Source: an uncultured Sulfitobacter sp. (GTDB taxonomy: Bacteria > Pseudomonadota > Alphaproteobacteria > Rhodobacterales > Rhodobacteraceae). Taken from it: a stretch of 64,000 nucleotides of DNA. How positions within the stretch are numbered: position 1 is the stretch's first letter; every line of letters starts with the position of its first letter. Positions 1-64,000 of this stretch are shown piece by piece. The position numbers were made by a program, and so were the translations under genes. Where the stretch lies: positions 124,001-188,000 of the forward strand of contig CAJJCJ010000005.1 in NCBI GenBank assembly GCA_905182645.1, given 5' to 3'. The notes below the pieces were generated by a model, which saw only the letters and a program-made list of their open reading frames with translations, was not told the DNA's origin and ran no database searches.

Positions 1-1
1 T

Positions 2-52
2 GCTTCAAACCGCCGTGCTGTCACGGTGATTTCTCTCGCTTCGCTAAGCTAA
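2..52 (+). CDS. pal: 3' end of pal (peptidoglycan-associated lipoprotein), partial
   Basis: Only the last 16 codons and a TAA stop lie in the window. The translation contains NRRAVTVIS, the usual C-terminal stretch of the OmpA-like domain of Rhodobacteraceae Pal. Pal anchors the Tol-Pal envelope complex to peptidoglycan, and its gene normally sits directly upstream of cpoB, as here, with 10 bases between the stop and the next start. The fragment is short, so the call leans on context. Confidence 0.6.
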   Translation, partial: ASNRRAVTVISLASLS

Positions 53-62
53 GGACGCCAGC

Positions 63-884
63 ATGCTGCACCGGATTGCACTGATTATTGCCCTTGGGTT
101 TGCTGCCCCTGCGGCGGCCGTCGCCCAAGACCAGACGCTGGCCGATATTCGCCAACAACTGACGGGCCTTTATGTGGATCTGCAAAGGTTGCGCGTTGAG
201 CTTTCGACGACGGGCGCTTTGACGATTGGGGCTGTTGGCAATACGCCGCTGGACCGATTGAACGGGATCGAGGCAGAGTTGCAGCGACTGACATCCAAGA
301 CCGAGGAATTGGAGTTTCGCGTCAACCGGATCACGGTTGATGGCACCAATCGTATCGGTGATCTTGAGTTCCGCCTTTGCGAGCTGGAAACTGGGTGCGA
401 CATTGCCAGCCTTGGTGACACCCCAAGCCTTGGCGGTGTTGATAGCGCCGACAGTGTTCCGACGCCGCAGATTGCCCCATCTAACACGGGCCCCGCATTG
501 GCTATTGGCGAAGCAGAAGATATTGAGCGGGCGCAGGAGGCGCTCGCGGCAGGTGACTTTCGCAGCGCCGCTGATCAGCTTGCGACCTTTAGCACGTCCT
601 ATCCAGGTTCTCCGATAGCGGCTGAGGCTGCGTATCTGCGTGGCGAGGCGTTGGAGGGTTTGGGCGAGATGACGAATGCGGCGCGTGCATATCTTGAGGC
701 GTTTTCCACAAGCCCTGAGGGTGGGAAAGCCCCTGATGCGTTGTTCAAGCTTGGATTTTCGCTTGGGGCGATTGGCCAGACGCAGGACGCTTGTGTGACC
801 TTGGCTGAAGTTGGCGTGCGGTTCCCGTCTGCGCCTGCAACCGGTGACGCCGTCCAAGCAATGGCGCGTCTTGGATGCAATTAA
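63..884 (+). CDS. cpoB: CpoB/YbgF, periplasmic Tol-Pal accessory protein
   Basis: A 273-residue exported protein. Residues 1-21 form a signal peptide ending near AVAQ. A heptad-rich segment around residues 25-95 is the expected trimerising coiled coil, and from about residue 150 TPR-like helices begin (RAQEALAAGDFRSAAD) and run to the C-terminus. CpoB family proteins couple the Tol-Pal machine to peptidoglycan synthesis at division. The gene follows the pal tail closely, and its last 10 bases overlap the start of tilS, consistent with one transcript. Two cysteines near residues 109 and 118 (CELETGC spacing) are a minor oddity and could form a disulfide. Length and architecture fit the family. 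Confidence 0.9.
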   Translation: MLHRIALIIALGFAAPAAAVAQDQTLADIRQQLTGLYVDLQRLRVELSTTGALTIGAVGNTPLDRLNGIEAELQRLTSKTEELEFRVNRITVDGTNRIGDLEFRLCELETGCDIASLGDTPSLGGVDSADSVPTPQIAPSNTGPALAIGEAEDIERAQEALAAGDFRSAADQLATFSTSYPGSPIAAEAAYLRGEALEGLGEMTNAARAYLEAFSTSPEGGKAPDALFKLGFSLGAIGQTQDACVTLAEVGVRFPSAPATGDAVQAMARLGCN

Positions 885-2122
885 GCCCGCCTGCGGGTGA
901 TGATATCCGGCTTGTTCATTGGGTCGGAAAAGCGTTTCCAACCCGTCCCGCCAAAATTGGTATCGCCGTGTCTGGCGGTGGCGACAGCATGGCGCTTTTG
1001 CATTTGTATGCCCGCTGGTCAGCCCAAACGGGGCACCCAATTGCGGCTGTGACTGTTGATCATGGCCTGCGTGATGGGTCTGACCGCGAGGCGGCGGGGG
1101 TTGCTGCGTTTTGTGCCAAGGCCGGCATCCCGCATGATACATTGCTTTGGAATAACTGGGATGGGCATGGCAATTTGCAGGCCGCTGCCCGTGATGCCCG
1201 TTACCACCTGATGGCCGAATGGGCGCGCCGCAATGACGTCAGCGGGATCGCTCTTGGGCATACGATGAACGATGGTGCCGAGACGTTTTTGATGCGCCTG
1301 TCGCGCAAGGCGGGCGTTGATGGTCTGTCCGCGATGGACCGTGTTTTTGATCGCAATGGGCTGACTTATGCCCGCCCTTTGTGGATGTGTACGCGGGCCG
1401 AGCTGCGCGATTACTTGACCCGCAATGACGTCAGTTGGGTTGATGACCCCAGCAATGACGACGTGGACTTTGAACGTATCCGCGTGCGCAAGGCCATGGT
1501 CGCGCTGGACGAATTGGGATTACGTACGGATGCATTACAACATGCGGGCACTGCGCTGCGCCAAGCGCGTGATGCATTGGACCACTATACTAGTATTGAG
1601 GCCGCGAGGCATGTCGTGGCGGGCACTGGTGATCTAATTTTGCCATTAAAGCCTGATGTGCCTGACGAAATTGCGCGTCGTTTGCGCAGCAAAGTTATTC
1701 AGTGGGTTGGCCGGTTGCCGTATCCGCCCCGCGCGTCCGCAATGCAGCACCTGATGGATGGGCTGTCGTTGGAGGGCACGCATACGCTTGGCGGCTGTAT
1801 TGTGACGGTCAAAGACGGACAAATGCGGGTGATGCGCGAGGCGAACGCTGTGCGGCAGATGAAATGTCTGACGACTGAAATTTGGGATGGGCGCTGGGTG
1901 CTGGATGGTCCGCATGAGGACGATCTGCATATCGCGGCGCTGGGTGAGGGAATTGCGGATTGCCCTGATTGGCGTAGTGCCGGATTGCCCCGATTGTCGT
2001 TGATGGCGAGCCCTGCGGTTTGGCGCGCTGATACGCTGATTTCCGCCCCTCTGGCTGGTTTGCGATCCGGCTGGACAGTGCGGATTGTCGCAGATTTTCA
2101 TTCTTCGTTGGTTGTGCATTGA
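875..2122 (+). CDS. tilS: tRNA(Ile)-lysidine synthase TilS
   Basis: This 415-residue cytoplasmic enzyme attaches lysine to C34 of the CAU-anticodon tRNA-Ile, changing its codon reading from AUG to AUA. The PP-loop ATP-binding motif SGGGDSMAL lies at residues 33-41, and the second signature HTMNDGAETFLMRL lies near residue 128. The C-terminal substrate-binding part is divergent, as usual for alphaproteobacterial TilS. The start overlaps the end of cpoB by 10 bases, implying translational coupling. tilS directly upstream of ftsH is a widespread bacterial order and is kept here, with 84 bases between the tilS stop and the ftsH start. Confidence 0.93.
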   Translation: MQLSPPAGDDIRLVHWVGKAFPTRPAKIGIAVSGGGDSMALLHLYARWSAQTGHPIAAVTVDHGLRDGSDREAAGVAAFCAKAGIPHDTLLWNNWDGHGNLQAAARDARYHLMAEWARRNDVSGIALGHTMNDGAETFLMRLSRKAGVDGLSAMDRVFDRNGLTYARPLWMCTRAELRDYLTRNDVSWVDDPSNDDVDFERIRVRKAMVALDELGLRTDALQHAGTALRQARDALDHYTSIEAARHVVAGTGDLILPLKPDVPDEIARRLRSKVIQWVGRLPYPPRASAMQHLMDGLSLEGTHTLGGCIVTVKDGQMRVMREANAVRQMKCLTTEIWDGRWVLDGPHEDDLHIAALGEGIADCPDWRSAGLPRLSLMASPAVWRADTLISAPLAGLRSGWTVRIVADFHSSLVVH

Positions 2123-2206
2123 AGATTGGCGTTTTGCCTCTATTTTAGTACTAACGAATGGCGCGACTCTGTGCGTCACATTCTTCGATTTCAAAGGAGT
2201 GTCCCC

Positions 2207-4126
2207 TTGGGCAACACACGTAATATGGTTTTTTGGGTCGTCCTGTTCCTGTTGGTGCTGGCGCTTTTCAACTTGTTTAGCGGAACCGCTGGTAACACCG
2301 TGAGCAATTCAAAAAGCTATTCCGAATTTGTTTTTGCCGTTGAAAATAACGGTGTGGCGCAAGTTACATTGGACGGCGAACAAGCCCGTTATCGTGGCAC
2401 AGACGGCAATGATTACGTGGCGATCATTCCCCGCGATGCTGCGGTGTCGGATATGTTGATCGCCAATGGGGTGCCTGTTGCTGTGCAAAGCCAAGAGCAA
2501 TCGGGCATTCAGACATTCCTGATCGGACTGCTGCCATTTGCATTATTGATTGGTGTTTGGGTCTATTTCATGAACCGGATGCAAGGTGGCGGTAAAGGTG
2601 GTGCGATGGGCTTTGGTAAATCCAAGGCGAAATTGCTGACCGAGAAACATGGACGTGTGACGTTTGATGATGTCGCAGGCATTGATGAAGCCAAAGAAGA
2701 GCTGGAAGAAATCGTTGAATTCCTGCGTAATCCGCAGAAATTTAGCCGCCTTGGTGGTAAGATCCCTAAGGGCGCGTTGCTTGAGGGCCCTCCGGGGACT
2801 GGTAAGACGCTGCTGGCGCGTGCAATTGCAGGCGAGGCGGGCGTGCCGTTCTTTACGATTTCCGGTTCTGACTTTGTTGAGATGTTTGTTGGTGTTGGGG
2901 CATCCCGTGTCCGCGACATGTTTGAGCAAGCCAAAAAGAACGCTCCGTGCATCGTGTTTATCGATGAGATCGATGCTGTGGGCCGTGCCCGTGGTGTTGG
3001 CATGGGCGGTGGCAATGACGAGCGCGAGCAGACATTGAACCAGTTGCTGGTTGAGATGGACGGTTTTGAAGCCAATGAAGGTGTGATCATCATCGCGGCG
3101 ACTAACCGTAAGGACGTGTTGGACCCTGCGCTGCTACGCCCGGGTCGTTTTGACCGTCAGATCACTGTGGGCAACCCAGACATCAAAGGTCGTGAAAAGA
3201 TTTTGCAGGTGCATGCCCGTAAAACGCCGCTTGGTCCTGATGTTGATTTGCGCATCATTGCCCGTGGCTCACCAGGTTTTTCTGGTGCTGACCTTGCGAA
3301 CCTAGTGAACGAGGCCGCGTTGACGGCGGCACGCGTTGGCAGACGTTTTGTTGCTATGCACGATTTTGAGCAGGCCAAAGATAAGATCATGATGGGCGCG
3401 GAGCGTCGCAGCATGGTTCTGACCCAAGACCAGAAAGAAAAGACTGCATATCATGAGGCTGGCCACGCAATTGTGGGTATCAACCTTGAGAAATGTGATC
3501 CGGTATATAAGGCCACGATCATTCCGCGCGGCGGTGCATTGGGCATGGTGATGAGCCTGCCAGAAATGGACAAGTTGCAGATGTTCAAAGATGAAGCGGA
3601 GCAGCGCATCGCCATGACTATGGCGGGCAAAGCGGCTGAAATCATGAAGTACGGCGCAGATTCTGTGTCGTCCGGCCCTGTGGGTGACATCATGCAGGCA
3701 TCTGCTTTGGCCCGTGCGATGGTCATGCGTTACGGCATGTCTGACATGGTCGGTAACATTGATTACCAAGAGGCGGCGGCTGGTTATCAGGCCAATGGCG
3801 GCGCTGGCGGGTTCTCTGTTTCTGCGGCGACGAAGGAACTGATTGAAAGCGAAGTGAAGCGGATCATCGACGAAGGTTATGATGTTGCGGTGAAAATCCT
3901 TAAGAAGAAGACAAAGGAATTTGAACTGCTTGCCCAAGGCTTGCTTGAGTATGAGACGCTGACTGGTGCTGAGATTGAACGGGTTATCCGCGGCGAGCCG
4001 CCTCATATTGATGAGGATGAAGAGGACAAGCCAACAGGTGGCAGTTCGATCACGGCGATCCCCAAGACCAAGTCGAAAAAGCCAAAGGCCCCCGATACAG
4101 GGATGGAGCCAGAGCCAACACCATAA
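2207..4126 (+). CDS. ftsH: ATP-dependent zinc metalloprotease FtsH
   Basis: A 639-residue membrane-anchored AAA+ protease that degrades misfolded membrane proteins and short-lived regulators. I chose the TTG at 2207: AAAGGAG sits 8-14 bases upstream, and the product then begins with the family's usual [11 protein letters not shown]. The in-frame ATG at 2126 would add 27 unrelated residues. Two membrane segments (about residues 8-26 and 105-123) flank the periplasmic domain. Then follow Walker A GPPGTGKT, Walker [10 protein letters not shown], the second region of homology ending RPGRFDRQ, and the zinc site HEAGH. The acidic and proline-rich tail is usual. A hairpin terminator follows at 4131. 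Confidence 0.97.
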
Positions 4127-4130
4127 GATC

Positions 4131-4162
4131 AAAACGCCGTCCCTGATTGAGGCGGTGTTTTT
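4131..4162 (+). terminator. Rho-independent terminator after ftsH
   Basis: AACGCCG pairs with CGGTGTT (one G-T wobble), followed by TTTT, starting 5 bases after the ftsH stop. Fits simple intrinsic termination. Confidence 0.7.
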
Positions 4163-4250
4163 CGTTATGTGAACTGAGATGTCACAAAATGGCATTTGAT
4201 CCCGCGCGCTGTGCTGGCTACCAATGAGACACGTAACAGGAGACACGCAG

Positions 4251-4826
4251 ATGCCCGCATTGACCCCCACACAGCAAATCGGTGAGATCGTTTGGATCGG
4301 CACCGTCGCCCCGAATGCCGGATTGCGTAGTGCGCCTGCGCCCGCGTTAACCATGACCTATGCTGGTGCCCAAGGTGAGGCGCATAGCGGTGTGACCCGC
4401 GCGTCGTGTGTGCGCGTCCGTGCGCAGTGGCCTGAGGGCACAGAAATACGCAATGTGCGGCAACTGTCGGTGATGTCCCAAGAAGAAATCGACGAGATTG
4501 CCGCCGATTGTGGTTTGGACATACTGGACCCTGGATTGCTGGGCTGTTCGGTGGTGGTCAAAGGGATTTCAGATTTTAGCCATGTCCCGCCTTCGTCGCG
4601 GCTTCAATCCGTAGATGGCACCACGATTGTGGTTGATATGCAAAACCGCCCCTGCAATTTACCTGCCCGCGAGATCGAGATAGATCATCCGACCCACGGC
4701 AAGCCGTTCAAAGCGGCGGCCAAAGGTAAGCGCGGCGTGACCGCTTGGGTTGAGCGCGAAGGCACGTTTCGGGTTGGTGATGCGGTGACTTTGCATGTTC
4801 CAGACCAGCGGGCTTGGCGTCCCTGA
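4251..4826 (+). CDS. MOSC domain protein
   Basis: A 191-residue soluble protein resembling the small stand-alone MOSC proteins that share a fold with the C-terminal domain of molybdenum cofactor sulfurase. Recognisable parts are the N-terminal GEIVWIGTVAP segment, the central GCSVVVKGISDFSHVPPSSR stretch and VDMQNRPCNLPAREIE, with the cysteine where MOSC proteins carry their conserved Cys (NxPC). I start at 4251 because AGGAG stands 8 bases upstream; an upstream in-frame ATG at 4224 would lie before that ribosome site. MOSC members transfer sulfur or handle molybdopterin substrates; the substrate of this one cannot be told. It is flanked by terminators and probably monocistronic. Confidence 0.82.
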   Translation: MPALTPTQQIGEIVWIGTVAPNAGLRSAPAPALTMTYAGAQGEAHSGVTRASCVRVRAQWPEGTEIRNVRQLSVMSQEEIDEIAADCGLDILDPGLLGCSVVVKGISDFSHVPPSSRLQSVDGTTIVVDMQNRPCNLPAREIEIDHPTHGKPFKAAAKGKRGVTAWVEREGTFRVGDAVTLHVPDQRAWRP

Positions 4827-4981
4827 TCGTGGTCTTGCGTTTCTGATCCGACACAGCATTTGTCTGCTCCGACGATTCCGGCGGTGAAAATGTCGCAATC
4901 GCGGTGCATCGTCGCACCTTGCCCCGTTAGACCTGTGCCAGAACAACCGGACACAGCGCCGCATTTCAGGGAATACAACAC

Positions 4982-6658
4982 ATGGCCTATAAAACAGACA
5001 TCGAAATCGCGCGGGCAGCCAATAAGCTTCCGATCCAAGAAATTGGCGCAAAACTGGACATCGGTAGCGATGATCTTTTGCCATATGGCCACGACAAAGC
5101 CAAAGTTAGCCAACGCTTTATTGATTCTGTTCAGGACCGCCCGAACGGCAAGCTGATTCTGGTCACGGCGATCAACCCGACACCTGCTGGCGAAGGTAAG
5201 ACGACCACAACTGTTGGTCTGGGCGATGGCCTGAACCGTATCGGCAAAAAAGCCGCTGTTTGTATTCGTGAAGCATCGCTTGGGCCGAACTTTGGCATGA
5301 AGGGCGGGGCTGCTGGTGGCGGTTATGCGCAGATCGTACCAATGGAAGACATGAACCTGCATTTCACAGGTGATTTCCACGCGATTACGTCCGCGCACAA
5401 CCTTTTGTCCGCGATGATCGACAACCACATCTATTGGGGTAACTCGCTTGAGATCGACATTCGCCGCGTTGCTTGGCGTCGTGTGTTGGACATGAACGAT
5501 CGGGCATTGCGCCAGATCAACGTGTCCCTAGGTGGCGTTGCAAACGGTTTCCCACGTGAAGCTGGTTTCGACATCACAGTGGCTTCTGAGGTTATGGCGA
5601 TCCTTTGTCTCGCGCTGAACCTTGATGATCTGCAAAAGCGTTTGGGTTCCATGATCGTGGCATATCGCCGTGACCGTTCCCCAGTGTATTGCCGCGATAT
5701 CAAAGCCGATGGTGCAATGACTGTGTTGCTAAAAGACGCGATGCAGCCGAACCTTGTGCAGACGCTGGAAAACAACCCTGCGTTCGTTCACGGCGGCCCA
5801 TTTGCCAACATCGCGCACGGCTGTAACTCTGTTACTGCGACAACGACTGCGCTGAAGATCGCGGATTATGTTGTGACCGAGGCTGGTTTTGGTGCTGATC
5901 TGGGGGCTGAAAAGTTCCTGAATATTAAGTGTCGTAAAGCTGGTCTGTCACCTGATTGTGTCGTCTTGGTTGCCACTGTGCGCGCCATGAAGATGAACGG
6001 CGGCATGGCGAAGGCTGATCTGGGGACTGAAAGCGTTGATGCGGTCAAAGATGGCTGTGCCAACCTTGGTCGTCACATCGGCAACCTTAAGTCGTTTGGT
6101 GTACCAGTTGTTGTTGCGATCAACCATTTTGTCACTGACACGGATGCAGAAGTTCAGGCAGTCAAAGACTATGTCGCGACCCAAGGTTCCGAGGCAGTTC
6201 TGTCCCAGCATTGGGAATTCGGTTCTAAGGGGTCCGAAGATTTGGCGCGTAAAGTGGCGGAAATCGCTGAAAGCGGCGTGTCCAACTTTGCGCCGATCTA
6301 TCCTGATGACATGAAGTTGTTCGACAAGATCGACACAATCGCTAAGCGTATCTATCATGCTGACGAAGTGATCATGGACCAGAAGCTGCGCAATCAGCTG
6401 AAGGATTGGGAAGATCAAGGGTACGGCCACTTGCCGATCTGTATGGCAAAAACGCAGTACAGCTTCACGACTGATCCAACAGTGCGCGGTGCGCCAACGG
6501 GTCACTCTGTGCCAGTACGTGAATTGCGGATGTCAGCGGGTGCTGGGTTTATCGTCGCAATCTGCGGTGAGATCATGACTATGCCTGGTTTGCCACGTGT
6601 GCCTTCGGCGGAAAACATCCACCTGAACGCAGCGGGCGAAATCGAAGGCTTATTCTAA
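4982..6658 (+). CDS. fhs: Formate-tetrahydrofolate ligase
   Basis: A 558-residue cytoplasmic enzyme that makes 10-formyl-THF from formate, THF and ATP. The P-loop [14 protein letters not shown] lies near residues 60-73. [21 protein letters not shown] and the C-terminal [14 protein letters not shown] region are typical, and the length equals the family norm. AGGGA stands about 10 bases before the ATG. folD lies 85 bases downstream on the same strand, so the two steps from formate to methylene-THF are encoded together. In roseobacters this pair serves C1 flux from methylated osmolytes and DMSP, although no methylotrophy genes are in this window. Confidence 0.97.
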
Positions 6659-6666
6659 AAACAAGC

Positions 6667-6701
6667 GCGGGCGCGCCGGGTTTGATACCCGCCGCGCCCG
6701 C
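6667..6701. terminator. GC-rich hairpin between fhs and folD
   Basis: GCGGGCGCG, one mismatched pair, CGGGT, loop TTGAT, then ACCCG and CGCGCCCGC: a stem of about 14 pairs. There is no T-run, so it may be an attenuator or mRNA-stability hairpin rather than a strong terminator. Confidence 0.5.
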
Positions 6702-6742
6702 ACCACGTCTACGAAGCACTTAATTTAATCGAAAGAACTCCC

Positions 6743-7633
6743 ATGACAGCGACAGTGATTGACGGAAAAGCCTTTGCAGCGACAGTCCGCGAAAAGGTTG
6801 GCGCACATGTGACCCGCCTTAAGGAAGAACATGGCATCACGCCCGGTTTGGCTGTTGTGTTGGTTGGGGAAGACCCTGCAAGCGAAGTTTATGTGCGCAA
6901 CAAGGGCAAGCAGACCCTAGAAGTCGGCATGAATTCTTTTGAACATAAACTGGATGCCGATGTGTCCAAAGAAGAGCTGTATGCGTTGATCGCTAAGCTG
7001 AACGCCGATCCAGCCGTACACGGTATTTTGTGCCAATTCCCCGTGCCCGCCCACCTAAGCGAGCAAGATATTGTCGCCCAGATCGACCCTGCAAAGGATG
7101 TTGATGGGCTTCATGTTTTGAATGCTGGTCTGCTCGCATCTGGTCAGCGTGCGCTGGTGTCTTGTACGCCGCTGGGTTGCTTGATGTTGCTGCGTGATCA
7201 TTTGGGCAGCCTGTCTGGCCTGAATGCCGTGGTTATTGGCCGGTCGAACCTTGTTGGTAAACCTTTGGCGCAGTTGCTTCTTGGTGATAGCTGCACGGTC
7301 ACGATTGCGCATAGCCGCACAAAAGACCTGCAGGGCGTTGTTAGCCAAGCCGATATCGTTGTTGCCGCTGTAGGGCGCCCTGAGATGGTACCAGGCGATT
7401 GGATCAAGAAGGGTGCCACCGTGATTGACGTAGGCATCAACCGGATTGAGCGTGACGGTAAAAAGAAACTTGTCGGCGATGTCGACTATGCAAGCTGTGC
7501 GCAAGTTGCTGGTGCGATCACCCCTGTTCCGGGTGGCGTCGGTCCAATGACCATCGCATGTTTGTTGGCCAACACGATTACCGCGTGTTGTCGCGCGAAT
7601 GGGTTGCAAGAACCAGATGGGCTTACTGCGTAA
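6743..7633 (+). CDS. folD: Methylene-THF dehydrogenase / methenyl-THF cyclohydrolase FolD
   Basis: A 296-residue bifunctional enzyme interconverting 10-formyl-, methenyl- and methylene-THF with NADP. The substrate domain carries [13 protein letters not shown] (catalytic Lys) and [12 protein letters not shown]. The Rossmann half carries [17 protein letters not shown], and the C-terminal signature [15 protein letters not shown] is present. Length is typical. It follows fhs with a hairpin between them and is the last gene of that cluster. A 111-bp repeat begins 29 bases after the stop. Confidence 0.97.
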
Positions 7634-7662
7634 AACCAAAAAACCATAGTGGTGAAATTTAT

Positions 7663-7773
7663 TTTCCACAAATCAGTTTAAAGCCTCCGACTTCAGTCGG
7701 AAAATATTTCAACCGTGCACCGTAGGTGCTCCAAAACACTGAACCCTTCGACTTTAGTCGGAGGAGGTTCAGT
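7663..7773 (+). repeat. 111-bp structured direct repeat, copy 1
   Basis: Matches 9022-9132 with four substitutions over 111 bases and no gaps, in the same orientation. It holds three nested inverted repeats: TCCGACT-TC-AGTCGGA, GCACC-GTA-GGTGC, and TGAACC...GGTTCA enclosing CGACT-TT-AGTCG. The arrangement suggests a folded RNA or a miniature mobile element rather than coding sequence. Confidence 0.85.
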
Positions 7774-7882
7774 TTTATTTCCCCCTGAGCGACTGTCTTT
7801 AGCAACGCTAACCTTAGTGGAAGCGTCGTTTTTTTGGGAGGTAAATGGAGTGTTCGAATTTTGTGTTCGGTTTTGTGTTAGA

Positions 7883-7990
7883 ATGATGAATCAGCGCAAT
7901 GTCGCCTTTACAATCCTGTTTGGGGTGATCTGCGGCGTGGTTGGCCCGTTAGGCACGTTCACGACGATCGGTTTTGCGGGAAACCGAAGG
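7883..7990 (+). pseudogene. N-terminal stub of a membrane protein, possibly LytTR-type (remnant)
   Basis: An ATG at 7883 opens a frame whose first 32 residues include a hydrophobic helix with GVICGVVGPLGTF. The G-P-L/F-G-T signature resembles the first membrane segment of roseobacter LytTR-domain regulators. After about position 7980 the sequence runs head-on into the antisense end of the prepilin peptidase fragment and soon stops. A plausible ribosome site (GGGAGG) lies further upstream at 7836. The LytTR assignment is tentative; that this is a broken gene is more secure. Confidence 0.35.
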
Positions 7991-8144
7991 CCATAATTCC
8001 TGCAACTGCAAACCCCAAGACCATTGCGCCAACGGCAACATTGGGAATTTTCATCACCCGCATATCATTCCATGCGCAGTAGATGGAAATGGGCAATGCG
8101 ACTGGTAAGAGCCAAAGGGCGGCGGTGGGGCTGAGGCCCATCAT
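7975..8144 (-). pseudogene. Truncated prepilin peptidase (CpaA/TadV type), N-terminal fragment
   Basis: Reads MMGLSPTAALWLLP, then YCAWNDMRVMKIPNVAVGA and a second hydrophobic stretch. This is the N-terminal quarter of A24 prepilin peptidases of Tad loci, with the conserved D-x-R/T-x-x-I/K-P-N motif. Full-length family members have about 160-170 residues and a second catalytic Asp (GxGD); here the match ends after about 56 residues near 7975. The remainder is not in the window. It lies 3 bases downstream of the TPR lipoprotein gene, in the usual place for the Tad cluster, so this is a deleted peptidase rather than a small protein. Confidence 0.7.
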
Positions 8145-8147
8145 CGC

Positions 8148-9005
8148 TTAGTTCGTCACGTTGTCTTCGAGCGCACGAAGCGATCGAACGGCGTCTGCAA
8201 AGTGCTGCGGGTGGGTGTCGATGGCTTCGCGCAGCAGGCCTTTGCCAATCGTGACGTCGTTTTGTTTGATCGCAGTCAAAGCCAATGTGTGCAGCAATTG
8301 AGCGCGCTCGACCTGCGTCATTGAGATGACCGGTAGATCATAGTTACGCTGTGCACCACGGGCCAGAACGAGGTTGTTTTTTGCTGTAAACATACTCTTG
8401 TTGTGGCGCAGGGCACCGACGAACAGGCGTTCAGCTTCGACGTATTCGCCGCGCGTCAGCTTTGAATAACCCCAGTTATTCAACACACCACCGGGTGTCG
8501 TCGTGAGGCCTACGGCGGTCTCATAAAAGCTGTCGGCTTTGTCCCACTGTTCGCGGCTGTCTGCGACCATGGCTTCAAGTCGGTACCGTTTGAATGTTTC
8601 ATAGGTCGGCGGGATCGTGTTCAGCGCGGTGGCTGCATCGTCCCAGCGGTTATTGCGGATATAGGCATCGGCCAGATCAACACGATCATCATTGTTGACC
8701 TCGGCATGCGCGATCACGTTTTTCCATGCTGTGATGGCTTCGGGCGCGCGGCCTGCGCGGACCAAGGATCTAGCCAGCCCACGTTGCAGATCAATACGGC
8801 CAGGGTCGTTGCTATTGGCACCAGCGAAGTAATTCACGGCCTCATCGGGGTCGCCGATGGTTAACATTACATCGTTCAGATTGGTTTCATCCACGACATT
8901 GAGATCTTGCAATGCGCGTTCAACTTGTGCCTCGTCCGAATTATCACAGGCCGAAAGACCAATCGCCCCTGTCGCGACCAATGTTAAAAAAATAGCTTGG
9001 CGCAT
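8148..9005 (-). CDS. TPR lipoprotein of the Tad pilus locus
   Basis: A 285-residue protein with a lipoprotein signal (lipobox LSAC at about residues 17-20) followed by four to five TPR units, for example NNWGYSKLTRGEYVEAERLF. In Tad (widespread colonisation island) loci one or two TPR lipoproteins follow tadC, and TadD-type members help place the secretin in the outer membrane. A good AAGGA ribosome site lies before the start. Between it and the next Tad gene upstream (tadD at 9142) sits copy 2 of the 111-bp repeat, so the repeat is within the presumed operon. The gene itself is intact. Confidence 0.8.
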   Translation of the reverse strand: MRQAIFLTLVATGAIGLSACDNSDEAQVERALQDLNVVDETNLNDVMLTIGDPDEAVNYFAGANSNDPGRIDLQRGLARSLVRAGRAPEAITAWKNVIAHAEVNNDDRVDLADAYIRNNRWDDAATALNTIPPTYETFKRYRLEAMVADSREQWDKADSFYETAVGLTTTPGGVLNNWGYSKLTRGEYVEAERLFVGALRHNKSMFTAKNNLVLARGAQRNYDLPVISMTQVERAQLLHTLALTAIKQNDVTIGKGLLREAIDTHPQHFADAVRSLRALEDNVTN

Positions 9006-9021
9006 GTTTTGCGTCCTTTAC

Positions 9022-9132
9022 TTTCCACAAATCGGTTTAAAGCCTCCGACTTAAGTCCGAAAATATTTCAACCGTGCACCGTAGGTGCTCCAAAACGCTG
9101 AACCCTTCGACTTTAGTCGGAGGAGGTTCAGT
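9022..9132 (+). repeat. 111-bp structured direct repeat, copy 2
   Basis: Same orientation as copy 1, with four base differences; two of them (ACTTAAGTCC) damage the first hairpin. It fills nearly all of the space between the start of the TPR lipoprotein gene and the stop of tadD, so it is transcribed within the pilus operon if that operon is still expressed. Confidence 0.85.
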
Positions 9133-9141
9133 GTTCTTGCC

Positions 9142-9699
9142 TCAAAGATCGGTCAGGAGGACAAAGTCGCCCGTTCCCCGCCGTACCAATTTTACGTCTT
9201 GGTTTTGAGAATGATCGTAAGTCGGATCGCTGATTTGAGCGAGAGATATCCGCAAATTTTCTTTGATCTGTTCAGAATTCCCATTATCCGTTGCAAACGC
9301 GCGACGGAAAACCTGTGCAGCTTCGGAAATTTTTCCTTGTTCCATCAAAATGACGCCCAAGTTGTTCCAAGCAGCTGGGAAACTGGGGTCTTGTTCAGTC
9401 GCATGGCGCAGCAGCCGTTCTGCTTGACCCAATCGGCCCAACCGCAAATTGGCCGAACCGAGCGCAGATAAAGTGTCAACGTTCAGCCCTTGTTGGGACG
9501 CTGCGCGGGTGTACGCTTTTAGGGCCAATTCGTATTCGCCTGCGGACATAAGGCGATGACCGACCAGCAGGCTGTCGATGTCTGACGCACCCGCAACGCC
9601 TGGCGCGAACACCTGATCGTTTGAACGACCAAAGCCGCCTGACGAACAGGCGGCTAAAGTCATAAGGGCTACGATCGTGGGTACCCAAGCGTATCGCAT
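9142..9699 (-). CDS. tadD: TadD-like TPR pilotin lipoprotein
   Basis: A 185-residue TPR protein with a lipobox (LAACS, Cys near residue 19). It has three TPR motifs from about residue 45 (GEYELALKAYTRAASQQG, NLRLGRLGQAERLLRHA, NNLGVILMEQGKISEAAQVF). TadD proteins act as pilotins for the RcpA/CpaC secretin of the Flp pilus system. The gene lies 10 bases after tadC on the same strand, the standard Tad order. It appears intact although tadC upstream is broken. Confidence 0.82.
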   Translation of the reverse strand: MRYAWVPTIVALMTLAACSSGGFGRSNDQVFAPGVAGASDIDSLLVGHRLMSAGEYELALKAYTRAASQQGLNVDTLSALGSANLRLGRLGQAERLLRHATEQDPSFPAAWNNLGVILMEQGKISEAAQVFRRAFATDNGNSEQIKENLRISLAQISDPTYDHSQNQDVKLVRRGTGDFVLLTDL

Positions 9700-9709
9700 T
9701 TGTTCATCC

Positions 9710-10573
9710 TTACAAATTTTGCGAGATCGAATAAATCGATGGTCCGATCAAAATGATCAGAAGCGGAGGCACCGTCAACATCATCGTGGCCAAAGTCATC
9801 TTTGTGGGCAGTTTGTTGGTGGCTTCTTCGGCACGCATGACTCTTTTGTCACGCATTTCCGATGCATGGACCCGCAACGCCTCGGCAATGGATGTACCAA
9901 ACTTCTGGGATTGAACCAAGACGGTCACAAAACTGCGGATGTCTTGCACGCCAGCGCGATCAGCCATGTCTTTGAGAACGGAAGCCTTGTCTTTACCTGC
10001 TTTCAGTTCATGGCTGACGACCTCGAATTCATGCGACAACTCAGGGAAACCCGATTTCAATTCTGCGGAGACCCGTAAAATTGACTGATCCAAGGATTGG
10101 CCTGCTTCGACACAAACCAGCATCATATCGAGACTGTCAGGGAAACCGTTTGTGATCGCTTCTTGACGACCAGCTTGCCTGCGTGTGACCCAATATTTTG
10201 GCCCCATGTAGCCAGCACCTGCGGGAATGCCGACCATCATCAGGAGGTCGGTTGTCTCGACAACACCTTGCTGCAGCTGGAGCAACGCGTAGATCCCGCC
10301 AAGGACTAAACCCAAAATGCCAAGTGAAAATTGCCCGAAATAATACATCCGAACGGCATTTTTTGAATGATACCCAGCCTGTACCAACTTGAGTTTAATC
10401 GCAGAGTATTCTTCGCGGTTTTGTGGCTCCAAAAAGTTCGCATACTTTTCCAGCTTGTCATGCTTTGCGCGCCGCGCAGCTGCTCGCCCTTTTTCCCTTC
10501 TTTACGTGACGAAGATTTTAGGCGGTCAAGGGGGTAGGCTTGTTTTTTCAGTAAAATAGGCAGCGTCAAGAGG
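9710..10573 (-). pseudogene. tadC: tadC (GspF-domain pilus assembly protein), 5'-truncated and frameshifted
   Basis: TadC is an inner-membrane platform protein of the Flp pilus machine. About 240 residues of the GspF domain are readable from LEPQNREEYSAIKL to the stop at 9710, including the terminal membrane segments. Upstream, KQAYPLDRLKSSSRKEGKK lies in a different frame: the change falls in an A/G-rich run near 10480-10505, after which RAKHDKLEKYANFLEPQ reads on. The first roughly 35-40 residues are absent because the IS3-family element joins the gene at 10573. The gene therefore carries two independent lesions. Family members are about 320-330 residues. Confidence 0.85.
10571..10573. repeat. 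Possible 3-bp target duplication (AGG), left
   Basis: AGG precedes the IS end here and follows it at 11841-11843 if the IS ends are taken as ATTGACC...GGTCAAT. A match of 3 bases can be chance, and it conflicts with the idea that the IS made the adjacent deletion. Confidence 0.35.
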
Positions 10574-10638
10574 ATTGACCTGCGCCCCTAAAACTCCTCC
10601 AAATTTGTGTAGAGTCCGCCCAACAAAAGGACGGACAA

Positions 10639-10902
10639 ATGAAGGCACGATTTACAGACGAACAGATCATAGGGATGATCAAAGAGCAGGAATCTGGTGA
10701 GAAGACCGCTGACATGTGTCGACGGCACGGGATCAGTTCGGCGACGTTCTACAAATACAAATCGAAGTATGGTGGCATGGAACCGTCGGATGCGAAGCGA
10801 TTGCGTGCGCTTGAGGATGAGAACGGCAAGCTGAAGAAGCTCTTGGCTGAACAGATGCTCGACAACGCGATGTTGCGAGATATCAATGCAAAAAAATGGT
10901 GA
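10639..10902 (+). CDS. IS3-family transposase OrfA
   Basis: An 87-residue helix-turn-helix protein (FTDEQIIGMIKEQESGEKTA, then CRRHGISSATFYKYKSKYGG) with a C-terminal leucine-zipper-like helix. It recognises the IS ends. The gene ends in a run of seven A (10890-10896) just before its TGG-TGA. In IS3 elements such runs direct -1 frameshifting into OrfB, and the -1 frame here does continue as VTPAGK. OrfA itself is intact and full length. Confidence 0.92.
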   Translation: MKARFTDEQIIGMIKEQESGEKTADMCRRHGISSATFYKYKSKYGGMEPSDAKRLRALEDENGKLKKLLAEQMLDNAMLRDINAKKW

Positions 10903-11777
10903 CGCCTGCTGGGAAAGCGGCAAGCTGTGGTTCACCTGTGCAAAGTGCACGGTGTGAGCCAGCGGTGGGCGTGTGATGTGCTGCAGATTGATCGGTCAAC
11001 GGTGCGATATCTGTCGCGCCGTGGTGATGATGTGGAACTGCGAGATGCAATCAAACGTGTGTCGCGTGAACGCCGTCGGTTTGGTTGCCGCCGCATTCGC
11101 GTGATGATCTGCGCGAGAGGGCTTTGAGGTGAACCACAAGAAAGTGAGGCGCATCTACCGTGAAGAGAAGCTTCAGGTGCGTCGCAGAGGTGGCAGGAAA
11201 GCGTGCTCTGGGCACAAGGAAGCCAATGGTGCTGCCCGATGGCCCGAACCAACGCTGGAGCTTGGATTTCGCATCTGACGCTCTGACAGACGGTCGCAGG
11301 TTTCGCATCTTGGCAGTCGTTGATGACTTTAGTCGTGAGAACTTGGTTCTGGTGGCTGATACATCGCTGTCCGGACACCGCGTTGCACGTGAGCTGGACA
11401 AGGTGATCGCAGAACGAGGCATGCCGAAGACAATAGTTTCAAACAACGGCACCGAGTTCACCAGCATGGCGATCCTCAAATGGGTTCAGGAGAGTGATGT
11501 TGATTGGCACTATATCGCATCCCGCTGCCCGGCAGTGGTTTGCCTGCAAACCATGAGAGGGGGCAAGCCCCAGCAGAACGGCTTCATCGAAAGCTTCAAC
11601 GGCAAGCTTCGAGACGAATGTTTGAATGAAACGTTATTTGGCACATTGCGCGATGCCCACAAAACGCTTGAAGAATGGCAAGAGGATTACAACTGGCGCA
11701 GACCACATTCAGCATTGGGCAACCTGACACCGATGGAATTTTTGCAGAGAAAGGCCATGGACAAGATGGCGGCCTAA
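10896..11777 (+). pseudogene. IS3-family transposase OrfB (DDE integrase core), broken
   Basis: OrfB is recognisable from VTPAGK through [36 protein letters not shown] and the rve domain. Reading it needs three frame changes, near 10915, 11112 and 11200, with the final frame equal to the first. The core shows WSLDFASD (first Asp) and [14 protein letters not shown] (Glu), but the second Asp motif reads SNNGTEF where the family has SDNGTEF, so the catalytic Asp is Asn. A 39-bp in-frame insertion between DWHYIAS and GKPQQNG adds 13 residues. The element cannot make active transposase. Confidence 0.88.
11523..11561 (+). repeat. 39-bp hairpin insertion in IS transposase, copy A
   Basis: Begins CGCTGCCCGG and ends ATGAGAGGG, with a central perfect stem TGGTTTGC-CT-GCAAACCA (11536-11553). 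Removing it restores the family reading [12 protein letters not shown] similar sequence with the same outer arms and a different but equally palindromic core lies in the other, unrelated IS at 49089-49128. Confidence 0.8.
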
Positions 11778-11840
11778 CGCCAAAGATTTAACTCCAAGGA
11801 CACTGCGTAAAGCTGGAGGGAACTTGGGGCACAGGTCAAT

Positions 11841-11889
11841 AGGCACTTAGAATCAAGGTGGTGGCAGTTGCAATCAGAACAGTTTTCAT
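11841..11889 (-). pseudogene. 5' stub of the OmpA-like/lipoprotein gene of the Tad locus
   Basis: An ATG at 11889, 18 bases after the cpaC stop on the same strand, opens MKTVLIATATTLILSA, a signal peptide that runs into the IS at 11840. In roseobacter Tad loci the gene after cpaC encodes an OmpA-family or similar exported protein. Everything beyond the signal peptide is missing. This stub marks the right-hand edge of the lost segment. Confidence 0.65.
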
Positions 11890-11906
11890 CAGTCTGGGCT
11901 TCCTAA

Positions 11907-13334
11907 TTAATCATCAAGTACGTAGCCGTAGGACCCACTAAAGTCCTGACGAGCAACTTCACCGGCGCCACCAGTTTTTGGTGCTTCCTCTGCGGCAACG
12001 CGGCCAAAAAGGAACAAATCACGCTCAGAAGGTGGTTGTACACGGTCCGTTGGCAAGGCCAAAACTTCGCCGCGTGTGGGCGTAACGAGATGTGGGGTCA
12101 CGATAATTACGAGTTCAGTCTGGCTACGCTTATATTCAGCGCTACGGAACAGTGCCCCGAGGATTGGAATATCACCAACCCACGGCAATTGACCGTTAAG
12201 ATCGATAAAATCGTCCTGCAACAGGCCCGCAATTGCGAAGCTTTCGCCGTCACGCATTTCAACGGTTGTTGACGTTTCGCGACGCTTGAACGCGTCGACA
12301 CTAAAGCCGTTGGCTGAAAAGCCGTTCGAGCTGTCCAAAGACGATACTGCAGCGGACAATTCCAGATTAATGATGTCGCCGTCGACGACACGCGGTGTAA
12401 AGTTCAGTTCGACACCAAATGGTTTGTACTCGACGCTGATCGATCCGCCTTCTTGCGCAACTGGGATCGGGTATTCGCCACCGGCTAGGAATTTCGCCTC
12501 TTGTCCAGACAGGGCAGTGAGGTTGGGTTCCGCCAATGTACGCACGACGCCGCGCGATTCCAGCGCTTCTAACAAAATACCAACCTCGACGCCGCCGGCA
12601 TTAAAGCCGAACAAGAATGCACCGTTGTTATCGTTTCTGGACGGCGTTGATCCGGTTAAGGCCGAAGAAATTGCACCCGAATTGTTGAGCGCGTTTGTTC
12701 CGCCGGATAAGCCCAGACTGTTCCCTATCGCAGAACCTTGTAGCGCGATTGAAGATGAAAGCGACTTGCTGACGGACCGCTGCATTTCGGCAAAGCGGAC
12801 CTTGAGCATGACTTGTTGTGTGCCGCCAACGGACATTAAATTAGATACACGGTCAGGAGCGTACCGTTGCGCCAATTCCATTGCGCGATCAAGACGGGCG
12901 ATAGAGCTGACCGTGCCGGATAAAACGATTCCGTCGTTGGCAGTGCGGACTTCAATCGGCTCACCTGGTAAAATCTGCTCAAGGCGTTCTTTAAATTCAG
13001 CGATATCAGGTGTGACGTGGACTTCCACGTTGGTGATAAGCCGCCCGTCACCACCCAAAAGGGTCAATGTTGTCCGACCTGGTTCTTTGCCAAGCACATA
13101 GATGGTGCGATCCGACAGGGATGAAATATCCGCAATGCCGGGGTTGGCGATTGATAATTCAGTGAATGGGGTGTCGCTTTCGACAACCACGGCTCGGTTC
13201 ATCGGCACGTTCAACGCGCTTGACGGCGCACCGCGCATCACCTGTAGCGTTTCAGCCTGCGAAATCGTGGGGGCCGAAATGATGGCCAAAGCAAAGCTGG
13301 CCGCAACCGCTTTGATAAAATTCTTGCATGTCAT
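11907..13334 (-). CDS. cpaC: Tad/Flp pilus secretin CpaC (RcpA)
   Basis: A 475-residue outer-membrane secretin through which the Flp pilus would leave the cell. A signal peptide ends near residue 27 (ISQAE). An N-terminal pilus-secretin domain (LSIANPGIADISSLSDRTIY, GKEPGRTTLTLLGGDG) is followed by a BON-like region and the type II/III secretin domain from about residue 240 (RTLAEPNLTALSGQEAKFLAGGEYPIPVAQ, then ELVIIVTPHLVTP). The gene is complete and in its usual place after cpaB. The ATPase, platform and peptidase partners are missing or broken here, so unless they exist elsewhere the secretin has no pilus to export. Confidence 0.92.
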   Translation of the reverse strand: MTCKNFIKAVAASFALAIISAPTISQAETLQVMRGAPSSALNVPMNRAVVVESDTPFTELSIANPGIADISSLSDRTIYVLGKEPGRTTLTLLGGDGRLITNVEVHVTPDIAEFKERLEQILPGEPIEVRTANDGIVLSGTVSSIARLDRAMELAQRYAPDRVSNLMSVGGTQQVMLKVRFAEMQRSVSKSLSSSIALQGSAIGNSLGLSGGTNALNNSGAISSALTGSTPSRNDNNGAFLFGFNAGGVEVGILLEALESRGVVRTLAEPNLTALSGQEAKFLAGGEYPIPVAQEGGSISVEYKPFGVELNFTPRVVDGDIINLELSAAVSSLDSSNGFSANGFSVDAFKRRETSTTVEMRDGESFAIAGLLQDDFIDLNGQLPWVGDIPILGALFRSAEYKRSQTELVIIVTPHLVTPTRGEVLALPTDRVQPPSERDLFLFGRVAAEEAPKTGGAGEVARQDFSGSYGYVLDD

Positions 13335-13540
13335 CGTGACCTGCCTCTCCGATCGTGCCTCATTTTACGGGTCATTTTACGCCCGCATTTTTCTAACAGT
13401 GTCTCGAAACGATATTTATTGCAAGATTCAATACGTTGTCGGGCAATCCTAATCTGGATAAGTTGGAACAGTGTGTCTGCGATGGAAAAAGGCACGCACA
13501 TGAAGTGACGCGCGTGCCCTTAGAAATTCAGTTTTTTGAT

Positions 13541-14398
13541 CTAGTCGCTGCAGGGGACAGGGATCTGCAGGACATCAGCGCCGCGTCGCGTTTTGATTGT
13601 GCATACCCGATCGACTGGGGCGACCTCGACTTGAGCAATAACCGGATCCTCGGCAAGTCCGAGCAAAGCCCGTTGATCGACCAAGACGTTTTCGCTCAAG
13701 CTGTCATCATCGTCACCGACAAGTGACAGGGTCAAAGCGCCGCTTGACTGTGCTTGCGCCAAGATGCCGACGTCTTGTGGGGACACCTGAACAGTCACGG
13801 TGCGGGCTATGCTGACACCGCTTCGGTCGCCGTCAGCGGTTTGATCAATTGCGATGATTTCAACGCCGGACTTGATGAGTTGGGTGAACGACTGACGGTT
13901 GCCATTGCCAGCCAACCCTGTCCAATACACATCAACACGATGACTTGGGCGCAGGAAGCCGGACACACCACTGGCGACGTCGACCTTAATTGTAAAGGCG
14001 CGCATCCCACGGCTTAGGCGGCTTGTGATGCCCGTGTCGCGGCCCGGCTGGGTGACTTTAATCGCCAAAATGGGTTCATTGATTTCCATCTGACGCAATG
14101 CGATGCGCGGCACATCTTCTCCGTCAGGGAAAATCTCTTCTAGGGTTGCAAAAGAGCCCTCGGGGACGAAAGCGATTGCGTAATCAATCAACGTCACGTC
14201 TCCTGGCAGGATTGGTTCTCCATAGGTGATTGTCCGTCTGGGCGCATAAATTTGGGTGGTTGGAACCGTTTGCGCCGTCTTAGCGCGTTCTTGCGCCAAA
14301 GCAGTTTCCTGCTGGCTTACAAACCCCTGGACCATATAGACAGCAAAGCCCGCAAGGCCCATGCCAACTAGCAATACTAATGCAAACACACCGCGCAT
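13541..14398 (-). CDS. cpaB: Flp pilus assembly protein CpaB (RcpC)
   Basis: A 285-residue protein with one N-terminal membrane or signal segment (GVFALVLLVGMGLAGFAVYMV), an SAF-like domain (RRTITYGEPILPGDVTLIDY) and the RcpC/CpaB C-terminal domain (GMRAFTIKVDVASGVSGFL, then HRVDVYWTG). CpaB proteins are periplasmic partners of the Tad secretin. The C-terminus ends CTIKTRRGADVLQIPVPC, typical of roseobacter RcpC. It lies upstream of cpaC with a 206-base gap, longer than usual, and downstream of the Flp-like pilin genes. No lesion is seen. Confidence 0.9.
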   Translation of the reverse strand: MRGVFALVLLVGMGLAGFAVYMVQGFVSQQETALAQERAKTAQTVPTTQIYAPRRTITYGEPILPGDVTLIDYAIAFVPEGSFATLEEIFPDGEDVPRIALRQMEINEPILAIKVTQPGRDTGITSRLSRGMRAFTIKVDVASGVSGFLRPSHRVDVYWTGLAGNGNRQSFTQLIKSGVEIIAIDQTADGDRSGVSIARTVTVQVSPQDVGILAQAQSSGALTLSLVGDDDDSLSENVLVDQRALLGLAEDPVIAQVEVAPVDRVCTIKTRRGADVLQIPVPCSD

Positions 14399-14472
14399 TT
14401 CCGTACCTCAATTCAATTTTCAGTGCGGCCACTGCGAGGGGCCGCTGGATTATGATCGCTTGTGTGCGACCG

Positions 14473-14652
14473 TTATTCGGTGACGCAGGACCCAACCTTT
14501 GCCTGAAGTTCATTGCCTGCAGCAATGGCGTCCTGACTTATAGAAATACCGAAGCCGGTTGCCAGGATGACGATCGACGCGGTGAGGGCGTCCCAATCGA
14601 TAGAGATAGCGTCAAACTGGTCGGTGAGAAAGTTTCCAAATTGGTCTCGCAT
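14473..14652 (-). CDS. Flp-like pilin paralogue
   Basis: A 59-residue peptide: an N-terminal polar part with FLTDQFDAISIDWDALTA, then one hydrophobic helix (SIVILATGFGISI) and a polar tail. The layout and the D-W-x-x-L-T-A motif match the Flp pilin family and the neighbouring flp gene. The acidic residue before the helix differs from the classical G/E prepilin site, so processing is uncertain. GGAAG stands 8 bases before the ATG. It lies between flp and cpaB on the same strand. Confidence 0.65.
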   Translation of the reverse strand: MRDQFGNFLTDQFDAISIDWDALTASIVILATGFGISISQDAIAAGNELQAKVGSCVTE

Positions 14653-14770
14653 TTGTCTTCCGATACATACTAAGTTCAATGGGAATAACGAAAATAATAG
14701 CAACACAATGCGGCAGGTTGGTGGCCGTTTGGCGCCAAATGCGTGAAATTGAAGCAGGCATCGCAACGTC

Positions 14771-14801
14771 AAAAGGTCGCCTCACTAGAAATGGGGCGGC
14801 C
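14771..14801 (-). terminator. Terminator after flp
   Basis: Read on the minus strand, GGCCGCCCC pairs with GAGGCGACC (with wobbles) around a 9-base loop and is followed by TTTT. It lies about 25 bases beyond the flp stop. Confidence 0.6.
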
Positions 14802-14826
14802 TGATCCAATAATCTAAGAAGATTGA

Positions 14827-15006
14827 TTATGATCCTGATTGGGCAATCAAGTCAGCTTCAATCTTGTCTGCAAGTGTTGTCGCGCCAGTTTTCACTGATG
14901 CACCAACAACCGCACCAAGCAGAACGATTGCAGCGGTCAAGACAACCTAGTCAACTGTTACTGCGCCGGATTCGTCATTTTTGAAATTTTTGATAAAGTT
15001 AAGCAT
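14827..15006 (-). pseudogene. flp: flp pilin gene with an internal amber codon
   Basis: The frame reads MLNFIKNFKNDESGAVTVD, stop, then VVLTAAIVLLGAVVGASVK and a polar tail to a normal TAA. Relatives have Trp in the D-W-V-V-L-T motif, and the neighbouring paralogue also has DW. The codon here is TAG (14947-14949), one G-to-A change from TGG. The rest is intact, with a strong GGAGGG ribosome site and good codon use, so the mutation looks recent. Amber suppression is conceivable but nothing suggests it. Confidence 0.85.
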
Positions 15007-15360
15007 TGTAGTCCCTCCTCAGGGTTTGGTTGGATTTCATGTCAAACCTTGTCGGATCTCATTGAACCGGCCTCGTATTGGTTCAATCCCCGTCTTGGAT
15101 GAAACTGTTTTGCCATTCGAATGGGGCAGGAATTTGTCAGTAATCGCGTGATTTTGGAAAGCCTTCGATAAAATACATTAAATTTTATAATGGTTTGATT
15201 TTACTTAATTAATAGCATGAATGTTAATGTTAAAACGCATTAAACTGGTCACGAAATGTGTCCAATCAGCCCCACAACATCGTCAATACTTCCAATTTGA
15301 TCGTAACGGGCCACCGAAAATGTAATAATAATCCAAATGAAAAGATGAGGCGGCGATAAC
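15007..15360. promoter_or_regulatory. Divergent intergenic region between flp and the lytic transglycosylase
   Basis: 354 AT-rich bases that must hold the promoters for the minus-strand pilin and the plus-strand transglycosylase. An inverted repeat ATTGAACC-N11-GGTTCAAT lies at 15061-15087, upstream of flp, and could be an operator or a 5'-UTR hairpin. The stretch 15165-15245 is especially A/T-rich (TTAATTAATAG, GTTAATGTTAAAAC). I see no gene in it. Confidence 0.5.
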
Positions 15361-16191
15361 GTGAAGCTATCAGGCTATCTATATGGGGCGATTGCCGCTT
15401 TGGCTGTGTCCGCGCCGTCGGTTTCTGCGGAGTCGTCACGTCTTCAGGCCGATTTTTCATTTAAGCGGGTGACTGTGCCCAGCCAGAACACGGCGACCCC
15501 GCGTATCACTGTCCAAATCGATCCTGATACAGCGGTGCCTGTCGCGGCAGAACCAGTAGATGCTGGGTTGCCTGACGCGCCCACTCCCCCAAAGGTAACG
15601 GGATTGGAATGGTTTTGGGTGGCTGTATCGCCAGATTTGTCAGACAGTCGACCCGGGCGTTTGGAGCTTGCGGTGCGCGCTATTGATAATGCGCCGGATG
15701 GTAGGGCCGTTCCGAGGCCACGATTGCAGTCTTTGCAAGAGATCGCAAACATGCACGGGCTCAACATTCTGCGTGCGACGGTTGGCACCGATGTATCGCC
15801 TGCTTTGGTCCTTGCGCTGATTTCAATCGAAAGCGTGGGTAAGATTGAGACCGAAAGTCATGCCGGCGCGCAGGGTCTTATGCAGCTTATGCCAGCCACT
15901 GCCGCGCGGTTCGGCGTTACAGATCGTTTGGACCCAGCCGAGAATATTAAAGCAGGTGTTGCCTATCTTGCGTGGTTGATGAACCATTTTGACAATGATC
16001 CGATCCTTGTCCTTGCTGGGTATAATGCTGGCGAAGGATCTGTGCGTGATAATGCAGGGGTGCCGCCGTTTGCTGAGACCCGCGCATATGTGCCAAAGGT
16101 TTTGGCGGCGTGGACAGTTGCAAGGGGGCTTTGTCAGACGCCGCCAGAGTTAATGACGGATGGATGCGTGTTTCACAACAACGGCGCCTAA
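15361..16191 (+). CDS. Lytic transglycosylase, SLT domain
   Basis: A 276-residue exported muramidase-like enzyme starting at GTG. A signal peptide covers about residues 1-24 (ending SAESS). The SLT fold begins near residue 140: ALISIESVGKIETESHAGAQG has the catalytic Glu (IES), followed by GLMQLMPATAARFGV and AGYNAGEGSVRDNAGVPP. Enzymes of this type cut glycan strands to let envelope machines through the wall. Its position next to the Tad locus makes a role in pilus passage plausible but unproven. The gene is complete. Confidence 0.88.
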   Translation: MKLSGYLYGAIAALAVSAPSVSAESSRLQADFSFKRVTVPSQNTATPRITVQIDPDTAVPVAAEPVDAGLPDAPTPPKVTGLEWFWVAVSPDLSDSRPGRLELAVRAIDNAPDGRAVPRPRLQSLQEIANMHGLNILRATVGTDVSPALVLALISIESVGKIETESHAGAQGLMQLMPATAARFGVTDRLDPAENIKAGVAYLAWLMNHFDNDPILVLAGYNAGEGSVRDNAGVPPFAETRAYVPKVLAAWTVARGLCQTPPELMTDGCVFHNNGA

Positions 16192-16207
16192 GAGGGTCTA
16201 TATATAG

Positions 16208-16831
16208 CTAGACGATTGTAGCCTCTGTCGCGTCGCGCAATTGCTGCTCTGACACGCCTTCCGCTGTTTCCACGATCCGCAAACCACCTTCAACGACGTC
16301 CAAGACGCCAAGGTTGGTGATGATCCGGTGTACGACAGATTGACCTGTCAGCGGCAGCGTACAAGATTTCAGCACTTTACTGTCGCCATGTTTGTTGGTG
16401 TGATCCATCACGACGACCACGCGGCCGACGCCTGCAACAAGATCCATCGCACCGCCCATGCCTTTGACCAGCTTACCGGGGATCATCCAATTGGCCAGAT
16501 CGCCGTTTTCAGCGACTTCCATCGCGCCAAGGATCGCCATTGCGATTTTGCCGCCTCGGATCATGCCAAAGGATTGCGCGCTGTCAAAGTACGATGTTTG
16601 GGGCAGTTCAGTGATGGTCTGCTTGCCCGCGTTAATAAGGTCAGCGTCTTCATCGCCCGCAATAGGGAAGGGGCCCATGCCCAGCATGCCGTTTTCCGAT
16701 TGCAGGGTAACCTCGATGCCTTCGGGGATGTAGTTGCTGACCAGCGTCGGGATACCGATGCCAAGGTTCACATACCAGCCGTCTTGCAGTTCTCGTGCAG
16801 CGCGTGCTGCCATTTGATTGCGATCCCACAT
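16208..16831 (-). CDS. 3-oxoacid CoA-transferase subunit B
   Basis: A 207-residue beta subunit of a family I CoA-transferase (AtoA/ScoB type). It has NLGIGIPTLVSNYIPEG, the catalytic-Glu motif SENGMLGMGP and GGAMDLVAGVGRVVVVMDHT. With subunit A, encoded directly upstream with a 1-base gap, it would move CoA between succinyl-CoA and acetoacetate or a similar acid, usually in ketone-body or PHB turnover. The exact acid cannot be read from sequence. Confidence 0.92.
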   Translation of the reverse strand: MWDRNQMAARAARELQDGWYVNLGIGIPTLVSNYIPEGIEVTLQSENGMLGMGPFPIAGDEDADLINAGKQTITELPQTSYFDSAQSFGMIRGGKIAMAILGAMEVAENGDLANWMIPGKLVKGMGGAMDLVAGVGRVVVVMDHTNKHGDSKVLKSCTLPLTGQSVVHRIITNLGVLDVVEGGLRIVETAEGVSEQQLRDATEATIV

Positions 16832-16832
16832 A

Positions 16833-17528
16833 TCAGGCGCTCCTTACTGTGCGTTGTTCGATGCGTTTCTCGTGATCGCCCTGAATAATACGGTGCACAT
16901 AGATGCCGGGCAGGTGGATGTGATCGGGGTCCATTGAGCCGGTTTCAACAATCTCTTCTACTTCTACCACGCAGATTTTACCGCACATCGCAGCTGGCGG
17001 GTTAAAGTTGCGCGCGGTTTTGCGGAACATCAGGTTGCCTGTAGCGTCTGCTTTCCACGCTTTCACAATCGCAAGGTCAGCCACGATGCCTTCTTCTAGG
17101 ATGTAGGTTTGGCCGTTGAAGTCTTTGTGTTCTTTGCCGTCGGCAATCACGGTGCCGACGCCTGTTTTGGTGTAGAACCCCGGAATGCCACAGCCGCCCG
17201 CGCGCATGCGTTCGGCCAATGTGCCTTGTGGGTTGAATTCTAGCTCAAGCTCGCCGGACAAATACTGGCGCATGAATTCGGCATTTTCACCAACATAAGA
17301 GCTGATCATCTTTTTGACCTGCTTGGTTTGCAGTAAAATGCCAATCCCGAAATCATCGACGCCCGCGTTGTTTGACGCAAATGTCAGGTCCTTGGTACCA
17401 GCGGTTTTGATCGCTTCAAGCAGCAGTTCGGGGATACCGCATAGGCCAAAGCCGCCGGATGCGATAAACATGCCGTCGGTAAGCAGCCCGTTGAGGGCGG
17501 CTGCGGCATTGGGATATATCTTTTTCAT
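16833..17528 (-). CDS. 3-oxoacid CoA-transferase subunit A
   Basis: A 231-residue alpha subunit with the CoA-binding GGFGLCGIPELLLEAI near residue 21 and the family segments SNNAGVDDFGIGILL and GCGIPGFYTKTGVGT. It forms a heterodimer or heterotetramer with the product of the next gene. GGAGG-type bases precede the ATG (ACTCCATG on the plus strand reads AGGACTCCATG). The pair is flanked upstream by a 34-bp perfect palindrome that separates it from topA. Confidence 0.92.
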   Translation of the reverse strand: MKKIYPNAAAALNGLLTDGMFIASGGFGLCGIPELLLEAIKTAGTKDLTFASNNAGVDDFGIGILLQTKQVKKMISSYVGENAEFMRQYLSGELELEFNPQGTLAERMRAGGCGIPGFYTKTGVGTVIADGKEHKDFNGQTYILEEGIVADLAIVKAWKADATGNLMFRKTARNFNPPAAMCGKICVVEVEEIVETGSMDPDHIHLPGIYVHRIIQGDHEKRIEQRTVRSA

Positions 17529-17597
17529 GGAGTCCTCCAGTTGTTACGCGGATTGTTGCCGCGCTGATGACCCAGAGTCAAACACAATGCTGCGATG

Positions 17598-17631
17598 CGG
17601 CGGATATTTTGCAACCGGTTGCAAAATATCC
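17598..17631. terminator. 34-bp perfect palindrome between topA and the CoA-transferase genes
   Basis: GCGGATATTTTGCAACC is followed at once by its exact reverse complement. As RNA it folds into a stem of about 15 pairs with a tiny loop 8 bases after the topA stop. There is no T-run on either strand, so it may be an unusual terminator, a protein-binding palindrome or a small mobile repeat. Confidence 0.6.
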
Positions 17632-17639
17632 GCGAAAGA

Positions 17640-20267
17640 TCACTCTTTCTTTGCGGCAGGCTTTTTCTTCGGCGCGGCCTTCTTTTTGACGGCGGGCTTT
17701 TTGGTGGCAGGTTTTTTCTTTGCAGGGGCCTTTTTCTTGGCGACCTTTTTACCTGCCTTTGCGGCACGTTCGTCGATCAGATCAATGGCTTGGGCCAAGG
17801 TCAGGTCAGCGGGCTCAATTGTGTCGGGGATCGTTGCGTTGATCTTTTCCCACTTCACATAGGGCCCATATTTGCCGTCATAGATGTTGACCGGACCACC
17901 TGCCTCTGGGTGATCGCCAAGCTCGTGTATCGGCGTTGCGGCCTTGCCACGGCTCCCACGGCTCGCGATCTTTGCAGCCAAAAGCTCAACGGCGTGGTTC
18001 ATGCCGACGGTCCAGACATCTTCAATGCCGGGCAGGTTGGCGTTCGTGCCACCCTTAAACGACGTGGATTCCGCGTGTTTCAGATAGGGACCGTAGCGAC
18101 CCAGATTGGCCCAAACGTTGATGCCATCTTCGGGGTGCGTTCCAACGAGGCGCGGCAACTCGAGCAGTCTAAGTGCTTCCTCAATTCCGATCTCTTCTGG
18201 ATCCCAGCCTTCAGGAACACCTTGGCGCGGTGGCTTTTTGTTGTCTTCCGTCACTTCGCCGCGCTGCACATAGGGGCCAAAGCGGCCTTTGAACACACGA
18301 ATGGAATCGCCAGCGTCTTCGCCCAGCAGTTTGCCTTCTGGCGGGATTGCGGATGCTTCGGCTTCTGGATTTGGTGGACCAAACGGGCGCGTATAACGGC
18401 ATTCTGGATAGTTGGAGCAGCCAATAAATGCGCCGCCAGACCGCGCAGTGCGCATCGACAACCGGCCGATGCCGCAGTTTTGGCACAGCCGTGGATCGCC
18501 GCCGTCTTCGAGCGGTGGGAACAGGTGTGGTTCCAGAACTTCGTTAATCTTCTCAAGGACTTCAGTGATCCGCAGTTCAGAGGTTTCCGCAATCGCAGCC
18601 GAGAAATCATTCCAGAAATTGCTCAACACCTTCTTATAGTCGGCCTCGCCTGCGCTGACTTCATCAAGCTGGTTTTCCAGATCGGCAGTAAAGTCATAGC
18701 CGATGTATTTGCGGAAATAATTCGTCAGGAATGCAGTGACCAGGCGGCCCTTATCCTGCGGGATCAGGCGGTTTTTGTCTTTTTCAACATAGCCGCGATC
18801 CTGAATGGTGGTCACGATCGAAGCATAGGTGGACGGGCGACCGATGCCCAATTCTTCCATGCGTTTGACCAGCGTTGCCTCTGTGTAGCGGGGCGGCGGC
18901 TGGGTGAAATGCTGTTCGTTTTCGACGGTTTTCTTGGCCGATGGCTCGCCTTGGGCGATCTGCGGCAGGCGCTTGTCATCGTCATCAACAACCGCGTCGT
19001 CTTTGCCTTCTTCATAAACCGCAAGGAAGCCGTCAAACAGCATTACTTGGCCGTTTGCGCGCAGCATAACTTGGCCGTCAGCAGAGCCCACATCAACGGC
19101 AGTGCGTTCCATACGGGCGGCGGCCATTTGGCTGGCGATGGTGCGTTTATAGACCAGATCGTAAAGCTTGCGCTGATCAGAATCGACGATTTTGGCGTCT
19201 TCCATGCTGACCATGAGGTCAGTTGGGCGCACACATTCGTGGGCTTCTTGTGCGTTTTTTGCCTTGTTTTTATAAACGCGCGCCTCAGCGGGCACATAGT
19301 CGGCGCCAAATTTCTTGCCAATGGCTTCGCGGGCTTGAACCACGGCTTCTGGTGCCATGTCGATGCCGTCAGTCCGCATGTAGGTGATCAGGCCTGCCTC
19401 GTATAAACGCTGGGCGACGGACATGGTTTGGCGTGCACCAAAGCCGAATTTGCGGCTGGCCTCTTGCTGCAATGTCGAGGTCATGAACGGCGGGGACGGG
19501 TTACGGCTGGCGGGTTTTGCCTCGACCAATTGCACGGTCAAATCGCGGCTGTTGATCGCTTGCACGGCCAATTCGGCTTGGGTTGCGTCTGAAATATCGA
19601 ATTTATCAAGCTTTTTGCCGGCCAGATGGGTCAGGCGCGCATCATATGTTGCACCGCGTGGGTTTTCGAGAAGGGCTTTGACAGACCAATATTCGCGGTT
19701 TTTGAACGCTTCGATTTCCATCTCGCGTTCGCAAATGATCCGCAGGGTGACGGATTGCACACGGCCAGCGGAGCGGGACCCTGGCAATTTGCGCCACAAC
19801 ACGGGGGACAAATTAAAGCCCACGAGATAATCAAGCGCGCGGCGGGCCAGATATGCCTCGACCAATGGCGCGTCGACTTGGCGCGGGTTTTTCATCGCTT
19901 CGGTCACGGCCGTTTTGGTGATTGCGTTGAAAACGACGCGGCTAACTGGGGTGTCTTTTTTGATCGCTTTTTTCGCGAGCAATGTCTCGGTTAGGTGCCA
20001 ACTGATGGCTTCGCCTTCACGGTCGGGGTCTGTCGCGAGGATCAGTTCGTTGTCGTTTTTAAGCGCATCAACAATCGCCTTAATATGCTTTTTACTGTCC
20101 GCCCCGATTTCCCATTTCATGTGAAAATCTTCGTCTGGCAGGACAGAGCCATCTTTGGGCGGTAGGTCACGGACGTGTCCGTAAGATGCCAGAACAGTAT
20201 AGTTGCTGCCCAAATATTTGTTTATTGTCTTGGCCTTAGCAGGCGATTCGACGACGACGACTGGCAT
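17640..20267 (-). CDS. topA: DNA topoisomerase I
   Basis: An 875-residue type IA topoisomerase that relaxes negative supercoils. The TOPRIM domain begins at residue 3 (VVVESPAKAKTINKYLG), and the catalytic Tyr is in AGLITYMRTDGIDM near residue 297. A zinc-ribbon CQNCG...CSNYPEC sits near residues 595-630, followed by further C-terminal DNA-binding repeats (RFGPYVQ, RYGPYLKH, KYGPYVKW). The tail is a long Lys/Ala-rich stretch (KKKAPAKKKPATKK), as in alphaproteobacterial homologues. The next genes upstream are the dprA remnant and a small membrane protein, a common roseobacter order. Confidence 0.97.
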   Translation of the reverse strand: MPVVVVESPAKAKTINKYLGSNYTVLASYGHVRDLPPKDGSVLPDEDFHMKWEIGADSKKHIKAIVDALKNDNELILATDPDREGEAISWHLTETLLAKKAIKKDTPVSRVVFNAITKTAVTEAMKNPRQVDAPLVEAYLARRALDYLVGFNLSPVLWRKLPGSRSAGRVQSVTLRIICEREMEIEAFKNREYWSVKALLENPRGATYDARLTHLAGKKLDKFDISDATQAELAVQAINSRDLTVQLVEAKPASRNPSPPFMTSTLQQEASRKFGFGARQTMSVAQRLYEAGLITYMRTDGIDMAPEAVVQAREAIGKKFGADYVPAEARVYKNKAKNAQEAHECVRPTDLMVSMEDAKIVDSDQRKLYDLVYKRTIASQMAAARMERTAVDVGSADGQVMLRANGQVMLFDGFLAVYEEGKDDAVVDDDDKRLPQIAQGEPSAKKTVENEQHFTQPPPRYTEATLVKRMEELGIGRPSTYASIVTTIQDRGYVEKDKNRLIPQDKGRLVTAFLTNYFRKYIGYDFTADLENQLDEVSAGEADYKKVLSNFWNDFSAAIAETSELRITEVLEKINEVLEPHLFPPLEDGGDPRLCQNCGIGRLSMRTARSGGAFIGCSNYPECRYTRPFGPPNPEAEASAIPPEGKLLGEDAGDSIRVFKGRFGPYVQRGEVTEDNKKPPRQGVPEGWDPEEIGIEEALRLLELPRLVGTHPEDGINVWANLGRYGPYLKHAESTSFKGGTNANLPGIEDVWTVGMNHAVELLAAKIASRGSRGKAATPIHELGDHPEAGGPVNIYDGKYGPYVKWEKINATIPDTIEPADLTLAQAIDLIDERAAKAGKKVAKKKAPAKKKPATKKPAVKKKAAPKKKPAAKKE

Positions 20268-20396
20268 ATGAAACTTTCAAAATCGGGTGGGGTGGAAAGG
20301 GATTTTCTACATGTGGTTGGTCGCAAAGGAATGTCAATGCGCCCAAATGTCAAAGGGGAATGTTGACTGATCCCACATCATAAGCCTGCGATTGGC

Positions 20397-21525
20397 CTAG
20401 TTCACAAGTGACAAGAGCCCACCGCGTTGCCGTTTGATCCGCCCATCCAGTTCCAATGAGACGATCGCAGGAGTGACGATTGTGGACGCGGCACCAAGGT
20501 CGCGTATCAGCTGGTCTTCGGCCACAGGTGACGGGCCGAGCCGTTCGAGGATTTGGGCGTGAAGCCCCGCCACGTCGCGCAGGCTGCGCTGTGGTTTGGG
20601 TTCGGGCAGAGGGAGTTCAACGATGGGCTGTACGGCAATCTGCCCGACCGCTTCGATGACGTCATTGGCGCTGCGGATCAAAGTAGCACCGTCGCGGATC
20701 AGCATGTTGCAGCCTGTGGTGCGTGCATCAAAGGGGTGACCGGGAACGGTGAAGACGTCACGCGATTGATCAAGCGCGTTGTGGGTGGTGATCAGGCTGC
20801 CGGATTTTGCGGCAGCTTCAACCACGACAGTTGTGCGAGCAAGGCCTGGCATGATCCGGTTGCGCGCTGGAAAGTGTCTTGTTTGGGGTTGTACGCCCAT
20901 TGGCATTTCAGAAATGCGTAAGCCGGTTTTGGCGATGTCTTGTGTGAGTGCGCTGTTTTCTATCGGGTAAATCACGTCGACCCCGCCTGCTTATACGGCA
21001 ATTGTGCCGCTGGGCAACGCCGCGATGTGCGCTGATGTATCCACGCCCCGTGCAAGGCCGGACACGATGACATAGCCTGCGTCGCCCAGATCAGCGGCCA
21101 ATTTTTTGGCCATGCGTGTGTCCAAAGATGACGCATTTCGTGTACCCACAAGGGCGATCATGGGTTTTTGAAGGAGAGACAAATTACCAAGCGCCCACAA
21201 AAGTGGTGGCGCGTCTGAAAGGTCATTGAGGGCTGCAGGGTACCCTGCTTGACCCGCGATTAAAAGCTGGGCTTTGTTGGCGTGCCCTGCTTTTAGTATC
21301 AGCGATAACGACGCCTTTGGGACTGATTTTATAATCAGTGACCCCAGCGGCGGCTGCAATTTGGGGCAATGCATCAAGGGCTGCGGCGGCAGTCCCGTGT
21401 TCGCGCATCAAGCGGTGATAGGTCGCGGGGCCAACGCGTCGTGATCGCAAAAGGCGGAGACTACAAAACGTGATGTCTTCCGAGGAGGGGTCGACTGGGG
21501 GGTGGGGAAGGAGTGTGTTTCCCGA
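20397..21525 (-). pseudogene. dprA: dprA (DNA processing protein), broken twice
   Basis: DprA loads RecA onto incoming single-stranded DNA during natural transformation. The frame is readable from about 21525 (LRLLRSRRVGPATYHRL) to KGVVIADTK. An extra base in a four-A run (TTTT at 21291-21294 on the plus strand) shifts it, and it continues AGHANKAQLLIAGQAGYP through VGTRNASSLD, GLARGVDTSAHIAAL and GTIAV. A TAA at 20991-20993 then replaces an expected Leu before AGGVDVIYP. The remaining Rossmann fold and winged-helix C-terminus follow to 20397. No convincing start codon is seen. Confidence 0.9.
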
Positions 21526-21737
21526 TCATCCTGTTGCTCCGCCTTGTTGCTGACCCCAGTAAAGAGCAACAGCGTTAACGAGGCGTGAACAGATATGCGC
21601 GTTCGGATGTGCTCTGCGTAAGTCAGTTAATTCTATGGATTTTAGGTGTAATTTTTGTATAAGTTTTGCGTATGCTGCCGAAGGGCGGGGGTAAACTGGC
21701 ATTCTAAGCCACGTGAAAAGTTCTCGATTCGCGCGGT

Positions 21738-22235
21738 TTAGATGAAGGTTGATCGATTGGCGCGATATGCACCGACCCAATACAATCCCGAAAAGATCGG
21801 GCCAAACGCCGCACCTGCGACGATGCCAGAAACGGGGACGACGCCAGCGGTCAGAAAAATCACTATGGTGAAGCAAAGTACCCCAAGCAAAATGCCCGCG
21901 CCCAAAGCCGATAAAAATCCCGCCGACCCGCTGCGCAGTGCCAAATCGGCGATTGGCCAGGCAAGCAAAAGTGCGGGCCTTCAAATGACAGCGCCATAGC
22001 CCCAAAACAGCAAAGGGAAGAGCAGGTCATGTACCGATGCATCGCCTTTGACCATCATGACAAGCACAAAGATGACGCCAAGCCCCAAAGCAACGATGAA
22101 CGACCCAACGACGGTAAAGACTGTCGCTGAGGCGATCATGCTACGTCGTGTTTTCGCATTTGGGACAGGTTGGCTGTGGCGAGTTGGTTTCACGTGTGGA
22201 ACGCCTTTGTGGATACGCGATGGCAGTGGGAACAC
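21738..22235 (-). pseudogene. Small membrane protein interrupted by a TGA
   Basis: One frame runs through both halves: IASATVFTVVGSFIVALGLG, then DLLFPLLFWGYGAVI, a TGA at 21981-21983, then RPALLLAWPIADLALRSG, GILLGVLCFTIVIFLTAGV and a stop at 21738. The hydrophobic profile suggests four membrane helices, and the frame and character continue across the stop, so a single substitution (for example GGA to TGA) probably broke a protein of about 130-165 residues. I do not recognise the family. The start could be GTG at 22235 or ATG at 22139. Use of two separate short ORFs cannot be excluded. Confidence 0.6.
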
Positions 22236-22274
22236 CCTCTGCCATCATTATTACATCACTACGTCAAAATAAGA

Positions 22275-23696
22275 TCAGCCCGCAGCCCCACCGATCGTCA
22301 GTCCGCCGATTTTTAGGCTTGGTTGGCCGACGCCGACTGGCACCCATTGCCCTGCTTTGCCGCAGTTACCAATGCCGGGGTCGAGTGCGAGGTCGTTGCC
22401 GATCCCTTGGATGTTGGTCAGGGAGGTTGCGCCGTCGCCAATCAGCGTCGCCCCTTTGACGGACGCGCCGACTTTGCCGTCTTTGACACGGTAGGCTTCG
22501 GTGCATGAAAACACGAATTTTCCGTTGGTGATGTCGACTTGGCCGCCGCCGAACCCAACGGCGTAGATCCCGTCTTTCAGGTCCGCCACTAGGGAGGCCG
22601 GATCTGCGTCGCCTGCCAGCATATAGGTGTTGGTCATGCGCGGCATTGGCGCGTGCTGATAGCTTTCGCGTCGCCCGTTGCCTGTTGGGTCCACACCCAT
22701 GAGCCGCGCGTTCTGGCGGTCTTGCATGTAGCCCACAAGCACGCCGTCTTCGATGAGTGTGTTTTTGGCGCTGGGCGTGCCTTCGTCATCAACGGTGATT
22801 GATCCGCGCCTGTCTGGGATGGTGCCGTCGTCAAGAACGGTGACCCCTTTGGCGGCGATTTGTTGGCCCATCAGCCCTGCGAACGCCGAGGTGCCTTTGC
22901 GGTTGAAGTCGCCTTCAAGCCCGTGGCCGATTGCCTCGTGCAGCAGGATACCCGGCCAACCAGGCCCAAGGACCACGTCCATGACGCCTGCGGGGGCCGG
23001 TTCTGCATCGAGGTTTACAATTGCGATGCGTAGTGCTTCGCGCACGGCGGATTTCCAGTGGTCGGATGCGATGAGACCGATCAAGCCTGCGCGACCGCCT
23101 GCACCGGATGTGCCGGATTCGCGTTTGCCGTTGTCTTCTATGATGACAGACACGTTGAGCCGCGACATGGGGCGCGTGTCGGTGACCAATTGGCCGTCGG
23201 AGCGCAGAATCAGGATTTCTTGGTGTGAGGCTGCGAGCGTTGCAGAAACTTGCACGACCCGTTTGTCCAGATCGCGGGCGAATTGGTCGATCTCGCGCAG
23301 GATGTCAATTTTGGCAGGGAAGGTGGCTTGCAGCATCGGGTCTTCGTCGGAATAAAGTTTGCGGTTTGTGCCAACGGGGGCAGCGGCCATGGTGCCACCG
23401 CCGTCGGCCACGGCCAAACGGGTGTTGCTGACGGCACGGCGCAGCGCCTGTTCGTCAATGGTGCTGGAATGGCTGTATCCGGTGGTTTCACCGCGCACAG
23501 CCCGCAGGCCGAATCCCTCGGATGCATCAAAACTGGCGGTTTTTACGCGCCCGTCGTCGAATGAAAGGACCTCAGACTTACGCCGTTCAAGGAAAAGTTC
23601 GCCGTCGTCGGCCCCATTTGTTGCATCTTGGAGGATGGATAGCGCTGTATCGCGGTCTAAATTGGTGTCAAAGGGTGCAAAAGCGTCTGCGGACAT
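22275..23696 (-). CDS. tldD: Metalloprotease TldD
   Basis: A 473-residue peptidase of the TldD/PmbA family, which acts as a heterodimer in proteolysis of modified peptides and antitoxins. The zinc site HEAIGHGLEGD lies near residue 244, preceded by VVLGPGWPGILL. The N-terminal ERRKSEVLSFDDGRVKTASF and the C-terminal GNCGKAGQWVPVGVGQP are family hallmarks. I use the ATG at 23696, preceded by AGGGAAACC; an upstream in-frame start at 23750 adds 18 unconserved residues. It is divergent from the cytochrome oxidase genes, and TldD next to ctaC is typical of roseobacters. Confidence 0.94.
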   Translation of the reverse strand: MSADAFAPFDTNLDRDTALSILQDATNGADDGELFLERRKSEVLSFDDGRVKTASFDASEGFGLRAVRGETTGYSHSSTIDEQALRRAVSNTRLAVADGGGTMAAAPVGTNRKLYSDEDPMLQATFPAKIDILREIDQFARDLDKRVVQVSATLAASHQEILILRSDGQLVTDTRPMSRLNVSVIIEDNGKRESGTSGAGGRAGLIGLIASDHWKSAVREALRIAIVNLDAEPAPAGVMDVVLGPGWPGILLHEAIGHGLEGDFNRKGTSAFAGLMGQQIAAKGVTVLDDGTIPDRRGSITVDDEGTPSAKNTLIEDGVLVGYMQDRQNARLMGVDPTGNGRRESYQHAPMPRMTNTYMLAGDADPASLVADLKDGIYAVGFGGGQVDITNGKFVFSCTEAYRVKDGKVGASVKGATLIGDGATSLTNIQGIGNDLALDPGIGNCGKAGQWVPVGVGQPSLKIGGLTIGGAAG

Positions 23697-23879
23697 ATGG
23701 TTTCCCTGCATGTTGAACAATTTTTCGGGCTTCGCGGCTGTTTGCCGCAACTCCGGTTCTTGAGTTGTTCATCAAGATATGGGACTAGTCCGCCTAGATA
23801 CAACGGGAATCCGTCCGAGGCATGGGCGCAGACTCGAACAAGGGCGCGCCATAGGGCGCCATGATAGACAGGTTTTGAT

Positions 23880-24710
23880 ATGCGATTGAACACCATTGCG
23901 ACTTCTTTGTGGGCCTCGGCTGGTCTGATCCTTGCAGGCGCTTCTGCGTCTGCACAAGACGTAAACCAAGAGTTGGAAATCGTCGGCGCGCCGGTTCCGG
24001 GTCTGACGAGCTTTCAGCCTGCGGCAACTGAATTGGCCCGCGACGTGCAGTGGCTTGACTACTGGCTGCTGGTTCTGATTACGATCATCACGTTGTTTGT
24101 GACTGGTCTGATGATTTGGATCGCGATCCGGTTTAACCATAAATCGAACCCGACACCGCGCACGTTCACGCATAATTCGCCGTTGGAAGTTGCTTGGACG
24201 ATCATCCCGATTGTTATTTTGGTGTTCGTCGGTGCGTTCTCGTTGCCGATTTTGTTCAAGCAGCAGGAAATTCCTGAAGCGGATATCACGATCAAGGTGA
24301 CTGGCTACCAGTGGTACTGGGGCTATGAGTACGTCGATGATGGTGTTGCATTTGATAGCTTTATGCTGGCCCGCGATGAGCTGGAAGAGTTTGGTTATTC
24401 CCAGAATGAATATCGCCTTGCGACGGACACGTCTGTTGTCGTCCCAATCGGTGCGACTATCGTTATGCAGTTGACTGGTGCGGATGTGATCCACTCTTGG
24501 ACGATCCCAGCGTTTGGTGTGAAGCAGGATGCCGTTCCAGGTCGTTTGTCCCAGCTATGGTTCGCGGCAGAGCGTGAAGGCATTTACTTTGGTCAGTGTT
24601 CAGAGCTTTGCGGCAAAGACCACGCCTACATGCCGATCACGGTGAAGGTCGTAAGCCAAGAAACATATGATGCTTGGTTGATTGAAGCCAAAGAAATCAA
24701 CGGCGTCTAA
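23880..24710 (+). CDS. ctaC: Cytochrome c oxidase subunit II
   Basis: A 276-residue aa3-type oxidase subunit carrying the dinuclear CuA centre that takes electrons from cytochrome c. A signal peptide (to about residue 22, SASAQD) is followed by two membrane helices (about 62-82 and 105-125). The periplasmic cupredoxin domain has YQWYWGYEY and the CuA ligands in DVIHSW and CSELCGKDHAYMP. It begins the run ctaC-ctaB-coxF-ctaG-ctaE-surf1. Subunit I (ctaD) is not in this cluster, as is usual in the family. Confidence 0.97.
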   Translation: MRLNTIATSLWASAGLILAGASASAQDVNQELEIVGAPVPGLTSFQPAATELARDVQWLDYWLLVLITIITLFVTGLMIWIAIRFNHKSNPTPRTFTHNSPLEVAWTIIPIVILVFVGAFSLPILFKQQEIPEADITIKVTGYQWYWGYEYVDDGVAFDSFMLARDELEEFGYSQNEYRLATDTSVVVPIGATIVMQLTGADVIHSWTIPAFGVKQDAVPGRLSQLWFAAEREGIYFGQCSELCGKDHAYMPITVKVVSQETYDAWLIEAKEINGV

Positions 24711-24720
24711 GCAACAACCG

Positions 24721-24742
24721 CCACAACGACACGTCGTTGTGG
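24721..24742. terminator. Perfect hairpin after ctaC
   Basis: CCACAACGAC-AC-GTCGTTGTGG, a 10-pair perfect stem 10 bases past the ctaC stop, with no T-run. It is followed within 10 bases by a GTAGGATGGGT repeat, so the ctaC-ctaB space holds two palindromes in tandem. Confidence 0.6.
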
Positions 24743-24751
24743 CACTTGCCT

Positions 24752-24775
24752 GCGTAGGATGGGTTTTAACCCATC
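24752..24775 (+). repeat. GTAGGATGGGT palindromic repeat, copy 1
   Basis: GCGTAGGATGGGTTTTAACCCATC: GATGGGT and ACCCATC form the stem with TTTA as loop, and GCGTAG is a 5' tag outside it. Five further copies occur in this window. Confidence 0.85.
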
Positions 24776-24796
24776 TAACCCCCTATGGGATTTGTG

Positions 24797-25729
24797 ATGA
24801 CCGATATGAGCGTGCAAAACAGCGAATACGAAGCAAGCATGGGCGATTATTTCGCACTGCTAAAGCCGCGCGTCATGTCGCTGGTCATCTTTACCGCCCT
24901 CGTCGGCCTGCTGGTCGCACCTGTGTCAGTGCATCCGTTTATCGGTTTCGTCGGCGTGCTTTGCATTGCGGTTGGGGCAGGCGCATCTGGTGCGCTGAAC
25001 ATGTGGTGGGACGCTGATATCGACGCCATCATGAAGCGCACCGCAAAACGCCCAATTCCATCGGGCCGCGTGCAACCGGGTGAAGCGCTGGGTATTGGCC
25101 TTGCGCTGTCTGGCTTTGCGATTATCCTCCTTTTGTTGGCAACGAACGTGCTGGCGGCTGGGCTGCTGGCATTCACCATCTTTTTCTACGCCGTGGTTTA
25201 TTCGATGTGGCTGAAACGTGCGACGCCGCATAACATCGTGATTGGCGGGGCCGCTGGTGCCTTTCCTCCGATGATCGGCTGGGCCGTTGCTACGGGATCT
25301 GTCAGCATTGAATCTATCCTGATGTTTGCGCTGATCTTTATGTGGACGCCACCGCATTTCTGGGCATTGGCCTTGTTCGTGAAGTCTGATTACGGCGATG
25401 CGGGCGTGCCGATGTTGACCGAAACCCATGGTCGCGATGTTACCCGCCGTCATGTGATCGTCTATGCGGTGTTGCTGGTGCCTGTCGCGGTGGGCCTTGG
25501 GTTCACGTCGATTGGCGGCCCGATCTATCTGGTCACATCGCTGCTGTTGAACGCATGGTTCCTGAAGGGCTGCTTTGACATCTGGCGCCGTGATGACGCC
25601 GCGGCCAACGCCGACAATTACACCGTCGAGCGGCAGGTGTTCAAAGTCTCGTTATACTACCTATTTGGGCACTTTGGTGCGTTGCTGGCCGAAGCCGTTG
25701 TGCGCGCTTCTGGCTTTGGAGGCTTATAA
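24797..25729 (+). CDS. ctaB: Protoheme IX farnesyltransferase (heme O synthase)
   Basis: A 310-residue UbiA-family membrane enzyme that adds a farnesyl group to heme b, the first step to heme a for the oxidase. The signature NMWWDADIDAIMKRT lies near residue 74, with a second Asp-rich region at YGDAGVPMLTETHG; eight to nine hydrophobic helices are visible. I prefer ATG 24797 (MTDMSVQNSEYEAS); an in-frame ATG at 24785 would add four residues and neither has a strong ribosome site. It lies in the cta operon directly before coxF. Confidence 0.94.
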   Translation: MTDMSVQNSEYEASMGDYFALLKPRVMSLVIFTALVGLLVAPVSVHPFIGFVGVLCIAVGAGASGALNMWWDADIDAIMKRTAKRPIPSGRVQPGEALGIGLALSGFAIILLLLATNVLAAGLLAFTIFFYAVVYSMWLKRATPHNIVIGGAAGAFPPMIGWAVATGSVSIESILMFALIFMWTPPHFWALALFVKSDYGDAGVPMLTETHGRDVTRRHVIVYAVLLVPVAVGLGFTSIGGPIYLVTSLLLNAWFLKGCFDIWRRDDAAANADNYTVERQVFKVSLYYLFGHFGALLAEAVVRASGFGGL

Positions 25730-25730
25730 G

Positions 25731-25934
25731 ATGGCGATTAGAGTCGAACACGAAGTCCACCAGCGTCGCAAGGGCCGAAATTTCGGCGTTGGCATATTGC
25801 TTGCAAGTTTTATCGGTCTGATCTTTGCGTTGACTGTCGTCAAAGTTATCCAATTGGGCGATGCGCGACAATTTGAGAACTTTGATCATGTGGCCCGACC
25901 TGCGATTATCCCTCAGGAAGGAGAAACTGAATGA
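25731..25934 (+). CDS. Small single-helix protein CoxF-like
   Basis: A 67-residue protein with an amphipathic basic N-terminus (VEHEVHQRRKGRNFGVG), one membrane helix (about residues 21-41) and an acidic tail. A protein of this size and layout lies between ctaB and ctaG in many Rhodobacteraceae and is annotated as CoxF or a cytochrome oxidase assembly factor; its mechanism is unknown. Its ATG starts 1 base after the ctaB stop and its TGA overlaps the ctaG ATG (ATGA), so the three genes are translationally linked. Confidence 0.8.
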   Translation: MAIRVEHEVHQRRKGRNFGVGILLASFIGLIFALTVVKVIQLGDARQFENFDHVARPAIIPQEGETE

Positions 25935-26563
25935 AGATATTCCCAAACTTGCAGGGCCCAAACCGCACGCTTGCACAAACCGTGAGCGTTGTGGTTGTGA
26001 TGGGCGCTCTGGCTTGGGCATCTGTCCCGTTTTATGACTGGTTCTGCCGTGTCACTGGCTTTGGTGGCATCACCAACGTGGCCGAGTACGAATCGGATGT
26101 TATTCTGGATCAGACCATCAAGATCCGGTTTGATGCCTCTCTTGACCGCGATATGCCGTGGACGTTTAAGCCTGCGCAACGCGAAATGACGTTGCGCATT
26201 GGCGAAACTGGCCTGGCGTTTTACGAGGCGCATAACCCGACTGACCGTGTGGTTGCTGGGTCTGCGGCCTACAATGTTACCCCTTACGAGGCGGGCGGGT
26301 TTTTCGACAAGATCGCCTGTTTCTGTTTTGAAGAGCAGATTTTGCAACCCGGTGAAACCGTTATGATGCCAGTGTCGTTCTTTGTGGACCCTGCCATCGT
26401 GGATGACCGCGAAGGCCAGTATGTGCACACGATCACACTGGGCTACACGTTTTACGAGATTGATCTGTCTGAAGATGAATTGCAGGCGGCGCTTAATTTG
26501 CCATCTACTTTGACCCGTTCTACTTTGACATCGGCGACTGAAATCGCCATAGACTCCAACTAA
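25931..26563 (+). CDS. ctaG: Cytochrome c oxidase assembly protein CtaG (Cox11)
   Basis: A 210-residue copper chaperone that builds CuB in subunit I. One N-terminal membrane anchor (about residues 14-36) is followed by a periplasmic immunoglobulin-like domain. The copper-binding motif KIACFCFEEQILQPGE near residue 130 has the C-F-C pair, and YDWFCRVTGFGG is also conserved. The start overlaps the preceding small gene by 4 bases. Length and motifs are standard. Confidence 0.95.
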   Translation: MKIFPNLQGPNRTLAQTVSVVVVMGALAWASVPFYDWFCRVTGFGGITNVAEYESDVILDQTIKIRFDASLDRDMPWTFKPAQREMTLRIGETGLAFYEAHNPTDRVVAGSAAYNVTPYEAGGFFDKIACFCFEEQILQPGETVMMPVSFFVDPAIVDDREGQYVHTITLGYTFYEIDLSEDELQAALNLPSTLTRSTLTSATEIAIDSN

Positions 26564-26590
26564 GACGACAAGCCCTGAGGGAATTTACGC

Positions 26591-27403
26591 ATGGCGCATG
26601 AGAAAAACCACGATTACCACATTTTACCACCGTCCATCTGGCCGCTGTTTGGTGCGCTAGGCGCATTTATCATGTTGTTTGGCATGGTTCTTTGGATGCC
26701 AAAGCAGGGCGGCGGTCCTTGGATGTTCTTGATCGGCCTCGCGATGGTATTGTACGTTATGTACGCATGGTGGGCAGAAGTTGTTGTCGAAAGCCATTCT
26801 GGCGATCACACCCCGGTGGTCCGGATCGGTCTGCGCTATGGTTTCATCATGTTTATCATGTCCGAGGTTATGTTCTTTGCGGCATGGTTCTGGTCGTTCT
26901 TTAAGCACGCGATGTACCCAATGAACCCTGATGGCACGTCGCCACTGGTTGATGGCGTTTGGCCGCCCGTCGGGATCGAGACATTTGATCCATGGCATTT
27001 GCCGTTGATCAACACGTTGATCTTGCTGTGTTCTGGTATGGCTGCAACTTGGGCGCACCACGCGTTGGTCCATGAAAACAACCGCCAAGATATGAAGTGG
27101 GGCTTGATCCTTGCTGTCGCATTGGGCGCGCTGTTCACCGTGTTTCAGGTGTATGAGTATTCTCATGCAGCGTTTGGTTTCTCGGGAAACATTTACGGCG
27201 CCAACTTCTTTATGGCGACGGGTTTCCACGGGTTCCATGTGTTGATCGGCACGATCTTCTTGCTGGTTTGCTTGCTGCGATTGAACCGTGGCCACTTTAC
27301 CCCAGAAAAGCACGTCGGTTTTGAAGCCGCCGCTTGGTATTGGCACTTTGTTGATGTGGTTTGGCTGTTCTTGTTTGCAGCCGTGTACATCTGGGGCGGC
27401 TAA
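26591..27403 (+). CDS. ctaE: Cytochrome c oxidase subunit III
   Basis: A 270-residue integral membrane protein with seven predicted helices, completing the aa3 oxidase core with subunits I and II. Recognisable parts are [38 protein letters not shown] and the C-terminal [27 protein letters not shown] precedes the ATG by 9 bases. It lies 27 bases after ctaG. Downstream are a GATGGGT repeat and a hairpin before surf1. Confidence 0.97.
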
Positions 27404-27410
27404 CGGTGCA

Positions 27411-27432
27411 GATGGGTCAAGACCCATCCTAC
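27411..27432 (-). repeat. GTAGGATGGGT palindromic repeat, copy 2 (inverted)
   Basis: GATGGGTCAAGACCCATCCTAC, 7 bases after the ctaE stop. Opposite in orientation to copy 1, so the two bracket ctaB-coxF-ctaG-ctaE. Confidence 0.85.
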
Positions 27433-27446
27433 CCCCCAAACATACT

Positions 27447-27480
27447 AAGGCGCACGTGGGTTTCTGCGGGCGCCTTTGTC
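27447..27480 (+). terminator. Terminator after ctaE
   Basis: AAGGCGC pairs with GCGCCTT across a 16-base loop, followed by TGTC. A moderate hairpin between ctaE and surf1 that may reduce read-through. Confidence 0.5.
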
Positions 27481-27504
27481 TATCACAGGACATGGATATC
27501 ATTC

Positions 27505-28182
27505 GTGCGTAGATTTATTTTTCCTCTTCTACTTGGCCTAAGTGGTGTCGCGGTTCTGCTGGCGCTGGGCTTTTGGCAATTGGAGCGCCTGACTTGGAAA
27601 GAGGCGGTTCTTGCGGATATTGATGCCCGCATTATGGCCGCGCCAATTGCGATTCCTGAAAACCCTGTTGAGGTCACCGATGAATATACGGCGGTGCGGA
27701 TGTCGGGCACGCCGGATCGTGCCGAGCTGCATGTTCTGACATCTGGCACGGCGGCTGGCACTGGCTACCGCGTGATCCGCGCATTTGATCTGGCCGACGG
27801 AGGTCGCATACTGATCGATCTTGGGTTGCTTGCGCTGGATGCCAAAGCCGAGGTTGCGACGCTCGGCCCGACGGATGTGGTTGGCAATTTAATCTGGCCG
27901 GACGACATGAATTCATCAACGCCTGTTCCGGACCTGCCTAAGAACATTTGGTTCGGTCGTGATTTGGCGGCGATGGCCGATGCATTGGACGCGCAACCGC
28001 TGATGGTTGTTGCCGCCCGGATGACGCCAGCCGATCCGCGCACAACGCTGTTGCCCGTGAACACAAACAACATCAAAAACGACCATCTTGCTTATGCTGT
28101 GACGTGGTTTGGGCTGGCCCTTGTTTGGGCGGCCATGACTTTCTTTCTGATTTTCCGCGTCTCAAAGACCAAGGATACCTGA
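27505..28182 (+). CDS. SURF1-family cytochrome oxidase biogenesis protein
   Basis: A 225-residue protein with an N-terminal membrane helix (FPLLLGLSGVAVLLALGFW) followed by the SURF1 hallmark QLERLTWKEAVLADIDARI, a periplasmic domain with TGYRVIRAFDLADGGRILIDLG, and a C-terminal helix ending HLAYAVTWFGLALVWAAMTF. SURF1 helps insert heme a into subunit I. I choose the GTG at 27505 because the product then begins at the family's usual RRFIFPLLL; the longer frame would start inside ctaE. Confidence 0.88.
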   Translation: MRRFIFPLLLGLSGVAVLLALGFWQLERLTWKEAVLADIDARIMAAPIAIPENPVEVTDEYTAVRMSGTPDRAELHVLTSGTAAGTGYRVIRAFDLADGGRILIDLGLLALDAKAEVATLGPTDVVGNLIWPDDMNSSTPVPDLPKNIWFGRDLAAMADALDAQPLMVVAARMTPADPRTTLLPVNTNNIKNDHLAYAVTWFGLALVWAAMTFFLIFRVSKTKDT

Positions 28183-28185
28183 CCG

Positions 28186-29571
28186 ATGCGTTATATTTCG
28201 ACCCGTGGTGGCGCCCCTGCGCTGACATTTGAACAAGCCATGATGACAGGTCTTGCGACCGACGGTGGCCTGTATGTGCCCGAGACGGTGCCGACGCTGA
28301 CCACCGATCAGATCGCCGCAATGGCGGGTCAATCGTACGAGCAGATTGCGTTCACCGTGATGCGTCCGTTCATTGGCGACACCTTCACTGACGATGAATT
28401 TCGTGCCATGATTGACCGTGCTTATGCGGGCTTTGGCCATGATGCTCGTGCCCCGCTGGTCCAGCTTGCGCCAAACCATTTTCTTTTGGAGTTGTTTCAC
28501 GGTCCCACGCTTGCGTTCAAAGATTTTGCGATGCAGTTGATTGGTCAGATGTTCCAAGCGTCGCTGACCCGTTCAGGTGAGCGCATCACGATTGTTGGGG
28601 CGACGTCTGGTGACACCGGATCGGCCGCGATGGAGGCGTTCCGTGGTCTTGATAATGTCGATGTCTTTATCTTGTTTCCGCATGGTCGTGTGTCCGAGGT
28701 GCAGCGCCGGCAGATGACGACGCCTGTGGAAAGCAACGTGCATGCGCTCGCGATGGACGGGGACTTTGACGATTGTCAGGCGATGTTGAAGGATATGTTC
28801 AACGACACGGCGTTCCGTGACGGTGTCCGTCTTGCAGGGGTGAACAGCATCAACTGGGGCCGCGTTTTGGCGCAGGTTGTGTATTACTTTAGCAGCGCAG
28901 TGAGCCTTGGTGCGCCGCACCGCGAGGTGAGCTTTACCGTTCCGACGGGCAATTTTGGCGATATTTTTGCGGGCTATATTGCCAAGCAAATGGGTTTGCC
29001 GATTGCTGATCTAGTGGTCGCTACGAACCAGAACGATATCCTGCACCGCACGCTGGAAACTGGCGCCTATACCAAAGAGGGTGTCACTCCGTCGATTAGT
29101 CCATCGATGGATATTCAGGTGTCATCCAATTTTGAGCGAGCGTTGTTTTATGCCTATGACGGCGACGGTGCCGCTGTGGCCGCCCAGATGGATGATTTGA
29201 AGTCTGGTGGCTTTGAGATTTCCCAAGGTGCCTATCAGTATTTGCGTGACACGTTCACGTCTGGTCGTGCGTCAGAGGAAGAAACATCATCTGCGATCAA
29301 GACCTATTTGGCCAAGCACGGCGAATTGCTCTGTCCACATTCTGCCGTGGGCGTGCATGTCGCCGAAGACCATTTGGGTGCTACTCCTATGATCACATTG
29401 GCTACTGCGCATCCTGCTAAATTCCCCGATGCTGTGAATGCCGCGAGCGGTATAAAACCACCGCTTCCGCCGCGCATGGCTGACCTATATGACCGCGATG
29501 AGCGCGTCACACGTGTGGCCAATGATTTTGACGCCATTGCCACGCTTATCAAAGAACGGATCGCCCTTTGA
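28186..29571 (+). CDS. thrC: Threonine synthase
   Basis: A 461-residue PLP enzyme converting O-phosphohomoserine to threonine. The N-terminus MRYISTRGGAPALTFEQAMM and the PLP-lysine motif LAFKDFAMQLIGQ near residue 110 are standard, as are GATSGDTGSAAMEAFRG and FTVPTGNFGDIFAGYIAK. It begins 3 bases after surf1 and overlaps the next gene by 4 bases, so it shares the cta transcript or a promoter inside it. Confidence 0.97.
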   Translation: MRYISTRGGAPALTFEQAMMTGLATDGGLYVPETVPTLTTDQIAAMAGQSYEQIAFTVMRPFIGDTFTDDEFRAMIDRAYAGFGHDARAPLVQLAPNHFLLELFHGPTLAFKDFAMQLIGQMFQASLTRSGERITIVGATSGDTGSAAMEAFRGLDNVDVFILFPHGRVSEVQRRQMTTPVESNVHALAMDGDFDDCQAMLKDMFNDTAFRDGVRLAGVNSINWGRVLAQVVYYFSSAVSLGAPHREVSFTVPTGNFGDIFAGYIAKQMGLPIADLVVATNQNDILHRTLETGAYTKEGVTPSISPSMDIQVSSNFERALFYAYDGDGAAVAAQMDDLKSGGFEISQGAYQYLRDTFTSGRASEEETSSAIKTYLAKHGELLCPHSAVGVHVAEDHLGATPMITLATAHPAKFPDAVNAASGIKPPLPPRMADLYDRDERVTRVANDFDAIATLIKERIAL

Positions 29572-30836
29572 CAATTCAAACGCACACCTTGCCCAACGGT
29601 TTTCAGATCGTCACCGAGCATATGCCCGGTTTGCAATCTGCCAGTGTTGGGATTTGGGTTGATGTTGGCGGCCGCCATGAACGGCTCGACCAAAACGGCA
29701 TTGCACATTTCCTAGAGCATATGGCGTTTAAGGGCACACCGACCCGCACTGCGTTGCAGATTGCAGAGGCGATTGAGGATGTCGGTGGGTTTTTGAACGC
29801 TTATACCAGCCGCGAAAACACCGCGTATTATGCGCGGGTGCTGGAAGAAGATGTGCCGCTGGCCTTGGATGTCATTGGTGACATTTTGATGGAACCGCTG
29901 TTTGATGCTGCTGATATCGACATTGAGCGTGGCGTGATTTTGCAAGAAATCGGCATGACCAACGACACCCCTGACGATATCGTGTTCGATTGGCTGCAAG
30001 AGGTTGCGTATCCCGATCAGGCGCTTGGGCGGTCTATTCTTGGCCCAACGGAGCGTGTGTCTTCGTTTCAGGCGGAAGATTTGCGCGGGTTTGTTGCTGA
30101 ACATTATGGCCCGGGCCAGATGGTATTGGCCGCGGCTGGCGCCGTTGATCACGATGCGATTTGCAAGCAGGCCGAGGCGATGTTTGGTGGTATGTCCCCG
30201 ATCGTTCGCCCGGCGACGTTGATTGAACCTGCCGTGTTTGGTGGTGGCGAGTTGCGCCGTAATAAGGACCTTGAGCAGGTGCATTTTGCGCTGGCATTTG
30301 AGGGCCCAAACTATCTTGATCCGGCGATTTATACCGCGCAGATTTATGCGTCCGTCATGGGTGGCGGCGTGTCGTCGCGTTTGTTCCAAGAGGTTCGCGA
30401 AAAGCGCGGTTTGTGTTATTCGATATTTGCCCAAGCGGGTGCGTATGAAGACACTGGTTTGACGACGATTTATGCAGGCACGAGTGCTGAAGAAATCGCC
30501 GAGTTGGCGAATGTCACGATGGACGAGATGAAACGCGCCGCTGATGATATGTCAGAGGTCGAGGTTGCCCGTGCGCGTGCCCAGATGAAAGCCGGATTGC
30601 TGATGGGGCTTGAGAGCCCGTCGAACCGTGCGGAACGCCTTGCGCGTCTGTGGTCAATGTGGGGCCGTATTCCGCCGCTGCATGAGACCATCGCGAATGT
30701 CGATGCGGTGACGACTGCGGATGTGAAGGCGTTTGCCGAGCATATGGCGGGGGCGGCGGGGTCTGCGATGGCGCTTTATGGTCCTGCTGAGGCTGCACCA
30801 AGTTTGGATGACCTTAAGGCCCGTTTGGTGGCCTGA
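29568..30836 (+). CDS. M16-family zinc peptidase
   Basis: A 422-residue pitrilysin-fold peptidase resembling mitochondrial processing peptidase beta. The inverted zinc motif HFLEH appears at HFLEHMAFKGT near residue 46, and the distal glutamate region is ENTAYYARVLEEDVPLALD. A glycine-rich SVMGGGVSSRLFQEVREKRGL lies in the second half. It starts at TTG 29568, whose bases overlap the thrC stop; this gives the expected MTIQTHTLPNGFQIVTE. The substrate is unknown. thrC-M16-GNAT is a common roseobacter order. Confidence 0.93.
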   Translation: MTIQTHTLPNGFQIVTEHMPGLQSASVGIWVDVGGRHERLDQNGIAHFLEHMAFKGTPTRTALQIAEAIEDVGGFLNAYTSRENTAYYARVLEEDVPLALDVIGDILMEPLFDAADIDIERGVILQEIGMTNDTPDDIVFDWLQEVAYPDQALGRSILGPTERVSSFQAEDLRGFVAEHYGPGQMVLAAAGAVDHDAICKQAEAMFGGMSPIVRPATLIEPAVFGGGELRRNKDLEQVHFALAFEGPNYLDPAIYTAQIYASVMGGGVSSRLFQEVREKRGLCYSIFAQAGAYEDTGLTTIYAGTSAEEIAELANVTMDEMKRAADDMSEVEVARARAQMKAGLLMGLESPSNRAERLARLWSMWGRIPPLHETIANVDAVTTADVKAFAEHMAGAAGSAMALYGPAEAAPSLDDLKARLVA

Positions 30837-31420
30837 TGCTGGGGCTGCGGAAAAAAGTCCGACTGGAAACGCAGCGGATGACGTTGCGCCCTCCGGTGCA
30901 TGGCGACTTTCGTGCGTGGGCTGCGTTGCGCAGTGATAGCGAAGAATTTTTGAACCCGTGGGAGCCGAAGTGGGCTGGGGACCATCTGTCGCGCAAGGCG
31001 TTTACCAATCGCGTTTACTGGGCGCAGCGGTCGATTACCAATGGCAACGCGGTGCCGTTGTTTTTGATCCGCCGGTCGGATGATGCGCTGCTGGGGGCGA
31101 TTACGCTGGATAATATTCGCCGTGGTCCAGCGCAGGCAGGCACGACGGGATATTGGATCGGCCAGCCGTTCGCGCGCAACGGCTATATGAAAGAGGCGAT
31201 TGAGGCCGTGGTGCATTACGCGTTTCGCACGCTGGACCTTAGCCGCGTTGAGGCGGGGTGTTTGCCCGAAAATGCGCCGTCGCGTCGTTTGCTGGAACAA
31301 TGCGGCTATAAATACGAGGGCGTCGCCCAAAGCTATTTGCAGATCAACGGGCGCTGGCGCAACCACGTGCTTTACGCGAATTTGCGCAGTGATCGACGTG
31401 GTAAGACCGACGTCGGTTAA
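30836..31420 (+). CDS. RimJ-type GNAT acetyltransferase
   Basis: A 194-residue GNAT-fold protein. RLETQRMTLRPPVHGDFRAW, GTTGYWIGQPFARNGYMKEA (acetyl-CoA loop) and RVEAGCLPENAPSRRLLEQC match the RimJ/RimL ribosomal-protein acetyltransferase subgroup, which acetylates N-termini; the target here is unproven. Its ATG shares a base with the stop of the M16 gene (TGATG), implying coupled translation. Last gene before the groESL promoter. Confidence 0.9.
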   Translation: MLGLRKKVRLETQRMTLRPPVHGDFRAWAALRSDSEEFLNPWEPKWAGDHLSRKAFTNRVYWAQRSITNGNAVPLFLIRRSDDALLGAITLDNIRRGPAQAGTTGYWIGQPFARNGYMKEAIEAVVHYAFRTLDLSRVEAGCLPENAPSRRLLEQCGYKYEGVAQSYLQINGRWRNHVLYANLRSDRRGKTDVG

Positions 31421-31459
31421 TCCAGTTACCATTTTGCAGAATTTTTCCACACATCGCCG

Positions 31460-31488
31460 TTGACTCGGGCCATTCGGATACATAAGTT
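31460..31488 (+). promoter_or_regulatory. Likely sigma-70 promoter of groESL
   Basis: TTGACT (31460-31465), a 17-base spacer and TAAGTT (31483-31488) lie just upstream of the CIRCE operator. The -35 is close to consensus and the -10 is weaker. Placement relative to CIRCE fits HrcA repression by blocking polymerase. Confidence 0.55.
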
Positions 31489-31495
31489 CAGATTG

Positions 31496-31522
31496 TTGTC
31501 ACTCACAGATGGTGAGTGCTAA
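31496..31522 (+). promoter_or_regulatory. CIRCE operator (HrcA site) upstream of groES
   Basis: TTGTCACTC-N9-GAGTGCTAA. The right arm is a perfect CIRCE half-site; the left arm departs at two positions from TTAGCACTC. The 9-base spacer is exact. HrcA represses groESL here outside heat shock. The site lies 36 bases before the groES start. Confidence 0.9.
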
Positions 31523-31557
31523 CCCAAGATTAACACGAAACTGGAGACGTTCTTAAG

Positions 31558-31842
31558 ATGGCATTTACACCACTTCACGACCGCGTTCTCGTCCGTCGCA
31601 TCGAAGGCGACGACGTAACTAAGGGCGGTCTGATCATTCCAGACGCCGCAAAAGAAAAACCTGCTGAGGGCGAAATCGTCTCTTGTGGCGCTGGCGCACG
31701 CAAAGACAGCGGCGAGCTGATCCCGATGGATGTCAAAGCTGGCGACAAAGTTCTGTTCGGCAAATGGTCCGGCACAGAAGTTAAGATCGACGGCGAAGAC
31801 CTGCTGATCATGAAAGAAAGCGATATTCTGGGTACCCTGTAA
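31558..31842 (+). CDS. groES: Co-chaperonin GroES
   Basis: A 94-residue heptameric lid of the GroEL chaperonin. [19 protein letters not shown] and the mobile-loop region [16 protein letters not shown] are typical. It is preceded by a CIRCE operator and promoter and followed 52 bases later by groEL, as in the standard bicistronic operon. Codon use is optimised relative to neighbours, as expected for an abundant protein. Confidence 0.98.
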
Positions 31843-31891
31843 GGATCCCTGACTGACCTTTCGATCAATTATTCATTTATGAAGGAGCTAA

Positions 31892-33535
<1,644 letters not shown>

Positions 33536-33536
33536 G

Positions 33537-33566
33537 AACCGGCTTGGGCTTCGCCCAAACGGTTTT
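33537..33566 (+). terminator. groESL terminator 1
   Basis: AACCG and TGGGC pair with GCCCA and CGGTT around a TTC loop, followed by TTTT, immediately after the groEL stop. Confidence 0.85.
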
Positions 33567-33623
33567 ACAGGCGGCAGGTGAATTCGAAGAAATCACCGAG
33601 AACCGCACTGTCGATCAATAATG

Positions 33624-33654
33624 AAGGGCGGTCCTTAACTGGGCCGCCCTTTTT
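33624..33654 (+). terminator. groESL terminator 2
   Basis: AAGGGCGG pairs with CCGCCCTT and is followed by TTT. With the first hairpin it gives tandem termination after the highly expressed chaperonin operon. Confidence 0.85.
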
Positions 33655-33684
33655 CGTATCCCCACTTGTCGTCCGAACCGCACA

Positions 33685-33708
33685 GCGTAGGATGGGTTTT
33701 AACCCATC
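33685..33708 (+). repeat. GTAGGATGGGT palindromic repeat, copy 3
   Basis: GCGTAGGATGGGTTTTAACCCATC, identical to copy 1, 18 bases before the acetyltransferase start. Confidence 0.85.
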
Positions 33709-33726
33709 ATCCCTAAAGGATTTTAC

Positions 33727-34212
33727 ATGTTCAACATGCCCAGTTTTGCCCGTGACCTAAAACGCGGAGAAGAGCCTTTGGTGGACGATCTGATTGCAGC
33801 AGCATTTGGCAGCACGGACGAGGTTATGTTGGTTCACAAGCTGCGCAAGTCCGGTTTGATTGCGGGCGAACAGGTGATGCCGATGGGCGACCAGATTGTT
33901 GGCTATTACGCTCTGTCTTATATGATCAAACCAAAGGGCTGGCTTTGTCTTGCCCCTGTCGCGATTGCCCCTGATGTGCAGCGCCGCGGGTACGGTAAGC
34001 GCATGATGGGGATGTTGACCGAGTGGGCCCGTCTAACGGGAACACCAATTGTCGTGTTGGGCCCGCAAGAATTTTATGGCAAGACAGGGTTTTCACATGA
34101 TGCGGCGGCGAAATTGCGTGGCCCTTATCCGCAAGAATACTTGGCCCTGGCTGGTGTCATGGGCGTCCCTGAACAAGCATTGGTCTATCCAACCGCCTTT
34201 GGCGGAGCGTGA
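33727..34212 (+). CDS. GNAT N-acetyltransferase (YhbS-like)
   Basis: A 161-residue acetyltransferase of the YhbS-like group. LDRKGEEP-type N-terminal features are replaced here by DLKRGEEPLVDDLIAAAFG; the acetyl-CoA segment is LAPVAIAPDVQRRGYGKRMM, and EFYGKTGFSHDAAAKL follows, as in this family. Its substrate is unknown. The gene stands alone between two inverted copies of the GTAGGATGGGT repeat; the right-hand copy begins at its stop codon (TGATGGG). Confidence 0.85.
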   Translation: MFNMPSFARDLKRGEEPLVDDLIAAAFGSTDEVMLVHKLRKSGLIAGEQVMPMGDQIVGYYALSYMIKPKGWLCLAPVAIAPDVQRRGYGKRMMGMLTEWARLTGTPIVVLGPQEFYGKTGFSHDAAAKLRGPYPQEYLALAGVMGVPEQALVYPTAFGGA

Positions 34213-34233
34213 TGGGTTGAAACCCATCCTACG
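34211..34233 (-). repeat. GTAGGATGGGT palindromic repeat, copy 4 (inverted)
   Basis: GATGGGTTGAAACCCATCCTACG. Its first bases are part of the TGA stop of the acetyltransferase. Opposite in orientation to copy 3. Confidence 0.85.
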
Positions 34234-34251
34234 TCGGCGCACACATCACAA

Positions 34252-35100
34252 ATGAAACTCTTTTTCCTTGTTGCTGTCAGCATGACGGCCTTTGCGGCCA
34301 ATTCGGTTTTGAACCGCGTGGGCGTGGCCACATTTGGCATGGACCCGTTTGTGTTTGCTGTCATTCGTGTGGCTGCGGGGGCTACAATGCTGGCTGTTCT
34401 CGTGACCCTGCGCGGCCAATCCCCGTTTGTTGATCTGCCAAATCGCTGGCGCGGTGCGTTGGCACTAACGGTCTATATGATAGGATTTTCATGGGCTTAC
34501 CTTAGCCTTGGCGCTGGTTTGGGCGCGCTTATTTTGTTTGGCATTTTGCAGATGATGATGTTCGGTTGGGCCGTCTTTAAGCGACAGCCGGTGCCCGTGA
34601 TGCGTTGGGTCGGTGCCGCGTTTGCGTTGGTTGGTTTGGCCGTGTTGTTGTGGCCCAGCGGTCCGGCTATGGTCCCGTTTGCAGGCACGCTTGCGATGAT
34701 CGCGGCCACAGCGGGTTGGGCGGCCTATACGATTTTGGGGCAGGGTGTGCGCGATCCGCTTGCTGTATCTGCAGGCAATTTCATTTTGTGTTTACCGCTG
34801 GTCGCACTCAGCCTGTTGTTGGCGAGCGGCGGAGTCTTATCAGTCGGCGGCGTCGCTGCGGCGATTGTGGCGGGGGCAGTCACGTCTGGGATGGGATACG
34901 CGTTGTGGTACCGCGTGTTGCCAGAATTGCCGACGACTGTCGCTGCTGTTGCCCAGCTTAGCGTGCCTGTGATCGCAGTGCTGGCTGGCGTTATTTTTTT
35001 GGCCGAGCCTGTGAGCGTTCGCTTGATCGCCGCCGGCGTACTGGTATTAGGCGGCATCGCCGTGTCTAACGTACGATGGGTTCCAGCGCGTCATATTTGA
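34252..35100 (+). CDS. EamA/DMT-superfamily transporter
   Basis: A 282-residue membrane protein with about ten helices in two EamA repeats. The first starts with a hydrophobic FFLVAVSMTAFAANSVLNR and the second near residue 148 (FAGTLAMIAATAGWAAYTIL). Members export amino acids, nucleosides or other metabolites; the substrate cannot be inferred. The last 35 bases overlap the 3' end of the NUDIX gene on the other strand, so the two genes converge. Confidence 0.9.
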   Translation: MKLFFLVAVSMTAFAANSVLNRVGVATFGMDPFVFAVIRVAAGATMLAVLVTLRGQSPFVDLPNRWRGALALTVYMIGFSWAYLSLGAGLGALILFGILQMMMFGWAVFKRQPVPVMRWVGAAFALVGLAVLLWPSGPAMVPFAGTLAMIAATAGWAAYTILGQGVRDPLAVSAGNFILCLPLVALSLLLASGGVLSVGGVAAAIVAGAVTSGMGYALWYRVLPELPTTVAAVAQLSVPVIAVLAGVIFLAEPVSVRLIAAGVLVLGGIAVSNVRWVPARHI

Positions 35101-35512
35101 TTGCGTCTGTCTCATTCCATGCCACGGATGCGAGGCTGTCGGGTTTGATGTGCAAGGTATCCATCTGCGCCCGCGTCGCCCATTTGCGCTGTGTCACGAT
35201 GCCTTCAGGGTCGACCCATGTGTCGCTGATTTCGCCGCCTGTAATAGAGCACCGAAAGTAGATATCGGTTTGGTGGAAACTGCCATTGGGGTCGTGAAAT
35301 TCGTTGATCAGGCACACATCGCCCACGCTTACGGTGAGGCCGGTTTCTTCCATGACTTCGCGAGCCAGATTGTCGGGCAGACTGCTGTGCGGTTCCGCCC
35401 CACCACCGGGTGCGCACCACAGGTCGGATCGGTCTTTCCATGCATTCACTAGCAGCAGTCGGTTTTCATGCATGATAATGGCGCGGGTCGCGAGGCGAAT
35501 GGGGCGTTTCAT
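35066..35512 (-). CDS. NUDIX hydrolase
   Basis: A 148-residue NUDIX-fold protein with a beta-strand start (RLATRAIIMHENRLLLVNAW) and the Nudix box region GGGAEPHSSLPDNLAREVMEETGL near residues 36-59. The metal-binding REVMEETGL half is intact, but the first Glu of the box (G-x5-E) is Ser here. The two downstream Glu that bind metal remain, so activity is plausible on an unknown substrate. It is convergent and overlapping with the EamA gene, and divergent from the hydrolase at 35601. Confidence 0.85.
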   Translation of the reverse strand: MKRPIRLATRAIIMHENRLLLVNAWKDRSDLWCAPGGGAEPHSSLPDNLAREVMEETGLTVSVGDVCLINEFHDPNGSFHQTDIYFRCSITGGEISDTWVDPEGIVTQRKWATRAQMDTLHIKPDSLASVAWNETDAIKYDALEPIVR

Positions 35513-35600
35513 GCCCCCATTTGGCAGGGATTGACCAAAAGACGCAAGGTCAGTTTTTGTGCCCCTTTAATATCGATCTAGCGATGTTATTTCATGGGTC

Positions 35601-36329
35601 ATGAAGATAATTTTGTCCGCAATCGCCCTGATCCTGTCCCCGCTGACGGCTATTGCCCAAGAGCAATGCATCGTGATGTTGCACGGCCTTGCCCGCACGG
35701 AAATTTCGTTTGCCCCGATGGCATTGGTTTTGGAAAGCAACGGTTACACTGTGGTGAACAGCGGCTATCCATCGACCGAGGAAACGATCCAGCAGTTGGT
35801 TGATAAAAACCTGCCTGCTGATGTTGCCGCGTGCGGTGATGCTACTGTGAATTTCGTCACCCATTCGATGGGTGGCATATTGGTGCGCGCGTGGCTGAAC
35901 AACAATCGTCCTGAAAATATGGGCCGTGTGGTGATGTTGGGCCCACCAAATAGCGGGTCTGAACTGGTTGATATTTTTGGTGATTTTGAGCCGTTTCAGT
36001 GGGTGAATGGCCCAGCTGGATTGCAGCTGGGAACTGAGGACGGCAGCCTGCCTAACTCGCTGGGTTTGGCCGAGGTTGAAGTTGGTATCATCGCCGGAAC
36101 GCGCAGTTTGAACCCTGTCTATTCCGCGCTGATTGATGGTCCTGATGATGGCAAGGTGTCGGTTGAAAGCACCCATTTGCTTGGTGAGGTTGATCATCTT
36201 GTCATGCCGGTCACGCACACATTTATGATGAATAACCCTGTGGTGATGGCCCAAGTCATGACGTTTTTGGAGCTTGGTCGCTTTGACCACGGGCTGAGCC
36301 TTGGCGACGTGATTTTTGGATCCAATTGA
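35601..36329 (+). CDS. Exported alpha/beta hydrolase (lipase-like)
   Basis: A 242-residue hydrolase with a signal peptide (about residues 1-19, ending AIAQE). [18 protein letters not shown] supplies the oxyanion-hole region, and the nucleophile elbow is [13 protein letters not shown] with Ser near residue 91. [16 protein letters not shown] follows, as in PGAP1/lecithin-acyltransferase-like lipases, and a late His occurs at MPVTHTFMM. It is probably periplasmic; the substrate is unknown. Single gene between NUDIX (divergent) and purK (convergent). Confidence 0.85.
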
Positions 36330-36332
36330 GCC

Positions 36333-37391
36333 TTATTTGCTGGGTTTGACGTGGTTCACGTGGCCCATTTTGCGCCCCGTTTTAACGTCTGCTTTGCCGT
36401 AAAGGTGCAGGGCTGCTGTGGTCTTTGCCAGTTCAGGCAGTCGGTCCATGTCATCCCCGATCAGGTTTTCCATGACCACATCGCTGTGCCGCGATCCGTC
36501 GCCTAATGGCCAGCCTGCAACTGCCCTGATGTGCTGTTCGAACTGATCGATGGTGCAGCCGTTTTGCGTCCAATGCCCAGAGTTGTGAACCCGTGGTGCG
36601 ATCTCGTTCACGATAAGCCCTTGTTGTGTCATGAATAATTCGACCCCCATGACTCCAACATAGTCGAGTTCGTTCAAGATGCGTGCCGCGATTAATACCG
36701 CGTCGGTCCGTTGGGATGGCGTCAGTTTTGCCGGCACTGTGGTCGTGCGCAAGATGCCGTCGACGTGTATGTTTTCGCCCGGATCAAAGCAGGCGACGGC
36801 GCCGTCTGCGCTGCGTGCCCCGATGATCGATACTTCGTGGCTGAAGTTTACGAACCCTTCAAGGATTGCGGGCGCGCCTGCCATGTCGGCCAATGCTTGG
36901 GCCGCGTCGCCTTGGGACATGATCCGCGCTTGGCCCTTGCCGTCATAACCCATGGTGCGGGTTTTCATGATAGCGGGCATGCCGATTTGCGCGATTGCTG
37001 CGTCGAGGTCAGCCGTGTTGTCGACCGTTGCGAAGGGCGCTGTTTGCAGGCCGAGTGATTGCAAGAAATTCTTCTCGACCAATCGATCTTGGGATGTCGC
37101 GAGCGCCTGCCTGCCGGGGTGGATCGGACGCAGTGTTTCGAGCAGATCAAGCGCGGATGTTGGGATGTTTTCGAATTCATATGTGATGACGTCGACGGAT
37201 TGTGCGAATGCAGTCAGCGCTGCGCGGTCATCGTAGGATGCGGTTGTCACCGCATCTGCAACATGGGCTGCAGGCGGGTTGGCTCCTGGTTCAAAGATGT
37301 GGGTTTTTAGCCCCAGACGGCTAGCCGCCACCGATAACATCCGCCCAAGTTGACCACCGCCCAAAATCCCAATTGTTGTCACGTTAGTCAT
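36333..37391 (-). CDS. purK: N5-carboxyaminoimidazole ribonucleotide synthase PurK
   Basis: A 352-residue ATP-grasp enzyme of purine synthesis, converting AIR to N5-[22 protein letters not shown] starts the protein and the ATP-grasp region has [32 protein letters not shown] is the C-terminal hallmark. The ATG at 37391 overlaps the purE stop by 8 bases; a longer frame to 37442 lies within purE and is not needed. Confidence 0.97.
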
Positions 37392-37872
37392 CGGTTGGTT
37401 CATCCGGAATTGAGGCCGACAGATCGGCGCGCCATTGGTCAAGTCGTGCGGCCAAATTATTGTCTTGTAGCGCGAGGATACCAGCGGCCATCAGCCCTGC
37501 GTTGGCAGCCCCAGCTGCCCCGATTGCCATTGTTGCAACAGGAAAGCCGCGCGGCATTTGCAGAATCGAATAGAGGCTATCGACCCCTGACAATGCCTTG
37601 GTTTGCACCGGCACACCGACGACGGGCACACGGGTTTTGGATGCCATCATGCCGGGCAGGTGTGCTGCACCGCCTGCGCCTGCGATAATGACTTGCAGCC
37701 CACGATCCGCTGCGGTTTTGCCGTAGTCCCAAAGTCTGTCGGGTGTCCGGTGCGCCGAGACGATCTTTTTCTCGTAGGGAATGTCAAGCGCGTCGAGCAT
37801 ATCTGCCGCTTCGCGCATGGTGGGCCAATCGGATTGGCTGCCCATAATGATGCCGACCAAAGGTTGGGTCAT
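37384..37872 (-). CDS. purE: N5-CAIR mutase PurE
   Basis: A 162-residue class I PurE moving the carboxylate from N5 to C4. [13 protein letters not shown] carries the substrate-binding Ser/Asp, followed by [14 protein letters not shown] and [16 protein letters not shown]. It is the first gene of the purEK pair with overlapping frames. A ribosome site (AGGGGATC) precedes the ATG. Confidence 0.97.
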
Positions 37873-37935
37873 GGTGATCCCCTGCTAGTTAAGAAAGCGG
37901 CACTATACCCGCGCGAACAGGCCGCGCAATACTGT

Positions 37936-38154
37936 TCATGCAATGATATCAGGGGTGACTTTGTCTTCCAACGCATAGATCTTGTCTTTCAGTGCGAGCT
38001 TTTGCTTTTTTAGCCGTTTTATGGATAAAACATCGGCTGTATGGCGGTCTTGCAGGGCGCTGATCGCTTCGTCGAGGTCCCGGTGTTGTTGGCGCAGCAC
38101 CGCAAGTTCAATGCGCAGCACGTCAATCTGTTCCATATTGGCTGAACTGTTCAT
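37936..38154 (-). CDS. YdcH/DUF465 family small protein
   Basis: A 72-residue, almost wholly helical protein. VLRIELAVLRQQHRDLDEAI and SIKRLKKQKLALKDKIYALED form the two-helix coiled coil typical of the YdcH (DUF465) family. The function is unknown. I start at 38154 (MNSSANMEQ), with AAGG upstream; the frame remains open further but without family similarity. Confidence 0.85.
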   Translation of the reverse strand: MNSSANMEQIDVLRIELAVLRQQHRDLDEAISALQDRHTADVLSIKRLKKQKLALKDKIYALEDKVTPDIIA

Positions 38155-38321
38155 GAAATTGGGGCCTTCGTCACCGCTGTAAGCCTTGCTGATACGCGCA
38201 TTGCGGTGATTCCTCCTAATGGTTCCTCTTGCAGGCGGGCGGTTTGGTCCCCATATTTCTGGTACGGGTCGCCGCAATGGGGCCCAAACAGATATGTCGC
38301 TTGGATTTAAGGACACGTGTG

Positions 38322-38735
38322 ATGACAAAATTGGCTTTGGGAACCCATCCGTTCCTGTTGGGGTTTGAACAGCTTGAACGGCTGGTCGAACGCACGGCAA
38401 AAACCGGCAACGACGGCTACCCCCCGTATAATATTGAACAGGCGTCTGAGAATTCTTATCGCATCACGCTGGCCGTGGCTGGATTTGCGATGGCTGATCT
38501 GTCGATCACGGTCGAGGACAATGCGCTGGTGATCCGTGGCCGTCAGGTCGATGATGCCGAGGGCCGCGCGTTCTTGCATCGCGGCATTGCTGCGCGTCAG
38601 TTCCAGCGATCATTCGTTTTGGCTGACGGTGTTGATGTCGGCGAGGCGATTATGGAAAACGGCTTGCTGCACGTTGATCTTAACAGGTCCGTCCCAGAGC
38701 GCGTCGTTCAAACAGTCATTATTCGGAAAGGATAA
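38322..38735 (+). CDS. Hsp20/IbpA-type small heat-shock protein
   Basis: A 137-residue alpha-crystallin-domain holdase of the IbpA group. TKLALGTHPFLLGFEQLERL and YPPYNIEQASENSYRITLAV are characteristic. The fold runs through DNALVIRGRQ and RQFQRSFVLADGVDVGEA, and the protein ends NRSVPERVVQTVII. The ATG at 38322 has AAGGACA upstream. A DUF1150 gene follows 4 bases later, a conserved roseobacter pair. Confidence 0.93.
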   Translation: MTKLALGTHPFLLGFEQLERLVERTAKTGNDGYPPYNIEQASENSYRITLAVAGFAMADLSITVEDNALVIRGRQVDDAEGRAFLHRGIAARQFQRSFVLADGVDVGEAIMENGLLHVDLNRSVPERVVQTVIIRKG

Positions 38736-38739
38736 GCTG

Positions 38740-38964
38740 ATGCATACGAAATTTGATCTTGCTGCGATGGCCGCAAAGACGGTGTACGTCAAACCGATTG
38801 AGGTGGCTGATTTGTCAGATGAGCTGCGCGCACAGGCAGGCGATTTGGAACAGTTGTTTGCCGTGCATAATGCCAAGGGAGAGCAGCTGGCGCTGGTAGC
38901 CACCAATGAAATGGCGGTTCATTTGGCGTTGGAAAATGACATGCAGCCAGTCGCGCTGCATTAA
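38740..38964 (+). CDS. DUF1150 family protein
   Basis: A 74-residue protein containing TVYVKPIEVADLSDELRAQ and VATNEMAVHLALENDMQPVA, the core of the alphaproteobacterial DUF1150 family. Function unknown; its steady linkage to hsp20 suggests a stress-related role (inference). It starts 4 bases after the hsp20 stop with AAGGATAAG as ribosome site. Confidence 0.85.
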   Translation: MHTKFDLAAMAAKTVYVKPIEVADLSDELRAQAGDLEQLFAVHNAKGEQLALVATNEMAVHLALENDMQPVALH

Positions 38965-38977
38965 GCGTTAACGGAGC

Positions 38978-39001
38978 GCGTAGGATGGGTTTTAACCCAT
39001 C
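38978..39001 (+). repeat. GTAGGATGGGT palindromic repeat, copy 5
   Basis: GCGTAGGATGGGTTTTAACCCATC, identical to copies 1 and 3, located 13 bases after the DUF1150 stop, in front of a hairpin (GCGCCCGCTG...CAGCGGGCGC). Confidence 0.85.
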
Positions 39002-39009
39002 GCAAACAA

Positions 39010-39041
39010 AAGCGCCCGCTGAAGTGATGCAGCGGGCGCTT
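39010..39041. terminator. Bidirectional terminator between DUF1150 and sat-cysC
   Basis: AGCGCCCGCTG pairs with CAGCGGGCGCT around AAGTGATG, an 11-pair perfect stem followed by TTGACGTTTT. It serves convergent transcripts. Confidence 0.8.
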
Positions 39042-39059
39042 TGACGTTTTGTATCTAGC

Positions 39060-41135
39060 TTAGGCTTTGATTAGGCCCATTGATTCCAGTTTCAAGATGA
39101 TCTGATGTGCGCAATTGTCGACTTCGACGTTCTCGGTTTCCATGCTCATCTCTGGGTTTGTAGGGACGTCATAGGGATCGGAGATTCCTGTGAACTCTTT
39201 GATCTTGCCTGCGCGCGCGAGCTTATACAGGCCTTTGCGGTCCCGACGTTCACATTCCTCGATGGACGTGGCGATGTGGATTTCGATGAATGCACCGAAG
39301 CCTTCGATGTCTTCACGTACAGCCCGACGTGTCGTTGCGTATGGCGCGATTGGCGCACAGATCGCGATGCCGCCGTTTTTGGTGATCTCGGATGCTACAT
39401 AACCGATCCGGCGGATGTTCAGGTCGCGGTGTTCTTTGCTAAAGCCCAACTCGGATGATAGATTTTTACGCACGATGTCGCCATCAAGCAGTGTCACCGG
39501 ACGGCCACCCATTTCCATCAGTTTGACCATCAACGCGTTTGCGATGGTTGATTTGCCCGAGCCAGAGAAGCCAGTCAGGAACACGGTGAACCCTTGTTTG
39601 TCGCGCGCTGGCTTAGTCTTGCGCAGCTCGGCCACAACTTGTGGGAACGAGAACCATTCTGGGATTTCCAGACCTTCGACCAAGCGACGACGCAGCTCAG
39701 TACCAGAGATGTTCAAGATCGTGACGTCTTCCTTGTCTTTGATCTCGTCCATTGCCTCGTATTGCGCACGCTCGGACACCCAAACCATGTGTTTGAAATC
39801 GACCATGATGATGCCCATTTCTTCTTGATGCTCGCGGAACAGGTCCTGTGCATCGTACGGCCCGTAGAAGTCTTCGCCTTGGGAGTTGTTGCCGGGGCCC
39901 GCGTGGTCACGGCCAACGATGAAGTGGGTGCAGCCGTGGTTTTTACGGATTAGGCCGTGCCAAACGGCTTCACGTGGACCAGCCATACGCATCGCGAGGT
40001 TCAGCAGAGACATCGCGGTGGTGGATGAAGGATACTGATCCAAAACGGCTTCGTAGCAACGCACGCGGGTGAAGTGATCGACGTCGCCCGGCTTTGTTAG
40101 ACCAACAACCGGGTGGATCAGCAGATTTGCTTGGGCTTCTTTGGCCGCACGGAACGTCAGTTCCTGATGTGCGCGGTGCAGTGGGTTGCGTGTTTGGAAC
40201 GCGACAACTTTGCGCCAGCCCATTTTGCGAAAATAGGCCCGCAATTCGTTTGGCGTGTCGCGACGTGCGCGGAAATCATAGTGCACTGGCTGCTGGATAC
40301 CTGTGACTGGGCCGCCAAGGTAGACGTCGCCCGCTGTGTTGTGCAGGTAGTTGACTGCCGGATGCGCAGAATCGTCAGCGCCAAAAACCTTTTCGGCTTC
40401 ATGCGCTTTGTTTGGCGTCCATTTGTCGGTCACGGACATGGTGCCTAAGATCACGCCTTCTTGGTCGCGCAGTGCGATGTCTTGGCCGATCTCAACTGTG
40501 TCTGCATAATCTGCTTTCACGTCGAGCGTGATCGGCATTGGCCACAATGTGCCGTCAGTAAGGCGCATGTTGTCGACGACGCCGTTATAATCGGCCTCGG
40601 ACAAGAAGCCCTTAAGCGGGTTAAACCCACCGTTCATCAACAATTCCAAATCGCAGATTTGACGTGGTGTCAGGTTGTGGCTTGTCAGGTCGGCCGCTTC
40701 GAGCTTCATCTTTTGCGAGCTGTCATAAGAGACGTAAAGCTCTGGAACGGGGGCGAGGTTATTCTGCATGAGTTTGGTCCTATGCTTAAATGGGGAAAGC
40801 CCAGATGTGGCGCCGGTCAGTTCGGCGTGAAGTGCATCGTATTCTGTGAATTTGCGTTTTAAAAACACGTCTGTAAGGCGGTTTTTTTCAGAGCCACCGC
40901 GCAGCGTGATGACGTAGGCAAAGCGTTTGCGCTTGTCTGTGTCGTCGCGGTCTGTGACTTTGATAAGTCCTGCGTTTGCTGCGGTCCGCAATTGCGCGTT
41001 TAGCCGCCCAAGCGAAATACCCAACGCCGTTGCCGTCGCCCGCTGCGATGCCTGAGGCGCAATGTCGAGCTGACGCAAAAGACGAAAGAGGTGATCTTCG
41101 TCTTCGACAGAGCGATTTTGCGCAAGGATTGGCAT
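39060..41135 (-). CDS. EPS-type MarR regulator fused in frame to sulfate adenylyltransferase/APS kinase
   Basis: One uninterrupted frame of 691 codons. Residues 1-108 form a winged-helix regulator (EDHLFRLLRQLDIAPQASQR, ALGISLGRLNAQLRTAANAG, VFLKRKFTEYDALHAEL) like the EPS-associated MarR family. Residues 123-691 are a complete bifunctional Sat-CysC making APS and PAPS: FQTRNPLHRAHQELTFRAA (ATP sulfurylase HxxH), IVGRDHAGPGNN, then GFSGSGKSTIA (kinase P-loop) near residue 523. An internal ATG at 40769 with ATAGGA upstream would give the normal 569-residue Sat-CysC, so the cell may make the fusion, the enzyme alone or both. Inverted repeats lie just upstream of 41135. Confidence 0.85.
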   Translation of the reverse strand: MPILAQNRSVEDEDHLFRLLRQLDIAPQASQRATATALGISLGRLNAQLRTAANAGLIKVTDRDDTDKRKRFAYVITLRGGSEKNRLTDVFLKRKFTEYDALHAELTGATSGLSPFKHRTKLMQNNLAPVPELYVSYDSSQKMKLEAADLTSHNLTPRQICDLELLMNGGFNPLKGFLSEADYNGVVDNMRLTDGTLWPMPITLDVKADYADTVEIGQDIALRDQEGVILGTMSVTDKWTPNKAHEAEKVFGADDSAHPAVNYLHNTAGDVYLGGPVTGIQQPVHYDFRARRDTPNELRAYFRKMGWRKVVAFQTRNPLHRAHQELTFRAAKEAQANLLIHPVVGLTKPGDVDHFTRVRCYEAVLDQYPSSTTAMSLLNLAMRMAGPREAVWHGLIRKNHGCTHFIVGRDHAGPGNNSQGEDFYGPYDAQDLFREHQEEMGIIMVDFKHMVWVSERAQYEAMDEIKDKEDVTILNISGTELRRRLVEGLEIPEWFSFPQVVAELRKTKPARDKQGFTVFLTGFSGSGKSTIANALMVKLMEMGGRPVTLLDGDIVRKNLSSELGFSKEHRDLNIRRIGYVASEITKNGGIAICAPIAPYATTRRAVREDIEGFGAFIEIHIATSIEECERRDRKGLYKLARAGKIKEFTGISDPYDVPTNPEMSMETENVEVDNCAHQIILKLESMGLIKA

Positions 41136-41153
41136 TGAGGCGACTCGTTAATT

Positions 41154-41167
41154 GTTCACGAGTGAAC
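41154..41167. promoter_or_regulatory. Palindrome GTTCAC-GA-GTGAAC upstream of the MarR-Sat-CysC frame
   Basis: A perfect 14-base palindrome 19 bases before the start codon at 41135, placed where a repressor would block initiation. Its TTGTTCA half recurs 31 bases away within the next inverted repeat. Confidence 0.6.
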
Positions 41168-41178
41168 CTATGTCGCAA

Positions 41179-41207
41179 AAAGTTTGTTCAGCCATAGAAC
41201 AAACTTT
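41179..41207. promoter_or_regulatory. Inverted repeat AAAGTTTGTTC-N7-GAACAAACTTT
   Basis: Perfect 11-base arms around a 7-base spacer, upstream of the MarR-Sat-CysC frame. It is the right size for a dimeric winged-helix regulator and shares TTGTTCA with the palindrome at 41154, at three helical turns. Probably an operator; the regulator could be the fused MarR domain itself. Confidence 0.65.
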
Positions 41208-41287
41208 CCGATCGGCGAATTACACGCAAGTGTTTGCGTGTTGCTGTCAGAATGCAACGCCCGTCTGATGCTGCATTGCGCAACATA

Positions 41288-42229
41288 TCAGTCTTGTTCG
41301 GCAAGGAATTTTTCTGCGTCCAGTGCTGCCATGCAGCCCATGCCTGCCGATGTGACCGCTTGCCGGTAAATGTGGTCCGTCAGATCGCCTGCTGCGAACA
41401 CGCCAGGAATGGCAGTGCGCGTTGACCCTGCTTCAACGTTTACATAGCCACCGCTGTGCAATTCAAGCTGATCTTTGACCAATTCGGATGCTGGCGCGTG
41501 GCCGATCGCAATGAACAGGCCTTTGACCGGCAGATCGGTGATTTCGTCGGTTTTTGTGTGTTTGACTTTGATTCCTTCAACCCCTAGCGGGCTGTCGGTG
41601 CCGTAGACTTCTTCTAATTCGTGGAACCACAGGGTTTCGATCTTGGGGTTCTTGAGCAGTCGATGTTCAAGGATCTTTTCGCAGCGCAATTCGTCGCGGC
41701 GGTGGATCAGCGTGACTTTGGACGCGAAGTTGGTCAGGAACAGTGCTTCTTCAACAGCGGTGTTTCCGCCGCCGATGACCGCGATTTCCATGCCACGGTA
41801 AAAGAACCCGTCGCAGGTCGCACAGGCCGATACGCCGAAGCCTTTGAATTTCTCTTCTGTTGGCAGCCCAAGCCATTTTGCCCGCGCACCTGTGCACATG
41901 ATCACAGCGTCTGCCTTGTAGACGGTGCCGCTGTCGGACTGCGCTGTGAATGGCCGCTTGGACAGGTCGAGCGATGTGATGATGTCGCCGACAATGTCGC
42001 AGCCCATGGCGCGTGCGTGTGCTTCCATTCGGATCATCAGGTCGGGACCTTGGACTTCGGTGTCGCCGGGCCAGTTTTCGACTTCGGTGGTCGTGGTCAA
42101 CTGCCCGCCCGGTTCAATGCCTTGCACAAGCAGGGGTTCCAGCATGGCGCGCGCAGCATAGACGCCAGCGGAGTAACCTGCGGGGCCGGAGCCGATGATC
42201 AGAACTTTGGTGTGGCGAGTGACAGACAT
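41288..42229 (-). CDS. trxB: Thioredoxin reductase
   Basis: A 313-residue FAD/NADPH enzyme that reduces thioredoxin. The FAD motif is [17 protein letters not shown], the redox-active CATCDGF lies near residue 139, and the NADPH motif [12 protein letters not shown] follows. The C-terminus has [21 protein letters not shown]. The ATG at 42229 has AAAGGAA upstream; the longer open frame to 42577 runs through the divergent promoter region and is not credible. Confidence 0.97.
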
Positions 42230-42332
42230 GACGGCGCGTTCCTTTGATGGTGTTTGCACCGATATAGCCGTGGCGCGGGCGTGTTGGAACCCCGCATGAC
42301 TGCGCTGTGATCTTTGTTCTCGTATCATTTTG

Positions 42333-42360
42333 TTGCGCAAGTGTGAAACATTATTGCGCA
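42333..42360. promoter_or_regulatory. Tandem TTGCGCA motifs before the Lrp-type regulator
   Basis: TTGCGCA occurs at 42333-42339 and 42354-42360, two helical turns apart, within the divergent trxB/lrp space. Lrp/AsnC proteins bind phased sites, so this is a candidate autoregulatory site for the downstream gene. Based on pattern only. Confidence 0.4.
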
Positions 42361-42409
42361 TAAGCTTCGTCGGGCGTAGTCTTTGCAAAACCAACGAGGG
42401 GATGCTGAC

Positions 42410-42910
42410 ATGCCGGGCGCAAAGCTTGATGAGATTGATCGTATGATTCTGGCTGAGTTGCAGGCAGATGGCCGTATGACCAACGTAGAGCTGGCGCGTC
42501 GGGTTGGGATTTCTGCGCCACCTTGTTTGCGCCGCGTGCGTACACTCGAAGAGCAGGGCTACATCCGCGGTTATCACGCCGAAGTGGATGCCCGCGAGCT
42601 AGGGTTCGAAGTACAGGTGTTTGCGATGGTTGGGCTGGTCAGTCAGGCCGAGGTCGATTTAACTGCGTTTGAAGCCAAGTGTTTGCAATGGCCGCTGGTG
42701 CGCGAATGCCATATGTTGAACGGTGAGGTCGATTTTGTTCTGAAGTGCGTCGCTCCAGACTTGCGCACGTTCCAGCGGTTCCTGACCGAAGATCTGACGA
42801 GCGCCGACAATGTCGCAAGCGTCAAGACGTCACTGGTTATCCGTGGTGCAAAAGATGAACCGGGTGTGCCGTTTGACGTGCTTGAGGCCCGTTTGGCGCA
42901 GAACGCTTAG
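42410..42910 (+). CDS. Lrp/AsnC-family transcriptional regulator
   Basis: A 166-residue regulator. The N-terminal helix-turn-helix is [20 protein letters not shown] with [20 protein letters not shown], and the C-terminal RAM effector domain contains [19 protein letters not shown]. The ATG at 42410 has GAGGGG upstream. It is divergent from trxB, an arrangement kept in many roseobacters. The effector is likely an amino acid but unknown. Confidence 0.93.
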
Positions 42911-43676
42911 GCTGCCATTACCAAATCAATATCAGCCTTGTTCAGGCGTGGTGCGGTCAGCGGTCCAAAGTCTGTCAAATAGTGCATATGTGGAAACATG
43001 GCCATAAGGTGTGGCAGCAAATCTGGCCCAAGCCCAATAGCGTGCGCCGGACCAGGATGGAGCGTTTCCACGTCGATCCCGTTGACGTTGACGCAGGCGT
43101 GTTCTGCAAACCCAAGCTGGTAGCAATGAACGGGTGCGATGGGTCGCAGTTCGATCAATTGATCGCCATCGATAAAGTTGCGCACGGGGATCAGTGCCGC
43201 GTCGGCACCGGTTAGTATGCGTGTCGCAGGTGATCGGTGCAGCATCCGCGCTGCTGGCCCAAGTACCAGATCAGGGGCAGGGCGCCCAAAACCAAGTGCA
43301 TCAGCCGTGATCCGCGTCATCGTCCCGATTTCAGGCCGTGGGTCCCGTGCCAAAGCAGCGTCTGATAGCCGTGATCAGTTAGCACATTGTCACTGGGTAA
43401 CAGATCTTCAACGGCCATCATGCCAGATTGGGTCCGCAAGATAGCGCCACGTCCGAAGGCGGCAAAAGTGTCTTCAAACACGGGCATAGCTGGCGCGATT
43501 TTGGAGAAGTCTTCTATGGTTTTGGAGGGTGTCAGGTGGGCAACTTCATACCTGCGCATTAGGTGCTTTGCGCGGAGTGGTTGCCCACTTGGACTAGCAG
43601 CGCCCCGACCCATATGGGTCGGAGACGTATAGGGTGCCACCGCGAGGCCTGCGGTGGTGTTTGGGGTCTTATTCAT
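42907..43676 (-). pseudogene. Hint (Hedgehog/intein) domain protein, frameshifted
   Basis: The first half reads from MNKTPNTTAGL (43676) through FEDTFAAFGRGAILRTQSGM, AVEDLLPSDNVLTDHGYQTLLWHGT and a stop after KSGR. The second half, in another frame, reads ARDPRPEIGTMTRITADAL, then LHRSPATRILTGADAALIPV and VNVNGIDVETLHPGPA. Together they make one roseobacter-type Hint_2 protein of about 255 residues, with the frame lost near 43330-43350 (GGCACGGGACCC). The catalytic-site Cys or Ser of true inteins is not evident. The role of these proteins is unknown. Confidence 0.75.
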
Positions 43677-43912
43677 GCGTCGCACCACTTTGGTTTGTCA
43701 CATCATCTGTCGGCCCCACCGACAACATCTGAGGAGATGATTGCTGTTGAGACTGAATGTGGCCCAAAGGTGCCCGCACTGTCAAAGAAATTTGATTTTG
43801 AGATGATTTGGCGCATCAATCGTATGCGGATGCCCAAGATTGTTCATACTACGCGGTTTTATCCGCCACATTTGCCATGGGCTTTGTGCGAATCGCGGTC
43901 TTAGGACAGCAA

Positions 43913-43944
43913 AAAACCGTGTGGAAGGAGGACCACACGGTTTT
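43913..43944. terminator. Strong bidirectional terminator
   Basis: AAAACCGTGTGG-N8-CCACACGGTTTT, a perfect 12-pair stem flanked by A and T runs. It lies downstream of the 61-residue minus-strand gene. Confidence 0.85.
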
Positions 43945-43987
43945 CAGGCTCTTGGGAAGCGGGCCACGAGGGCCAATGTCGTAAATT

Positions 43988-44173
43988 TTATGCAGTGACT
44001 ACCATTGTCATGAAGGACGGCATCGGTGGCAGAGATACTTTAACCTGCTCGGACTGTTCCAGACGACGTGAAATCATGGCTTGGCGGCGCAAGCCACGTT
44101 CCCATGGCATTTTCGTTTCGCACTTGTTTGCTTCTTCGATTGTGTTGTCGATCCAACGTTTAGATGGTCCCAT
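43988..44173 (-). CDS. Small conserved roseobacter protein, 61 residues
   Basis: [20 protein letters not shown], then [19 protein letters not shown] and a hydrophobic tail. It is basic with one Cys and no obvious domain. It is supported as a gene by a good ribosome site (GAGGAG) 9 bases before the ATG, a strong terminator 44 bases after the stop, and my recollection of similar short proteins (MPWERGxRR) in related genomes. Function unknown. Confidence 0.7.
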
Positions 44174-44428
44174 GACTGCTCTCCTCAGAGTTAATATATG
44201 TGCCGCGTTTGTTTGTTGGCGTTGCATACATCTTGATGGTTCTGCGGGGCAGGAATGGGGCGATCCAAAAGGTTTTTGTAAAATTTGAAGAAAAATTTCG
44301 CCTCATTTTGTTAACCGGTGGCACCCCAATGAAATAAGGGATTTGCGCTGTAGCCGAAAACAATCAGCAAGGTTTTGAGTGGATTGTTTCGCAGATTGGG
44401 GCAATGGCCTGCCCCATTTCTGCCTAGA

Positions 44429-45184
44429 TCAAAGCCGGATTGCTGCAATGAGCCGCCCGTAGTCGGCCTGTTTTTCATGCACGCTGCGCCGGTAGGAATA
44501 GAATCGCGCCGGATCGCTGTAGGTGCAGTGCCGCGTCCATGCTGCGTCTTTGATCCCCGCCGCGCGCAAGCGTCCGAGACCGAAGGCTGGCAGGTCAAAT
44601 TGCATCCGGTCGTCGGTGCCCTGTGCAAAGTAGCGCGCGTTCAGTGGGTCCTCGTCGATGAAACGTTCTGCGAACTCTGGTCCGACCTCATAGGCCCGTT
44701 GGCTAATGGATGGTCCGATGACTGCCACGATGTTGTTGCGCGTGGCCCCGAGGCCGACCATCGCATCAACGGTGTTGCCCAACACGCCGGTGAGCGCCCC
44801 TTGCCAACCCGCATGTGCCGCCCCGATGACACCTGCGTCCATGTCAGCGAAAAGCACTGGTTGGCAATCAGCGGTCAACACCGAAAGGGTGATCCCGCGC
44901 GTGGCAGTCACAATGCCGTCTGCTTTGGGTTTGTCGGGTTTGGCTGCAGTGATAGTGATCACGTCTGCTGAATGGATTTGGTGCACGCCGACCATGGTGT
45001 CGGCGGTTCCGCCCATGGCAGATGCCACGCGCGACCTGTTGATTGCCACGATGTCATGCTGATCACTGCTGCCAAACCCACAGTTCAGCCCCGAGAACAC
45101 CCCAGAAGACGCCCCGCCTTGCCGTCCAAAGAACCCGTGGTTGACCCCATCAAGCAGGTCGTCGGTGATGATATCAAGCGTCAT
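44429..45184 (-). CDS. pgeF: Peptidoglycan editing factor PgeF (YfiH, multicopper-oxidase-like)
   Basis: A 251-residue DUF152 protein. GFFGRQGGASSGVFSGLNCG starts the fold, and the metal ligands sit in VHQIHSADV, TADCQPVLFAD (Cys) and GAAHAGWQGALTGV (His). The family hydrolyses mis-incorporated residues from peptidoglycan precursors and was formerly called polyphenol oxidase. Its start overlaps the end of the methyltransferase gene by 4 bases, placing it third in the lgt operon. Confidence 0.93.
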   Translation of the reverse strand: MTLDIITDDLLDGVNHGFFGRQGGASSGVFSGLNCGFGSSDQHDIVAINRSRVASAMGGTADTMVGVHQIHSADVITITAAKPDKPKADGIVTATRGITLSVLTADCQPVLFADMDAGVIGAAHAGWQGALTGVLGNTVDAMVGLGATRNNIVAVIGPSISQRAYEVGPEFAERFIDEDPLNARYFAQGTDDRMQFDLPAFGLGRLRAAGIKDAAWTRHCTYSDPARFYSYRRSVHEKQADYGRLIAAIRL

Positions 45185-46233
45185 GGGTTCAATCCTGCAG
45201 GGGGCGCGCCGCCATTTGGGTATAAGCCGATTACTTTGAACAGGTTCCCCATCGCATCTGGATGGGTCAAGCGTTTATGTGCCTCAATGTGGCTTGTCAG
45301 GGCGTCGCCGGTCAAGTCTTTGGCCAAGGTTTGCGCCCGCGCGGTGATGCCAAGTCGTTCGAGGAAAATGCCTTGGGGTGTCACGCGAGTGTATGTTGTG
45401 GCTGCGGCAGCTATGGCTGCAAAATCAACGTGTGCGGTCAGGTCTGCTTGTCCCGGGTTTGCAAATGGGTCGGTTGTTTCGTGGCCTGCGAGTGCTTGAA
45501 GCGTGTCCCCTTGTGACTGCCAATCGCCGTAGTCGATGATTAATGCCGCCCCGCCGTGGGTGTCGATGAGTTTTGCAATATGGCTGATGATTGCGGGTAG
45601 CGCAGGGCAAACTTCGATCACATCGCCGTCTTTGGTGTCGGTTAGTCTGTGATCAAGTGCGTTCAGTGGTGCGGCTTGGCTGAGACCGAGCGTCAGCTTG
45701 CCGTCGGTCACCCCGATCATATGTTCGCGCCAGCCGCCCGCATCGCGCGTGAATTGCCGGATTGGTAGTGCGTCAAAGAATTCGTTTGCGATCGCAAATA
45801 GTGGAGCGTCGGGCAGGGTATTTGCATCGTCATGCCATATTGCGTGCGGGACAAGTTCGGCTTGTTTGGCGCGCAGGCTGGGGGATGTTTCGATAAAGTG
45901 AACGGTCAGGGCAGCGTGAAAGCCTGCCACGCCGCGTGTTGCGCGCAATGCATCGGCCATGAGCGTGCCGCGTCCGGGTCCAAGTTCGGCGAGGCTGATT
46001 TGTGTGGGTGATCCTTGATCCAGCCATGCTTGCGTTAGCGACAGCCCGATGAGTTCGCCGAACATCTGGCTGATCTCGGGGGCGGTGGTAAAATCGCCCA
46101 GCACGCCAAACGGATCACGTGTGGTGTAGTAGCCGTGCACCGGATGCATCAGGCAATCGCCGATATAGTCGGCCAATGTGATTGGCCCCGTTGCGGCAAT
46201 GCGCGCCGCCATCAGGTCGCCAAGTGCTGTCAT
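45181..46233 (-). CDS. COG1565 SAM-dependent methyltransferase (NDUFAF7-like)
   Basis: A 350-residue protein. YIGDCLMHPVHGYYTTRDPF, DFTTAPEISQMFGELIGLSL and the SAM motif LAELGPGRGTLMADALRA match the bacterial relatives of mitochondrial NDUFAF7, which methylates an arginine of complex I. The bacterial target is not established. Its start overlaps the lgt stop by 4 bases, and its stop overlaps pgeF. Start taken at 46233; the further upstream frame lies in lgt. Confidence 0.92.
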   Translation of the reverse strand: MTALGDLMAARIAATGPITLADYIGDCLMHPVHGYYTTRDPFGVLGDFTTAPEISQMFGELIGLSLTQAWLDQGSPTQISLAELGPGRGTLMADALRATRGVAGFHAALTVHFIETSPSLRAKQAELVPHAIWHDDANTLPDAPLFAIANEFFDALPIRQFTRDAGGWREHMIGVTDGKLTLGLSQAAPLNALDHRLTDTKDGDVIEVCPALPAIISHIAKLIDTHGGAALIIDYGDWQSQGDTLQALAGHETTDPFANPGQADLTAHVDFAAIAAAATTYTRVTPQGIFLERLGITARAQTLAKDLTGDALTSHIEAHKRLTHPDAMGNLFKVIGLYPNGGAPPAGLNP

Positions 46234-47108
46234 CGCCGCGCGGCCCACCAGACAACTCCTAGCCCTACGATGATCATCGGTAGCGTCAACGTTTGCCCCA
46301 TGGTGAGGCCCCAATCACCCATTTGAAACGCGAGCCCAAGCGGATTGCCTGCGGTTACAAATTGCGCGTCCGGTTGGCGTACGAATTCGATCAGGAACCG
46401 CGCAATGCCGTAGCCTGCAAAGAATACGCCGGACAGCAGCCAAGTTTTCTGGAGCCCAGAAAACCGGAATGCCAGTAGGAATAGCAGTGTGCCGAGCAGC
46501 AGCCCTTCGAGGCCTGCTTCATACAATTGTGATGGGTGGCGCGCACACAGGCCAGCCGCGGTGGCACAGCTTTGCGCGGCTTCGGTCGGGAAAATCACGC
46601 CCCACGGCACGTTGGTTTCGCGACCCCATAGTTCGGCGTTAATGAAATTTGCGATCCGTACGAGGAAGATTGCGACTGGCGCTGCCAGTGCGATCCCGTC
46701 GGCCAAAGCGGGCAGGGCGACCTTGTGCCGCAGGCTGAACAGCCAGACGGCGACAACGACCCCGAGGAACCCGCCGTGGAACGACATGCCGCCGGTCCAG
46801 ATCATCGGTATCTCAATCGGGTTCGATAGATAGTAGGCCGGTTTATAGAATATGACATACCCGAGCCGTCCGCCTGCAATAACGCCGACGACGATGTATG
46901 TGGTGAGGTCTTCGAGCTTGGCCACGGCCATTGGGGACCCGTCACGCCACAGTTGCGGTCGTGTTATCGCGGCTTTTAACATTTGCCAGCCGAGCATGAT
47001 GCCAACGATATAGGCCATGGCGTACCAGCGCAGTGCGATGTGAAAACCAAACAGGTCAAAGCTGAAAATTTCGGGCGAGATATTGGGGAATGTGAGTGCT
47101 GCAATCAT
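46230..47108 (-). CDS. lgt: Prolipoprotein diacylglyceryl transferase
   Basis: A 292-residue inner-membrane enzyme transferring diacylglycerol to the lipobox Cys of prolipoproteins. About seven helices are visible. The Lgt signature RIANFINAELWGRETNVPWG is complete, along with MSFHGGFLGVVVAVW and HPSQLYEAGLEGLLL. First gene of the lgt-methyltransferase-pgeF operon. The ATG at 47108 is divergent from ubiK. Confidence 0.96.
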   Translation of the reverse strand: MIAALTFPNISPEIFSFDLFGFHIALRWYAMAYIVGIMLGWQMLKAAITRPQLWRDGSPMAVAKLEDLTTYIVVGVIAGGRLGYVIFYKPAYYLSNPIEIPMIWTGGMSFHGGFLGVVVAVWLFSLRHKVALPALADGIALAAPVAIFLVRIANFINAELWGRETNVPWGVIFPTEAAQSCATAAGLCARHPSQLYEAGLEGLLLGTLLFLLAFRFSGLQKTWLLSGVFFAGYGIARFLIEFVRQPDAQFVTAGNPLGLAFQMGDWGLTMGQTLTLPMIIVGLGVVWWAARR

Positions 47109-47202
47109 AGGTGTTACTTTTGACACCACGGACGGGAAGTCAACCGCTTGCGCGACGGGCACCAGCACCCCATATAAGCATCAGATAGAATTGGAGACTG
47201 CG

Positions 47203-47445
47203 ATGCAGACCAGAAATAAAATCCTCGATGATTTTTCACAACTGATGACAAATGCGATGGGTGTGGCCCAAGGTGCCAAAGACGAAGCGGGCACTGCAGT
47301 AAGCAGCATGATGGACCGTTGGTTGGCGGACCGTGATTTCGTGACACGCGAAGAATTTGATGCGGTGCGCGCGATGGCGCAAAAAGCCCGCGAAGAAAAT
47401 GCGAGCCTTTCGGCCCGTCTTGAGGCGCTTGAGGCCAAAAAATAG
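47203..47445 (+). CDS. ubiK: Ubiquinone biosynthesis accessory factor UbiK
   Basis: An 80-residue helical protein of the YqiC/BMFP family: MQTRNKILDDFSQLMTNAMG, then RWLADRDFVTREEFDAVRAM and a C-terminal trimeric coiled coil (ARLEALEAKK). UbiK assists the soluble Ubi complex in making ubiquinone. It is divergent from lgt, as in many alphaproteobacteria. GGAGA stands 9 bases before the ATG. Confidence 0.85.
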   Translation: MQTRNKILDDFSQLMTNAMGVAQGAKDEAGTAVSSMMDRWLADRDFVTREEFDAVRAMAQKAREENASLSARLEALEAKK

Positions 47446-47622
47446 TCTAACCGGATGATGCGGTGCCGCGTGCTCGTTTTAAGTGCAAGTGCTGCCGCAC
47501 CTCCGGTCGCGTACCCCATGATAAATAATGCGGCATGCCACGGACCGACGCAAAGGCCCCGGGATCAGCGCATATGATGCGGCCAGCGAACTTAATAGCC
47601 ATGAAACGGAATGTGTATATTT

Positions 47623-47916
47623 CTACTTTATTTTGTCCGAAAGCTCGTAAACTGAACGTTGCGTACCGTCACAGTGATTGAGGTACCCTGCTTCCACGAC
47701 GTCTTTCAGTGCTCTGAAAAAACTGCTGCGGGACACTCCTTCAAGTAGGGTGCGCCGACGTAATTCGTCAGTTTCAAAATTCCTGTCCTTCTCCGACAAG
47801 ATTGTCGCGGCGTAGACGATGTCTTTTTGCACTGCGCCCAGATCGCCGATCCCAAGATCGCGTTCCATTCCGAGAAGTAGCTCTTTTAGGTGCGCTATCG
47901 AACCAAAGTTTGCCAT
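47623..47916 (-). CDS. Small winged-helix-like protein
   Basis: A 97-residue protein, ANFGSIAHLKELLLGMERDL then LGAVQKDIVYAATILSEKD and LLEGVSRSSFFRALKDVVEA, which looks like a helix-turn-helix followed by a wing (GYLNHCDGTQRSVYELSD). It is probably a DNA-binding regulator; no named family is certain. Upstream in-frame starts at 47934 and 47970 exist. The surrounding DNA is less GC-rich than neighbouring genes, and an IS lies 210 bases upstream. Confidence 0.6.
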   Translation of the reverse strand: MANFGSIAHLKELLLGMERDLGIGDLGAVQKDIVYAATILSEKDRNFETDELRRRTLLEGVSRSSFFRALKDVVEAGYLNHCDGTQRSVYELSDKIK

Positions 47917-48208
47917 CTGAATCTTTCTGCACATCAGCCGATCCGTCGCGGCCAGCTGGTGAAAAAACAATAATGATTGTCAATAAGCACATTAAGTCCC
48001 AAGTTGAGACTATGTGAGTGTTTAAGTTATTTCATTTGTCTCCTTCTGCGCCTCGTGAGCTAACGCTCTCGGGGCGTAATTTTTGAGAAATACCAAAGTT
48101 TTATGAACACCTGCAAGGTTCGCAATGTCTGACGTCAGCGCCTATGGGTCAAATACGTTATTTGATAAGAGAGTGTTCTTGGCTCATCGTAACCACTGAG
48201 AGTGGAAG

Positions 48209-48578
48209 ATGAGACAGACAACTGGAACACGTAAAAGCCCTGGCGAGAAGATCGTCAAAGATATCAAACGGGCCACCCGCAAACATTATTCATCAGAAGA
48301 GAAGATCCGCATCGTGCTGGACGGCCTGCCGGGGAAGATAGCATTGCTGAGCTGTGCCGCCGTGAAGGCATCTCCCAGGGCATCTATTACAAATGGTCCA
48401 AGGACTTCATGGAAGTTGGCAAACGACGCCTTGCTGGCGATACGCGCGTGCGGCCAACACTGACGAGGTTAAGGATCTGCGCCGTGAAGCCTGCGACCTG
48501 AAGGAAGTTGTGGCGGAGCAAACGCTCGAACTCCGACTGCTCAAAAAAAGCATGTTCGACGGTGGGGGCCCCGAATGA
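48209..48578 (+). pseudogene. IS3-family OrfA remnant
   Basis: Starts intact (RKSPGEKIVKDIKRATRKHY, SSEEKIRIVLDGL), then loses a base near 48333. The HTH (ELCRREGISQGIYYKWSKDF) continues in a second frame to AGDT, and a second lost base near 48445 moves to the frame of RAANTDEVKDLRREACDLKE and EQTLELRLLKKS. With both losses repaired it would be a normal OrfA of about 122 residues. Confidence 0.85.
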
Positions 48579-49549
48579 GATACCCCGCATCTGAGAAGCT
48601 GGAGATCATCCGTGGTCGAAGAAGGCCATCTGTCAGCGCGTCTCACGTTGCCAAACTGGCATCCCTACGAACCACATTCTACGTGGTATCGATCGGTATC
48701 TTGCAGCGTGGCGAAGCTGGCCTGCAGGATCAATCTCCCAAGCCAAAACACGTCTGGAACCGCATTCCTGATAGGTCCGGCGCAAGGTGGTCAACTGGCT
48801 TGAAGGAGACAGAGTTGCACGCGAGAGTTGCGGTGACATTCACGACACAGAAAGCTGCTTTGTATCAGAGGCTTCGACGTATCGGATCTTGAAGGCGTAT
48901 GATCTGATTACCAGCCCAGCTTTCATTGTCATCAAGGCCGCTAGCGAGTTCAAAGACAAGACCACGGCCATCAACCAGCTTTGGCAAACCGACTTCACCT
49001 ACCTAAAGATCATCGGCTGGGGCTGGTTCTATCTCAGCACAATCTTTGACGATTACAGCCGCTACATCATCTCGTGGAAACTCTGCACCGCTGCCCGGTA
49101 GGGTATTGCGTAGCAATGCACGAGAGGGGAACATGAGAACCCAAGATGTGACGGACACGCTGGACTTGGCCTTGGCGGCGTCGGGATGTGACCAAGTGCA
49201 TGTCGTCCACAAGCCTCGCCTTCTTAGTGATAACGGCTCAAGCTACGTCTCGGGGGAGTTGGTGGAATGGTTGAAAGGCAAAGGTATGAAGCACTCTCGA
49301 GGTGCGCCGTATCATCCCCAAACACAGGGCAAAATCGAACGATGGCATCAGACCTTGAAGAACCGCATCTTGCTAGAAAATTACTTCCTGCCGGGTGACC
49401 TTGAAGCTCAAATCGAAGCCTTCGTGGATCACTACAACCACCAGCGCTACCACGAAAGCCTGAACAACGTCACACCGTCTGACGTATACTTCGGCCGCGA
49501 CAAAGCTATTCTACAACAACGAGAAAGGAGCAAACGAAAGACACTCTAA
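48575..49549 (+). pseudogene. IS3-family OrfB transposase remnant
   Basis: Pieces in several frames: RYPASEKLEIIR, then LQRGEAGLQDQSPKPKHVWN, ASTYRILKAYDLITSPAF and the DDE core. The catalytic residues are all readable (WQTDFTYLK, LLSDNGSSYV, TQGKIERWHQ). At least three indels break the first half, and the 40-bp insertion at 49089-49128 adds a TAG and shifts the frame between SWKLCT and MRTQDVTDTL. After it the frame is open to 49549. Confidence 0.85.
49089..49128 (+). repeat. 40-bp hairpin insertion in IS transposase, copy B
   Basis: Starts CGCTGCCCGG and ends CACGAGAGGG; the core GTATTGC-GTA-GCAATGC (49103-49119) is an inverted repeat with one G-T wobble. Removing exactly 40 bases restores CTNMRTQDVT, the expected transposase sequence. 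The outer arms match copy A at 11523 almost exactly while the stem sequence differs. Confidence 0.8.
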
Positions 49550-49659
49550 GCGCGACGCTTGCATCTCAGACAGCACGCCGCATAATGAAACCAACCAGAT
49601 GAGCCGAACTCTCTCTTAGCTTAAGCTACCATTGGTTCCAAAAACCCTGACGACGGACA

Positions 49660-49785
49660 AGCCCTGCCGCCGCTGCTTCGCTTATGTTGGCGGTGATGTA
49701 TCCAATAATTTTGAAAACAGCTTTGGCGCTGGGGTTAAACCCAGATGCGCCTGAAACACTATCAAAGGTCACGAAAACCACATGA
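49660..49785 (+). pseudogene. 3' tail of a SIS-domain sugar-phosphate gene cut by the IS
   Basis: The frame reads from the IS edge SPAAAASLMLAVMYPIILKT, ALALGLNPDAPETLSKVTKT, T and a TGA that overlaps the next ATG (ATGA). The L-N-P-D-A-P-x-x-L-S-K-V-T ending is characteristic of GlmS-like/NagB-II SIS isomerase-deaminases. So this is the last 41 codons of a gene that once preceded the SIS gene at 49782 in the same operon. The start and both SIS domains are gone. Confidence 0.7.
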
Positions 49786-50861
49786 GAGATTTAGCAGTAC
49801 TTGATCGATGGGATACTTGGGGCGAAATACATGCGCAGCCAGCTATTTGGTCGGCGTGGGGTAATGCGTTTGACCCCGCAACCCTGCGTGATTGGATTGC
49901 TGACCAGCAGGTTGATGAGATCTGGTTTTGTGGTGCTGGCACCAGCGCGTTTATCGGTGATATCATTGTTTCGGGTCTTGAAGGGCAGGCTGGTCCACGG
50001 CTGCGGTCGGTGCCTACCACTGATTTGGTCAGTCGTCCGCAGGCGTTTTTGCGCGGTAAGCGCCCATTGGTCGTTAATTTTGGCCGCTCAGGAAATAGCG
50101 CCGAAAGCATTGGCACGTTGGACGCTTTGGATGCTTTGGCCCCGGCCGCCCCGCGTTTGCATATCACCTGCAACAGTGACGGTGCATTGGCGCAGCGCCC
50201 AAGCAAGGGGCCGTCCAAAGTCATCGTGCTTCCATCTGAAACCCACGACGCTGGTTTTGCCATGACATCAAGCTTTTCGACGATGTTGCTGACGGCGTTG
50301 TCATTATTTGATGCGCCGTGTGATTTTGCGGCGCGGATGGAAGCGATGGCGGTTGAGTTGACGCGCTTGCTCCCGATGTTTCGTATTGCCATTGGCGATA
50401 CTCCAACGCGCAGTGTCTATCTGGGGACTGGCCCGTTGGCATGTGCCGCACGTGAAGCCGCGTTAAAGGTTCTGGAACTAACGGCAGGGCAAACGCCTGC
50501 ATTATCTGACAGTGTGTTGGGGTTCCGCCATGGGCCAAAATCGTTTGTGACAGATGGTACAAACATCACGGTATTCCTGAGCCCGCAGTCTGTGGCACAA
50601 GCCTATGAGGTCGATTTGATCGCGGAATTGCGCACACAGTTTCCAGCGGTAACAGTTTCGTCCATCGGGCCCGGCGGCGACATTGATATCGCGATGCCTT
50701 TTGGGCCAATATGGGCTGCGCCGTTATGTGTTGCCGCGTCACAAGTGACTGGGGTGATTTGGTCTGATGCATTGGGTTTGAATGTGGATAATCCATTTGT
50801 GGGTCAAGGCACGCTAAGCCGTGTCGTTGACGGTGTTAAGCTTTATCCGGTGACATCATGA
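49782..50861 (+). CDS. SIS-domain amino-sugar phosphate isomerase/deaminase (AgaS-like)
   Basis: A 359-residue protein with two SIS domains: WFCGAGTSAFIGDIIVSGL and VVNFGRSGNSAESIGTLDAL in the first, YLGTGPLACAAREAALKVLE and LGFRHGPKSFV in the second. This arrangement matches AgaS, proposed to deaminate and isomerise galactosamine- or glucosamine-6-phosphate. The neighbours (ROK kinase, KbaZ-type subunit, nagA) fit catabolism of N-acetylgalactosamine or N-acetylglucosamine. First complete gene of the operon; its own promoter is not evident, since the upstream gene and any transporter genes are missing at the IS junction. Confidence 0.85.
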   Translation: MRDLAVLDRWDTWGEIHAQPAIWSAWGNAFDPATLRDWIADQQVDEIWFCGAGTSAFIGDIIVSGLEGQAGPRLRSVPTTDLVSRPQAFLRGKRPLVVNFGRSGNSAESIGTLDALDALAPAAPRLHITCNSDGALAQRPSKGPSKVIVLPSETHDAGFAMTSSFSTMLLTALSLFDAPCDFAARMEAMAVELTRLLPMFRIAIGDTPTRSVYLGTGPLACAAREAALKVLELTAGQTPALSDSVLGFRHGPKSFVTDGTNITVFLSPQSVAQAYEVDLIAELRTQFPAVTVSSIGPGGDIDIAMPFGPIWAAPLCVAASQVTGVIWSDALGLNVDNPFVGQGTLSRVVDGVKLYPVTS

Positions 50862-51769
50862 TTGCGGCTGGGATTGACCTTGGCGGCACCAAAATAGAGG
50901 TGCAATTGTTTGATGCAGATTGGCAAGTTGTTGGCAGTAAACGCGTTTCGACACCGCCTGATTATGACCAGTTGGTTTCGGCTGTTGCGGAGCAGATTGC
51001 GTGGGCTGACGCACAATCGGGCCAAATCATTCCAGTGGGCCTTGGATTGCCCGGTTTAATTGACCGCAACACCGGACTTGCGTTGATGGCGAATTTGCCT
51101 GCAAATGATAGACTTTTCTCGCAGGACATTAATACGGCCTGCGGTCGTGATATTGTTTGCGTAAATGATTGTCGCGCGCTTGCTTTGTCCGAGGCGGTAT
51201 TTGGACATGGGCGAGGCCATAGGACGGTTCTTTCGCTAATACTTGGAACAGGTGTTGGCGGCGGTATTGCAGTTGATGGCGCGCTGTGGTCGGGGCCAAA
51301 TGATATTGCTGGCGAGTTTGGTCACACGCCACTGGCCGCAAATATCGTGCATGAGTTTGATCTGCCGCTGGTACGCTGTGGATGTGGCCGGATGGGCTGC
51401 GTTGAAACACTGATTGCAGGCCCTGGTCTTACCCGTTTGGCCGCGGCTCTGACTGGCATCACTGCGACGCCGCCAGAGCTGGTACAAGCGCGAAATACTA
51501 ACCCCGCCGTGCAACGGGTTTGGGAGATTTGGTGTCAGATCACAGCGGAATTGCTGCATAGCCTAATTTTGACGGTCGACCCAGATGTGATTGTTTTGGG
51601 TGGCGGCCTGTCCCAAGTTGATGGCGTTGCAACGGATTTGCAGAATGCGTTGCGCGACATCCAATTGGCGGCGTTGTGCGACACACCTATTTTATGCGCC
51701 CAAGGCGGTGATGCAAGCGGCGCACGTGGAGCCGCGTTTGCTGCACTACAAGAGGCCGCCCATGTCTGA
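50858..51769 (+). CDS. ROK-family sugar kinase (NagK-like)
   Basis: A 303-residue kinase starting AAGIDLGGTKIEVQLFDADW, with VCVNDCRALALSEAVFGHGR (catalytic Asp), GTGVGGGIAVDG and the ROK zinc motif RCGCGRMGCVETLIAGPGL. In this operon it most likely phosphorylates N-acetylglucosamine or N-acetylgalactosamine at O6. The ATG overlaps the preceding stop (ATGA), and its 3' end overlaps the next gene by 8 bases. Confidence 0.88.
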   Translation: MIAAGIDLGGTKIEVQLFDADWQVVGSKRVSTPPDYDQLVSAVAEQIAWADAQSGQIIPVGLGLPGLIDRNTGLALMANLPANDRLFSQDINTACGRDIVCVNDCRALALSEAVFGHGRGHRTVLSLILGTGVGGGIAVDGALWSGPNDIAGEFGHTPLAANIVHEFDLPLVRCGCGRMGCVETLIAGPGLTRLAAALTGITATPPELVQARNTNPAVQRVWEIWCQITAELLHSLILTVDPDVIVLGGGLSQVDGVATDLQNALRDIQLAALCDTPILCAQGGDASGARGAAFAALQEAAHV

Positions 51770-53015
51770 GGTGTTGCGCGATATCATCCAGCGCAATCGC
51801 GCGGGTCACGCCGTAGCGATCCCATCTGTTTGCTCATCGCAAGCGGATGTTATTTTGGCGTCGTTGCTGCGGGCACAGACGCTGGACAGACCTATTGTAA
51901 TTGAAGCGACCAGCAATCAGGTGAACCAAGATGGCGGCTACACCGGAATGCGCCCAAACGATTTCATGGCGTTTGTACACGGCATTGCAAAAGACGCAGG
52001 CGTTGACCGTGAGCGTATTCAGTTTGGCGGCGATCATCTTGGGCCACAGGCTTGGCGCAGTGAAAACTCAGATAGCGCGATGGCGAAGGCCCACCAACTG
52101 GTTGCAGGTTATGCGCAAGCTGGTTTCAGCAAAATCCACTTGGATTGTTCTGAGGGCTGCGCAGGTGAGCCCGCCCAATTAGATGATGAAATTACGTCGC
52201 GCCGGTCTGCGGACCTTGCACGAACCTGCGCAAACATGGCCGATGATTTGATGTTTGTTGTCGGCACAGAAGTGCCGCCACCGGGTGGTGCACGCACAGA
52301 TGAAAGCGGTGATATCGCGCCGACGTCTCCTGATGCTGCTAGGGCAACGCTGGCTATTCACAGGGATCAATTTGGCGACATGGCGCCGCAGATTGGTGGC
52401 TTGGTGGTGCAACCGGGCGTCGAGTTTTCGCCAATGCAAATCCACCACCTGCCAATCGCCAAAGACCCCAAGTTGATCCAAGCAATTGCGGATTGGCCAT
52501 CGGTTTGCCTCGAGGCCCATTCCACTGATTATCAGCACCCGCAAGTATTTCCACGCTTGGCCGCGCTCGGATTTGCGTTTCAAAAAGTGGGGCCGGCGTT
52601 GACGCTTGCGTACCGCCAAGCGTTGTATTCGCTTGATATTGTGCGCAGTTTTTCGTCTGGCAGCGAACGGAAATTGCCGCATGCTTTGGAAACGGCAATG
52701 CTGGATGATCCGCGATATTGGCAAGGGCATTATCAAGGTGGCGCCGATCAGCTAAAGCTGCAGCGCCACTTTGGCTTGGCTGATCGGATTAGATATTATT
52801 GGCCTGTACACTCGGTAAAGGTCGCGGTTCAGCAGCTTTTTGATGATCTGCCTCGTCAAATTCCTGATCCAATTTTGTGGCAGGTTTTTAGCCAGCCTGT
52901 TCTTGACCGCGCAGACGCGTTATCTGGTACGCAAGCGCAGCGGCTTGTTCGGGCGCAAATTCAATTGGCGCTTGATCCGTATTTCTTTGATCCTGAGGCA
53001 GAGGGCACATCATGA
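51762..53015 (+). CDS. D-tagatose-bisphosphate aldolase class II non-catalytic subunit (KbaZ/GatZ-like)
   Basis: A 417-residue TIM-barrel protein. SVCSSQADVILASLLRAQTL, VIEATSNQVNQDGGYTGMRP and FGGDHLGPQAWR are hallmarks of the GatZ/KbaZ family, a chaperone-like partner of the class II aldolase KbaY/GatY in the galactosamine and galactitol pathways. No KbaY gene is in the window. Some GatZ relatives may act alone as epimerases in sugar pathways, so the exact reaction is open. Its frame overlaps those of both neighbours. Confidence 0.85.
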   Translation: MSEVLRDIIQRNRAGHAVAIPSVCSSQADVILASLLRAQTLDRPIVIEATSNQVNQDGGYTGMRPNDFMAFVHGIAKDAGVDRERIQFGGDHLGPQAWRSENSDSAMAKAHQLVAGYAQAGFSKIHLDCSEGCAGEPAQLDDEITSRRSADLARTCANMADDLMFVVGTEVPPPGGARTDESGDIAPTSPDAARATLAIHRDQFGDMAPQIGGLVVQPGVEFSPMQIHHLPIAKDPKLIQAIADWPSVCLEAHSTDYQHPQVFPRLAALGFAFQKVGPALTLAYRQALYSLDIVRSFSSGSERKLPHALETAMLDDPRYWQGHYQGGADQLKLQRHFGLADRIRYYWPVHSVKVAVQQLFDDLPRQIPDPILWQVFSQPVLDRADALSGTQAQRLVRAQIQLALDPYFFDPEAEGTS

Positions 53016-54160
53016 CATCAAAATGGATTGTTCCCGATCAGGTATTTGACGGTGGCACGTTGCGAAATGGCTTGGCAGTCCATTGCCAGCAAGGTTGCGT
53101 TGTTGAGCTATGCCCAGTGGGGGCGGTTCCCGCCTATGCGCAGGTTGTGCAAATTGGTGGAACGGTCAGTCCTGGTTTTGTTGACTTGCAGGTCAATGGC
53201 GGTGGCGGTGTGTTGTTAAACCAATGCCCGACACCGGAAGGGATGCGCGCCATTGCTTTGGCGCACCGCCAATTTGGCACAGTTGCCGTGACGCCGACCG
53301 TAATAACAGACACCCATGATGTGGTTGCTGCTGCAGCGGATGCGGCGATCCGTGCCAACGGCGACAGTGGCATTGTCGGCTTGCACATTGAAGGCCCGCA
53401 TATATCAAAGGTCCGCCGAGGGACCCATGACGCGCAATATGTCCGCCCCATGGACTACGCGACAATCGGGGTCGTGGCCAAGCTGCGCGGTGCAGGTATT
53501 TCGACCATGATCACATTGGCACCCGAAGCGACGACGCTTGATCAGATTGCGAAACTGGCTGCACTTGGCGCGGTAGTATCATTGGGTCACACAAATGCGA
53601 CATCCGCGCAGATGACCGCCGCCTTTGCAGCAGGTGCGTCATGTGCGACCCATCTGTTTAATGCGATGTCTCCGATGTTGAACCGGTCTCCGGGTGCGGT
53701 GGGGGCCGTGATCAATTCGCAGGCCTATGCGGGTATCATTTGCGATGGTTACCACGTGGCCGACGAAATGGTTGGTCTTGCTATCCGCGCGCGCCCTGTA
53801 TCGGGCCGCATGTTTCTTGTGTCTGATGCAATGCCAACTGTTGGTGGCCCTGACGCGTTTGAATTGTATGGAAATACGATCACGTTGAAGCAAGGCCAAT
53901 TAGTCAATGCTGAGGGCAGTTTGGCCGGCGCCCATGTCACGATGGCGCAAAGCGTTCAGCGTTTGGTGTCCGTCGTCGGGGTTGATAAGGAGACCGCCTT
54001 GCAAATGGCCGTGACCGTGCCTGCTGATGTCCTAAAGCAACCTGAATTGGCCACCGTTGTTGGGCGGTCAGTTGATGACCTGTTGGTGCTGCGCGGCGAT
54101 TTCGTCGTTGTTGGTACTTTGGGAAGTCAGATTGGTGCCTCGAATGATGCTGTCGCGTGA
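53012..54160 (+). CDS. nagA: N-acetylglucosamine-6-phosphate deacetylase
   Basis: A 382-residue amidohydrolase removing acetate from GlcNAc-6-P (or GalNAc-6-P). GFVDLQVNGGGGVLLNQ, GLHIEGPHISKVRRGTHDA (metal Glu), SLGHTNATSAQM (His), CATHLFNAMSPM (His) and the catalytic Asp in LVSDAMPTVGG are in order. It sits fourth in the operon with 4-base overlaps at each end. Substrate choice between glucosamine and galactosamine forms is not decided by sequence. Confidence 0.93.
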   Translation: MTSKWIVPDQVFDGGTLRNGLAVHCQQGCVVELCPVGAVPAYAQVVQIGGTVSPGFVDLQVNGGGGVLLNQCPTPEGMRAIALAHRQFGTVAVTPTVITDTHDVVAAAADAAIRANGDSGIVGLHIEGPHISKVRRGTHDAQYVRPMDYATIGVVAKLRGAGISTMITLAPEATTLDQIAKLAALGAVVSLGHTNATSAQMTAAFAAGASCATHLFNAMSPMLNRSPGAVGAVINSQAYAGIICDGYHVADEMVGLAIRARPVSGRMFLVSDAMPTVGGPDAFELYGNTITLKQGQLVNAEGSLAGAHVTMAQSVQRLVSVVGVDKETALQMAVTVPADVLKQPELATVVGRSVDDLLVLRGDFVVVGTLGSQIGASNDAVA

Positions 54161-54885
54161 CAGGTTTCACGCTTGAAATTTGTGTGGACTCGGTCGCGCT
54201 ATTGGATGTGTGTGCCACGCCAATGGTCGACAGAATTGAGCTGTGTTCGGCGTTAAGCGCTGGTGGGCTTACCCCGTCGCTTGGACTGATGCGCTGTGCT
54301 TATGGCGTTCGGGAAAAGACGCACGCAATGATCCGTCCTCGCGCTGGCGATTTTGTATATGGCGCGCGCGATATTGATGTGATGCGCGCTGATATCGGTG
54401 CGGCACGAGACGCGGGGCTTGCTGGGGTCGTGATTGGTGCTGCGACACAGGCACGCGCGTTGGACATCGACGTTCTGCGCGATTTGATCAGCTATGCGAG
54501 CGGTCTTTGCATCACTTTGCACCGTGTGGTCGATACGTTGATCGATCCATTGGCGGCGATCGATTGTGCAGTGGACCTTGGCATAAGTCGCATTCTTACA
54601 TCAGGAAAGGAAACTACTGCACTGCAAGGCGCGGATTTCCTTGCAGACATGAAACAACGTGCAGGGGACCGGATCGAGATCATGGCCGGTGCCGGCGTTA
54701 CTGCGCAGAATTTGACCGGCTTGGCTGATAAAACGGGCATACGCGCTTTTCACAGCTCGGGTAGCTATGGCGGCGAGACATCAGATGACCCGTTTGGTCT
54801 CGGAGCCGTCGCCACCCCTGAACATGTTCTCAGCAATATTCTGAGAATGCATGCAGTTTTTAATCGCCCCAACTTTCCCAATTGA
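54157..54885 (+). CDS. cutC: CutC family protein
   Basis: A 242-residue TIM-barrel protein: LEICVDSVALLDVCAT, RIELCSALSAGGLTPSLGLM, IRPRAGDFVYGARDIDVM and LTSGKETTALQGADF are the CutC motifs. CutC was linked to copper tolerance in E. coli, but its genomic company with sugar genes, as here, suggests a metabolic role. It starts at GTG overlapping the nagA stop and ends the operon; a GC hairpin (CCCGCG...CGCGGG, 54910-54938) follows. Confidence 0.85.
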   Translation: MTGFTLEICVDSVALLDVCATPMVDRIELCSALSAGGLTPSLGLMRCAYGVREKTHAMIRPRAGDFVYGARDIDVMRADIGAARDAGLAGVVIGAATQARALDIDVLRDLISYASGLCITLHRVVDTLIDPLAAIDCAVDLGISRILTSGKETTALQGADFLADMKQRAGDRIEIMAGAGVTAQNLTGLADKTGIRAFHSSGSYGGETSDDPFGLGAVATPEHVLSNILRMHAVFNRPNFPN

Positions 54886-54909
54886 AATGATGACAAAACC
54901 CCTCAGAGG

Positions 54910-54942
54910 CCCGCGGCGAAGTTGAGTCTGCTCGCGGGTCGT
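54910..54942 (+). terminator. Hairpin after the amino-sugar operon
   Basis: CCCGCG pairs with CGCGGG over a 17-base loop, followed by TCGTTT. A weak terminator 25 bases after cutC. Confidence 0.4.
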
Positions 54943-55130
54943 TTATGTGCCTGTCCACAAGCGCTGTGCCGTCTGATCGTGCGCAAAGCAAGCGACTGGC
55001 ACAGCTTGGGGGATGTTTGCCGACGATAGCTCCAAGGCCGCATGAGGGACGGTCACCAGACTTGTTTGATCCCCAGCCTTGCTAGAATGGTCGATATTCG
55101 GTTTGTACCAATTTCACAGGACAAGAATTT

Positions 55131-55961
55131 TCATAACTGCCCTCGCATGTTCCAAAGCTCTGGGAAAAGTTCGACCTCGAGCATCCGCCGGAGATACTTA
55201 ACGCCGGACGTTCCACCTGTGCCGCGCTTAAAGCCAATGATGCGTTCGACTGTTGTGACGTGGTTAAAGCGCCAGCGGCGGAAATAATCTTCTAGATCAA
55301 CAAGTTTTTCAGCAAGTTCATAAAGCGTCCAATGCGCCTCTGGATTTCTATAGACTTGCGTCCACGCGTCCATCACTTCGGTGCAAGCGACATGTGGTTT
55401 ATCCATGCGATAAGCTTCGGGTGGAAATGTCAGACCGAGTTCCTGCGCCAGATTGTCCAAGGCTACATGATACAGTGATTTTGTTCCTAGCTCTTGTTCC
55501 AGCATGCGGTAGAGATCTGGGCGGTGTTCGTGAACTTTCAACATAGCCCGATTGCGATTACCGACGATAAACTCGATCAATCGATATTGATGCGACTGGA
55601 ACCCAGATGAAGCACCCAAATCTTCGCGAAACGCGGTGTAGTCGCTTGGTGTCATGGTGCGCAGGACGTCCCACGCATTGTTAAGTTGCTCAAAAATGCG
55701 TGCAACGCGGGTCAGCATCTTAAAGACCGACGGAAAGTCGCCCTGTTTCAATTTAATGCGCGCGGTCGCAAGTTCGTGCAATGCCAGCCGCATCCACAAT
55801 TCTGACGTCTGGTGTTGGATAATAAACAGCATTTCATCGTGAGCGTCCGACTGCATGTTTTGCGAGCCGAGGATGGGGTCAAGCGACAGATAGTCAGTGT
55901 AGCTCATGTCTTTTGCAAAAGACATTTTTGCTCCGTCGTCTTCGGGATCGTATGCCGTCAA
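55131..55961 (-). CDS. kynA: Tryptophan 2,3-dioxygenase
   Basis: A 276-residue heme enzyme opening the indole ring of tryptophan to N-formylkynurenine. [60 protein letters not shown] and the C-terminal [20 protein letters not shown] are standard; the proximal His is in [10 protein letters not shown] choose TTG 55961 because GGAG lies 8 bases upstream and [14 protein letters not shown] matches the usual N-terminus; an ATG at 55925 is the alternative. No kynB or kynU nearby. Confidence 0.95.
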
Positions 55962-56280
55962 GGTTAAGTCTCCATTTCAAGTCCAAGTCTGCCATCAATT
56001 GCTTTAGACCGTCAAAGCCGATGAACTAGGGTAACAATTCCGCCTACATCAATAGGGCGGCTATCAAATCGAGTATCTCAAGCGTTGTGGAAACGCTGTC
56101 TGCGTAGGGCCCTAGCGTCAGCTATGATAATTCGAAAACGACGGGGCGGTTCCGGCTAAGCACAAAATGACCCATCCGCAACCGAAAAATGGGCGACCGA
56201 AGATGGGTCCGCTAGCCTGTTTGCAAGGAGATTACTTCAATCATGCGTGGGCCCTATTGGGGTATGGGTGATGCTCGGTA
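55962..56280. other. Intergenic region upstream of kynA
   Basis: 319 bases. It holds the presumed kynA promoter on the minus strand and, at 56169-56209, GACCCATC-N25-GATGGGTC, an inverted repeat whose arms resemble the stem of the GTAGGATGGGT repeat but lie far apart. A possible 19-codon ORF with a good ribosome site starts at 56243 (separate entry). I see no other gene. Confidence 0.5.
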
Positions 56281-56302
56281 TCATTCAAAAGTTGCCAAAT
56301 AG
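56243..56302 (+). CDS. Possible 19-residue peptide
   Basis: ATG at 56243 preceded at 13 bases by AAGGAG; the peptide is MRGPYWGMGDARYHSKVAK and the TAG is at 56300. It overlaps the 3' end of the M42 peptidase gene on the other strand by 22 bases. The ribosome site is unusually good for chance, but the ORF is very short and its spacing slightly long, so this is a weak candidate. Confidence 0.25.
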   Translation: MRGPYWGMGDARYHSKVAK

Positions 56303-57315
56303 GCAACCAATATATCGCGTGCTGCTGCGAGGTCGGATTGCTCGACCATTTCAGTCACAGTGTGAATATATCGCGTGCCGACCACGATCCCAACTGCGCG
56401 CGCGCCTGCGGCGGCTTGTTGTGCGGCTGCTCCATCTTGGCCTCCAGCTGCCAGCATGGTTCGCTGGTATGGGATGTCGTTGGCGATTGCGATGGCTTCA
56501 ATTTGTTTGACCAAGTCCCGATCAGCGATAAACGACGAATCGCGCACATGTAGGCCGAAGCCGTTGCCTTGCACTGTAGTTGCGTCCTTTTCAGGGATGC
56601 CGGGGGTGTCGCAGGACAGGGTCGTGTCGATCCCGATGCCGATATCTGGCTGGATCGCAAAGGCGGACGTGCGTGCGCCGCGCAGCCCGACCTCTTCTTG
56701 CGTCGTGAATACGACATGGATTTCGGCGCCACGTCCTTTGTTGGCCAGTTCGCGGATTGCTTCGATGCCCAGCCAGCAGGCCACGCGGTTATCGAGCGCC
56801 TTCGATACAAATTTGTCGCCCATTTCCAAGAACGGTTCTTCCATGACCACAAAATCGCCGACTTTAACGTGATCGTGAGATTTTTTTCCCATGCCGAGAT
56901 CAACAAAGAAATCACCCACGGCAGGGATTTTCTTGCGGTCTTCTGGCGATGAGATGTGCACTGGCTTACCGCCGGGGTTCATGACACCCAGAAAGTCGCC
57001 GTCATCCGTGCAAACCCGTACGCGTCGTGAAAACAAGTTGCGCGGATCAAAGCCGCCAACGGCTTGCATATAGATGTAGCCATCTTTGCTGATGTGGCTG
57101 ACCAGAAAGCCGATTTCGTCCATATGGCACAGCAGCATGACCTTTGGCGCGCCCGCGCGGTCCGCGTTGCGTTTACACAACAGTGAGCCCATTGGGTCCA
57201 CGCGAACCTCGTCGAAAAGCCCGTCGATTTCTGACATTATCAGATCGCGCACGCGGTGTTCGTTGCCCGGCACGCCGGGTGTTTCGCAAAGCGCACGTAA
57301 AAGGGCGGTGTTCAT
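56281..57315 (-). CDS. M42-family aminopeptidase/endoglucanase-like metallopeptidase
   Basis: A 344-residue dinuclear zinc peptidase. LRALCETPGVPGNEHRVRDL, MLLCHMDEIGFLVSHISKDG (metal His and Asp), KALDNRVACWLGIEAIRELA, TTQEEVGLRGARTSAFAI (catalytic and metal Glu) and IGIDTTLSCDTPG are in the order of M42 enzymes (TET/FrvX type). These cut N-terminal residues from peptides and assemble into large particles. The ATG at 57315 has AGGAGTGACCCC upstream. Confidence 0.93.
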   Translation of the reverse strand: MNTALLRALCETPGVPGNEHRVRDLIMSEIDGLFDEVRVDPMGSLLCKRNADRAGAPKVMLLCHMDEIGFLVSHISKDGYIYMQAVGGFDPRNLFSRRVRVCTDDGDFLGVMNPGGKPVHISSPEDRKKIPAVGDFFVDLGMGKKSHDHVKVGDFVVMEEPFLEMGDKFVSKALDNRVACWLGIEAIRELANKGRGAEIHVVFTTQEEVGLRGARTSAFAIQPDIGIGIDTTLSCDTPGIPEKDATTVQGNGFGLHVRDSSFIADRDLVKQIEAIAIANDIPYQRTMLAAGGQDGAAAQQAAAGARAVGIVVGTRYIHTVTEMVEQSDLAAARDILVAYLATFE

Positions 57316-57555
57316 GGGGTCACTCCTGTTTTGCATATCTTGATTGCGTCCTGCGTGAATGGCAACGCCTGTTTTATCCACATGAATTTTGCCTTAACGT
57401 CGACTTATCCCCAAAAAACTGCTTTACACGAAGTGGGTGTGGTTGCACCATATGCAGTAGGACTAAAACAAGAACACTACTGTTTATTGAGTGAACATCT
57501 AGCCCAAGACCCGATCTCTACCGGTGTAATGGGCCAAAAAACGAAGGCCGAGCAC

Positions 57556-58059
57556 ATGGCGCTGACGACACATTGTTTCGATAGCGATGACCTGCACCCG
57601 ATTGATTTGGTGGAGCATATTGCCGCCAGCCATGCTTGGGAATTTGACCGCATTCATGATGATCAAATTGCGATGGCAGTTGAAGGTCAATGGCGTACCT
57701 ACGCAATTACGTTGGCTTGGTCGGCTTTTGACGAGACATTGCGTTTGATTTGCACGTTCGAGATGGAACCACCGGCGCACAGGATGGGGGCGTTGTACGA
57801 GACGTTGAACACGATCAATGATCGCTGTTGGGCTGGATCGTTCACGTGGTGGGAAGAGCAAAAGATGATGGTATATCGTTACGGTCTTGTGCTTGCTGGA
57901 GAGCAGGTTGCCGGATCAGAGCAGGTCGACACGATGATCAGTGCTGCTGTTGCTAGTTGTGAGCAGTATTATCCGGCCATTCAATTGGTCACTTGGGCTG
58001 ATCGCACCCCTGCTGATGCTGTACAGGTCGCGATTGGTGGCGCTTACGGCCGCGCCTGA
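57556..58059 (+). CDS. YbjN-domain protein
   Basis: A 167-residue protein with the YbjN/type III chaperone-like fold: DLVEHIAASHAWEFDRIHDD, ALYETLNTINDRCWAGSFTW and YRYGLVLAGEQVAGSEQVD. Stand-alone members are uncharacterised. I take the ATG at 57556 (MALTTHCFDSDDLHPIDLVE) with GAAGG upstream; the open frame extends to 57331 without similarity. The gene precedes proC at 144 bases, an order common in roseobacters. Confidence 0.85.
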   Translation: MALTTHCFDSDDLHPIDLVEHIAASHAWEFDRIHDDQIAMAVEGQWRTYAITLAWSAFDETLRLICTFEMEPPAHRMGALYETLNTINDRCWAGSFTWWEEQKMMVYRYGLVLAGEQVAGSEQVDTMISAAVASCEQYYPAIQLVTWADRTPADAVQVAIGGAYGRA

Positions 58060-58091
58060 TTTGCGTCCAAGGCTTGACCTTGCGCGCAATG

Positions 58092-58110
58092 CCGGGGGGC
58101 AGCCCCCCGG
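58092..58110. repeat. GC-rich hairpin CCGGGGGG-CAG-CCCCCCGG
   Basis: A perfect 8-pair stem in the YbjN-proC space, embedded in a GCCGGGGGGCAG...ACCCC context seen between genes in many Rhodobacteraceae. No T-run follows. It is a dispersed repeat or an mRNA stabiliser. Confidence 0.6.
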
Positions 58111-58202
58111 ACCCCTGACATATTTTGGCTCGGAAAAAGAGGCGCGTTGCGTCTGATCATTGGCTTGCGTAGTTTGTTGCGTAAGAATGAGGAGCGTTTA
58201 CG

Positions 58203-59015
58203 ATGATGGATGATGTTGCTGCGCGTGGTCTGGTTCTGCTGGGCTGTGGGAAGATGGGATCTGCGATGTTGGTGGGCTGGTTGGATCGCGGATTGCCTGC
58301 GGCGTCTGTTTATGTGCTGGACCCGTATCCGTCTGATTGGTTGCGCACAACGGGTGTACAAATTAATGCGGGTTTGCCCAGCGATCCGGCTGTCGCTTTG
58401 ATCGCGGTGAAGCCGCAGATGATGGGTGACGCCTTGCCTGCGATGCAAGCGCTGGGCAACGGTAAGACGTTGTTTGTGTCGATTGCCGCCGGCACGTCAA
58501 TTGCCCGATTTGAAGCGGAGTTGGGGGATTGTACGCCGATTGTGCGGTCTATGCCCAATACCCCTGCTGCGATTGGGCATGGGATCACGGCAATCATTGG
58601 CAACGATTATGCAACTGCTGCGCATATCGCGCTGGCGGATGCGTTGTTGTCCACTGTGGGGCAGGTGGTTCGTTTGGACAAAGAGGGTCAGATTGATGCC
58701 GTGACTGGTGTGTCTGGATCGGGCCCTGCATATGTGTTTCACCTAATTGAGACGTTGGCTGCAGCGGGCGTGGCCCAAGGATTACCTGCAGAAATGGCAA
58801 TGCGATTAGCCAAAGCCACGGTCGCAGGTGCGGGCGCATTGGCCGAGGCCGCTGATGAAGATCCTGCGCAGCTGCGTGTCAATGTGACGTCGCCGAATGG
58901 CACGACACATGCGGCGCTGGAAGTGTTGATGGATACCGAAACTGGTTTCCCACCGTTGCTGGCCCGCGCAGTAGCCGCCGCCACTGATCGCTCGAAGGAG
59001 CTGGGCCGTGGCTGA
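58203..59015 (+). CDS. proC: Pyrroline-5-carboxylate reductase
   Basis: A 270-residue NAD(P)H enzyme making proline from P5C. The Rossmann motif is LVLLGCGKMGSAMLVGWL near residue 10, followed by IVRSMPNTPAAIGHG. The C-terminal signature is SGSGPAYVFHLIETLAAAGV, then TVAGAGALAEAADEDPAQLR and TSPNGTTHAALEVL. Start at 58203, where two ATGs are adjacent. The 3' end overlaps the next gene by 8 bases, forming a three-gene operon with csaA and the hydroxyacid dehydrogenase. Confidence 0.95.
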   Translation: MMDDVAARGLVLLGCGKMGSAMLVGWLDRGLPAASVYVLDPYPSDWLRTTGVQINAGLPSDPAVALIAVKPQMMGDALPAMQALGNGKTLFVSIAAGTSIARFEAELGDCTPIVRSMPNTPAAIGHGITAIIGNDYATAAHIALADALLSTVGQVVRLDKEGQIDAVTGVSGSGPAYVFHLIETLAAAGVAQGLPAEMAMRLAKATVAGAGALAEAADEDPAQLRVNVTSPNGTTHAALEVLMDTETGFPPLLARAVAAATDRSKELGRG

Positions 59016-59346
59016 GATATCATTCGATGATTTCATGGCTGTCGACGTCCGCGTGGGCACTGTAGTACAGGCCGAGCCATATCCCGAGGCCCGCAAACCA
59101 GCGATCAAGATATGGGTCGATTTTGGCGGCCAGATCGGGGTGAAAAAGACCTCTGCGCAGGTGACTGTGCATTACACACCTCAGACGCTGGTCGGCCGAC
59201 AAGTCATGGCTGTGGTCAATTTCCCGCCGCGCCAGATTGGTAAATTTATGTCTGAGGTTTTGGTCTTGGGCTTTCCTGATGAAGACGGGGCCATCGTTTT
59301 GGCTACCCCAGATAAACCTGTGCCCCAAGGAGGGCGACTGCATTGA
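59008..59346 (+). CDS. tRNA-binding protein, CsaA-like
   Basis: A 112-residue OB-fold protein: SFDDFMAVDVRVGTVVQAEP, ARKPAIKIWVDFGGQIGVKK and FPPRQIGKFMSEVLVLGFPD. CsaA-type proteins bind tRNA and were linked to export chaperoning. It starts at GTG within the end of proC (8-base overlap) and its stop overlaps the next TTG start by 4 bases. Confidence 0.9.
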   Translation: MAEISFDDFMAVDVRVGTVVQAEPYPEARKPAIKIWVDFGGQIGVKKTSAQVTVHYTPQTLVGRQVMAVVNFPPRQIGKFMSEVLVLGFPDEDGAIVLATPDKPVPQGGRLH

Positions 59347-60293
59347 AAAAACTGTTGATTACCCGCGTTATACCCGAAGCGATCGTTGAAAGTGCGCGCG
59401 CCCATTTTGATGTGACAGTGCGTCAAAGCACTGAGGACATGATGCCAGATGAGGCGGCAGTGGCCTTGGCCGGATATGATGCGATCCTGCCAACCTTGGG
59501 TGACCAGTTCACTGCAAATGCGTTTGGCGGGGATATCCGGTGCGGTGTGCTGGCCAACTTTGGTGTGGGGTACAACCATATTGATGTGGCGTCGGCGTCG
59601 GCGGCTGGCGTCGTGGTGTCGAACACACCCGATGTTGTGACCGATGCGACCGCCGATATTGCGATGACGTTGATATTGTCGGCGTGCAGGCGTGCTGGCG
59701 AGGGCGAACGGCTGGTGCGGTCTGGCCAGTGGCTAGGTTGGCTGCCAACACAGATGCTGGGCACGCATGTCACAGGCAAGCGTGTTGGTATTGTTGGCAT
59801 GGGCCGCATTGGTCAGGCGGTAGCAAAGCGCTGTCATTACGGTTTTGATATGCCTGTGATTTATTTCAATCGATCCTTTAAAGAGGTCGAAGTGCCTGCC
59901 CGTCAGGTCGACGATTTAGCTGCGTTGATGAGCCAAGCGGATATCATCGTTGTTACCGTTCCAGGTGGTGCGGACACGTTCCAATTGATCGATGCGGCGG
60001 CCTTGGCCGAGATGAATTCGAACGCGGTGTTTATCAATGTGGCACGAGGGGATGTGGTGGATGAGACTGCGCTGATTGCGGCATTGAGCGAGGGCCGGAT
60101 CGCGGCGGCGGGGCTTGATGTTTATGCCCGCGAACCGCTAGTTCCACTAGAATTGCGCGAGATGGAAAACGTCGTGTTACTGCCACACCTTGGCACAGCC
60201 GCGTTGGAAATCCGCGAGGCGATGGGACAGATGGCGTTGGACAACGTGATCGCGTGGGCCGCAGGTAAAGCGATGCCAACGCGGGTCGGTTAA
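59343..60293 (+). CDS. D-2-hydroxyacid dehydrogenase (glyoxylate/hydroxypyruvate reductase type)
   Basis: A 316-residue NAD(P)-dependent enzyme. VGYNHIDVASASAAGVVVSN, the nucleotide motif GKRVGIVGMGRIGQAVAKRC and the substrate region INVARGDVVDETALIAALSE with the catalytic Arg are present, and LLPHLGTAALEIREAMG gives the His. The closest type is D-glycerate/hydroxypyruvate reductase; the actual substrate is unknown. It starts at TTG 59343, giving MKKLLITRVIPEAIVESA. The 3' end overlaps the convergent tdk gene by 4 bases. Confidence 0.92.
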   Translation: MKKLLITRVIPEAIVESARAHFDVTVRQSTEDMMPDEAAVALAGYDAILPTLGDQFTANAFGGDIRCGVLANFGVGYNHIDVASASAAGVVVSNTPDVVTDATADIAMTLILSACRRAGEGERLVRSGQWLGWLPTQMLGTHVTGKRVGIVGMGRIGQAVAKRCHYGFDMPVIYFNRSFKEVEVPARQVDDLAALMSQADIIVVTVPGGADTFQLIDAAALAEMNSNAVFINVARGDVVDETALIAALSEGRIAAAGLDVYAREPLVPLELREMENVVLLPHLGTAALEIREAMGQMALDNVIAWAAGKAMPTRVG

Positions 60294-60874
60294 GCGCTGT
60301 CGCTGACGGCTTCGCGCCAGTGGCGGCGGCATAGTGAGACGTAGCGTTCGTTGCCGCCAACTGCCACTTGATCCCCATCGGTCAGGACAGTGCCATCTGC
60401 GTCTTTGCGCACAACCATCGTGGCCTTTTTCCCGCAGTGGCAAATGGTGCGGACCTCGCGCATTTCGTCAGAGAGCGCCAAAAGGGCGGCTGATCCGGGG
60501 AATAGTTTGCCTTGAAAGTCGACCCGTAGCCCAAAGCACATGATTGGCACGCCAAGGTCGTCAACTGCGCGGGCCAGTTGCCAGACTTGGGCTTCCGATA
60601 GGAATTGAGCTTCGTCGATGAAAATGCACGCGCAGGGGGCGGCATCAAGGCGCGTTCTTATCTTTGCGAACAGGTCTTCGTCTTTGCCGAACGTGTCGGC
60701 GTCAGCGCCAATCCCGATCCGGCTACCGATCCGCCCGTCGCCCGCCCGCTTATCGAATTGAGCAATAATCAGATAGGTTTGCATGCCCCGCTCAATGTAG
60801 TTGTGCGAGGCTTGAAGCAGCACAGTCGATTTACCGGCGTTCATCGTGGAGTAATTGAAATAAAGCTTGGCCAT
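60290..60874 (-). CDS. tdk: Thymidine kinase
   Basis: A 194-residue type II thymidine kinase for pyrimidine salvage. The P-loop YFNYSTMNAGKSTVLLQASH is near the N-terminus, followed by CIFIDEAQFLSEAQVWQLAR and the lasso/zinc region CHCGKKATMVVRKDADG with a late Cys pair (SLCRRH). Convergent with the hydroxyacid dehydrogenase gene. Length and motifs are standard. Confidence 0.96.
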   Translation of the reverse strand: MAKLYFNYSTMNAGKSTVLLQASHNYIERGMQTYLIIAQFDKRAGDGRIGSRIGIGADADTFGKDEDLFAKIRTRLDAAPCACIFIDEAQFLSEAQVWQLARAVDDLGVPIMCFGLRVDFQGKLFPGSAALLALSDEMREVRTICHCGKKATMVVRKDADGTVLTDGDQVAVGGNERYVSLCRRHWREAVSDSA

Positions 60875-61155
60875 GAGCCTTTGTTAGCGCCGAGCAGGGA
60901 TCATTTGCAAGTCGATCACATGGTGATTTTTGTGCAGAGAGTGGAAATGGTTGCAAACCCCCGAGCCAAAACGAGGGTATCGGTTTTCAGTGGCTTGCAA
61001 CCATAACTGGTACTGGCGGTGCAACTTGGTACCATACTGGTCGAAGCCTTTAAAAACGGGCTGTTTCATACATGACAAATTCAAAGAACCGTATTAATGG
61101 GAAGGGAAGATTATTTTTCCCCATAACATTTGGCGGGGCACGGGAGGCGATCAGT

Positions 61156-61605
61156 ATGGCCGGGTACGGAAGTTATTTAAAAAAGCATACAGAAGCGCTT
61201 GTAAAAGATGTGGGTATCGAGGCTGCCTGTGAATTGACCGGCAAGTCTAAGGCGACGCTTGGCCGCTATTACTCGGATTCGGATGAGCATTCTGACCGAT
61301 TCATGCCCGTGGACGCCGTCGCTGCCCTTGAGGCCGCATCGTCTTACCCGCACGTCACGTCGGCATTGACGGAAATGCGTGGCATTACGTTGTCGTATGA
61401 CGAAGCGCGTAAAAATACTGAAGGTGGTATTAATTCGGATGTGATCAAGTTGAGCCAGCGGTTCGCGATGTTGATGGGCGAATATAACTTGTCTATCGAA
61501 GATGGCGTCATTTCAATGAATGAGGCCAAGCGTTTACTGCGCGAAACGACAGCGATACAAAAGGTGTTGTTGAATATGAAATTGCATTTGGAAGAAGGCA
61601 AGTAG
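61156..61605 (+). CDS. Conserved roseobacter HTH protein (phage-regulator-like)
   Basis: A 149-residue protein with a helix-turn-helix at [20 protein letters not shown] (about residues 19-38), an alpha-helical middle ([20 protein letters not shown]) and a C-terminal helix pair ([20 protein letters not shown]). It resembles small conserved regulators of the roseobacters that look like phage proteins; the function is unknown. I start at 61156 because GGGAGG lies 9 bases upstream; an ATG at 61072 is in frame but has no such site. The FMN reductase gene follows 8 bases later. Confidence 0.7.
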
Positions 61606-61613
61606 GTCAAGAG

Positions 61614-62318
61614 ATGGACCTGTCTGACCTGCCAAACCTTGCGCCTGATGCGCTGATGCCGCTTGATTGGGACAGCTTGCGTGGCCCTGACGATGACGGG
61701 CATCCACCCCGCATTTTGCTGCTGTACGGATCGTTGCGCGATGTCAGCTATTCGCGCCTTTCGGCGATGGAAGGGGCCCGTGTTTTGCGCGCCTTGGGTT
61801 GCGAAACGCGTATGTTTGACCCCTCGGGCTTGCCGTTGCCGGATGACGCGGACGAGACCCACGACAAGGTTGCTGAGTTGCGCGACTTGGTGATGTGGTC
61901 TGAGGGCATGGTGTGGTCCAGCCCAGAACGTCACGGCGCGATGACGGGCATTATGAAGACCCAAGTCGACTGGATTCCACTGTCGCCAATCGGTGGTGTG
62001 CGTCCGACCCAAGGCAAGACGCTTGCGGTGATGCAGGTATCGGGCGGGTCGCAGTCATTTAACACGGTCAATCAGATGCGCATTTTGGGCCGCTGGATGC
62101 GGATGGTCACGATCCCGAACCAATCATCTGTACCAAGGGCTTGGGCCGAGTTCGACAAAGGCCGCATGAAGGCGGGACCGCTATACAATCGTATCGTAGA
62201 TGTGATGGAGGAATTGGCTCGTTTTACGGTCATGACCCGCGGGCGGTCGCAGCTAACCGACCGCTATTCAGAGCGTGTTGAAAGCCTTGAGGCGGTACAT
62301 GCGCGAGTGAATAAATGA
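61614..62318 (+). CDS. arsH: ArsH-like NADPH-dependent FMN reductase
   Basis: A 234-residue flavodoxin-fold enzyme. [20 protein letters not shown] is the FMN-binding loop; [33 protein letters not shown] and [20 protein letters not shown] match ArsH, which oxidises methylarsenite or acts as a general NADPH:FMN oxidoreductase. No other ars gene is nearby, so an arsenic role is open. The stop codon forms the first bases of a GATGCGTT repeat copy. Confidence 0.9.
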
Positions 62319-62340
62319 TGCGTTAAAACGCATCCTACGC
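62317..62340 (-). repeat. GTAGGATGGGT-type palindromic repeat, copy 6 (variant, inverted)
   Basis: TGATGCGTTAAAACGCATCCTACG: the stem GATGCGT/ACGCATC replaces GATGGGT/ACCCATC, with both arms changed together so pairing is kept. It begins at the arsH stop, as copy 4 does at its gene. Confidence 0.8.
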
Positions 62341-63453
62341 ACGCTCAACGATCACCGATCCTACGGAATAGCCTGCGCCAAACGAGCAGATAAGTCCGGT
62401 ATCACCCACCGCCAAATCGGATGAGTTTTGTGAAAACGCGATGATGCTGCCTGCGCTGGATGTGTTTGCATAGTCTTGCAAAATGTTAGGCTGTTCGCCG
62501 TCCATTGGCACACGGCCCAACACCTTCTTCCCGATATAGTCGTTCATCGTCTTGTTGGCTTGATGCAGCCAGAGCCGTTTCAGATCATCCGCCTGCATGC
62601 CAGCATCTGCCATGTGATCGGCGATATGTTTGCTAACCAATGGCAGGACTTCTTTGAAAACCTTGCGTCCGTTTTGCATGAACTGCATGTCGCGCCGGTC
62701 TTCCATCTGGTCGTGGGTCCGACGCAAAAACCCGTTGTTATTGCGAATGTTGTTCGAAAACTGGGTCGCGCAGCGGGTGGATTTGACTTTGAAGTGCGGC
62801 TTGCCGAGGTCTTCGTCACGTTCAAGAATGGTTGCAGTGGCCACGTCTCCAAAGATAAAGTGACAATCGCGGTCCCGCCATTCGAGGTGGGCTGAACAGA
62901 TTTCCGGATTGATCACAATGGCCCGCTGAATGGACCCTGCGCGGATCATATCGACCGCTGTTTGGATGCCAAACGTTGCCGATGAACACGCCACGTTCAT
63001 ATCAAACGCAAAGCCACCTGCGCCCAAAAGTTGTTGAATTTCAACGCCAACCGCCGGATAGGCCCGTTCCATATTGGACGCCGCACAGATCACCAAATCA
63101 ATGTCAGCGCCAGTTAAGCCTGCCTCGGTCAGGGCCTTTTGCGCGGCATCCAATCCAATTTCAGCCATATAACTGGGGGCATCATCGGTACGCGCAGGCA
63201 GGTTGGGGTACATGCGCTCTGGGTCCAATATGCCGTCTCGGTCGAGCACGTAGCGCTGTTCAATTCCACTGGCCGCAAAGATGAAATCAGCCGATGATTG
63301 GGGTTTGGCATCCACGGTGCCTGCTGCAATCGCATCAGCATTCTTGGCATTGAACAAATCGGCATACGCGTTGAAAGCCACGACCAATTCGTCGTTCGTT
63401 ATCACCGCCTGTGGGGTTAAAACGCCGGTGCCTGTGATCGCTGCTGTGAACAT
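62335..63453 (-). CDS. 3-oxoacyl-ACP synthase III-family protein
   Basis: A 372-residue thiolase-fold enzyme. AITGTGVLTPQAVITNDELV starts the protein; the nucleophile is in FDMNVACSSATFGIQTAV (Cys near residue 150), the catalytic His in LWLHQANKTMND, and the Asn position at YANTSSAGSIIAFS. Longer than housekeeping FabH (about 320) and typical of KAS III paralogues that condense special acyl primers. It is therefore a paralogue of FabH with unknown primer. The ATG at 63453 is chosen; the frame to 63558 lacks similarity and crosses a 30-bp palindrome. Confidence 0.88.
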   Translation of the reverse strand: MFTAAITGTGVLTPQAVITNDELVVAFNAYADLFNAKNADAIAAGTVDAKPQSSADFIFAASGIEQRYVLDRDGILDPERMYPNLPARTDDAPSYMAEIGLDAAQKALTEAGLTGADIDLVICAASNMERAYPAVGVEIQQLLGAGGFAFDMNVACSSATFGIQTAVDMIRAGSIQRAIVINPEICSAHLEWRDRDCHFIFGDVATATILERDEDLGKPHFKVKSTRCATQFSNNIRNNNGFLRRTHDQMEDRRDMQFMQNGRKVFKEVLPLVSKHIADHMADAGMQADDLKRLWLHQANKTMNDYIGKKVLGRVPMDGEQPNILQDYANTSSAGSIIAFSQNSSDLAVGDTGLICSFGAGYSVGSVIVERA

Positions 63454-63524
63454 GGTGAACCCTTGAATTTGCTGCGCTATCCTAGAGTCAATTTTTGGCG
63501 TGTGTCCATCATGACGGAACGTTA

Positions 63525-63554
63525 CTTTGCCCTCATTGTACAATGAGGGCAAAG
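63525..63554. terminator. 30-bp perfect palindrome between carB and the KAS III gene
   Basis: CTTTGCCCTCATTGT is followed at once by its exact reverse complement. It lies 25 bases beyond the carB stop and 71 bases before the KAS III start. It could end carB transcription or be an operator; no T-run follows on the minus strand. Confidence 0.6.
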
Positions 63555-63579
63555 ACATGTCTTGTCGGAAAATACCGCG

Positions 63580-64000
63580 TTAGCCTTGCAGCGCACGCAC
63601 TTTGATGTCGCTATCTACACGGTCGACCATGGCCATAACGGCGGCTTGGGCGGCGGCGGCGGTGGTATAGTACGGGATCTTGTCGTTCAGGGTCACGGCC
63701 CGCATGGAACGTGAATCCTCGACGGCGGCGGACCCTTCGGTGCTGTTGAACACTAGCGCGATATGCCCGTCTTTCAGACGGTCGACGATGGTCAGCCCGC
63801 CTTCATAACCTTTGTTCACGTTTTCTACGGTCATGCCGGCATCCGTTAGGAACTTGGCCGTTCCTTTGGTTGCGATCAGGCTAAAGCCAAGTTTGGTCAG
63901 CAACTGTGCTGCCTCCAGCATCGCGGGTGTCTTATCCGCGTCGCGGATGGACAAGAACACGAGGCCTTCGGTTGGCAATACAGTGCCTGCGCCAAGCTGC
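63580..64000 (-). CDS. carB: 3' end of carB, carbamoyl-phosphate synthase large subunit, partial
   Basis: The last 140 codons, entering from the right edge of the window (QLGAGTVLPTEGLVFLSIRD). This is the C-terminal MGS-like allosteric domain, with KLGFSLIATKGTAKFLTDAG, KGYEGGLTIVDRLKDGHIAL, VFNSTEGSAAVEDSRSMRAV and YYTTAAAAQAAVMAM. CarB makes carbamoyl phosphate for pyrimidines and arginine. The rest lies outside the window. Confidence 0.95.
   Translation of the reverse strand, partial: QLGAGTVLPTEGLVFLSIRDADKTPAMLEAAQLLTKLGFSLIATKGTAKFLTDAGMTVENVNKGYEGGLTIVDRLKDGHIALVFNSTEGSAAVEDSRSMRAVTLNDKIPYYTTAAAAQAAVMAMVDRVDSDIKVRALQG

Follow-up and report, generated by a model that had tools for sequence, protein, structure and literature searches.

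Two Interrupted Transposase Genes

What are the two short hairpin sequences that interrupt different transposase genes in this 64,000-nucleotide stretch of DNA (the window), and how did they come to be there? The original prediction described two similar stretches of 39 and 40 bp, and both are present where it placed them: a search of the window for CGCTGCCCGG-N15..30-GAGAGGG returns these two places and no others, and none of 100 dinucleotide shuffles contains the pattern. Both are read on the forward strand. Copy 1 (positions 11523–11561, 39 bp; 39.9 bits with covariance model R1 and 67.6 bits with R2) consists of a conserved left arm, CGCTGCCCGGCA (11523–11534), which together with the following base folds alone as CTGC-CCG-GCAG; a variable hairpin, GTGGTTTGC/CT/GCAAACCAT (11535–11554); and a conserved right arm, GAGAGGG (11555–11561). 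Copy 2 (49089–49128, 40 bp; 47.5 bits with R1) has the left arm CGCTGCCCGGTA (49089–49100), the hairpin GGGTATTGC/GTA/GCAATG CAC with one mismatch near its base (49101–49121), and the same right arm (49122–49128). The shared GAGAGGG was part of the prediction and stands; on the left, the conserved arm proved to be 12 nt long and its commoner second base to be A (CACTGCCCGGCA), so that the predicted CGCTG is a variant.

Copy 1 lies in an IS3-type transposase gene (host insertion sequence [IS] 10600–11860, forward strand) and copy 2 in a different, IS3/IS481-like gene (host IS 48190–49600, forward strand); these limits are those of our searches and need not be the ends of the ISs. Profile comparison identifies both host genes as DDE/rve transposases nearest the IS3 family; as the queries were gene fragments, the NCBIfam scores stay under the curated cut-offs. 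The prediction assigned the hosts to two different IS3 groups; the second is about as near to IS481. At the gathering score, Rfam has no match within the window. Elsewhere in the window, a 125-nt direct repeat (94% identity) occupies positions 7658–7782 and 9017–9141, 1359 bases apart.

Empty Sites and Element Borders

Removal of the two stretches was predicted to restore the transposases, and relatives of each host IS, some of them in the same genome, do lack exactly 39 or 40 bp. For the first host IS, five of 11 alignment rows (L157 and L162–L165, all from the same genome) show a single 39-bp gap, and the other six carry the element. For the second, a single 40-bp gap is found in 14 of 29 rows, 13 times at the same place and once shifted four bases further on; one empty row (L202) comes from the same genome as the window. 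Three of the 29 rows contain an element, in one of them (L192, genome G184) as a diverged version in the same position, and the alignment is ragged in 12. The borders are consistent with one another, defining a unit C(A/G)CTG…GAGAGGG with zero duplicated host bases. Because relatives of both host ISs exist without the stretch, and because the borders agree, both window copies are precise insertions; the contrary expectation, that uninterrupted relatives would naturally contain these stretches, is contradicted by the same alignments.

In the genome from which the window derives, IS copies with one and the same element (C3 and C5) lie at more than one place. Thirty Pseudosulfitobacter plasmid records are 100% identical over the full length of the interrupted stretch, so all of them have the element; on one of these plasmids both IS3 copies carry the element. 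A Phaeobacter site is covered by a single record. By eye, the gene of the first host IS is frameshifted once more at about 11095–11130, before the element begins, and this copy therefore looks decayed anyway.

A Covarying Hairpin between Constant Arms

Taken over all copies, the element comprises a constant arm C(A/G)CTGCCCGGCA, a variable, covarying hairpin, and GAGAGGG. The 12-nt left arm is almost invariant and can fold on its own, the right arm has 7 nt, and the two are not inverse repeats of each other. The hairpin is 9–10 bp long, has the foot GGCA in nearly all aligned copies, and contains a bulged T in the 41-nt class; in copy 2 the bulged T is absent and the stem base is partly decayed, GGG facing CAC. 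Among 134 site representatives, lengths run from 26 (truncated) to 45 nt, with 41 nt the commonest (79), and we would put the size of the family at about 33–45 bp. Since most elements have 41 nt, most lengths break the reading frame: 111 of the 129 elements of at least 36 nt are not a multiple of three long.

The hairpins are diverse (70 different ones in 111 site–genome entries), and it had been predicted for the two window copies that the stem is kept by concerted change of its two strands. A comparison of two seed sets bears this out. Eight of nine base pairs show two-sided changes in each set, and the covariation scores, 0.570 and 0.645, compare with shuffle means of 0.145 and 0.190, none of 500 shuffles reaching the observed score; sliding one strand of the hairpin against its partner collapses the pairing. 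Paired cells amount to 98.5% and 100%, a share that is partly built in, as the seeds were picked by hand for their stems, which affects the two-sided changes less. In overall folding energy the elements do not stand out (z −0.2 to −1.7).

Distribution

Two covariance models were built, one on 22 seeds 41 nt long and the other on 12 seeds 39 nt long. At E values up to 0.001, R1 finds matches in 135 of the 394 genomes searched from the bacterial family, with as many as 16 matches per genome. A pattern search that ignores the stem matches 66 of the 394, against 22 genomes for the reversed pattern (hand count); chance matches without a stem are included in the 66, and by eye a stem is present wherever a listed match has the complete arm GCTGCCCGGCAG. 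The same pattern finds four places in the window's own genome, which has at least six element sites. Further copies thus greatly exceed chance, as the original prediction had required of a real element. A control consisting of 67 loci in which both arms occur by chance sets the ceiling: 17 match R1 at E values of 0.05 or less, and the highest-scoring of them reaches 27.9 bits (E 0.004). Both window copies score above this ceiling, and 15 of the 212 matches used below lie at or under it, that is, at chance level by score.

Elsewhere in the class the family is found only rarely. Seven of 289 genomes in a class-wide sample match, and three of the seven belong to the same bacterial family; in one of the other four, G586, two copies lie by eye within genes of IS3 and IS481 type, and one of these shares the P^G site (the caret marks the insertion point) of window copy 1. 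The commonest element type occurs on 97 plasmid records, 90 of them in ten tallied genera, all of the Roseobacter group; the type found in the window is on 12 plasmid records. Phage records yielded no match to the commonest type. Five viral contigs contain an element, and in three it adjoins IS genes by eye.

Residence in Insertion Sequences

The 212 model matches combine the best 150 of the 153 from one run with 62 from a second, and some places are included more than once because loci overlap. After matches with less than 12 nt of flank were dropped, clustering by flank reduced them to 134 distinct sites, of which 115 are in ISs (105 with a flanking frame that recurs at other sites and ten assigned by eye), 14 are elsewhere, and five are undecided. 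The host ISs are of the IS3, IS5, IS21, IS66, IS91, IS256, IS481, and IS630 types. The recurring flank families are nearly all transposases, by Pfam or by eye; one, number 7, could be given no name, and three of ten family representatives have no Pfam match in the submitted frame. When flanks were picked by codon usage, Pfam returned chiefly transposase domains, in a minority of the 131 pieces per side because many pieces were short or wrong, along with lone ordinary families. In the flanks of chance-match loci 98 families were found, and none of the 25 that were listed is a transposase; this control covers 67 of 96 loci and 131 of 186 pieces, many from unrelated bacteria, with two loci that turned out to be true copies left out of the 96.

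The description of a very small mobile or RNA-structured element that targets transposase genes thus holds as to size, mobility, exact borders, and residence; a role for RNA is another matter. Relative to the transposase, 44 elements are sense, 48 antisense, and 12 undecided (n = 104), and given this even orientation nothing observed requires action at the RNA level.

Several individual sites deserve mention. In L270 and L272 (genome G075), five elements occupy one IS3 copy, and a near-identical (99%) copy exists elsewhere. The non-IS site in L209 may sit within a peptidase gene (by eye). In L241 (1501–1541), L277 (1023–1063), and L305 (1472–1512), the element lies directly at the start of a gene that by eye resembles RelE/HigB and is followed by an HTH gene; this arrangement, among the few non-IS sites, is also seen in a viral contig.

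Target and Repeated Insertion

The target can be read from 123 of the 134 sites, 11 having been dropped for length or ragged ends. The preferred target is Y-C-R-T-C^G, with Y-C-R-T-C in the host before the element and G after it: position −1 is C at 100 sites, −2 is T at 73, −3 is A or G at 94, and +1 is G at 96. The motif is not palindromic, and the reaction therefore distinguishes strands. At position 300 of IS5, G follows the junction in five of six filled copies and in 19 of 59 unfilled ones, with a p value of 0.023 that is a guide only, since IS5 copies are related and not all independent.

Repeated use of one site is seen in IS5. Elements were lifted from these ISs with a looser detector, which misses 20 of the 212 model matches and, on control loci totalling 122 kb, gives seven hits. 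Low identity led to the removal of three of the 73 near-complete IS5 matches; 18 of the remaining 70 carry elements, clustered at a handful of recurrent sites. Site −62 holds three unrelated hairpin types (GGGCATCAC, GTCGAAACG, and GTTGATTGC) in four genomes. In genome G134 an identical element occupies this site in three IS5 paralogues that differ at 35–55% of silent sites, and in G250 the same element is at position 300 in two paralogues with a 50% silent-site difference (five of the 70 IS5 rows were dropped from this comparison for length). In one G134 pair (L311/L340) the mismatch nearest the junction is 6 bp away, which leaves little room for gene conversion; identical elements at one site of such diverged paralogues therefore point to repeated, site-directed insertion. 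In IS3, three copies of the element (window copy 1, L086, and L256) occupy site IA(S/P)^GKP; two of them have similar hairpins, and the third has a different type. Site QII^G is filled by three hairpin types.

These observations bear on the proposal that one or a few old insertions were spread solely by transposition of the host IS, recombination, and gene conversion. ISs with the same element do occur at several places, as noted above for the window's genome and for two IS3 copies on one plasmid, and hairpin cores are not more alike within genomes than between them: among cores at different sites, 7 of 156 within-genome pairs are identical, as are 191 of 5928 between-genome pairs (a value this high arose in 40 of 301 permutations). 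We saw no recent within-genome burst of one stem type in this permutation test of core identity, a result that also fits spread on host ISs. Nevertheless, the 134 distinct sites are spread over several IS families and both orientations, one site holds unrelated stems, and paralogues that have diverged deeply, with mismatches close to the junction, carry identical elements. All this is hard to derive in this way, and we regard so simple a history as quite improbable.

Fate of the Host Gene

Could the insert be silent in the protein, either spliced out or bypassed by the ribosome, as the mobile bypassing elements of yeast mitochondria are? Removal of the element gives one continuous transposase match in many IS5 copies, and element-bearing ISs are found in more than one copy, as such a mechanism would allow. 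Antisense copies are, however, as common as sense copies, and an insert without effect on the protein should also be common outside ISs, where only 14 of the 134 sites lie. Stop codons are at least as frequent in IS5 copies with the element (nine of 18) as in those without it (nine of 52), which argues against bypass; merging four rows of one genome gives six of 15 (p 0.083), with at least one empty place counted twice. On the evidence of orientation and stops we reject bypass and splicing, which retain only a very slight probability. The inserts look inactivating or at best neutral for the host gene, and the element-bearing ISs that are present in more than one copy were presumably moved in trans.

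Where one IS holds two elements, chimaeric junctions are found from which the segment between them is gone (L269 against L253 and L268; L251 against L212; L208 against L252). The elements may promote such deletions, although plain homologous recombination could suffice. The same junctions might be taken as a sign that the element is a folded, attC-like recombination site of a tyrosine or serine recombinase, inserted site by site, with copies that recombine mutually; the absence of a target duplication and the conservation of structure above sequence would agree with this. The inverse R′/R″ boxes of integron attC sites have no counterpart in an element whose arms are not inverse repeats, though, and the loci that were read showed no evident cassette array. 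Together with the possible explanation of the deletions by homologous recombination, this makes a recombination site a rather unlikely identity for the element.

Possible Mechanism and Relation to Known Systems

We think it probable that the insertions represent one family of minimal, nonautonomous, structure-dependent mobile DNA elements, resident in ISs and moved by an enzyme acting in trans. Such an enzyme, whose existence we infer, would recognize the arms together with the folded hairpin of one strand, cut both ends, and attach the element on the 3′ side of a short target, as HUH-type enzymes do in single-strand transposition. A copy that landed in an IS would be tolerated, multiplied, and spread, whereas copies elsewhere would tend to be lost; the element would persist because ISs are dispensable, multicopy, and mobile. 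The arms are equally well kept in IS and non-IS copies (p 0.44), so that an age-related loss of the latter is not visible. We consider it unlikely that a dedicated system seeds the hairpin into transposase genes, either as an IS-homing hyperparasite with its own single-strand integrase or as a host function that inactivates ISs at conserved CRTC^G sites.

Two candidates for the enzyme were tried as a general mover and rejected, since neither is general among 24 carriers. Y1_Tnp (PF01797, RAYT-type) was found in six carriers and undetected in 18, figures in which draft genomes may hide some genes, and in one of 20 genomes without a model match; Y2_Tnp (PF04986) was found in eight carriers, undetected in 16, and present in two of the 20 noncarriers. 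Among the loci examined (left arms without right ones, and four stem-plus-right-arm types without left ones) there was no autonomous relative; what the search yielded was the near-palindromic left arm read on the reverse strand, copies in decay, and matches apparently due to chance.

Several known systems resemble the element in part. MITEs are likewise short and nonautonomous, but they have terminal inverted repeats and target duplications, and the element has neither. The ends of IS200/IS605 elements and their small derivatives combine a hairpin with a conserved flank and a short 5′ target, and their single-strand transposition, like the insertions described here, leaves no target duplication and uses a fixed short target on the 5′ side; the present element differs in that a single main hairpin is contained in about 40 bp and a Y1 enzyme is usually undetected. 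The nearest of the known kinds are the REP and RPE palindromes. REP sequences (GTAG-tagged, RAYT-associated) are multicopy stem-loops of 20–45 bp with variable stems, some of them within genes. The CGTC class, including the Rickettsia repeats RPE-4 and RPE-6, is alphaproteobacterial, has intragenic members, and is described without a dedicated or known transposase in the available part of PMC3733652.

Might the element then be a branch of the GTAG or CGTC super-families of REP/RPE palindromes, moved by a RAYT-type Y1 transposase? Size, variable stem-loops, and intragenic occurrence invite the comparison, as does the fact that the host bases before the element are CRTC. This CRTC belongs to the host target, however; it is 12 nt away from the hairpin foot and is present in empty sites. 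At the foot itself there is GGCA in nearly all aligned copies, with neither a GTAG nor a CGTC tag. According to the available part of PMC3733652, CGTC (or TGTC or CCTC) stands next to the stem in CGTC repeats and is accompanied by a CCA-like tail; the element has no such tail, and most of its lengths break the reading frame. REP sequences of the GTAG type are mostly extragenic and go with a RAYT gene, whereas this element has long constant arms of 12 and 7 nt, lies mostly inside ISs, and is carried for the most part by genomes in which Y1_Tnp was undetected. Membership of these super-families is accordingly doubtful; the element works like a REP, being small, folded, and apparently moved in trans, but by the features compared it is not one.

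A full-text literature search, which largely excluded subscription journals, found no description of the element, in keeping with the predicted lack of a named match; the words "palindrom" and "hairpin" are absent from the main texts, as available, of two papers on IS-rich relatives (PMC3646047 and PMC13386836). If our reading of the insertions as a mobile element is right, an element whose core is maintained through its structure, not its sequence, and which inserts at an exact short target without duplication has spread through a major marine bacterial group, and ISs serve as a refuge for smaller parasites. A search for the missing enzyme could then start from a defined substrate and target, and the element would bear on how CGTC-type palindromes might move without a transposase. 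To our knowledge, it would be among the smallest mobile elements described. Interrupted transposases of this kind also mislead annotation.

Two variant forms were noticed in the course of the searches. A variant starting CGTAGCCC (L211, 974–1013, and L210, 951–991) lies by eye between ordinary genes and may be a separate intergenic branch. A 34-nt form with a GGCGGC/GCCGCC stem is found in L049 (7540–7573), L141 (4632–4665), and L013 (1500–1533); the copies in L049 and L141 are from Leisingera and, by eye, also lie between genes.
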